30,492 nt of DNA, taken from a virus. How positions within the stretch are numbered: the first letter of the stretch is position 1; every line of letters begins with the position of its first letter. The position numbers and the translations under genes were made by a program. The stretch is taken from the IMG/VR virus record IMGVR_UViG_3300010375_000585, positions 1-30,492 of that record; one strand, 5' to 3'. Shown one piece after another: positions 1 through 30,492 of the stretch. The notes beneath the pieces were generated by a model, which was not told the origin of the DNA, searched no databases, and worked only from the letters and a program-made list of their open reading frames with translations.

Positions 1-1239
1 ATGAACAGCTTAGCTAGCACAACGAAGATCCCAATACTTGACGGTCTGTGCCGACTGTATAAGCGGCCAGATTCTGATTATTGGTGGGCGATTTGTTTCA
101 ACCACAACAAGACGATAAGAAGCAGCACGAAGGAAACAGACCTCGAAGCTGCGAAAGCCGTCGCAACCAAGTGGTACATCAAAAAGCAAGCGGAGATCGC
201 GGCACATGGTGTGCCTGCAACAGTCCATCGTACGGACACATTTGCATTCGCAACTGACAAAGCATACGAGGAGTACGAAGCGGAGATCGGCAAGAAGGGG
301 CGATCAAAGTCTTATATAGATGGACTGAAGAAGTCATTCAACAAGCTCAAGCAACTGTCGATTGCGAAAAAGGCTGTTGCTTCAGTCGATCACACAACTT
401 GGGATCACACCCGTAAAGAACTGCTGAAGGGGAATCCCAAGCTCAGCGACAGGACCCTCCATCAATATAGGAACAGCATTCAGATTGTCTTGAAGCAGGC
501 CTTTAAACGCGGCGACATCAAAGTTCTCCCAACCTTCCTGACTGAAAGAACTGGTGCAACTGACGACACCCCACGGACGTTCTTTGATGCGCGTGAGTAC
601 GAAGACCTACAAACGGCACTCTTGAAGAATATTGCGAAAAAGATAAAAGAAGGAAATGGTCACGCTGAAAGAGCACGTGAGCTGAAGGACTACGTCACGA
701 TTGTTGCCAACACTGGCATGCGTTCAGGCCCGAATTCAGAAGCCATGAACGTTCGCTTCCGTGATGTCACAATAGCTGGAAAGGGCAAGCAAGAATATCT
801 CGTCATCAAGGAAATCAAGGGCAAACGCACAAGAGATGGACAGGGTCGTTGCACAAGCTTCTCAGGTGAAGCACCTGAAGCGTTTAGGTGTTGTGTCAAA
901 CGGCGGGGCCTGACGCTTACCAACTACAAGAACAGCGAGGAGCCAATCTTTAAGGAATTTCACCGTGACATGTTCAAGACTGTGCTTCTCGATGCTGGGC
1001 TTTATCAGACTACAGGTCGAGTCAAGCGCAAACGTGATTTAATGTCGTTGCGCAATACCTATATTTGCTTCGCACAGGAAGCCGGCATTGATGTATGGGA
1101 TGTAGCAAAGAATTGTCGCACTTCAGTGGAGATGATCCAGCGGCATTACGCTCGGCATAAGGAACCAGATCACAACCGGTTCAATAAAGCTCGTACTGTA
1201 GATGCAGCTATAGAGGCCGAACAGCCAGACGAAGAATAG
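1..1239 (+). CDS. int: Tyrosine site-specific recombinase (phage integrase)
   Basis: 412 aa. It would catalyse integration and excision of the phage genome between attP and attB. The N-terminal part (about 15-70) looks like an arm-binding domain, 80-180 fits a SAM-like core-binding domain, and 225-390 is the catalytic domain. Visible catalytic positions are R241 in TGMRSG, a lysine near 272-276 on the beta hairpin, R351 in SLRNTY and the nucleophile Y383 in RHYAR. The usual His three residues before the second Arg is M348, and N371 replaces the usual His/Trp; related phage integrases with SLRHTY...AKN...SVEMIERHY motifs show similar changes, so I expect it to be active. The reading frame opens at the first base of the window, so its promoter is not visible. 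An 8-bp stem-loop lies just after the stop. Confidence 0.93.
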   Translation: MNSLASTTKIPILDGLCRLYKRPDSDYWWAICFNHNKTIRSSTKETDLEAAKAVATKWYIKKQAEIAAHGVPATVHRTDTFAFATDKAYEEYEAEIGKKGRSKSYIDGLKKSFNKLKQLSIAKKAVASVDHTTWDHTRKELLKGNPKLSDRTLHQYRNSIQIVLKQAFKRGDIKVLPTFLTERTGATDDTPRTFFDAREYEDLQTALLKNIAKKIKEGNGHAERARELKDYVTIVANTGMRSGPNSEAMNVRFRDVTIAGKGKQEYLVIKEIKGKRTRDGQGRCTSFSGEAPEAFRCCVKRRGLTLTNYKNSEEPIFKEFHRDMFKTVLLDAGLYQTTGRVKRKRDLMSLRNTYICFAQEAGIDVWDVAKNCRTSVEMIQRHYARHKEPDHNRFNKARTVDAAIEAEQPDEE

Positions 1240-1246
1240 AAAACAA

Positions 1247-1268
1247 CGAACAGCTCACTCGCTGTTCG
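1247..1268 (+). terminator. Stem-loop after integrase
   Basis: The arms CGAACAGC (1247-1254) and GCTGTTCG (1261-1268) pair perfectly around a 6-base loop. It lies 7 bases after the integrase stop and directly abuts the GTG start at 1270 of the next gene. No T tract follows, so it is a weak terminator candidate; it could equally stabilise the int mRNA or modulate translation of the next gene. Confidence 0.4.
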
Positions 1269-1269
1269 T

Positions 1270-2214
1270 GTGATTAAAATAAGCCTCAAGACCATGGCCA
1301 CGTTCATTGAATACTGCAAAGAAGTTCTAAATCGCTGGGCTGCGCTTGTCACAGGCGGAGTGTTCATAGCTGGATTATCGATATATCAGGGAACTGGGCA
1401 CCTTGTAGCTCACTGGGTCTACTGGGTAATTGCAGTAGTCGCAATATTCCTTGCCACGTATAAGGTCTGGTTAGGCGCAAAGAGTCAGATTAGCGCGATC
1501 AATAGTGAGTTGCTCTATACGAAACTACAGGCCCAGGAGCTGACTGAGCAGCTCGACAAGGCCCCTAAAGATAGCAGCACAAACGCTAACGCCAACAGGA
1601 TTACATCGACAGGGATCGGAAATGTATATGTCGGCTATCCTCAACCCCCAGTCTCCACTCCACGTCCTCCGACTGCCCCTCCACAGAAGAAGCCCACGTA
1701 CAACGTCAATGAAGTCGGGCGTCGTGTACGCAAGATCACAGAGCCTTATAGCGGGGCAGATGTCTACGAAGAGGCGCTCCTCGATAAGCCGTACAGTCCT
1801 AGCTACGTTCACGACGCCGTTTTAGTTGACTTTAGAAATCAGCTCGACCCCGACAGAAACATTGACAATTGGGAACACGTGAGTGCTTCGATACGATACG
1901 AAACCAGCGTTGGTAAAGAGGTTTTGAACATCAGTGCAGGTATGTGGTTGAAGACCCGCAGTGGCGAGATTGATTTCAATCGGGGTCAAAACAATACTCT
2001 AGTTCTTGCAATGCGGCTCAAAGGTGAATGGTTCACAATCGGAAAAGAGAGCAGAACCATAACAACAGCTTGGGAGGGAAGAAGTTCAGTGACGGAGACT
2101 TCTTTGCACAAACTAGACGCGGATGAGTTGTTTGCGGAAGTGATACTGCATGATCACAAGGGACATACAGTTAACATGGGCAAGTTCCCTCTGCCGCTAT
2201 CTGTGAAAGAATGA
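1270..2214 (+). CDS. Two-TM membrane protein of unknown function, possible superinfection exclusion or lysogenic conversion
   Basis: 314 aa from a GTG at 1270; the ATG at 1294 (306 aa) is an equally possible start, and neither has a clear ribosome-binding site. Residues about 22-40 and 48-67 are hydrophobic membrane segments. A charged helical stretch (70-97) follows, then a Pro-rich linker (124-142) and a soluble C-terminal domain of about 170 residues that I do not recognise. It lies between integrase and a small basic protein, all on the plus strand away from the late genes, a position often occupied by genes expressed in the lysogen. Its topology would fit an inner-membrane protein that alters the host surface or blocks DNA entry by related phages, but no motif shows this. 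Confidence 0.72.
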   Translation: MIKISLKTMATFIEYCKEVLNRWAALVTGGVFIAGLSIYQGTGHLVAHWVYWVIAVVAIFLATYKVWLGAKSQISAINSELLYTKLQAQELTEQLDKAPKDSSTNANANRITSTGIGNVYVGYPQPPVSTPRPPTAPPQKKPTYNVNEVGRRVRKITEPYSGADVYEEALLDKPYSPSYVHDAVLVDFRNQLDPDRNIDNWEHVSASIRYETSVGKEVLNISAGMWLKTRSGEIDFNRGQNNTLVLAMRLKGEWFTIGKESRTITTAWEGRSSVTETSLHKLDADELFAEVILHDHKGHTVNMGKFPLPLSVKE

Positions 2215-2217
2215 CGT

Positions 2218-2424
2218 ATGGACTCAATCATTCAGGCAATCGACGAAGAGATCGCACGACTACAGGAAGCACGCAACCTCATAGTGCAGAATCTACCTAC
2301 CTCAAAGAAACAGGCGAAGACAATGACGACGGGACGCAGGAAGAGGCGGAAGATGAGTGCAGAAGCTCGTGCTCGTATTGCAGAGGCACAGCGGAAGAGA
2401 TGGGCAAAGCAGAAGTCGAAATGA
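2218..2424 (+). CDS. Small very basic protein, putative nucleic-acid binding
   Basis: 68 aa, starting 3 bases after the stop of the membrane-protein gene, so probably co-translated with it. The N-terminal half (MDSIIQAIDEEIARLQEAR) is an amphipathic helix that could dimerise. The C-terminal half is Lys/Arg-rich, with TGRRKRRKMSAEARARIA followed by QRKRWAK. The pattern of a helix followed by a SAEARARIAEAQRKRWA tail recurs in many small bacterial hypothetical proteins, and I recall it as frequent in Acidobacteriota. DNA or RNA binding is inferred from the charge and the tail only. The gene is followed at once by a bidirectional terminator. Confidence 0.75.
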   Translation: MDSIIQAIDEEIARLQEARNLIVQNLPTSKKQAKTMTTGRRKRRKMSAEARARIAEAQRKRWAKQKSK

Positions 2425-2445
2425 AAAGGGGCAAACAGCCCCTTT
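2425..2445. terminator. Bidirectional rho-independent terminator
   Basis: AAAGGGGC (2425-2432) and GCCCCTTT (2438-2445) form a perfect 8-bp stem with loop AAACA. It starts right after the stop codon of the small basic gene. The T run extends past the stem on both strands (TTTGTT on plus, TTTTCATTT on minus), so it can end the plus-strand int transcript and the long minus-strand late transcript that converge here. Confidence 0.8.
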
Positions 2446-2456
2446 GTTACATGCCA

Positions 2457-2470
2457 AAGTAAATACTTGT
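2457..2470 (+). promoter_or_regulatory. Plus-strand copy of the TAAATAC promoter-like motif
   Basis: TGCCAAAG precedes TAAATAC (TAAATA at 2460-2465), matching the CCAAA-TAAATAC pattern seen at late gene starts. Here the core is also palindromic, AAGTAAATACTT (2457-2468). An ATG follows 5 bases after TAAATA. It may be a real promoter or a chance match. Confidence 0.35.
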
Positions 2471-2596
2471 ATGGATCCAATTATTTTAGGCAATACCCTT
2501 ATCGCCATTGCTATATGGCATGCATACTGCGAAATTACGACGCGCCTAACATCTTCTTCAGTATCCCCGGCAAGAACTTCATCCCCAAGTCGATAA
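2471..2596 (+). CDS. Possible 41-aa leaderless small protein
   Basis: An open frame of 41 codons starts 5 bases after a TAAATAC motif, the same geometry as the late genes. It begins MDPIILGNTLIAIAIWHAY, a hydrophobic stretch that could span a membrane, then turns Ser/Thr/Pro-rich. The last 62 bases are antisense to the end of the coiled-coil/TM gene, and the Ser/Pro-rich tail is typical of a shadow of that gene. Only the first 20 codons lie in otherwise empty sequence. I list it because of the motif; it may well not be a gene. Confidence 0.2.
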   Translation: MDPIILGNTLIAIAIWHAYCEITTRLTSSSVSPARTSSPSR

Positions 2597-2909
2597 TTGA
2601 AAAGACCCCAACTGCCGCTCCGCTGATCTTCCAGCGCAACTTCAGCATGTCTTCCACTTTCTCTTCCACTGCCGGGATTCGTTCGTCTGATCTAACGTCC
2701 TCAAGTGCCTCAATCTTCTTCTCTGCGATTGACAGTCTGCTTGGTTGTCCATTTCCTTTGATGCCAGCCTTAACGTCGTTTTCCAGTATGGCGATACGAG
2801 CTCCATTGTCTTGTTTCCAGGTGGAGACGTCGTCTTTGAATTCCCTGAACTCGTTATCACGAAATGCACGAAACTCCGCTAGCAGTAGGTTGATTGTTTG
2901 ATCTGGCAT
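2535..2909 (-). CDS. Coiled-coil protein with C-terminal membrane anchor (XhlA-like topology)
   Basis: 124 aa. Residues 1-90 are highly charged and helical, with heptad-like patterns at 12-50 and 58-90. One hydrophobic segment (about 94-114) follows and ends in the basic ILKKML. This layout matches hemolysin XhlA-type and similar phage proteins that sit beside lysis genes and attach to the inner membrane, so a role in lysis is possible, but the assignment rests on topology alone. It is the last gene of the late region, 16 bases after the J-like gene, with an AGGGG ribosome-binding site 9 bases before the ATG. The bidirectional terminator at 2425-2445 lies downstream. Confidence 0.7.
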   Translation of the reverse strand: MPDQTINLLLAEFRAFRDNEFREFKDDVSTWKQDNGARIAILENDVKAGIKGNGQPSRLSIAEKKIEALEDVRSDERIPAVEEKVEDMLKLRWKISGAAVGVFSIIDLGMKFLPGILKKMLGAS

Positions 2910-2925
2910 TGTATGGACCCCTGTT

Positions 2926-5889
2926 TTATTGAATATAGATTTCTGAAATCGTTATGCTGCCGCTTCCTCCGCCGGGAAGTGATCCAGTTGTCATGTTTGC
3001 TGTTGTACTGACGCTGATTGTGCTGAGGTCTGTACCGCTTGGGATCAGCATTGAATACGTCGCTTGGCTTGCGGACGTTGTCGTGGTCGCTAGTGTCGTT
3101 GGTGTTGATCCAATCTTGCCCGCGACTGTCATTGTGAGTGAGCCTGTACTTGCGCTAGCCGAGAATGCCGCAGTCACGTAGAGGGTCATATTTGATGTGG
3201 TCGTCACAGCCGGGAAGGCGCTGAATAAACAAGCCCCACTTGAAGCCCAGCCCGTGTATGAGGGATATGTGCCTGATGTCCCCCACATTGCGTTGACGAT
3301 TGCAGCCGTTGCTAGATTGTTGTCGTAAGCAGAAGCAGGCGAGCTTGTCGTTGCAGTGCCACTATCTGTGAAAGCTGATGGGGCATAGCGGCTGCCACTC
3401 GATGGCGTAATCATTTGTCCAATCAAATACATGTCCGGAACGCCCAGGAAATCGGACTGGTTCTGCGTTGCAATCGGCGTGATTGTTCCCCCGTTAAAGC
3501 CCGGATCGGAATAGTAGACGTAGTAAAGCTGCGACTGATTCAGCCCCGTGATGATGCTTGGGCTTGGCGTACAGGAAACTGTCGTCCCACCAACTGTTGA
3601 ATCGAAGTTGGCAATTGAAATCTGCGCTGTACCTCCCGTGATAGCGAGCCCAATGAGCGTGCCACCCAAGTAGCCCACGTGTGTTGGAACGTGCGCAACG
3701 GGTGAACCCCAGAAGCTTGAGCCCACGGAGTTGGCAGTTGTCACTGAAGCTGAAACCCAAATGGATGGGACCCCAGCCGCATTCACTGCTCTGACTTGAA
3801 CGTTGTAGGCCGTCCCGTCTGAAACATTCGGAATGAAGAGGTAATTTACGGACGGGTCAACGCGAGTTAGTCCAGTCCATGCGGTGTCGCCAGACTGCTG
3901 ATACTGCACTTCAATGTGTCCCCCATTCACAACGTTTGCGTCGTTGGGTTGTGTCCAGCGAACGTAGATGGAGTTCTGAACGCGTCCATCAGTGCCAGTT
4001 GTGATAGTGCTTGGGTAAACGATTCCACCAATTGTTGCTCCGGGTCCACTGTATGCGCTGACAGCTTCTGGAGGAACCGTTATGCGGGTTCCAACATTGT
4101 TGGGGACCAGGCTGTCTGTGACTGTCAGTTCTTCAGTTGGTGACCACTGGTAGATTGCAGATGCAGCCGAACTGCCTGCCGTGTCCACTTCAGCCAAATC
4201 CAAAGAGACCATGGGCTTGCTGTTGTCGTCATACACTAGTTCACTGCGCAGTACTTCAAAGGGCTGGTTGACCCATGAATAACGCGCAATGCTCAAAGCA
4301 ATGACGTCCGTTACAACCGCTTGATATGCGGTCATGTCACAAAGCAGTGTCATTCGCTTCTGATAGCGGGAACGCATCAGCTGAATCTTTGCCAGTCGTT
4401 GTGCGATGGCAGATTCATTCGTGCATGGCAGATCCAGATTGTGAATCAGATTGACGTTATTGTCCTGAACGAGCCAAGTGTTCGTGACGTATCCATGCAA
4501 CGCGTCCCACTGGTATTGCGGGTAGTCGCTTGGCTGATAGTTGTTTGCCGGGTTGATGTACGTGCCCTTTACTGCGTTGCAGGCCTGATCGACTGATAGG
4601 GTGTTGTCGATGTGAATTGGCCCGACGATGTTCTTCTCGCTCAGATACAGACTAGGTGCAACCCACGCACCCGGAACAATACTCCACACTCCGCCTTGCA
4701 CAGACAAACGTCCTGCACAGCTTGTAAGCATTTGATCAATGACTGTTCCGCGAGGCGTATTCAGATCGAAGACTGTGTTGCATGTGTACTGATGTACTGT
4801 CCCCCCGGCTGCAAGCGACAGCGTTTCATCACAGGTATTTGCAGCGGCGATGAGATTGTTGGAATCAACAGTTGATCCGATCGACAATCCAAATCCCCCG
4901 CGCTGTCGAGGCATTGTCATTACGTCAGCAATGCATAGGGCAGGGTTTTCTGTGTACCCACGGGTGTTTGTACGCGGATCGAGAATGTCATTCTTCCCCT
5001 TTACGACAAATGAGAGATTTGTCGGATAGCTGGGGAAATATGCAGAGTCGTAACCCATCTGAATGTAGACAAGGGTGTGACCGTAGCAAACATCAGTCGT
5101 ATTCCAGGTCAGTGGGGCTGTGCTGCCAACCTGCGCTTTTAGAAGTCCTGGAAATGTGTGAGTCTGCAACCCATTCTGAAATTCAACGTGAATCTTGTCG
5201 CTATAGTCCGGCAAGCAAGTTTCTGCCTTCCCACCTGAACTGCTGCCGTTTGCTCCGCCACAGACGTATTCCCACGTGGTCAAATCAGCAGGATTGGGAA
5301 GCCACATTGTCCAAACGCCGTTGTACGTGTTGTCAGCAACGCCTGAGACGAGGATTGATTGTCCGTTCATTGTTGAAGAGAAGCCGCCACTGACGTGCAT
5401 TGAGACGATCCCGCTTGAACGACTGATCGAAGTGATTGTGCGAACAGTCTGCGATGGGGAAGCAGATTGCCAGATTGTCGTATGGGCAACTGAACTGGAT
5501 TGCGGAACGAGATTTAGGACTTGTCCATCTAAGCGAACTTCAACGAGTGAATCTGTTGAGTGACAGGCAAGCGCAAAGACTCTGTGCCACTGCTTGTCGT
5601 TACTGGTGTGTGATCCTGTCTGGGTGATTGAGTTCGTTTCGCTGAAAATCTCAACGCCGGGAACTTTCATCGTCCCGTAGATGTAGTTGTAGGCCCCAAT
5701 TGGATTTGTGGTCGCAACACCTTGGCCGGGCTGCTTTGCAAGGATTGAAGCGACCCCAGTCATAACCTGACCCGCACCAGCGATAATGAGTGCCGCGCCA
5801 AATGGCGCCCCAACCCCAGTGGCCATCAGCACTGCTCCAGCAGCGATCTCTGCCCCGCCAATGACGGTACTGATAATTCCTTTACTCAT
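2926..5889 (-). CDS. Tail tip / host-specificity protein (J-like central fibre)
   Basis: 987 aa. The first 55 residues are Gly/Ala-rich and hydrophobic (MSKGIISTVIGGAEIAAGAV onward), as in the tail-tip proteins of many siphoviruses of this module. The middle (about 60-600) fits the baseplate-hub-like body: an NPIGAYNYIYG motif, YTENPALCIADVM and DQMLTSCAGRLS resemble the J/TipJ family. A fibronectin type III domain lies at about 625-722 (YVRWTQP, VQVRAVNAAG). The last 250 residues are Ser/Thr/Gly-rich beta structure, probably the receptor-binding tip. The ATG overlaps the stop of the preceding NlpC/P60-like gene in ATGA, so they are translationally coupled. It should sit at the distal end of the tail and contact the receptor. 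Confidence 0.87.
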   Translation of the reverse strand: MSKGIISTVIGGAEIAAGAVLMATGVGAPFGAALIIAGAGQVMTGVASILAKQPGQGVATTNPIGAYNYIYGTMKVPGVEIFSETNSITQTGSHTSNDKQWHRVFALACHSTDSLVEVRLDGQVLNLVPQSSSVAHTTIWQSASPSQTVRTITSISRSSGIVSMHVSGGFSSTMNGQSILVSGVADNTYNGVWTMWLPNPADLTTWEYVCGGANGSSSGGKAETCLPDYSDKIHVEFQNGLQTHTFPGLLKAQVGSTAPLTWNTTDVCYGHTLVYIQMGYDSAYFPSYPTNLSFVVKGKNDILDPRTNTRGYTENPALCIADVMTMPRQRGGFGLSIGSTVDSNNLIAAANTCDETLSLAAGGTVHQYTCNTVFDLNTPRGTVIDQMLTSCAGRLSVQGGVWSIVPGAWVAPSLYLSEKNIVGPIHIDNTLSVDQACNAVKGTYINPANNYQPSDYPQYQWDALHGYVTNTWLVQDNNVNLIHNLDLPCTNESAIAQRLAKIQLMRSRYQKRMTLLCDMTAYQAVVTDVIALSIARYSWVNQPFEVLRSELVYDDNSKPMVSLDLAEVDTAGSSAASAIYQWSPTEELTVTDSLVPNNVGTRITVPPEAVSAYSGPGATIGGIVYPSTITTGTDGRVQNSIYVRWTQPNDANVVNGGHIEVQYQQSGDTAWTGLTRVDPSVNYLFIPNVSDGTAYNVQVRAVNAAGVPSIWVSASVTTANSVGSSFWGSPVAHVPTHVGYLGGTLIGLAITGGTAQISIANFDSTVGGTTVSCTPSPSIITGLNQSQLYYVYYSDPGFNGGTITPIATQNQSDFLGVPDMYLIGQMITPSSGSRYAPSAFTDSGTATTSSPASAYDNNLATAAIVNAMWGTSGTYPSYTGWASSGACLFSAFPAVTTTSNMTLYVTAAFSASASTGSLTMTVAGKIGSTPTTLATTTTSASQATYSMLIPSGTDLSTISVSTTANMTTGSLPGGGSGSITISEIYIQ

Positions 5890-6317
5890 ATGTGATATGC
5901 CTTGATGTCAGCGGCGAATCGGTCAAACCGTTCGTAGAGCAATCCATTGTCCCCAGGCGTCATAAGATATGTCCCGTGTAGGCTGACGATTGCTAGTCGT
6001 GCATTCTTCTTTGTCCCAATGACGATCAAATCTCCGCGATGGGCGAAGGCAGGCGTGACTTCTGTCCAGTTGTGTTCGTTAGCCAAATACGCGATGAGAT
6101 CGTCCACATAGGGCGAGCCGCAGATGCGCTTGCATTCCCGTGCAGCGCCAGCAGCGGATGAATAGTTCATCTCAGGCATCGCATCCACGCCAGTGAGCGC
6201 CTTGATGCAGCCAGCAGCGAGAATCCCGCAGTCATGCTCTCCGTGCTTGAAGGGCTTGTGGTGGATTGAATTGATGTATTCGCCTAGTGAATAGGCCCAG
6301 TTGTCGTCCTTTCTCAT
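5886..6317 (-). CDS. Tail assembly protein of the NlpC/P60-like (DUF6950) type
   Basis: 143 aa from the ATG at 6317, which overlaps the preceding stop as ATGA; a longer frame to 6479 exists but runs through the preceding gene. The motif KHGEHDCGILAAGCIKALTG (C30) is the nucleophile region of the papain-like NlpC/P60 fold, and SLHG (H114) could supply the catalytic His. FAHRGDLIVI matches the GDLV strand of the family. Proteins of this type lie just before the J-like gene in lambdoid and related tails and act in tip assembly or local peptidoglycan cleavage during DNA entry. As I see no classical endolysin in the window, this is the only candidate wall-active enzyme. DUF6950 is my recollection of the family name. 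Confidence 0.8.
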   Translation of the reverse strand: MRKDDNWAYSLGEYINSIHHKPFKHGEHDCGILAAGCIKALTGVDAMPEMNYSSAAGAARECKRICGSPYVDDLIAYLANEHNWTEVTPAFAHRGDLIVIGTKKNARLAIVSLHGTYLMTPGDNGLLYERFDRFAADIKAYHI

Positions 6318-6931
6318 TGGTTGTTTACGCTCTTTGGGTTCGATCCCCAGAACACGGTGAGTTCTTGGATCACATTCACGTGGCTGAATCCCGTATCTAT
6401 AGTTGTGGATGGCAAACCAAGCTTTGTTAATGTCGCGGCCAAATCCAGCTGCTGATCTGCATTTGTGTAGTGGCGGCAAGTGGGCCTATTCAAATCGGCC
6501 AACACGTTCTCAACGTTGATTGTGATTGTGCTGGTGTTGCCGTCGTCGTCCATGCTGGACTTGTCCATTAGTCCTGCGAAGCTGACAACTGGATCACTGA
6601 TGATTGCCCCTGCAGTGTCAAAGCACACAAGCCAGAGATTCACCGGGTTGAAAAGCCGTGTGTTGTACAGCGCTTCCTGAATCATGGTGCTAGGGATACC
6701 ACTCAAGCTGATTTGCATTCCCTTTGCTTCAACAGTTGCTGATTCAGCAATGCCACTGACCTTGCCTAGTGTGCCAACACCTTGAAACGTCATGCCACTC
6801 CACGTAATTGGGCCAATGCCGCTCCACAGATAGAGTGTGTCTGTTGCCATCTGAAGCTTTGCGAATATGGCTGTGCGAACGACAGCCCCTGTCAGAGCTG
6901 CAATCATTCCCGAACTGAGATTCCGTGGCAT
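6314..6931 (-). CDS. Tail tip / baseplate hub protein
   Basis: 205 aa from the ATG at 6931, which overlaps the preceding stop in TAATG and has a GGGAGG ribosome-binding site about 8 bases upstream; this beats the longer frame starting at 7030. The sequence LYLWSGIGPITWSGMTFQGVG followed by ISLSGIP, LFNPVNLWL and RHYTNADQQ is the pattern I associate with conserved tail proteins found between the tape measure and the NlpC/P60-like protein in HK97/lambda-type tails. It probably forms part of the hub joining the tube to the tip. A precise family name cannot be fixed by eye. Confidence 0.75.
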   Translation of the reverse strand: MPRNLSSGMIAALTGAVVRTAIFAKLQMATDTLYLWSGIGPITWSGMTFQGVGTLGKVSGIAESATVEAKGMQISLSGIPSTMIQEALYNTRLFNPVNLWLVCFDTAGAIISDPVVSFAGLMDKSSMDDDGNTSTITINVENVLADLNRPTCRHYTNADQQLDLAATLTKLGLPSTTIDTGFSHVNVIQELTVFWGSNPKSVNNQ

Positions 6932-7602
6932 TAGATTGCCTCCCGGAATCTGATCGCGCCTACGCCATACGTGCCTGGATTCGATGAATATGAATTCTGA
7001 TTCTGTGCGAGACACATCAACCCAACGCAATTGCGTGTGGTGATGAGTGCTCCGTCAGGTGGTAGATCACGAAGATTGGGCCAGATGCTGAGTTGCGCGT
7101 GTCCAAGTAAGTCAGAGCTTGCATTGTCAGTCACCCTGTACAGGCGTGGTGCGTAGCCGCTGCCAAGTGTGCTGAGTGATCCGATCTGGATGTAATCCCC
7201 AGCCCGGAGAATGTTTGTGGTGGAATGTGCCCAACCACCTGTAGTGATGCTGTAGCCTGTCTGTGCCCCACCAGCGACAAATGGGATACCGGACGCAACA
7301 CCTTTTGGAAGCTTTGCCGTGGGATCGCCAAGCATGAAGCAGTTCGACATTCCTCTCAGAGCAAGAACGAATGACTGCCAAGCGTCGGCGTCATACCGAT
7401 GCATGACTGGGAGTGAAATTGTTCCGGCCCACAGGGAAATCATTAGGTCATACGTCTGTGCTTGACCCGTATATATAGATACGTTCTGCTCCACTTTCTC
7501 TATGGCGTCGAACTGAATGCTTGCTGGGCCGCGTACACCGGGCAGTGTGTCGCTGGGCAACGCAATGACGCTGCGCCCATTGAATGTTCCTAAAATAGAC
7601 AT
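6931..7602 (-). CDS. Distal tail protein
   Basis: 223 aa. The N-terminal half carries ASIQFDAIEKVEQNVSIYTG and SLPVMHRYDADAWQSFVLAL. The second half has AGDYIQIGSLST, PRLYRVTDNAS, AQLSIWPNLRDLPPDGALI and a terminal GAIRFREAI. The order GDYIQIG, RLYRV, IWP-LR-P, REAI is typical of tail proteins preceding the hub gene in siphovirus tip modules. No ribosome-binding site precedes the ATG; instead TAAATAC lies 8 bases upstream, so the gene probably starts a new, leaderless transcript covering the tip genes. This fits its position just after the plus-strand island gene at 7757, which separates it from the fibre genes. Confidence 0.75.
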   Translation of the reverse strand: MSILGTFNGRSVIALPSDTLPGVRGPASIQFDAIEKVEQNVSIYTGQAQTYDLMISLWAGTISLPVMHRYDADAWQSFVLALRGMSNCFMLGDPTAKLPKGVASGIPFVAGGAQTGYSITTGGWAHSTTNILRAGDYIQIGSLSTLGSGYAPRLYRVTDNASSDLLGHAQLSIWPNLRDLPPDGALITTRNCVGLMCLAQNQNSYSSNPGTYGVGAIRFREAI

Positions 7603-7620
7603 GTCTTTGGTATTTAGTGA
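7603..7620 (-). promoter_or_regulatory. TAAATAC promoter-like motif (copy A) of the tail-tip operon
   Basis: On the minus strand this reads TCACTAAATACCAAAGAC directly before the ATG at 7602; TAAATA is at 7611-7616, 8 bases from the start codon, with no Shine-Dalgarno between. Copies in front of 12579 and 16417 share the extended TCACTAAATA. Read as a -10-like element, transcription would begin at or next to the ATG. Confidence 0.6.
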
Positions 7621-7756
7621 CGGAACCGTTTAGACAGGGAAGCAACCTTGAGCAGGGTGCCCAAATTACGCTTTGCTCACGTGTTTATGAACAACCGGAG
7701 GCCTGCAACCCGTATCGTAATAAGGGCGGCAGAATTCTATCTGTAGTGGGTCTCTT

Positions 7757-7942
7757 ATGATGTATTCGCCATTACAAGGCCAAATACTCTTGATCGTTGA
7801 CGCCTTTCTGATTCTTGTCCTACTCACCAAAGGGCTTGTCCCAATGAAAAGGCACTTCTGGCTCGATGCGACGTTCAGCTTGTGTTGGAGCATCATCGTC
7901 GTTGCAGCCGGTGTAGTGCAGCTGGTCATTGACGCTTATTGA
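7757..7942 (+). CDS. Small two-TM membrane protein on the opposite strand within the tail module
   Basis: 61 aa with tandem ATGs (7757, 7760) after a weak TAGTGGG-like upstream region. Two hydrophobic segments (about 8-25 and 36-59) flank the short basic loop MKRH, which suggests an inner-membrane hairpin. It runs against all its neighbours, in a 330-base gap between the fibre gene (ending 7936) and the tip operon (starting 7602), and overlaps the fibre gene's stop by 7 bases. This is the position of an independently expressed moron. It could be a second holin, a lysogenic-conversion protein or an exclusion protein; no motif decides. Upstream, 7621-7756 holds no gene that I can see, only a weak TGAGCA/TGCTCA dyad at 7649-7679. 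Confidence 0.6.
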   Translation: MMYSPLQGQILLIVDAFLILVLLTKGLVPMKRHFWLDATFSLCWSIIVVAAGVVQLVIDAY

Positions 7943-9108
7943 AGCTTGAAAACTACTGTGATATCGGACTGAATGTGCATGCCAGTTGTGCCAGCAGTTG
8001 TGGAGTCCAGTTGTACCTGTGAATACAGGCCGTTGGTCCAAGTGCTGTGATTCACTGGAATACCACCGGCAGGATTGCCTGTCGTTGCGTCAGCTGTGTA
8101 GTACGTGACTGGGGTTCCGCCAGCTGTCACGTCATAGAGCGTAAAGAAGTCGTAGAAGTAACAATTGGAACTGGAGCCATATGAGCAGGACTTCAGCCTG
8201 TGTCCGTACTGGATGATGTGATACCAGTGATTGACTGTTGGGGTGAAGCTGGTTAGATCACTGCTGCCATTCATTGACTTGAAGATGAACTTCTTCCACG
8301 AACTGCAACCCTGCGGACAATAGGCGAACATCGTTAGCCCTTTGCCCCAGTGCATACCCCATCCAAAATATCCGCATGGGCTTGTAACGCTGCCAGTTGA
8401 ACAGCCGGACTGTGCATAGGCAGTGTCTGAACTGTTGATGTTCACGTCATGTTCAGAATCCCAGAGCGTGGTCACGTTATCCCACATCACGTAGAACGAA
8501 CGCATGTACCAGTTGCCTGTGTCCAACGTTGTGGAGTTGGAAGTCCACAATGTCGGGAAGAGAACACTTGAATTCACATGGCCGCTGACTGCTGTTTGAC
8601 TGAAGTAGGCAGAAGCTGAAGTGTGACAACCCGCTGGGGCCAGTCCGGGAAACAATGTGGGATCGCTGTTGTGCGGATCGCCACTGCAAATTGAATCGTC
8701 AGCTGTTCCCCCGTAGGTATCAGTCAATGCTGTTGCTGAATCGGAACCACCAGCGCTATGTCCGTTGTCTGGGGCAGCAATGCCAGTACCTGAAGAGGTG
8801 ACCGATACGACGCCCTCCGATGCACAGCCAGCACTCACGGCAGCTGACTGGATTGATGACGTTGCATACAACTGTCCAACGGGATCAGAGGATGGCTGAA
8901 TGACTCCCCCACTGCACCCAGTGCCAAAATTCCCCAGTTGTTTACGTGCCGGAGAAGAGACAATCGTGGTTGAGTTTGAATTGCTTGCGAGGTCGCCAGA
9001 CATCAGCACAGTTGCAGTCTGTGAAGAAGTAGATGGGCGTCTGAAGCCACCGAACTGGGCAGAGCACGGCAGGCACACTGCGAGTAGGAGCGTAGCGAGG
9101 TATTTCAT
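7936..9108 (-). CDS. Secreted fibre/adhesin-like protein with Sec signal peptide
   Basis: 390 aa. The N-terminus MKYLATLLLAVCLPCSAQ is a classic Sec signal peptide with probable cleavage after A17, rare in virion proteins. The mature part is Ser/Thr/Gly-rich with more than a dozen Cys, many in pairs (CSTGSVTSPCG, CPQGCSSW, CSYGSSSNC), suited to disulfides outside the cytoplasm. Residues about 190-390 (WYMRSFYVMWDN, HWYHIIQYGHRL, YFYDFFTLYDVTAGGTPVTYY) resemble a concanavalin-like jelly roll, which would bind or cleave surface polysaccharide. Its ATG directly follows the stop of the beta-helix gene (TAAATG) after a GGGAG ribosome-binding site, so the two are co-expressed. It may be a tail-associated adhesin, a secreted depolymerase or a conversion factor. 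Confidence 0.75.
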   Translation of the reverse strand: MKYLATLLLAVCLPCSAQFGGFRRPSTSSQTATVLMSGDLASNSNSTTIVSSPARKQLGNFGTGCSGGVIQPSSDPVGQLYATSSIQSAAVSAGCASEGVVSVTSSGTGIAAPDNGHSAGGSDSATALTDTYGGTADDSICSGDPHNSDPTLFPGLAPAGCHTSASAYFSQTAVSGHVNSSVLFPTLWTSNSTTLDTGNWYMRSFYVMWDNVTTLWDSEHDVNINSSDTAYAQSGCSTGSVTSPCGYFGWGMHWGKGLTMFAYCPQGCSSWKKFIFKSMNGSSDLTSFTPTVNHWYHIIQYGHRLKSCSYGSSSNCYFYDFFTLYDVTAGGTPVTYYTADATTGNPAGGIPVNHSTWTNGLYSQVQLDSTTAGTTGMHIQSDITVVFKLQ

Positions 9109-12100
9109 TTACTTCGCTCCCACGTTCCAAGTAACGCTTGCGCCGGGTGTCACCGAAGCACTTGCGCTTGAGTTGCAGACGCGCCAGTTGAGCGTGTTCG
9201 TTGTTACCCAATAGCTGAAATACAGTGTGCCGCCAGGACTCCAGCCGGTTGTGCTGGACACATCTGAAGTAGGAGTTGGGGGATCAACTACTGATGTCGT
9301 CGCAACTCCGGTCATCGTTGTTGCAGTTGCTGAAGTGCAGGACAGTGCAGCGATTGCGGTTGTGCCTGTAGTGATCTGAACGTTTGTGATGCCGGAACCG
9401 CCGCCTGAAGTGACGTACCCCTGCGCGACTACCCATGCCTGAGTAGCGACAGTGCCACCGCCAGCAGGGAGAGTAATAGTGCTGCTGTCAGCCGTCGTTG
9501 GTCCGGCAATCTTTGTGAACCCACTTAAGCCGTATACATACAGATTCTTTGAGTACCAGTCTCCTGGCGTTGAACCCCCGAGATTTGCCCAAGCTCCTGC
9601 GCGTGCTGCGTTTGATCCAATCCACGTGCCGCTGAGGGTGCCGCTGAGATCTGAAATCTGATAGGGCATCAGCCAATTCAGTGCGTTGAATGCAGTGCCA
9701 GCACCAGCGAGTCTTCCGATGCCATTTCCGGAGCGGTCAACCATGTAGATTGAACGGGCCGGATTGAGGTTGAGGTCTGTAGTAGAGGTTGTATCCGTCT
9801 GAACTGTGTTCGTCTGCGTGGTGTCAATTGTCGCCGTGCCGGTCAAGTGCGGGGCGTTCTGTAGAACGTGACTCCCTGTTCCCGTACATGTAACGGCTTG
9901 CAAGGCACCTGCAGAGCTTGTATTCAGTCCACATGCACTTGGCAATCCACTCACTGTCGCTGCGGACACTGACACAGGCATATTCAACACTGATGAACCG
10001 CCCACCGCGCCAGTGCTTAGAACCTGAGAGAATGCTGCTTCTGTTGCCGCAGTCCCGGTTAACCCTGTCATGACTTGCACGTTTGCGACTGAGATTGTGG
10101 CACCAGCTGAATCGTTCGGATAGGCGACGAGAGTAAAGTTCGTGCTGGCCGTCTGGTTGCTCTTGTACATCACCACTCGCGTCCATTTGCCAGCTTTTAG
10201 CGAGATAGTTGCATTGCTTGTTGTTCCGAAGAAGCCAACAAAATAGTTCGTGTCCACTGAGGACTTGATCATGAAGCTGCAAAGAACGTCGAATGCAGAA
10301 GCCGGTGGAGAAGTGACGATGTTGTTTACCGTCCATCTGTTTGAGCCAGCACTTCCGGCTGATGCAGCATGGGTGATCGTGTTGATTGGACCCCACAGTG
10401 CATCAGTTGTTGTTCCGGAGCTGGAGCCGCCAGCGGGCGTCAGTGCGGGAGCGCTTGCGTTTCCGCTGAACTCATTGATGACACCGCCCGCCGTGTAGAT
10501 GGGTGCGCCAAACAGTGAGAACTGGGCAACCGTCTTAAGACTCTCAGGCCAACTGCGAACAGGGCCTGCAATACCAATTGCTGAATCACTACCGGAAAAA
10601 CCGATGTTGCTTGTTGAGTCCCCCGTTGCAAGATTGCCGAATGTCTGACCATAGCCAGCCACGTCAGCAAACTCAATCGAGGAGTGGTTGGTAGCAATTG
10701 CCCAAGGATTTGCCTGCGCATCCCCAATGAAGACGTGATCTACGTAGACGGTTGCATAGTTATTTGCAAAGACTGTTGCGCGGGTGATTGTATTGCCGTC
10801 GATGGTCACTGAAGCTGCGCCGGATGCATTCGATTCTGGAGCACCCCCGACCATATACAGCTTGGAACTGTTACTGCTACCGATCACTGCAACAGCAGCG
10901 ACTGAGTTTGTGAGAAAGGCTGTGTTGTAGAAGTAGTTCGAGCCTTGAAACAGGTTCGGCGTGTATTGAATAACGCCAACTGTGTTTCCGACGATCTGAC
11001 CGCCCATGAAGTTGATGCTGTTCGCTCCACCAGCAGTAGCGTCTGAATAGAGCTTTGCGCCTACGTAGTTGTTGTAGAGACGAGGCGAAACGATGTCAGC
11101 AAACTGAGTTGCGTTGAATACCAAACCAGCAGTACCGCAATCATGAATGTTTGGAGCTATCAGTTCGACTTGAGCGTGATTGCCAACGGTTAAACCAGTT
11201 GTTCCGGTCTGGCTGCTGCCGTCAATCTCCAATCCTTCAATGACCATCTTGCCGTTGGTCTGTAGAGTTGCACCGCCACCAATCGTGAGAACCGTCTGGT
11301 TTGCTGCCGAGGGAATCAGTTTTGCTCCCCAAGCCTGAATCTTGGTGTAGGTGTTAAGAGTCAAACCGCTCACTTTGCAGACTGAACCCTGGGGAATGAC
11401 AACAATCCCGAGCGAACCAGCGTCTGTCACAGCCTGAGCTATTGCGGTCGTATCGTTGTGTGTGCCGTCGCAGAATGCGTTGTAAGGGGCTGCCAAAGGG
11501 TTGATTTGTTTATTGACGCTGGAGACTACTGTCGTTGCGGCGACTTTGGCGGTGACTGCAATGCCGTTTGCCCCGTCACTTGCCAATCCTGCAATTGATC
11601 CAACAGCTGATGCACCAGCAGGGCCTGTGGCTCCAGTCGCTCCTGGGGCACCCGTTGCGCCTGTTGGTCCTTGTGGAATGTTGCAGTTCAGAAGCACTGA
11701 GCCAGTGCCCACTAGAGCGCATGATGCCGGAGTTCCATATGGGACTGTCGTAGTCGTCCCATACGTGAGCGATGCAGCCGGAATTATTGACGTTGATGGA
11801 TCGTAACTATCCAGCGACCAGCTTGAGCCAGTAATGCTCGTCATTCCGTAGTCGCGGAGAACTGCACCGGTGTTGCGGTTGTTTGTCGTGACGTGGTAGT
11901 AAATGCCTGTCGGTGTGGGCTGAACAGAGAGTCCGGATTGAAGTACGCCATTGCTGACGAGGCCGCACACTGGTGTAGCCACAACCTGCACTGAACCAAC
12001 GCGAAAGCCAGCTGGCGCACCAGTTGCATCCACAGGGGCAAAGCAGAGCTTGCCGTTCACTGGGCGACTGAATGAATCAGTGATTGCTGATGCAGAGATT

Positions 12101-12180
12101 GATGTTGGCGTCGCGTTAGCCACAACAGCACCGGCAACAAAAAATAGTGAAGCTATAGATGTAATTAATTTACGAAGCAT
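9109..12180 (-). CDS. Tailspike-like secreted protein: signal peptide, collagen-like repeat, pectate-lyase beta helix
   Basis: 1023 aa. Residues 1-23 form a Sec signal peptide ending VVANA, with likely cleavage after A23. Residues 30-160 look like an Ig-like domain with Cys pairs. Residues 171-191 are seven Gly-X-Y triplets (GPT GAT GAP GAT GAT GPA GAS), a collagen-like trimeric stalk. At 232-255, APYNAFCDGTHNDTTAIAQA matches the start of the pectate_lyase_3 right-handed beta helix, which continues to about 500. The C-terminal third is beta-rich, with LPAGGGTVATQAWVVAQGYV and a final Cys-containing domain ending in VTPGASVTWNVG seen in many fibre tips. It is probably a trimeric fibre that binds or degrades surface polysaccharide. 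The signal peptide is unexpected for a virion fibre assembled in the cytoplasm. Confidence 0.82.
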   Translation of the reverse strand: MLRKLITSIASLFFVAGAVVANATPTSISASAITDSFSRPVNGKLCFAPVDATGAPAGFRVGSVQVVATPVCGLVSNGVLQSGLSVQPTPTGIYYHVTTNNRNTGAVLRDYGMTSITGSSWSLDSYDPSTSIIPAASLTYGTTTTVPYGTPASCALVGTGSVLLNCNIPQGPTGATGAPGATGATGPAGASAVGSIAGLASDGANGIAVTAKVAATTVVSSVNKQINPLAAPYNAFCDGTHNDTTAIAQAVTDAGSLGIVVIPQGSVCKVSGLTLNTYTKIQAWGAKLIPSAANQTVLTIGGGATLQTNGKMVIEGLEIDGSSQTGTTGLTVGNHAQVELIAPNIHDCGTAGLVFNATQFADIVSPRLYNNYVGAKLYSDATAGGANSINFMGGQIVGNTVGVIQYTPNLFQGSNYFYNTAFLTNSVAAVAVIGSSNSSKLYMVGGAPESNASGAASVTIDGNTITRATVFANNYATVYVDHVFIGDAQANPWAIATNHSSIEFADVAGYGQTFGNLATGDSTSNIGFSGSDSAIGIAGPVRSWPESLKTVAQFSLFGAPIYTAGGVINEFSGNASAPALTPAGGSSSGTTTDALWGPINTITHAASAGSAGSNRWTVNNIVTSPPASAFDVLCSFMIKSSVDTNYFVGFFGTTSNATISLKAGKWTRVVMYKSNQTASTNFTLVAYPNDSAGATISVANVQVMTGLTGTAATEAAFSQVLSTGAVGGSSVLNMPVSVSAATVSGLPSACGLNTSSAGALQAVTCTGTGSHVLQNAPHLTGTATIDTTQTNTVQTDTTSTTDLNLNPARSIYMVDRSGNGIGRLAGAGTAFNALNWLMPYQISDLSGTLSGTWIGSNAARAGAWANLGGSTPGDWYSKNLYVYGLSGFTKIAGPTTADSSTITLPAGGGTVATQAWVVAQGYVTSGGGSGITNVQITTGTTAIAALSCTSATATTMTGVATTSVVDPPTPTSDVSSTTGWSPGGTLYFSYWVTTNTLNWRVCNSSASASVTPGASVTWNVGAK

Positions 12181-12183
12181 TGT

Positions 12184-12579
12184 TTAAACGTCTGACCCCA
12201 AGGCGAAGATGTTTCCCCATGTCGTCGTTGTCGGAGTGGGGGTGACAGTGAATGTGCTGTACGTTCCGAATGACTGAATCTGTTTTCCGGAATTTGTGTC
12301 GAAGAGGACTGCTGAATACGAGGCGTTCGGGTTGTCAACGCTGTCAGTGGTGGAGTCCAACAGAATGGATGGGATAGTCAGATTTGTTCCGCTGACAGTG
12401 CAATCGGCTACTGCGGCTAAGAAAGTTCCGAGACTTGCTGGATTGGACTGAACTGTCATGGGGTGATGTGATCCCCCATTCGCAGTGAAACTGCTATTCA
12501 CGAAAACCCGAATCTGAATGCCCGTCGTATTGCCGAACCAATTGGCGATCGTTTGCCCGGTGATTGTTATTGAGGCCAT
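12184..12579 (-). CDS. Small beta-rich structural protein preceding the fibres
   Basis: 131 aa, no signal peptide and no membrane segment. It is Thr/Ser-rich and predicted mostly beta (ITITGQTIANWFGNTTGIQI at the start, TPTPTTTTWGNIFALG near the end). It lies between the tape measure and the signal-peptide fibre, ending 3 bases before the fibre ATG. That position would fit a fibre adaptor, a minor tail protein or an assembly chaperone. I do not recognise a family. The start codon lacks a ribosome-binding site but has TCACTAAATAC with TAAATA 8 bases upstream, so it probably heads a leaderless transcript that includes both fibre genes. Confidence 0.68.
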   Translation of the reverse strand: MASITITGQTIANWFGNTTGIQIRVFVNSSFTANGGSHHPMTVQSNPASLGTFLAAVADCTVSGTNLTIPSILLDSTTDSVDNPNASYSAVLFDTNSGKQIQSFGTYSTFTVTPTPTTTTWGNIFALGSDV

Positions 12580-12603
12580 AGTGCTTGTATTTAGTGATTT
12601 GGT
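12580..12603 (-). promoter_or_regulatory. TAAATAC promoter-like motif (copy B) of the fibre operon
   Basis: The minus strand reads ACCAAATCACTAAATAC, then CAAGCACT before the ATG at 12579. TAAATA is at 12588-12593, 8 bases from the ATG. The 14 bases CCAAATCACTAAAT recur exactly in front of the tail-tube gene (copy C). Confidence 0.62.
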
Positions 12604-12607
12604 GCTC

Positions 12608-15145
12608 TTAGCGGGACGGGACGCGGCGTTGACGATCTATCATGCGCATCTGCGCTTGATGGACTGCGTGAGCGTTGCTAGCTGCAATTGCCCTTGCCAC
12701 GTTCGCTTGTGTCAATGCAGGATCAGTGCCCTTGGCGTCAATAATGTATGTCGGCCCACCACCCCCAGATAGCTGGTTGTTGGGAACGATTCTGCCGCTC
12801 GTGTGTGGGACGAAAAGTTCAGGGCCAAGCTCGCCAACTTTGATTGGACGGCCGCCCATAACGTCGCCACCTGATGCGAAGCCAGGCAAGTTATCAAATA
12901 TCCCGCCGGGTCCAAACAGACGGCCACCAAACAATTGTCCTGCTGCGTCACTGTCATTCAATCCCGCTAGTCCGCCAGCCCCGGCGAACATGGCGCTGCC
13001 GATACCACTTGTTATGCCACCCAAGCCACCGAGGATGCGTGACCATTTGTTCTGGTCGTGATTTGCTTTTGCAAGCGCATTCGCAACGCCGCTGCCTTCG
13101 CCCTTGTAGTGCTGTGAGCCTTGAAACATGCTGAACAGTCCACCAAGGGATTGCATCGCACCCGGTAGGTACTTGCCACCGTTTTGCTGAAGCCACTGGC
13201 CCACGCCACTGCTCTTTATTTTGTCTTCGATTCCAGTGACAAATGGGATGTGTGAAGCGATTGACTGTGCTGTTGAAGCTGAACCGCTTCCACTGCCAAC
13301 CCCATCAACTGCCTTGGCGAACTTGTCCACTGCATCACTGAATGTCTGCTGTGGCGTTTTGTTCTTGCCTTTGCCGAGTAGTGAGCCCTCGAGGTATTGC
13401 AGCCCGGTCTTCAACAGTGACTTGCTTGAATCCTCAAATACCCGTCCGAAATTCGTCTTGTCACCGAAGATGGCGTTAACAAATTCATCATTCAGTCCGT
13501 CAACTGCATGCTCCATAATGGCAGCCACTTTCTGCTGAACGTCCTGCGCTCCTTGTCTGATGTGATCAAAGAGTTTGTCAAAAGCAGACTCAGCAGCAAG
13601 GGAATCAGACATTTGCTGCTTCGTATATGCAGCTTCTGCGGCTGTGCGAAGACGTGTGACATCAACGCCCTGTGACTGTGCTTTGTCCAAGGCAGCGATT
13701 GTGGCTGCGTATTCCTTCGCATGGAGATCAGCCAGCGCAAAAGCTGCGTCCTGCTGGCCGATATTGCCGCGTTGCAGATTGTATTCAATTGCACTCTTGC
13801 CACTGCTGACCGTTGTCTTTGCAGTCTCAAGTGCGTCAGCCAGGGCAATGCGAGCTTCCTTAACGGTCTCCGCGAAGTCAATCCAGAACTGGTCATTCTG
13901 CTGTGCTTGACCACGAGGAACTGAATTCCAAAACGACTCATTGGACTTGCGCATGTTGTCAGCGATTTGGCGTGTGACAACGGCGTTTGCTTGGTTATAT
14001 GCGTCCTGAATCTGTCTGTGCAGGCGGGAGTCAGTCACTAGGCTGGACAGGATGCTGCGCCAGAACTGGGCCTTGTCAGCGTCGGAGATGATTGCCCCGC
14101 TGCTCTCCAAGTCGGATAGCTGCTCTTTGAGGGCAGTCAACAGACGCTCATCAGCGTCCTTATCGAAGCTTCCCTTGGCATTGCCCTTATCGGCTGCTGT
14201 CAGAGTGCGCTGGTATGCTGCAATCCGCTGCTGAGCCTCAAGGATGCCGGTGGTTTGTGTCGCTGCGTTGTACGTCTCATCAGTAAAGTCAGTGATGCCT
14301 TCTTTGCGAAGTCGCGTCAGTGCGAGATCTGTATCGCTGCCAGTGATCTGCAGGCCGCTGTGAGCGAATGAACGGATACCGGCATTGCGAACCGCGATAA
14401 TGTCAGCGCGATTCTGTTCCTCTCTCTTTTGAGTAGCATTGAGCAGTTCCTGCGCCTCGTCACCTTTGCCCTGTAGGAGCAGGGAAGAGTATTCAGAACC
14501 GAAGCGTTGCAGCGATCCTTTGAAACCAGAAGACTGGTTGAATGAGAACTCAGTGATGACAGAAAGCCAGTTGCTCTTTATGCTTTCAAATGTCTTGTCC
14601 GCCGCACTTTCCAGTGACTTGAATGCGCCCTCCAGCTGATCGAAGCCCTGCATGTCGATGAGCGTGAGTTGCTTGTGCAATGCGTCAAGATGGTCCTCGC
14701 GAAGTTCATCAGACTTGATGCCGGCCTGAAGCAATTTCTCTTCGTAGCCATTGAATGTCTTCTGAACTGTCTGGCCGAATCCCTCTTGCGCTTGCTTGAG
14801 CTTTTCAGCAGCCTCGCGATTCTTCTCAACAAATTCCTCAACCTTTTTACCTGCCTCAACAATTACGCTGATGATTGCGATGACTGCAACGGTGTTGAAT
14901 GCAGCTGACATGGCGCTGGCAACACCCGGAAGTTCAGAGACGAACGTCCGGACGTGACGCGGTAAGCGAATGCCGATCTCTTCGCCCAATAGGGCAATGG
15001 AAGCATTGGACTCGCGAATCTCACTCTGAATCGACTTGCTCATCGACCCGATTTCGCGATGCATCTCGCCAGTGGCCTTCTTTAGCTCTGCGAGGTCTAA
15101 TCGGGCTTTGATAACTAGTTCTTTTATCTCTTCGTTATTCGGCAT
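12608..15145 (-). CDS. Tape measure protein
   Basis: 845 aa. It spans the tail tube lumen and sets tail length; at roughly 0.15 nm per residue this predicts a tail near 125 nm. Long charged helical regions (1-75, 98-240, 280-600) are broken by a hydrophobic segment (76-97, AVIAIISVIV) that could enter the host membrane on DNA ejection, and by Gly-rich segments near 700-760. The C-terminal signature FASGGDVMGGRPIKVGELGP, then ELFVP and G-I-V-PN, is typical of tape measure proteins. It directly follows the frameshifted tail chaperones, as in lambda (G-GT-H). The ribosome-binding site is AGAGGT, 9 bases before the ATG; the upstream stop is 5 bases away. Confidence 0.93.
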   Translation of the reverse strand: MPNNEEIKELVIKARLDLAELKKATGEMHREIGSMSKSIQSEIRESNASIALLGEEIGIRLPRHVRTFVSELPGVASAMSAAFNTVAVIAIISVIVEAGKKVEEFVEKNREAAEKLKQAQEGFGQTVQKTFNGYEEKLLQAGIKSDELREDHLDALHKQLTLIDMQGFDQLEGAFKSLESAADKTFESIKSNWLSVITEFSFNQSSGFKGSLQRFGSEYSSLLLQGKGDEAQELLNATQKREEQNRADIIAVRNAGIRSFAHSGLQITGSDTDLALTRLRKEGITDFTDETYNAATQTTGILEAQQRIAAYQRTLTAADKGNAKGSFDKDADERLLTALKEQLSDLESSGAIISDADKAQFWRSILSSLVTDSRLHRQIQDAYNQANAVVTRQIADNMRKSNESFWNSVPRGQAQQNDQFWIDFAETVKEARIALADALETAKTTVSSGKSAIEYNLQRGNIGQQDAAFALADLHAKEYAATIAALDKAQSQGVDVTRLRTAAEAAYTKQQMSDSLAAESAFDKLFDHIRQGAQDVQQKVAAIMEHAVDGLNDEFVNAIFGDKTNFGRVFEDSSKSLLKTGLQYLEGSLLGKGKNKTPQQTFSDAVDKFAKAVDGVGSGSGSASTAQSIASHIPFVTGIEDKIKSSGVGQWLQQNGGKYLPGAMQSLGGLFSMFQGSQHYKGEGSGVANALAKANHDQNKWSRILGGLGGITSGIGSAMFAGAGGLAGLNDSDAAGQLFGGRLFGPGGIFDNLPGFASGGDVMGGRPIKVGELGPELFVPHTSGRIVPNNQLSGGGGPTYIIDAKGTDPALTQANVARAIAASNAHAVHQAQMRMIDRQRRVPSR

Positions 15146-15150
15146 CTAAT

Positions 15151-15510
15151 TTAACCTCTACGCAAAACTTCTCGGGGCGGCTGATTGAACGCCTTCATGA
15201 AGTTGAGGCGAACTGCTTCCGGCGACGTGTCTGTATTTCTCTCTAAATCCTGTTCTGCTTCAGGAAGTCCGCTGACGAAATCACTTGGCTTAAGCCACGT
15301 CTCGCCACGGCACATGCTGAAGTTGGCAACGGCTGCGGCGATGATTCCTGTTAAGCGGCCTTCTCGTTGCAAATACACTTGCTTCCGTTCCATCAGGATT
15401 GACAGTCGCTTTGGAGTCGTTCCCCAGAACTGTTCATCTGTCATCCCCAGGTCAACTAGTGCGATCTGGTAGTAGTGCTCCCAAAGTTCGCGATCGGTAA
15501 GCGGGACCAA
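15151..15510 (-). CDS. Tail assembly chaperone, T part (expressed mainly as -1 frameshift fusion)
   Basis: The frame is open from the slippery site at 15534 to the stop at 15151, and from TTG 15510 it would encode 119 aa. It resembles the T domain of lambda GT-type chaperones: LTDRELWEHYYQIALVDLGM, DEQFWGTTPKRLSILMERK, and a helical C-terminal half. It has no ATG near its start and no well-placed ribosome-binding site, and it lies in the -1 frame relative to the upstream chaperone. The -1 reading continues N as RLKGSDSDLVPLTDREL. The fusion would be 239 aa. The T part is expected to bind the tape measure during tail assembly and to be absent from virions. Confidence 0.85.
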   Translation of the reverse strand: MVPLTDRELWEHYYQIALVDLGMTDEQFWGTTPKRLSILMERKQVYLQREGRLTGIIAAAVANFSMCRGETWLKPSDFVSGLPEAEQDLERNTDTSPEAVRLNFMKAFNQPPREVLRRG

Positions 15511-15540
15511 ATCACTGTCTGATCCCTTTAGGCGTTTTTT
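15503..15540 (-). other. Programmed -1 ribosomal frameshift signal
   Basis: On the minus strand, the codons CCA AAA AAC GCC TAA contain the canonical slippery heptamer A AAA AAC (15540-15534), in the right phase and two codons before the stop of the upstream chaperone. A potential stimulatory hairpin begins 7 bases downstream: GGGA (15526-15523) can pair with TCCC (15506-15503), with TCA/TGA stacked inside around GACAG. A -1 slip joins the two frames with no intervening stop. Tail chaperone frameshifting at this gene pair is well established across siphoviruses. Confidence 0.87.
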
Positions 15541-15869
15541 GGTGTGTCCCTGTGAAATGCGGAGAGGTACACTTCAGCCATCAAAGCCCAACTCTGAACT
15601 ACGTCGAGGGGAGTGATCAGGTCCTGCACTTCGTCAAACGTGAGTTTGGGATTGTGCTTCTGTGCCAGACCAAAGAACATTGCCCATACGAGCTTGATTG
15701 AGGGGCTGGTGATTTGCTTCTGTGACAGCGCTAGAAGTGATAGGCCAGACACCTCTTCAGCTTCTGCCAATCCCCGCATGGTGAATTCGATCTTGTATTC
15801 TTTGCCGTCGAGTGTGACAACGCCTTCGCTCTTCAGTGCGTGTGTGCTCGCTTTTGCTTTGCTGCTCAT
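15528..15869 (-). CDS. Tail assembly chaperone, G-like
   Basis: 113 aa from the ATG at 15869, chosen over 15908 because AAAGGA lies 9 bases before it and the 15897-15921 hairpin overlaps the longer frame. It starts MSSKAKASTHALKSEG, then VTLDGKEYKIEFTMRGLAEA (small beta domain), followed by helices (VSGLSLLALSQ, LVWAMFFGLAQKHNP, LTFDEVQDLI, VVQSWALMAEVYLSAFH). This matches the size and layout of tail tube/tape measure chaperones in HK97- and GTA-like tails. It probably coats the tape measure and recruits tube protein. Its C-terminal codons carry the -1 frameshift site, giving a low level of the 239-aa fusion with the downstream frame. Confidence 0.87.
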   Translation of the reverse strand: MSSKAKASTHALKSEGVVTLDGKEYKIEFTMRGLAEAEEVSGLSLLALSQKQITSPSIKLVWAMFFGLAQKHNPKLTFDEVQDLITPLDVVQSWALMAEVYLSAFHRDTPKNA

Positions 15870-15896
15870 CTTAAAAAATCCTTTGTGTAAGCTATG

Positions 15897-15921
15897 AAAG
15901 GCAGGCACGAAGCCTGCCTTT
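15897..15921 (-). terminator. Hairpin terminator after the tail tube gene
   Basis: AAAGGCAGGC (15897-15906) and GCCTGCCTTT (15912-15921) form a perfect 10-bp stem with a 5-base loop (TTCGT on the minus strand). It lies 31 bases after the tail tube stop and 27 bases before the G-like ATG. The T tract is only the end of the stem, so termination is probably partial, reducing read-through from the abundant tube mRNA into the chaperones. Confidence 0.7.
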
Positions 15922-15952
15922 CTGTAAACACTATTGTTGGACCACTGGGTTG

Positions 15953-16417
15953 TTAGCTACCGACTGTGAAGCCCCAAGCACCTGTCAACTGAACGCTGAC
16001 GCTTGCCTCGACGTGCTTGTCGTATGCAACGCCAGTTGGCATTGGGTAGGTCTCGAAGTAGCCAGTGAATGTGTAGAGATCGCCAGCCACTGTCTGTCCG
16101 GTGCACTTTGGAAGCTGGACTTTGAAGTCTGTGCTGGTCTGTGCATTGAAGAATGTGCGGACGTTTGCCAAAGAGCCATCAAGTGGGTCATAGACAACAG
16201 TTGCGCTGAATTTGCCCGGATCAATTGAAGTCGGGATGCGCTCCTTGATGACTGCGCTGCCCTGCAAGGGGCTGCTCAAATTGGTCACTTCATCAAATCC
16301 CAGTGTTGGGGGAGTGATGTTGAATGTCTTGATCTGTGCGAATGTCTGAAATGAGTTCGCGCCGTGCGAAGAAAAGCTAATGTTCGCGCCTGCGCCAACG
16401 ATTGCTAGTGTAGACAT
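15953..16417 (-). CDS. Major tail (tube) protein
   Basis: 154 aa. It should polymerise as hexameric rings into the tail tube. The sequence is beta-rich: ANISFSSHGANSFQTFAQIK, TPPTLGFDEVTNLSSP, IDPGKFSATVVYDPLDGSLA, LYTFTGYFETYPMPTGVAYD and a terminal VSVQLTGAW. The DEVTNLSSP / GKFSATVVYDP / GYFETYPMP pattern is characteristic of short tail tube proteins of HK97/lambda-type siphoviruses. It lies between the tail terminator and the chaperones as expected. It has its own promoter-like motif upstream, a GAGGT ribosome-binding site and a hairpin terminator downstream, so it can be made in larger amounts than its neighbours. Confidence 0.87.
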   Translation of the reverse strand: MSTLAIVGAGANISFSSHGANSFQTFAQIKTFNITPPTLGFDEVTNLSSPLQGSAVIKERIPTSIDPGKFSATVVYDPLDGSLANVRTFFNAQTSTDFKVQLPKCTGQTVAGDLYTFTGYFETYPMPTGVAYDKHVEASVSVQLTGAWGFTVGS

Positions 16418-16474
16418 AATTTAATTACCTCGTGATCGGAATAGTGTTTACCGTTATCTATTTAGTGATTTGGC
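16418..16474 (-). promoter_or_regulatory. TAAATA promoter-like motif (copy C) and leader of the tail tube gene
   Basis: The minus strand reads GCCAAATCACTAAATAG; TAAATA is at 16459-16464, 41 bases before the ATG. It shares CCAAATCACTAAATA with copy B. Unlike copies A, B, D, G and H, a transcript from here would carry a leader, and this gene does have a Shine-Dalgarno (GAGGT, 10 bases before ATG). Confidence 0.6.
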
Positions 16475-16879
16475 TTACCAAGTGACGACCTTGAGGGTCA
16501 CCGTGCAAATGTTGATAAGGTTGTTCGTGTCGAAGTCGTCGCTCTCGTTGAGGACTTCCAAAATCATGTGTTGGCCGGGAACCTGAACCCCGTCGCAAGC
16601 TGCAATGACAGCGCGAGCCAGTTGCTTTGCTGTGCTGTAGCTGGGATTGGAACCGCTGGAACTCTGAGGGCTCTTGCTGCCAAAACAGCGCAGTATGATC
16701 CGCGTGGAGTCCTCGCCGTACTTGCCCAATAGGGCATAGCCGCGTTGCACAGTGGAAACCTGATACGTGATCAGTGGGTATTCCGAGATGTCAACGGGCG
16801 CAGGGATTGAACGGATCGTGTTCGTAATCGCTGTGATGGCAGACTGGGACTTTAGATATGCAATAAGGGCTTCTATCAT
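16475..16879 (-). CDS. Tail terminator / completion protein (DUF3168-like)
   Basis: 134 aa. It begins MIEALIAYLKSQSAITAITN and continues SIPAPVDISEYPLITYQVST, RIILRCFG, and a C-terminal DDFDTNNLINICTVTLKVVT. The layout of an N-terminal helix, PLITYQV strand, Ser-rich loop and final beta strands fits DUF3168/gpU-like tail terminators, which cap the tail tube and join it to the head. It follows the HK97-gp10-like gene with an ATGA overlap and precedes the tube gene, as in HK97. Confidence 0.83.
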   Translation of the reverse strand: MIEALIAYLKSQSAITAITNTIRSIPAPVDISEYPLITYQVSTVQRGYALLGKYGEDSTRIILRCFGSKSPQSSSGSNPSYSTAKQLARAVIAACDGVQVPGQHMILEVLNESDDFDTNNLINICTVTLKVVTW

Positions 16880-17358
16880 TCTTCCTTGTTACCGCCCGAT
16901 TCACTGCCGTTCATGTCCAGGAGCTTCGTGGTGCGCAGGGAGTGAATAACGGCATCAAGTGCCAGATGTGCCCCTGCATCAAACGCCTTCCCGGAGAAGT
17001 CACGGGGTGGAATGTCTTTAATCTGTGTGCCGTTATGGCTGGTGAGTGTCCAGCCTTTGTCCTGCCAGCGTGCAACGTGTGCTGAAACAGGGCTGAAGCC
17101 GACCCATAGCTCCCCACCTCTTATGTTGAAAACAACGTCATTGCGCATGAAGCCCTGCGGAAGTGAATTGCCTTCCGGGTCCTCGTCTGCTGTACCTTTG
17201 TCCGTGGCGTCAATTGCTGCTTCCAGTTCGGCTTTGAAGATCTCGCCTGCTTGAGAAAGGGCCTGTTTTGTCACCTTGCGCTGAATGTTCTGTGGCACTG
17301 CATCAAAGGCTGCGACTACAGCTGACATGTCGAGATCAATCTTTATTGCGTCTGCCAT
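16876..17358 (-). CDS. HK97 gp10-like head-tail connector/completion protein
   Basis: 160 aa. The N-terminal helix (IDLDMSAVVAAFDAVPQNIQ, then VTKQALSQAGEIFKAELEAA) matches HK97 gp10-type neck proteins, followed by a beta domain (DVVFNIRGGELWVGFSPV) and the HVARWQDKGWTLTSHNGTQI loop, then a helical RDFSGKAFDAG. These proteins join the head connector to the tail. The ATG overlaps the previous stop as TGATG and the end overlaps the next gene as ATGA, so the four connector genes form one coupled chain. Confidence 0.85.
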   Translation of the reverse strand: MADAIKIDLDMSAVVAAFDAVPQNIQRKVTKQALSQAGEIFKAELEAAIDATDKGTADEDPEGNSLPQGFMRNDVVFNIRGGELWVGFSPVSAHVARWQDKGWTLTSHNGTQIKDIPPRDFSGKAFDAGAHLALDAVIHSLRTTKLLDMNGSESGGNKEE

Positions 17359-17723
17359 CAGTTGCTGTCCTCATCAAGTGCCATGCAGACCAAGCGAACA
17401 ATTCTGTTTCTGCGCAGAACGTTATCGACCGCCTGAATCAAATAAGTGTTGTCACCAAACTGAACGCGCATGCCTGGCTTAATGGTCTGTTTGGGCCAGC
17501 GGATCGTAATCACGTCTGTTGCCTGCGAGGCCACTGCTGTGACCTGAACCATTGCGCGATATGTGTTGCTGGTGGTTCCCTCGATCTTTGCTCGTGTCGT
17601 CAGCACATTTGTCCAAGTGGAAGAAGGATTGCCAAAGGCGTCCGCTGTGCCAGTGTTCTCGGCCTGAATAGTGATGCTGTGGCGTAAGTCCCCAGCCTGT
17701 AGTTGGAGCGGGTCAAAAGGCAT
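17358..17723 (-). CDS. Head closure / head-tail joining protein
   Basis: 121 aa. The opening PLQLQAGDLRHSITIQAENT, then DAFGNPSSTWTNVLTTRAKI, the central DVITIRWPKQTIKPGMRVQF and the end LIQAVDNVLRRNRIVRLVCM match the Phage_H_T_join (SPP1 gp16-like) beta-barrel family, which closes the head after DNA packaging. It overlaps the connector upstream as TAATG and the gp10-like gene downstream as TGATG. Confidence 0.88.
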   Translation of the reverse strand: MPFDPLQLQAGDLRHSITIQAENTGTADAFGNPSSTWTNVLTTRAKIEGTTSNTYRAMVQVTAVASQATDVITIRWPKQTIKPGMRVQFGDNTYLIQAVDNVLRRNRIVRLVCMALDEDSN

Positions 17724-18400
17724 TAGCGCACCAGCCCGAACGTCTCAAAGCGGTAAGCGCCAAGCAGTGCTTCAACTGCAAACTCAATTGCTTTTGGCGC
17801 GCCAGTCTCTGCTGCGTCGCGATGGCCGTACCAGTAGCTGACGAGCATCAGGATGGCCTGCTTTATCGCTTGTGGGCAGTTGTCATCCGTTTCACCGTCG
17901 CCATAGGACCCGGCTGTGAACGTCACAGTCACTGAACCCGGCAGGTATGAATCCAAGTAGGGCCAAAACAAATTGTTCTTCGGAACTATTCGAGCAGGCT
18001 CACCATTCACGTCTACGAAATACGTGGCCGCATCAACTGTCTGCTGCGTTGCGGTGTTATCAAGGTATGTGATTGATTCCACGCTGACGCAATTAGGGAA
18101 GGGAAGCTGAATGGCAGACTGGTGCCAGAACTTGCCGTACATGCAGTGCCGATCAACAGGGTTCGTCGTTGCTGAATAATCTGGGTAGGGAAAGTTGTCG
18201 CAAGTGAACTGCACACTGCGATTGAATATCGCCCTCTGCATCCATTCCTCGCAGAACTGACGTGCTGCAATGATGTAGCCAGTGATTAGGGCGTCATCGT
18301 CAGTGAACCCGGTATCAACATTCATCTGGGCTTTCGCCTGAGCTAATGTCACTGGTTCAATTGCTGGAGCAGTGAGTTGTCTGTATGAAATAGAAGCCAT
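17723..18400 (-). CDS. Head-tail connector protein (gp6-like)
   Basis: 225 aa from the ATG at 18400. A frame opening at 18433 would run through the promoter-like motif and is rejected. Features are EPVTLAQAKAQMNVDTGFTD, ITGYIIAARQFCEEWMQRAI, CVSVESITYLDN, GSVTVTFTAGSYGD and a helical end QAIKQAILMLVSYWYGHRD, typical of the QLRxR/gp6-like connector (phage_connect family, TIGR02215) that docks under the portal. No Shine-Dalgarno is present; TAAATA lies 11 bases upstream and a terminator sits just beyond, so this gene probably heads its own leaderless transcript for the connector chain. Confidence 0.88.
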   Translation of the reverse strand: MASISYRQLTAPAIEPVTLAQAKAQMNVDTGFTDDDALITGYIIAARQFCEEWMQRAIFNRSVQFTCDNFPYPDYSATTNPVDRHCMYGKFWHQSAIQLPFPNCVSVESITYLDNTATQQTVDAATYFVDVNGEPARIVPKNNLFWPYLDSYLPGSVTVTFTAGSYGDGETDDNCPQAIKQAILMLVSYWYGHRDAAETGAPKAIEFAVEALLGAYRFETFGLVR

Positions 18401-18424
18401 AAAGTCATGTGTATTTAGCGTTTG
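18401..18424 (-). promoter_or_regulatory. TAAATAC promoter-like motif (copy D) of the connector operon
   Basis: The minus strand reads CCCAAACGCTAAATAC with TAAATA at 18412-18417, 11 bases from the ATG at 18400. It lies 11 bases downstream of the T tract of the capsid terminator, so transcription appears to stop and restart here. Confidence 0.6.
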
Positions 18425-18431
18425 GGCAGAC

Positions 18432-18458
18432 AAAAGGGCCGGGGATAAACCCCAGCCC
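18432..18458 (-). terminator. Rho-independent terminator after the major capsid gene
   Basis: On the minus strand GGGCTGGGG (18458-18450) pairs with CCCCGGCCC (18444-18436) through nine pairs, one of them a G-U, around loop TTTAT, followed by TTTTG. On the plus strand the same position is a C-A mismatch, so the structure favours the minus-strand RNA. It lies 26 bases after the capsid stop. Confidence 0.83.
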
Positions 18459-18483
18459 TCTGTGGATCGCCTTTAGCTTTGAA

Positions 18484-19647
18484 TTAAGCGTGGATTTTGA
18501 GTGAGACGATCGGATGTGTTCCAGCGTCTGCAAGGACACCAGCTACACGTGTGAATGCCACAACGCCGAGTCTGTTCAACTCTGCATAGCGCTCACGCAG
18601 TATCTTGACCTGCACACCAGATGCAAGCTCACGGAACTTGTAGCCCTCGTTGAAGTTGCCGAACTGCACAACTGCATTTGTGTTTGCAGCGAATGCAGGC
18701 TGGCTTGGATTGATCTTCACTGGGAAGCCAAAGATCGTACCAGCTAAACCTGACTGTCCACCATCGTTAAATGGGAGGAACAATGGACGGTTCTGGCTGT
18801 CAACGATGTTCATGATCTGGTTTGTCAGCGTCTGGTTGTTCATCAACCAGCAAGCGCCAGTGCTGTAAGCAACATCTAAGGTGCCCAGCACCCTGGTGAG
18901 ATCGTTGTATGAGATTGCAGTGTTTGCAGTGGTCGTCACCTGAGTTGTAACGCCGGTGAGGGCTGCAACTTGGCTGCCATTGCCAGCAGTGATTGCTGCT
19001 GCCATTGTGCGCTGGTAACGGGTCTGCTCTGCGTCCTGAATGAAGCTGACAAGATCAAATGCGGAGTCCTGCAATAGTGAATTGTCGAGTAGGATTGGGT
19101 TTGAGCGGTAGTCGTCAATTCCAATCGTTACTGAGCTAACGGCAGGATCAGTGGTTGTGATGCTGTTGCCGATGAGCACGAAGCCCTGGGCAGTGTCATT
19201 CACCAATGGAAGGACCAATGGGTGACCGTCAGCAGTCTTGATCTTGCCGACAACGTCATAAACGCTGCCTGCCCATTTCTTTGCGATCACTGTGTCTGCA
19301 ACACCAGTTGGGATGAATGCGCCGTCGCCTGAAACTGTTAGGTCACGTGCTTCAACCTGTTCGCTGCGAGCGAATGCGCGGAGTGCCTTGTTTGTTGCGG
19401 CGTTGCGCTCTTCGCGACTGCGGTTCTCTACGGTGTTTGAAACTTGGCTGCGTGCAACGGTGCTCTGGCTGCGGGTCTCTGCTTCACATGACTCAAGCAT
19501 GTCAGCATCAGCACGAAGCTGTTCTGCATCAGCAATCATCTTGCTGGCAGACTGACGCTGCTCAGCAGTGACGTTCTCACCTGACATGATCTGGTGAGCG
19601 TCGAAAAATAGTTTGGAACGCTTATCGCGTAGTTCTTTAGAAGTCAT
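18484..19647 (-). CDS. Major capsid protein, HK97 fold
   Basis: 387 aa from the ATG at 19647; the frame also opens at 19692 but that adds non-homologous residues through the leader. Residues 1-95 are a charged helical delta/scaffold domain (ELRDKRSKLFFDAHQIMSGE, MIADAEQLRADADMLESCEA) that the nearby prohead protease should remove, followed by the capsid core: GAFIPTGVADTVIAKKW, DDYRSNPILLDNSLLQDSAF, LDVAYSTGACWLMNNQTL, IFGFPVKINPSQPAFA, VVQFGNFNEGYKFRE. This pattern is diagnostic of Phage_capsid (HK97 gp5). It has its own promoter motif, a 139-base leader and a strong terminator, consistent with the highest expression in the late region. Confidence 0.96.
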   Translation of the reverse strand: MTSKELRDKRSKLFFDAHQIMSGENVTAEQRQSASKMIADAEQLRADADMLESCEAETRSQSTVARSQVSNTVENRSREERNAATNKALRAFARSEQVEARDLTVSGDGAFIPTGVADTVIAKKWAGSVYDVVGKIKTADGHPLVLPLVNDTAQGFVLIGNSITTTDPAVSSVTIGIDDYRSNPILLDNSLLQDSAFDLVSFIQDAEQTRYQRTMAAAITAGNGSQVAALTGVTTQVTTTANTAISYNDLTRVLGTLDVAYSTGACWLMNNQTLTNQIMNIVDSQNRPLFLPFNDGGQSGLAGTIFGFPVKINPSQPAFAANTNAVVQFGNFNEGYKFRELASGVQVKILRERYAELNRLGVVAFTRVAGVLADAGTHPIVSLKIHA

Positions 19648-19786
19648 TTTATATATGCCCCGAAATAGGTATGGAGTTATGCGCAATGACAACTCCGGCT
19701 ACCTGCCGAAGCTTCTGTTGCTTCATCGAGGGGGTGTTGTGATTGAACACAGCTATCCAGTAGCCACGCCCAGATGACGTCAGCGG
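19648..19786 (-). promoter_or_regulatory. Long structured 5' leader of the capsid gene
   Basis: 139 bases separate promoter-like copy E from the capsid ATG. Three small dyads are visible: GGAGTT/AACTCC (19673-19678 with 19691-19696), CGGC/GCCG (19696-19708) and GAAGC/GCTTC (19708-19724). CGGGGC lies about 10 bases before the ATG as a weak ribosome-binding site. Stacked 5' hairpins commonly stabilise abundant mRNAs; an RNA-level role is inferred. Confidence 0.4.
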
Positions 19787-19800
19787 TATTTAGCGTTCTG
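19787..19800 (-). promoter_or_regulatory. TAAATAC promoter-like motif (copy E) of the capsid gene
   Basis: The minus strand reads CCAGAACGCTAAATACC with TAAATA at 19792-19787. It follows the T tract of the terminator at 19812-19843, the same terminator-then-motif order as at copy D. Confidence 0.58.
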
Positions 19801-19804
19801 GTGA

Positions 19805-19843
19805 CAAAGAAAATGGCCCGAGTCCGAAAAGACTCAGGCCATT
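19805..19843 (-). terminator. Strong rho-independent terminator before the capsid unit
   Basis: On the minus strand AATGGCCTGAGTC (19843-19831) pairs with GACTCGGGCCATT (19824-19812): 13 pairs including one G-U, loop TTTTCG, followed by TTCTTTG. On plus-strand RNA the G-U becomes a C-A mismatch. It lies 18 bases after the stop of the decoration-like gene and insulates the capsid unit from upstream transcription. Confidence 0.85.
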
Positions 19844-19860
19844 GCGAGAATAGGAATGGA

Positions 19861-20430
19861 TTACAGGGCTGTTGCTTTTATCTCGTAGCGGACTTTGACT
19901 TTCAAGGTTGAATTGCCGGTGGTCAGGTTTGCGGTTTCCAGTGCCAGGTTCAGCGGCTGATTGTCAGCCGTCGCTAACGGCAAAACATAACCGAGACCCC
20001 CTTGTGGCACTAGCCCAACAAAGCCGCCGTTCGCAGTCAGCGCGAGAACAGGTGAATCTGACGCGTCTCCCGGCCATCTGTCGTCTACAACTGTCAAGCT
20101 GTTGTTTGAGCCGTAATAGATTTGCAGCACCCCTTTCCCAGTCACATCGAACGCAACGCCACCATAGGTCAGGTAGAACTGTGCGTCGTAGAACTGGATG
20201 TACTTGCCAGCGCCGGGAGCCGGAACCAACTGAATTGGCGCAGTGTGCAGAGTCTTAATCTGTGCTGCGGTGAGTGTGATCGTCGCAACGAGGAGAGCGC
20301 TGCTGCTAGTAAAGTTCCACTGATTGCCATCGTCTGTGTAGACACATTGAGTATCAGTTGTCGTGTATGTGCTTCCGGGAGTGCCCGGGGAGGGCATCTG
20401 TGAAGCAAAGCCGGTGTGATTTATAGGCAT
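19861..20430 (-). CDS. Probable head decoration / minor head protein
   Basis: 189 aa. The N-terminus MPINHTGFASQMPSPGTPGS is Gly/Pro/Ser-rich. The rest is beta-rich (YIQFYDAQFYLTYGGVAFDV, GVLQIYYGSNNSLTVVD, NSTLKVKVRYEIKATAL), with no membrane segment or signal peptide. It lies between the prohead protease and the major capsid gene, where decoration or head-fibre proteins are often encoded. That place, and the beta-sandwich character, are the only evidence for a virion role. The ribosome-binding site is AGAGGT, 11 bases before the ATG; a strong terminator follows. Confidence 0.6.
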   Translation of the reverse strand: MPINHTGFASQMPSPGTPGSTYTTTDTQCVYTDDGNQWNFTSSSALLVATITLTAAQIKTLHTAPIQLVPAPGAGKYIQFYDAQFYLTYGGVAFDVTGKGVLQIYYGSNNSLTVVDDRWPGDASDSPVLALTANGGFVGLVPQGGLGYVLPLATADNQPLNLALETANLTTGNSTLKVKVRYEIKATAL

Positions 20431-20443
20431 GTCAGTAGTACCT

Positions 20444-21139
20444 CTATTTGTCTAGCAGTGATGCGAAGCCAATGCGGATGCGCATTCTAATGTTTTCGTT
20501 CTCTTCGTGTTCCATGGTGCGTTCCTGATCATCAAAGCAAGCGCAGAGCCCGTCATCACAATCAGGATCGCTGCAAAGATCACAGTCACCTGCAAGGCAT
20601 TCCGCGCAGTCACATGAACACTGCTCCATGTCTCGCGCTTCTGGGGCGCCATCAGGGAATAGTGATCTGAGTTGTGACGTGGTATCTGCATATGCGGGGA
20701 ATGTCACACCAACTGATACTTCAAACAATTCGAGATCGGTGACTGTGCGGATGCGTTCACCGTTTTGTGTCCCCCAGGAATCGCTGAGACAGATGAAGCC
20801 AAATGAACAGCCGCGCACGTCACCACGTGCAATGCTCACTTTGAGATCGCGAGCAGCGGACGTATCTGGCAATTCCAGTTCGTAAGCAAGCCCCTGTTCA
20901 TCCTGAGTCAGCTTGAGTGTGCCGCTTCGCGTGTTACCAACACATGCGCTTGTATCGTGGTTGATCAGGGCGCGAATCTCGTTGTTGAGAGAGGAGGTAA
21001 AGCAGCCCGGTGCGAGCTGTTCACGGAATCCCCCAAGGTCCTCGCTCAGTGTGTTGAATAAAGCGATATGACCAACGAGAGTGTTTCCGTCTCCCTTCTG
21101 CTCAACGCTTCCTAGTACTCGAAATTCACGTTTCTTCAT
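20444..21139 (-). CDS. HK97-family prohead protease with Cys-rich C-terminal tail
   Basis: 231 aa. It matures the capsid by removing the delta domain of the major capsid protein. The N-terminal 165 residues are the U35 serine protease: GHIALFNTLSEDLGGFREQL, LINHDTSACVG (catalytic H61), ARGDVRGCSFGF (catalytic S112) and LELFEVSVGVTFPAY (acidic E140). The usual protease body is followed by an odd segment, residues 174-201, with nine Cys in 28 residues (CSCDCAECLAGDCDLCSDPD and CDDGLCAC) among many Asp, then a charged helix. This could bind metal or act as a degradable interaction tail. The ATG overlaps the portal stop as ATGA, with GAGG upstream. Confidence 0.92.
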   Translation of the reverse strand: MKKREFRVLGSVEQKGDGNTLVGHIALFNTLSEDLGGFREQLAPGCFTSSLNNEIRALINHDTSACVGNTRSGTLKLTQDEQGLAYELELPDTSAARDLKVSIARGDVRGCSFGFICLSDSWGTQNGERIRTVTDLELFEVSVGVTFPAYADTTSQLRSLFPDGAPEARDMEQCSCDCAECLAGDCDLCSDPDCDDGLCACFDDQERTMEHEENENIRMRIRIGFASLLDK

Positions 21140-22797
21140 TGCTTTGTTGCCTCGTCGGTGTTTAATTCGTCTACTGCCTTTGCTGTAGCGATTGTCTTCG
21201 CAACTTCTATGTGGATACTGCGTACGACCTTTTGAAATTCGCTATCGATCTCGCCCTCTGTCCACTTGTCGGCCCGCTTTTGCATTGCTTTTAGGGTGTC
21301 TGCAACGACTCTTGTAGTCACTTCGGCGTCAATTCCACTCACTTTGTTATCCCTAAAGCCCACTGACATGGAGCAAATGGCCTCCAGAACTGGGCTGAAA
21401 ATGGGGCGAATAGTGTCTAAATCGCGCTTCTGCCGGGTGTTTGCACGGTTGAATGCGTCCCTAAACAGCGGCAGATAAGCCTGTGAATAGGCGTTATGGA
21501 TGTTTCTGACCGCCTCATCTGCGGGATCTTCAGCCTGGGTCGGTGGATACTCCACTTGCAACAGGCGTTTGGCGTTCATGTAGTTCACTGGTGTGGTGTA
21601 CACGTCACCTTCAGGCCCAATTGGGTTCTCGCCTAGCTTCTTGCGCACGTCGTTGGTTGAGAACCAGCCATTGATACGTCCGGTGCTGTAGCCGTCCATC
21701 ATCGTCTTGAAGTCACAGCGCACAAGGGCATTCGTATCGAACTCCAGCTTGTACTTCTGTACTGCACCCGGATATGCCAGCACTTTGCGAAGGATTTCGC
21801 TTTCAATCTTTCTGAGGTATGGGTTCAGTGTGTATGTGAGGAACTGTTGAGCTTGTTGCTCTGCATTTGAGCCCGAGAGACGCGACATGTCGCCAACCAT
21901 GTGGGGCGGTATGCGGAACAATGCTGCGATGTCTGCTCGGCTATGCGCTCTGCTTTGGATGTACTGGCTGGCGTCGTTGCTGATCTCAATGCTGACCCAT
22001 TCCCATTCAGCGCCGTTGATGAACGCAACTTTACCCTGATTGGTGCCACCTTGTTGTGTGGACCAGGACTCACGCGCATTCTGTAGCTGCTTTGCGTCAA
22101 GAGACTTTGTGCCCTTCCAGACCATTGCGCCGTTTGGCTTCTGGTTATTGCCAAAGTGCCTAGCGCCGGACTTCTCTTGTGCCTTTGCAAGTCCGATCGC
22201 TTCACGTCCCGCATCAACAGGTGACAAGCCCTTGTAGCCTTGGATTGACATGATGTGGAAGTGCAAGCAATTCGCAGCTTCTATGCGGCGTGTCTGCCCG
22301 TCTGACATCCCCTCGCCGGTTTCAAAGTAGAGTGTTCCGGTTGCGTCGCGCTTTGGCGTTGTCTTCCACGGATGCAAAGGCCAGAAGGCGACTGGCTGCT
22401 TGGCTTTATTGCGCTCAATCTCTGCATACGCATTGCCTGTCAGGGCCATGCAAGCGGCCATTGTCTCTAGGAATACGTCTGTGCCCTGTTCTGGGTTTGC
22501 TTCAACTGTCAGAAGTCTGTAAACAGGATTGTCTATAGCTTCTTTGTGCCCAGTAGCAGTGATCTCTGAAATCTTTAGGGGAAGGACTGAAACTGATTCT
22601 GCGATGGTGCGAACACAAGCGTAGACAGTGGACAGCAACAGGGCATTCTGTTCAGTGACAGTCTCGCCAGCTGTTGTGGACTCCCCTGCGAATAGCTGCA
22701 ATAGCCCTGGCGTTGACAGCGGCACTGCGGGATTCTCAAGCGGATTACTGCGAAGTTGTAACTGGGTCAGCCCAGATGATCTATCAAAAAAGCCCAT
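21136..22797 (-). CDS. Portal protein, HK97 family
   Basis: 553 aa. It forms the dodecameric ring through which DNA is packaged and ejected. Family landmarks: TVYACVRTIAESVSVLPLKI, NPVYRLLTVEANPEQ, TGNAYAEIERNKAKQPVAFW, SIQGYKGLSPVDAGREAIGL, FGNNQKPNGAM, FRIPPHMVGD, and QQAQQFLTYTLNPYLRKIES. The C-terminal 150 residues are helical and longer than in HK97 gp3. Between 22798 and 22863 lies promoter-like copy F; the ribosome-binding site AAGGA is 9 bases from the ATG. The 3' end overlaps the protease start. Confidence 0.96.
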   Translation of the reverse strand: MGFFDRSSGLTQLQLRSNPLENPAVPLSTPGLLQLFAGESTTAGETVTEQNALLLSTVYACVRTIAESVSVLPLKISEITATGHKEAIDNPVYRLLTVEANPEQGTDVFLETMAACMALTGNAYAEIERNKAKQPVAFWPLHPWKTTPKRDATGTLYFETGEGMSDGQTRRIEAANCLHFHIMSIQGYKGLSPVDAGREAIGLAKAQEKSGARHFGNNQKPNGAMVWKGTKSLDAKQLQNARESWSTQQGGTNQGKVAFINGAEWEWVSIEISNDASQYIQSRAHSRADIAALFRIPPHMVGDMSRLSGSNAEQQAQQFLTYTLNPYLRKIESEILRKVLAYPGAVQKYKLEFDTNALVRCDFKTMMDGYSTGRINGWFSTNDVRKKLGENPIGPEGDVYTTPVNYMNAKRLLQVEYPPTQAEDPADEAVRNIHNAYSQAYLPLFRDAFNRANTRQKRDLDTIRPIFSPVLEAICSMSVGFRDNKVSGIDAEVTTRVVADTLKAMQKRADKWTEGEIDSEFQKVVRSIHIEVAKTIATAKAVDELNTDEATKQ

Positions 22798-22852
22798 TTA
22801 ATCTATTCCTTGAAGGCGTGGCCTCGGTACTGATGTATTTATTGGTTTGGCC
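22798..22852 (-). promoter_or_regulatory. TAAATAC promoter-like motif (copy F) of the portal gene
   Basis: The minus strand reads GGCCAAACCAATAAATAC, TAAATA at 22836-22841, 38 bases before the portal ATG. The core differs from the others at the preceding base (A instead of C). As at copy C, the gene here has a Shine-Dalgarno (AAGGA), as expected if the mRNA has a leader. Confidence 0.52.
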
Positions 22853-22863
22853 GCCTGAAACGG

Positions 22864-24558
22864 TTACGCGAACACGAAGCCCGTGAATTCGGCTGCTGTG
22901 TCTATTGGCATTCGGACTGATATGCCACATGCCATAACCGCTGCGATGATCCCGTCCACCTTTCGCTTGTTGCTGTTCTTCTGCGGGCGCATAGGGCGCA
23001 TATTGCCATCGTTATCGCTAATGATGGCGACGTTGTCAGCTTGCCAGCGGAGCAACTGGCCTGCGTCATGCTGCATTTGACCGGTGACAACCTGAGCTTC
23101 AAACGTCTTTGCGCCCTCGCTCATCCCGTTGTAGTTCTGGCGGATCTCGATCATCTCTATGCCGTCATCGCGCAGTTCATCTGCTAGACGCGTTGCATGC
23201 CAAGGGTCAAAGCCACAGACACGCAGGTCAAAGTCTGCCGCCCACTGCTTGATCTGCTCACGCACTGCGTTCTGATCCGTTGTGCCGCCCGTTGTAGCTG
23301 TTAGTTCCCCGTTCTTCAACCAATGCTGCCAGCGCATATCGCCCTGTTGTGTGTATTTCTCAATGGTGTCCTCGGGAAGAAAGAACTTCCACATGTAGCG
23401 GTAGCGCTCGCCCTCGCGTTCAGGGGGGAAGCAAAGGCTGGCGGCAGTGAGATCAAGCTTCTCTGCTAGGTCCAATGCCGCAAAGCATGGTCGTCCACGC
23501 ATCTCGTCATACGTGAATGGGGCTTTGCATTTGTCCCAGTCAGACACCTTCAGCCAGGACTTCTCTTGTGAGGTCCAGCGGCACATGTGCTTGATGAGGA
23601 AGTTGTTCAGTGCCCCAGCTGACTGCGAGGCACGTAACGCCTTTTCGCGTAGGTCAGGCAGCAATGTTGCAATGTGGCGAAGATTGGGATTTGCTTTCTC
23701 CCAAACGGATTCGTCTGCATATGAGTCACCATCATCAATACAGGCGACAAAGCCAAACCACGAATCATTGGGGACCGCCCCAGTTGCATGCGGGTCAGCT
23801 GCGGCTGTGAGCAAGTCAGTGACGAGCTTGCGCAGTTCAAAACAGATACCGGACTGATCAAATCCGGCTGTGGTGATGATCCAGATAAGGGGTTGCTGAC
23901 GTGACCCAGTTGCTGTGTCCAGAACGTCCCAGACTTCGCGTGTGGGATGCGCGTGCAATTCATCAACGACTGCCCCATGAATGTTCAATCCATCAAGGCT
24001 CTTGCTGTCACTGCTCAGTGGCTGGAACGTGGAGTCAATCTGAAAGGCAAGTGATTCCCGAAATGTCTCGATGTGTCGGGATAGCTCGCTGTTTGCGCGA
24101 ACCATGCGCCGTGCCTCACCCCAAACGATCTTTGCCTGATCCCGCTTCGTAGCTGCGGAGTAGATCTGTGCAGCTGGTTCCCCATCGAGAATGAGCATGA
24201 ACAGCGCAATAGCTGCCAGCAATGTGCTTTTGCCATTACGCCTTGCGACTTCAATGTAGACGCGGCGGAAGCGTCTCAGCCCCGTTGCCTTGCGCTTCCA
24301 TCCAAATACGCAAGCAACGATGAAGGCTTGCCAGTCCATCAAGTGGAATGGCTGCCCGGCTAGTTCACCTGCTGAATGTTTGAAGAGGGTAGGGAAGGCG
24401 TTGCAGACGAATATTGCTTGTGCACGATCAAAATAGAGATCACGTGCGTCTGCGTTCTTGAGATCGTCAAGGTGGCGTTGAACTGCCATCCTCACGTACT
24501 TGCTAGTGACAATGCGGTTGTTTACAACGTCATCTATGTACTGCTCAAAAAGCTCCAT
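22864..24558 (-). CDS. Terminase large subunit (ATPase/nuclease)
   Basis: 564 aa. It drives DNA into the prohead and cuts the concatemer. The N-terminal ATPase has the Walker A variant ARRNGKST (K110), Walker B VVDE (D199, E200) and the coupling motif WIITTAG near 226-232. The C-terminal RNase H-like nuclease shows Asp residues at FAALDLAEKLDLTA (D363), GFDPWHATRLADEL (D451) and RKVDGIIAAVMA (D535), a plausible metal triad. Length and motifs fit the Terminase_1 / HK97 gp2 family. The start overlaps the small subunit gene by 14 bases. The nearby HNH gene suggests cos-type packaging. Confidence 0.97.
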   Translation of the reverse strand: MELFEQYIDDVVNNRIVTSKYVRMAVQRHLDDLKNADARDLYFDRAQAIFVCNAFPTLFKHSAGELAGQPFHLMDWQAFIVACVFGWKRKATGLRRFRRVYIEVARRNGKSTLLAAIALFMLILDGEPAAQIYSAATKRDQAKIVWGEARRMVRANSELSRHIETFRESLAFQIDSTFQPLSSDSKSLDGLNIHGAVVDELHAHPTREVWDVLDTATGSRQQPLIWIITTAGFDQSGICFELRKLVTDLLTAAADPHATGAVPNDSWFGFVACIDDGDSYADESVWEKANPNLRHIATLLPDLREKALRASQSAGALNNFLIKHMCRWTSQEKSWLKVSDWDKCKAPFTYDEMRGRPCFAALDLAEKLDLTAASLCFPPEREGERYRYMWKFFLPEDTIEKYTQQGDMRWQHWLKNGELTATTGGTTDQNAVREQIKQWAADFDLRVCGFDPWHATRLADELRDDGIEMIEIRQNYNGMSEGAKTFEAQVVTGQMQHDAGQLLRWQADNVAIISDNDGNMRPMRPQKNSNKRKVDGIIAAVMACGISVRMPIDTAAEFTGFVFA

Positions 24559-25021
24559 TCCTGATGCGTGATTGCTCTGCCAACAGCTTCTCTAGTGGGG
24601 AAGCCAAATCTGGGTTTGTTGATTTCAGCTGTGCACGTGCTGATGGTGTCAATCCGAACTGCCCCAGCAGAGCCCGTACTTGCTTTTGTGTCTTGTCGTA
24701 GATGTTGGTTGCGGGATTGGCCTTCTTGCCCTGCGAGGACTCAATGACAATGCCGTCACGTTGAATGCTCTCGTATGCCAGCGCCTTCATCTCAAGTGCT
24801 TGGCAGAGCATTTCCAGTGCCGCGCCATCTGCTGTTGTCAGTGTGCCCAGTTGCAAAAGAATGGGTACGAGGCCATGCCAGAATGCCTGTGCCTTGTTCG
24901 ACAGTCCGAATGGCATTTCAGGTGCGCCATTGACCGCCTGTGGCTCTCGATCATTGAGTGGTCTGTGTGCTGGATTGCCCTGCGCGACGCGCATTGCTGT
25001 TGGTGTTGCTGGATTGGGCAT
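24545..25021 (-). CDS. Terminase small subunit, P27 family
   Basis: 158 aa from the ATG at 25021; the frame opens further upstream but the P27-type start MPNPATPTAMRVAQGNPAHR followed by PLNDREPQ is clear. The pattern GLSNKAQAFWHGLVPILLQL, LTTADGAALEMLCQALEM, ANPATNIYDKTQKQVRALLG, QFGLTPSARAQL matches P27/TIGR01558 small terminases, which recognise the packaging site and load the large subunit. No ribosome-binding site is present; TAAATAC lies 5 bases before the ATG, indicating a leaderless start. The 3' end overlaps the large subunit by 14 bases. Confidence 0.94.
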   Translation of the reverse strand: MPNPATPTAMRVAQGNPAHRPLNDREPQAVNGAPEMPFGLSNKAQAFWHGLVPILLQLGTLTTADGAALEMLCQALEMKALAYESIQRDGIVIESSQGKKANPATNIYDKTQKQVRALLGQFGLTPSARAQLKSTNPDLASPLEKLLAEQSRIRNGAF

Positions 25022-25188
25022 GTATGTATTTACCAAAGTCAGGAGTTTTCTACTGCGTTTGCGTGGCGATGACTCGCGGTGGGTTGTGAGCAGCCCTGAC
25101 CAAACATTCAGGAGGCCCCTATCCCTTGTGCCTATTGATGTTCGCCATCGGGTCGTAAAGCAGCATCCAACCTTGCAGAGGTCCCACG
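25022..25188. other. Non-coding gap before the terminase genes: promoter-like copy G and probable cos region
   Basis: On the minus strand GGTAAATACATAC directly abuts the small terminase ATG (TAAATA at 25027-25032, 5 bases away). The rest has no convincing minus-strand gene. The position between the HNH gene and the small terminase is where HK97-like phages carry cos. I cannot identify the cut site or binding repeats by eye. The plus-strand small gene starting at 25189 must be transcribed from within or beyond this gap. Confidence 0.4.
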
Positions 25189-25368
25189 ATGAACGACCAA
25201 AGCAAAGACCTACCTGAAGGACGTAATCCCAGCCAGGCAACACCGCATCCGAAACCATGTTTCATCATTCGTCACGATCAAGCCATTGCACGTGAGCCGA
25301 ATGCCCAGGCTGAGAGCACGAGGCAAGAGGAACAGCCGGACAGCGAAGGGCGATTCAAGGAGGAGTAG
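25189..25368 (+). CDS. Small hydrophilic protein on the opposite strand between terminase and HNH genes
   Basis: 59 aa, plus strand. AGAGGT lies 7 bases before the ATG at 25189, a good ribosome-binding site. The product starts MNDQSKDLPEGRNPSQATPH and is rich in Gln, Glu, Pro and Arg, with PCFIIRHDQAIA in the middle and an acidic end (EEQPDSEGRFKEE). It has no membrane segment and no motif that I recognise. The minus strand has no competing gene here, since the HNH frame ends at 25373, 4 bases after this stop, so the two genes converge. It could be a moron or an early gene; a chance frame is not excluded at this length. Confidence 0.5.
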   Translation: MNDQSKDLPEGRNPSQATPHPKPCFIIRHDQAIAREPNAQAESTRQEEQPDSEGRFKEE

Positions 25369-25372
25369 TTCA

Positions 25373-25699
25373 TTACTCTCCTCGTGCCGTTCTCACGCAA
25401 TGGCACGTGTGGCACAGCGCCATCATGTTTGTTGGCTCATATCGCAGATGTTCATGCTGCCGCGCTTTAGCGATGTGATGGACTTCAGTAGCTGCTTCAA
25501 CGTGGTTATTCCCCATGCAGTCAGCACACAGCGGGTTGTCTGCAAGGAATGCTTTGCGGAAGCAGCGCCACTTCCAGTCGTATATCTGGTTCTTCTCTGT
25601 CTGATCTATTACGGGCCGGTGCCGTTCGCAGTATCCAGAGTCAACTAGCTGCGCGCAGCCAGGACGAGAACAGAACCGTTTGGCCTTTGCGTTAGGCAT
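25373..25699 (-). CDS. HNH endonuclease associated with packaging
   Basis: 108 aa. The HNH core is visible as ATEVHHI (H74, H75), PTNMMALCHTCH (N91, H98, H100), with zinc-binding Cys pairs CADC (58, 61) and CHTC (96, 99). The N-terminal CSRPGCAQLVDSGYCERH (C10, C15, C24, H27) looks like a second small zinc knuckle, common in phage HNH proteins of this size. In HK97-like phages an HNH protein encoded next to terminase is needed for specific cos cleavage by the large subunit, and the location here fits. It starts 3 bases after the preceding stop. Confidence 0.92.
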   Translation of the reverse strand: MPNAKAKRFCSRPGCAQLVDSGYCERHRPVIDQTEKNQIYDWKWRCFRKAFLADNPLCADCMGNNHVEAATEVHHIAKARQHEHLRYEPTNMMALCHTCHCVRTARGE

Positions 25700-25702
25700 T
25701 GG

Positions 25703-25891
25703 CTAATTGACATATGGCGCGTATGGAGCAAGAGCTTCCTTAGGCGCTCCATTGGACAACAGCTCGCGAACTGCTACGGCTTCGTCGTGTTCCAGACGCC
25801 GCCATACTTGTCCAAGTGGATTGACGAATCCCTGTTGGTTTAGTTGTGTATCGATGATCGCGATCAAAACGTCGCGTAATGGTAAGGACAT
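25703..25891 (-). CDS. Small unknown protein in the packaging/lysis cluster
   Basis: 62 aa from the ATG at 25891, which overlaps the holin-like stop as TAATG; a frame opening at 25927 runs through the previous gene. The sequence is MSLPLRDVLIAIIDTQLNQQ, then GQVWRRLEHDEAVAVRELLS and a short tail ending YAPYVN. It is soluble, mostly helical, with no motif that I recognise. Its tight coupling between holin-like and HNH genes suggests late expression and a role in lysis timing or packaging, with no direct evidence for either. Confidence 0.65.
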   Translation of the reverse strand: MSLPLRDVLIAIIDTQLNQQGFVNPLGQVWRRLEHDEAVAVRELLSNGAPKEALAPYAPYVN

Positions 25892-26088
25892 TATCGGATC
25901 GCCTTTGTGGCTCGAATGCGGCCCCATATCGTAATGAGTGCGCCGACGAGTCCAACAACTGCCTGTGCGATTCCGGATGCCTGCTGATCAGTGATGTTGA
26001 CCCCGTACTTTACTAGCAGTGGAGAAGCGAAAGTGATGACTGCGCCCCAGAACGTAACTGACTGGAATATGCTTTTGGATTCGTTCAT
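25891..26088 (-). CDS. Putative holin (two-TM)
   Basis: 65 aa. Residues 11-27 (VTFWGAVITFASPLLVK) and 38-56 (SGIAQAVVGLVGALITIWG) are hydrophobic and separated by a short polar turn (YGVNITDQQ), with a basic C-terminus (RIRATKAIR). The SxTFWGAV start and the final G-xIxIWGRIRATK pattern is widespread among small phage membrane proteins annotated as holins. It would form inner-membrane lesions that release the lytic enzyme at the end of infection. The ATG overlaps the previous stop as ATGA with AGGA upstream. No classical endolysin accompanies it. Confidence 0.78.
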   Translation of the reverse strand: MNESKSIFQSVTFWGAVITFASPLLVKYGVNITDQQASGIAQAVVGLVGALITIWGRIRATKAIR

Positions 26089-26471
26089 AGTGTGTGTTCC
26101 TGTAATGGCGCAGGCATCGGAAACGATGAATGCGCGTAATGCAATGAGACTGCTCTGTAGTAATCGCCCTGCTGCTTGGACTGTGCAAGACGGTCTATGC
26201 GGGCTTGTTTAACGACGGCCTCAAGTTCAGCTGCCTTCTCAGCATCAGGGGCAGGGGCTAACCGTCTTGCCCTGCGAGTCTGTGGTGTGAACTTGCCCGC
26301 TGTGAATGTGTGTTCTGATATTCCCCACTTGAGCAAGCGACCATTGAACACCCCATATGGAACCCCGAGGTGTTTGGCCCAATCTTTCCTGAGTCGCGAT
26401 TCGCCCTTATATGTGATTGGCCCTGAACTGTACTTGCGCTTTACCGTGTTTCGTATGTCTTCGCTAGCCAT
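26085..26471 (-). CDS. Putative DNA-binding protein (AP2/HNH-associated HTH-like domain)
   Basis: 128 aa. Residues about 18-58 (ITYKGESRLRKDWAKHLGVP, then YGVFNGRLLKWGISEHTFT) match the small helix-turn-helix-like domain with pattern E-x-WA-x-x-LGI-x-x-x-x-L-x-x-RL-x-x-GWS-x-E-x-AFT, often found beside HNH or AP2 modules in phages. A basic linker (RRARRLAP) and a helix follow. The C-terminus GDYYRAVSLHYAHSSFPMPA resembles the C-terminus of the preceding gene. It may regulate late transcription, as it is encoded at the very start of the late region. The start overlaps the preceding gene by 31 bases. Confidence 0.68.
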   Translation of the reverse strand: MASEDIRNTVKRKYSSGPITYKGESRLRKDWAKHLGVPYGVFNGRLLKWGISEHTFTAGKFTPQTRRARRLAPAPDAEKAAELEAVVKQARIDRLAQSKQQGDYYRAVSLHYAHSSFPMPAPLQEHTL

Positions 26472-26632
26472 GGGGGAACTGCCGGACGGGTGGATTTGCT
26501 GAAGGAGTTTGGGTATTTGAGTGTGGCGTATTCGAGACTGATGTGGCGGTAGTACTCACCCAGCCTTTGTGCTGTGGCTACCATCTCCTCTCGTCGTGCC
26601 TCTGCTGTCAGTGTTTGTTCAATTTGCTGCAT
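26441..26632 (-). CDS. Small protein heading the late region, shares a C-terminal motif with the next gene
   Basis: 63 aa: a charged helix (MQQIEQTLTAEARREEMVAT) then GEYYRHISLEYATLKYP and a basic end. I do not recognise the family. Its GEYYRHISLEYA is very like GDYYRAVSLHYA of the downstream protein. No ribosome-binding site is present; TAAATA lies 6 bases before the ATG, and a terminator hairpin lies beyond, so this is probably the first gene of the leaderless late transcript. Candidate roles are a late regulator or a lysis accessory. Confidence 0.62.
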   Translation of the reverse strand: MQQIEQTLTAEARREEMVATAQRLGEYYRHISLEYATLKYPNSFSKSTRPAVPPWLAKTYETR

Positions 26633-26654
26633 CGTAGATATTTAGTGTGCAGTT
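26633..26654 (-). promoter_or_regulatory. TAAATA promoter-like motif (copy H) opening the late region
   Basis: The minus strand reads AACTGCACACTAAATATC, with TAAATA at 26639-26644, 6 bases before the ATG at 26632. It follows a minus-strand terminator (26676-26714), the same arrangement as at copies D and E. Confidence 0.55.
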
Positions 26655-26675
26655 TACAAATGTCCCGTTTAGCGA

Positions 26676-26714
26676 TAAAAATGCCCAAGTCCGTGAACGT
26701 AGTCGGACCTGGGC
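26676..26714 (-). terminator. Rho-independent terminator upstream of the late region
   Basis: GCCCAAGTCCG (26683-26693) and CGGACCTGGGC (26704-26714) form an 11-pair stem on the minus strand with one G-U (a C-A mismatch on plus), loop of 10, followed by ATTTTTATC. It stops minus-strand RNA arriving from the control region before promoter-like copy H. Confidence 0.78.
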
Positions 26715-26722
26715 TGAGGAGT

Positions 26723-26744
26723 ATTGCTGAATGGCATCAGCAAT
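26723..26744. repeat. Perfect 8-bp inverted repeat
   Basis: ATTGCTGA (26723-26730) and TCAGCAAT (26737-26744) flank ATGGCA. It adjoins the terminator hairpin (8 bases away) and lies just downstream of another TAAATA copy on the minus strand (26747-26752). It may be a second terminator stem, part of a small RNA, or a protein-binding site. Confidence 0.45.
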
Positions 26745-26746
26745 GT

Positions 26747-26756
26747 TATTTAGTAA
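26747..26756 (-). promoter_or_regulatory. TAAATA promoter-like motif (copy I) with no gene behind it
   Basis: The minus strand reads GTTACTAAATAAC, TAAATA at 26747-26752. The next gene is over 100 bases away and a terminator intervenes, so transcription from here would give only a short structured RNA of roughly 65 bases. Confidence 0.4.
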
Positions 26757-26775
26757 CTACGGCATTTGTTCTTTT

Positions 26776-26797
26776 AGTGATACATATAACTATCACT
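26776..26797. promoter_or_regulatory. Dyad operator candidate
   Basis: AGTGATA (26776-26782) and TATCACT (26791-26797) are perfect inverted 7-mers separated by 8 AT-rich bases. The size and symmetry suit a dimeric phage repressor. It lies in the control region between the divergent late and replication transcription units. No repressor gene is visible in the window. Confidence 0.4.
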
Positions 26798-26814
26798 TAT
26801 CGCATCAAACCCGA

Positions 26815-27180
26815 AGAATAGAGCTGTTTGTGCAGCCTCCAAAATGAGATAGCACGGACCCTGCACAGCTGAAACCCGCGCCGTTACTGGCTCTGTGCAC
26901 CCGTGCACCCTGTGCAGGGTATTTTCAGGATTCGCGGAAAAACGCGATTTATTTTTGTGTCACCACCGGAAAGCCATATCCGTAGCAATCGGGAAAATTC
27001 TCGCACACCCTGCACAGCCGTCGGCGATCATTTTGGATGAGAAGACTCTTGCGCGGCGACTAACTAAGTCGTAAAGTAGAAGAACGTTACTCCTTTCATT
27101 TTCCTTTATAAGTGGCGGGGTCGATAGATTGGTCTAATCGATCCTGCCCTTTTTGGCCCGTAAAAGCGAAAAAAGATGGA
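26815..27180. other. Control/origin region without genes: iterons and small dyads
   Basis: No convincing gene on either strand. The 11-mer ACCCTGCACAG occurs at 26858-26868 (plus), 26910-26920 (minus) and 27007-27017 (plus), with partial TGTGCAG/GTGCAC matches around 26829 and 26893-26907. An AT-rich stretch (GATTTATTTTTGTG, about 26946-26959) lies between copies two and three. Further dyads are CGACT/AGTCG (about 27056-27070) and TCGAT/ATCGA (27121-27142). Iterons plus an AT-rich element just upstream of primase and helicase genes suggest the replication origin; they could instead be operator sites. Confidence 0.45.
26858..27017. repeat. Three copies of ACCCTGCACAG (iteron-like)
   Basis: Exact copies are at 26858-26868, 26910-26920 (inverted) and 27007-27017, spaced about 41 and 86 bases apart. 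An 11-mer three times in 160 bases is well beyond chance. They are probable binding sites for a replication initiator or regulator. Confidence 0.7.
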
Positions 27181-27181
27181 G

Positions 27182-27200
27182 CCGGATAAATACATTGAGT
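27182..27200 (+). promoter_or_regulatory. TAAATAC promoter-like motif (copy J) of the replication operon
   Basis: The plus strand reads AGCCGGATAAATACATTG, with TAAATA at 27187-27192. It is one of only two plus-strand copies that I found, and it lies exactly at the upstream edge of the structured primase leader. If the start point is 5-8 bases downstream, the mRNA begins near 27198-27201. Confidence 0.5.
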
Positions 27201-27347
27201 AAGACCAGACGGGATATCTGGGGACGCGATTAACAAATACAACCAAGTTTGTCGTTAAGCCGGTCTGAAGTGACAACTCAGGCACCTTCCGTTAATCGCA
27301 TAAGTCCCTAGTGAATATCCCAAATTCTCACTAGGGACATCCTGTTT
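27201..27347 (+). ncRNA. Structured leader RNA of the primase-helicase operon (candidate RNA switch)
   Basis: GGGACGCGATTAAC (27221-27234) can pair with GTTAATCGC (27291-27299) and, after the bulge ATAA, GTCCC (27304-27308), 14 pairs in all. It encloses a hairpin at 27262-27286 (GGT-CTGAAGT / ACTCAG-GC-ACC, loop GACA) and a possible small one around 27234-27252, i.e. a multi-way junction. The alternative hairpin GTCCCTAGTGA (27304-27314) / TCACTAGGGAC (27328-27338) is perfect over 11 bp and contains the AGGGA ribosome-binding region ten bases before the ATG. Both folds need 27304-27308. CCAGA/TCTGG (27205-27221) is a further stem near the 5' end. It does not match a riboswitch that I know. 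Confidence 0.55.
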
Positions 27348-28511
27348 ATGATTACTATCCTGCGTTCAACCGAACACAAGCTGACCAAAATACACACTTT
27401 TAAAGACGGTCGCATCCATACCAGCGACTTCAATAACGCATACTTGTTCGAGGTGGAAACCGCAGAGATCACGTCGTTCGACGATCTATACGAAGCAGTT
27501 GAGATCGTGTCCCATTGCGACATGGCCTGCATCATTAGGGGAAGACCAAAGCAGCAGTTCACAACCCCGGTCAGACGCACCCTGGACAACTTTGAATCTG
27601 TCCCGACTGGCCTGAACTGGATCATGTGTGACTTTGATGGCATCCCCAATACCGTTGGCAATGCACCACTGGAGACATACACGGAATATCTCATCTCCCT
27701 ACTCCCCCAGTACATGCACGAGGTCAGCTACGTCGCGCAATGGAGTGGCAGCGCAGGGATCAACAAGACGGCTGGCGCAATTGACTGGTCAGAACTCAAG
27801 TGCCACCTCTGGTTCATGCTCAAGGAGCCACGCACAGACGAGCAGGCAAAGAATTGGGCCAAGTCAATCAACCAAGCTCACAGGAAGGCGCACAATCAGC
27901 GGTTGATTGATTCGGCATTGATGAATGCAGTCCAGATCCACTACGCGGCTAACCCAGTGTTCATTGGAATGGCCGACCACATCCAGAACAGAATCAGCCG
28001 CGTTGACAAGACCGACGATAGCTTCCTGATGCCCATCATTGAGCCCGAGGTAGAAGCAAGTCCGGCTGTTCAGCAGAAGACTGGGCCATACACAAAGCAG
28101 CCATTTGAACCGTGCTTCTTCAATGCCCTAGCAAAGATCGGAAGTGGCGAGTCATACCACACAGATGTATATGCGGCTATTTGCAGCTTTATTGGGTCCA
28201 CAAGCCCGCAACGGGACTTGCAATGGCTGAAGCAGGAGCTACGGGCAGCGATTCAAGCTGGGACAAACCCAAGCGGTATGGGCAAGGCCTACTACATGGA
28301 TGAAGCACACCTGAATTCAGAGATTAGGGACGCGATCAAGTTCACGGGTGAGTCAGCTGACTACTTGCCAGCCGTCCCATTTAGGACAGAGGACGAGAAG
28401 CGCAAATATTACAGGGATCGAAAGCTAGGCCAAGCACAGGAAGTTGCAGACCATGCCAGGCAGTTCTTAGAAGCACTGAGGGAAAAATATAAGGGAGTAA
28501 TCGGGAAATGA
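27348..28511 (+). CDS. DNA primase, archaeo-eukaryotic primase (AEP)-like
   Basis: 387 aa. It probably makes RNA or DNA primers for phage replication with the helicase encoded next. AEP landmarks: the metal-binding WIMCDFDG (D95, D97), the ELKCHLWFM motif with basic K151 and H153 of the S-x-H type, and RLIDSALMNAVQIHYAANPVF (D188 then the Q-x-x-Y-x-A-x-P-x-F signature seen in phage AEP primases). Residues 240-385 form a helical accessory region with a charged C-terminus (EDEKRKYYRDRKLGQAQEVA). The ATG at 27348 follows a structured leader whose hairpin would cover its AGGGA ribosome-binding region. The stop overlaps the helicase start as ATGA. Confidence 0.83.
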   Translation: MITILRSTEHKLTKIHTFKDGRIHTSDFNNAYLFEVETAEITSFDDLYEAVEIVSHCDMACIIRGRPKQQFTTPVRRTLDNFESVPTGLNWIMCDFDGIPNTVGNAPLETYTEYLISLLPQYMHEVSYVAQWSGSAGINKTAGAIDWSELKCHLWFMLKEPRTDEQAKNWAKSINQAHRKAHNQRLIDSALMNAVQIHYAANPVFIGMADHIQNRISRVDKTDDSFLMPIIEPEVEASPAVQQKTGPYTKQPFEPCFFNALAKIGSGESYHTDVYAAICSFIGSTSPQRDLQWLKQELRAAIQAGTNPSGMGKAYYMDEAHLNSEIRDAIKFTGESADYLPAVPFRTEDEKRKYYRDRKLGQAQEVADHARQFLEALREKYKGVIGK

Positions 28512-30247
28512 AAGGGACAACAATAGAGCTAAAGAGCGAATACGATATCGAACTCGGCAATATGCGGAAGCAGCTTGCCGTGAAGAAGCATGAATTGAAG
28601 CGCCTGCAAGCCAATCAGAAAAAGATGGAGTCAATTCCTGGCCTGTCTGAAGAGGAGAAGCAAAAGCTCCAAGGCCGGATTGATACGCTGCTGGGTGACA
28701 TCATCACCATTGGGGACGCGATTGTGGCCATGAAGGCCGGCGCAGACGACGAAGCGGAATCGCACGTAAAGACCGCTCTGAACACCGTCCGTAGCGAGGT
28801 AATCGGCAAAGACCCCAGCATTGCATACAGCATTAAGGATGGGGAGTTTGTATTCATCGGCGACAGAGCATCAACCCGCCACATTCAAAACGTGGCCATG
28901 ACCAAGTACAATCCGATGCAGTTCTCGGAATACCTAGCGAAGCTGCTCAAGTTAAACATCAGCGACTTGCCGCATGCCCGGCTCAAGCAACTGTTCATCA
29001 ACAACGACAGGGCCTTTGAGGAAATGCGCTATTCGCTGAACAAGGGTCTATGGAAAGACGACGAAATATATTTGCCATTTGACCACTATCAGGAGCACTT
29101 CATTCACAACTTCACATTCCAGGATGGCGACCTAGAACCAGAGGCCGCTGCGGCTGTATTGACGTTCTATGACGCTCTGCTCTACAGCGTGTCAGGTGGC
29201 AAAACAGAAAACCAGACATATCTGGAGAAGTGGATCGTTCATAAGGTGGTCAACTATCACAAGCAGGTGACTACGCCTGACTTGATTATCGTCGCCGACA
29301 TTGGTGGCAATGGCAAAGGCATCCTGATGGGCATACTCGCACGAATGTTCCCGCGACAGTTGATTGGCCGCGCCAACACGAAGACACTGAACAACAATTT
29401 CAATTCGATCATGCTTGGAAAGCTGCTGGTGTTCTTTGACGATCAGGACCGCGACAAGTACGACTTGGAGACGATCAAGGAGCTGTCAGGCGCGGAGACC
29501 ATGATCTATGAGCCCAAAGGGAAGGATCAGTATGAGGCAGAGAAAACGCATTCATCAGTGTTCTTCTCACAGAAGCTGCCCTTCAGACTGAGCCCAAATG
29601 GCGACAGTGGTGGTGTCGATAGACGTTTCAGCATTATGCGCACCAACATCACGTTCTTTGACAGTCTTATCGCAAAGCACTCAGACATTGACGCGGCAAA
29701 CGTAAAGGCAAAGGCATCGGAAATTATCAATACAGTTCTGTACGATCGCGTGAACATCGCGATCTGGTTCAAGCATCTACGCAGCAAATATCCGAATATT
29801 GATGCTGACTTTGAGCTCGATCCCCTACACGGCACAGACTACGAAACCTTCAAGGAAGACCAGAAGGACGACATGGAAGTCGTTTGGGACAGGCTCGTGT
29901 TGCGCACATTACAAGCTGGTGGACTCGTCCCGGTATTTGTCATTAAAGAGATGCTTTTGCATTTGGCTGGCAAAGAAGTCCCAGAGAAGACAATCAAACG
30001 CCGCCTTAAGGAACTAGCGGTACTGAACAAGCTGAATATTCAGGTCGAACGCAAGCGCTTTGACATTGTGTCAGGGGCAGCAAACATCGTTGGATTGCGA
30101 GAGCACACCAACATGCAGAAGTCAGCTGTATCGGTAGTTGGCAGTACCTGCACTGAATTTGATTGGTCAGAAGTCTCAAAAGGCAAGTTCACCGGGAAGC
30201 CGGATTCAACCGGCAAATACATTGCAGACGAGGAGTACATTTTCTAA
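28508..30247 (+). CDS. Replicative helicase, SF3 / D5-like phage NTPase
   Basis: 579 aa. Residues 15-80 form a charged coiled coil and 85-230 an N-terminal D5-like region. The NTPase core follows: Walker A ADIGGNGKGILMG (K270), Walker B KLLVFFDDQD (D311, D312), a sensor-1-like HSSVFFSQKLPF and the arginine-finger GGVDRRFSIM (R372, R373). This order matches viral D5/SF3 helicases (DUF5906-type phage proteins), which unwind DNA as hexamers. The C-terminal 120 residues carry a winged-helix-like VIKEMLLHLAGKEVPEKTIK, then RRLKELAVLN, which could bind the origin. It overlaps the primase gene in ATGA, so primase and helicase are made together. Confidence 0.88.
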   Translation: MKGTTIELKSEYDIELGNMRKQLAVKKHELKRLQANQKKMESIPGLSEEEKQKLQGRIDTLLGDIITIGDAIVAMKAGADDEAESHVKTALNTVRSEVIGKDPSIAYSIKDGEFVFIGDRASTRHIQNVAMTKYNPMQFSEYLAKLLKLNISDLPHARLKQLFINNDRAFEEMRYSLNKGLWKDDEIYLPFDHYQEHFIHNFTFQDGDLEPEAAAAVLTFYDALLYSVSGGKTENQTYLEKWIVHKVVNYHKQVTTPDLIIVADIGGNGKGILMGILARMFPRQLIGRANTKTLNNNFNSIMLGKLLVFFDDQDRDKYDLETIKELSGAETMIYEPKGKDQYEAEKTHSSVFFSQKLPFRLSPNGDSGGVDRRFSIMRTNITFFDSLIAKHSDIDAANVKAKASEIINTVLYDRVNIAIWFKHLRSKYPNIDADFELDPLHGTDYETFKEDQKDDMEVVWDRLVLRTLQAGGLVPVFVIKEMLLHLAGKEVPEKTIKRRLKELAVLNKLNIQVERKRFDIVSGAANIVGLREHTNMQKSAVSVVGSTCTEFDWSEVSKGKFTGKPDSTGKYIADEEYIF

Positions 30248-30492
30248 TGACGCGTATTGAAGAAAAAGAGACAATGCTTGGCCTGAATGGCTGGGAGCAC
30301 ATCAGGGGTTTCTGGAAGCACTCAGACTATATTGCTGCTGAGGGAAAGCCGCTGCTGTTTACAACAGACGAAGCCTGGGATGTACAGACGCGTCCCGATG
30401 TGGCGGACTATGTGTGCAAGACTGCGCAAGAGAAGTACGTCGATAGGGTATTAAAAGTCTATGCACTGAAGATTGACATGCGTAAGCGCTGA
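30247..30492 (+). CDS. Small unknown protein of the replication operon
   Basis: 81 aa from the ATG at 30247, which overlaps the helicase stop as TAATG. The frame opens further upstream within the helicase, but that part is a shadow. The sequence begins MTRIEEKETMLGLNGWEHIR, continues SDYIAAEGKPLLFTTDEAWD and ends with the basic VYALKIDMRKR. It is a compact soluble protein with several aromatic residues and no motif that I recognise. Coupling to primase and helicase suggests a replication accessory role. The window ends at its stop codon. Confidence 0.7.
   Translation: MTRIEEKETMLGLNGWEHIRGFWKHSDYIAAEGKPLLFTTDEAWDVQTRPDVADYVCKTAQEKYVDRVLKVYALKIDMRKR

Follow-up and report, generated by a model that had tools for sequence, protein, structure and literature searches.

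T4 (PMC2988020) and phiEco32-like phages (PMC8948821) are established cases of phages with promoters that consist of nothing but a -10 element, in both cases with sigma factors of the phages' own. The late promoters of T4 carry the octamer TATAAATA at -13 to -6 and no -35 element (PMC2988020), and the middle and late promoters of phiEco32 have the element tAATGTAtA, with the phage sigma factor gp36 and transcription starts 6-8 bp downstream (PMC8948821). The leaderless promoters of Deinococcus-Thermus and Actinobacteria form a further class, in which the signal is TANNNT with its first T about 12 bases upstream (PMC3160421, PMC12340547). In the open-access literature we found no earlier description of a TAAATA system of the kind considered here.

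The window that we analysed is the whole of IMG/VR record IMGVR_UViG_3300010375_000585 (positions 1-30,492; 30,492 bases), the genome of a temperate siphophage of HK97 type. The minus strand carries the structural genes, which run from 26.6 kb to 2.5 kb; primase/helicase-like genes begin at 27.3 kb on the plus strand, and the left end holds a tyrosine-integrase-like gene. Position 1 falls on the integrase start codon and position 30492 on a stop codon, which suggests that the record was cut at gene borders out of a longer contig, as of a provirus. A genome scan for prophages near the window returned none that was close (best terminase match 43%), and plasmid searches yielded distant integrases only, or nothing; an acidobacterial host is our guess.

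Throughout the late region of the window TAAATA lies between genes (nine junction copies and no interior ones), as the preliminary description had claimed. All nine minus-strand positions that it listed are present, as is the plus-strand copy at 27187, and its gaps to the start codons proved correct without exception. The outermost minus-strand copy (26747-26752) precedes the late region and lies 108 bases from the next copy, at 26639-26644, which is 6 bases from the ATG (26632) of a gene encoding a 63-aa protein. Following the direction of the late genes, there are then copies at 25027-25032, 5 bases from the small terminase ATG (25021); at 22836-22841, 38 bases from the portal ATG (22797); at 19787-19792, 139 bases from the major capsid ATG (19647); at 18412-18417, 11 bases from the head-tail adaptor ATG (18400); at 16459-16464, 41 bases from the major tail protein ATG (16417); at 12588-12593, 8 bases from the ATG at 12579; and at 7611-7616, 8 bases from the distal tail protein ATG (7602). 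The starts at 16417 and 22797 possess a Shine-Dalgarno (SD) sequence and the five close starts (26632, 25021, 18400, 12579 and 7602) do not, again as first described. Two copies occupy the plus strand: that at 27187-27192, opposite in strand to the late genes and 155 bases ahead of the primase-like gene at 27348, and an eleventh at 2460-2465, initially overlooked, which follows a GC-rich hairpin terminator and reads TAAATA-N5-ATG into a 41-aa ORF (2471-2596). This plus-strand ORF has a hydrophobic N-terminus and overlaps the end of a convergent 124-aa gene. A CCAAA-like box, thought at first to lie generally upstream of the element, accompanies 4 of the 9 copies only and is uninformative across relatives.

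The intergenic region between the divergent late and replication genes is itself rich in repeats. Iteron-like ACCCTGCACAG repeats in both orientations occupy 26858-27018, which is a possible origin. Two operator-like inverted repeats were also observed, namely AGTGATA...TATCACT at 26774-26800, a short way upstream of the outermost TAAATA (26747), and a perfect 11-bp repeat, GTCCCTAGTGA / TCACTAGGGAC, at 27304-27338 directly ahead of the primase-like gene.

Relatives of the window were collected from IMG/VR through terminase, portal, tail and capsid searches. L002 and L003 encode large terminases 70% and 66% identical to that of the window, and the L051, L078 and L080 phages are represented by contigs G001 (28 kb), G006 (23 kb) and G007 (22.6 kb, 41% GC), respectively. 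The proteins of these relatives are 25-92% identical to those of the window, their gene order is the same, and in all five TAAATA stands at gene junctions on the sense strand. In the L078 phage, the stretch from 2627 to 5341 holds transglycosylase-like, QueD-like and split GTP-cyclohydrolase-like genes that resemble, by eye, a 7-deazaguanine DNA modification system.

Simple counts in the window already reveal an excess, with 11 copies of TAAATA against 4.2 expected and 8 of TAAATAC against 1.15, a number that none of 100 shuffles reached. We ranked all 4096 hexamers by their sense-strand counts in junction versus interior zones of the late regions. TAAATA ranked first of all hexamers in the pool of six related phages, with 40 sense-junction copies against 1.7 expected, although the sites of related phages are not independent of each other. 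Phage by phage, the window (9 copies against 0.1 expected), L051 (11 against 0.23) and L080 each had TAAATA as their top hexamer, and L078 had it in second place; under a stricter definition of the zones its rank was 1 or 2 in each of these four. Its anagrams reached at most 15 junction-sense copies each against the 40 of TAAATA, and other TA-rich hexamers likewise showed no bias of this kind. Equal frequency inside genes and in unrelated phages, with no bias of position, had been named at the outset as what would speak against a promoter; the counts came out in favour of one.

The placement of the element is also conserved. It recurs in the window and its relatives ahead of the small terminase, portal, protease, major capsid, head-tail adaptor, major tail protein, tape measure, post-tape-measure and distal tail genes, although some junctions lack a copy in some phages and the gap lengths vary. 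The portal copy (22836) has orthologous counterparts at L002 1820 and L051 8243, and the small terminase site, TAAATACATACATG, is identical in L051 (5750), where it precedes an inserted gene. The gap is 139 bases in the window versus 141 in L051 at the major capsid gene, 41 versus 45 at the major tail protein gene and 8 versus 5 at the post-tape-measure start (12579); at the distal tail start (7602) it is 8 in the window, 10 in L051 and 5 in L080. Three sister phages, L052 (contig G002), L142 (G013) and L144 (G015), share the tail module with the window and differ in terminase type. Their junctions showed no enrichment of TAAATA, despite tail proteins up to 65-77% identical to those of the window in L052 and L142. 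Where the window has TAAATA at its post-tape-measure start, L052 and L142 have an SD sequence and no such element, and an SD sequence likewise takes its place at the distal-tail start in L052 and L144.

Distance from the start codon and the presence of a ribosome-binding site vary together, as was first proposed from the window, and across the related phages the separation of SD strength by gap is complete. At the 14 starts with a gap of at most 11 bases, pairing with the anti-SD ranges from -3.1 to +1.8 kcal/mol and an SD sequence is absent from every one (14/14), an absence that is partly geometric because a close TAAATA fills the space of the SD. The 19 starts with a gap of at least 16 possess an SD sequence, with pairing energies of -3.5 to -7.4 kcal/mol that do not overlap those of the close starts; random 20-mers average -2.3 kcal/mol. 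Three of the 19 coordinates for distant starts in our SD table were off by 1-3 bases, which leaves the picture unchanged. Genes behind a close TAAATA then have no visible ribosome-binding site. At L078 5343, a close copy overlaps a good SD-like sequence, which counts against the leaderless reading.

The register of the element relative to the start codon is similarly constrained. Its consensus in the closest relatives is RCTAAATACA, and an ATG at gap 5 is the mode (8 of 42 sites), every other gap below 12 being represented by 0-3 sites. Among the 34 sites with no ATG at gap 5, 19 have a YR step at the equivalent -1/+1 position compared with a background of 25% (p 1.2e-4), a pattern that had been glimpsed in the logo of the L080 phage before the test; with that phage removed, the figure is 13 of 28 (p 0.011). 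The neighbouring registers have YR at 5 and 9 of the 34 sites. In the pooled 42-site alignment there is no information upstream of -2, counted from the element, except for one weak isolated column; the early impression of an element with no consistent -35 therefore stands.

Terminators frequently lie immediately upstream. In the window, intrinsic terminators on the minus strand (19812-19843 and 18435-18453) directly precede the copies at 19787 and 18412, a terminator-like hairpin with an ATTTTTA tail (26683-26714, minus strand) lies 38 bases upstream of that at 26639, and the plus-strand hairpin at 2425-2445 lies 14 bases upstream of that at 2460. Among the 42 sites, 9 have a terminator-like hairpin that ends 5-30 bases upstream, compared with 1.2% of random positions, and of the 14 strongest late-sense hairpins (-15 kcal/mol or below) 10 have a TAAATA within 44 bases downstream. 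In a tool scan, the best-scoring hairpin of the window and the best three of L051 stood just upstream of TAAATA; the total of terminator-like sites in that scan was not above chance. Predicted sigma-70-type promoters were at or below chance (9 versus 13.2, 2 versus 10.6 and 5 versus 16.8). The T expected at the sixth -10 position of sigma-70 and TANNNT promoters is absent, the sites being TAAATA by definition, and shifted frames look worse by eye.

Taken together, orthologous conservation, the SD separation, the YR register, upstream terminators and the lack of a -35 support the idea, first raised from the window, of a -10-like element with leaderless starts. Judged from sequence, we consider it highly probable that TAAATA is a -10-only phage promoter which yields leaderless mRNAs at its close copies, a judgement that excludes the matter of a phage factor. 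The element would occupy -11 to -6, with no -35, and would read in the direction of the late genes; transcription would begin 5 bases past its last A. An alignment in which the T4 late octamer starts at -13 places +1 exactly on the ATG of gap-5 sites. With a start codon 4-8 bases downstream, the 5' end of the mRNA would coincide with the AUG or lie no more than a few bases from it, and translation would be leaderless, whereas a start codon at least 16 bases downstream would be preceded by a 5' leader with an SD sequence. Positioned behind most strong terminators and before the genes that head modules, the element may allow transcription to restart along the structural region. TAAATA does not qualify as a sigma-70 -10 box because its sixth base is not T, and the host polymerase would therefore have to be re-specified. 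Only some of the phages with the same tail genes possess TAAATA, which makes a phage-encoded factor the likeliest source of this specificity.

It is possible, though we think it somewhat unlikely, that TAAATA is instead read by an alternative or divergent primary sigma factor of the host, in which case the promoter reading would be the same. Searches for sigma-70 region 2 (PF04542) gave no match in the window, L051, L078 or L080, gp55 being a very distant relative of sigma-70, and a host factor would be consistent with this absence of a sigma-like phage gene. The copy at 27187 (plus strand), which heads the oppositely oriented replication leader and sits less easily with a promoter that is purely late and phage-activated, could under a host sigma be active early. 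Some bacterial phyla, furthermore, make frequent use of leaderless -10 promoters (PMC3160421, PMC12340547). Nevertheless, TAAATA does not match the known leaderless signal, TANNNT, and a host factor does not readily account for sister phages that lack the enrichment at such high tail protein identity. The Acidobacteriota phages Tunturi_3 and Tunturi_4 also show no enrichment, which weighs against a host sigma only as far as the guessed host of the window allows. A search for a T7-type RNA polymerase (PF00940) returned no match, and the control genomes were also blank, which renders the result uninformative. In sister contig G015 (L144), a protein encoded at 308-478 resembles sigma-70 region 2 (PF04542, E 1.6e-11), and G002 (L052) has a weak match of the same kind at 781-951 (E 3.8e-4, below the cut-off). 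Both genes precede the terminase genes at the left end, and their products are possibly late sigma factors of these phages' own.

A phage factor of another kind may be sought among small proteins that TAAATA phages encode near their terminase genes, in which a GxYYRxISLxY motif occurs alone or behind an HTH-like part. Two such candidate regulators are present on the minus strand of the window: the 63-aa protein (26441-26632; GxYYRxISLxY), whose gene opens the late region and is itself preceded by a close TAAATA, and a 128-aa protein (26085-26471; GxYYRxVSLxY) with an HTH-like N-terminal part and a long C-terminal helix. The predicted structure of the latter is of low confidence (pLDDT 72, pTM 0.35) and had no significant match in the PDB. 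Neither the sister phages nor about 130 other loci contain the pattern, a result that is only suggestive because the pattern was written after the family had been seen. To test the link, phages were chosen by the small protein alone. A scan with the back-translated motif identified G018, a 40-kb phage with no structural homologues, in which TAAATA occurs at junctions 5 times against 0.61 expected (p 4.4e-4, rank 17), or 4 times against 0.54 in stricter zones (p 0.0023, rank 30). One of its copies, in a TAAATA-N5-ATG start, opens the late genes, and two copies directly follow terminator-like hairpins; the best sigma-70 matches in this phage include three at minus-strand genes. Conversely, Tunturiibacter phage Tunturi_3 (PP885686), which was isolated from an Acidobacteriota host, has the motif yet shows no enrichment of TAAATA; its gp65 (L166 14974-15144; 56 aa, MPEAHVSNALGEYYRDLSINYTAY...) belongs to the family and lies among replication genes. 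This negative, set against the positive of G018, leaves the small protein as a candidate only. It is tempting to speculate that the GxYYRxISLxY proteins (63 aa, or 128-159 aa with HTH-like repeats) are new, non-sigma late factors that steer the host RNA polymerase to TAAATA and so programme leaderless expression of the structural region, although we rate this as rather improbable.

Mycobacteriophage L5 offers a different precedent, as its stoperators are oriented, asymmetric sites that are present in many intergenic copies and are bound by the repressor. The TAAATA copies are likewise oriented, asymmetric and intergenic, and could in principle be operators or stoperators through which a repressor silences late transcription in the lysogen. 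We hold this to be improbable: an operator needs neither a fixed register to the ATG or to YR, nor replacement of the SD, nor a terminator upstream, and we know of no start-codon register or SD replacement at the L5 sites.

Less probable still, to the point of being remote, is that UAAAUA in the transcript signals RNA processing and that downstream cleavage creates the leaderless ends. Cleavage at a fixed distance could also yield 5'-AUG ends, given the gap mode of 5. However, several copies have a strong terminator that ends 9-23 bases upstream, and little upstream transcript would therefore arrive to be cleaved. Terminators in this position instead point to a restart of transcription and count against the processing of a long transcript. 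The YR preference is initiator-like, and phages with the same genes do without TAAATA. Finally, a compositional accident of TAA stop codons and AT-rich junctions is scarcely credible, for although TAA doubles as the stop codon of the preceding gene in several copies, the hexamer ranking disfavours it, the anagrams fall far short and the sister phages have no bias.

The promoter that we infer is best understood beside the described systems. As in TANNNT promoters, a -10 box stands directly before the ORF, the SD is missing and the mRNA would be leaderless (PMC3160421, PMC12340547). TAAATA differs in lacking the final T and in having its first T 11 bases upstream, and it is restricted to some phages, whereas TANNNT is a class of cellular promoter. 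With phiEco32 it has in common a single -10-like element and no -35; the sequences differ, and phiEco32 has a recognisable sigma factor and, in the portion of the account cited, no mention of leaderless mRNAs (PMC8948821). There is also a likeness to the late promoters of T4, which depend on gp55, gp33 and the gp45 clamp and similarly present a single TA-rich -10 element ending in TAAATA in many copies at late genes (PMC2988020). Of the resemblance to T4 proposed in the preliminary description, the last six bases and the missing -35 hold good, and the start of the octamer does not: in place of the TA of TATAAATA, positions -13/-12 are here mostly A/G and then C. With this difference, and with no gp55 found, we do not class TAAATA as a T4 late promoter, although it would be T4-like in its working. 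Here, moreover, the phages are small, temperate and of HK97 type, many predicted starts fall on the AUG and no sigma domain was detected; nor did a sliding clamp or a gp33 co-activator turn up among the scanned proteins. If our reading is correct, small temperate siphophages of uncultured hosts possess a -10-only system through which terminase, head-tail and tail genes are expressed from leaderless mRNAs. Two questions thereby become testable, namely what minimal factor suffices to redirect a polymerase to one -10 element, and whether leaderless translation can form part of a phage late programme. Such a system would apparently have converged with that of T4 in both sequence and register.
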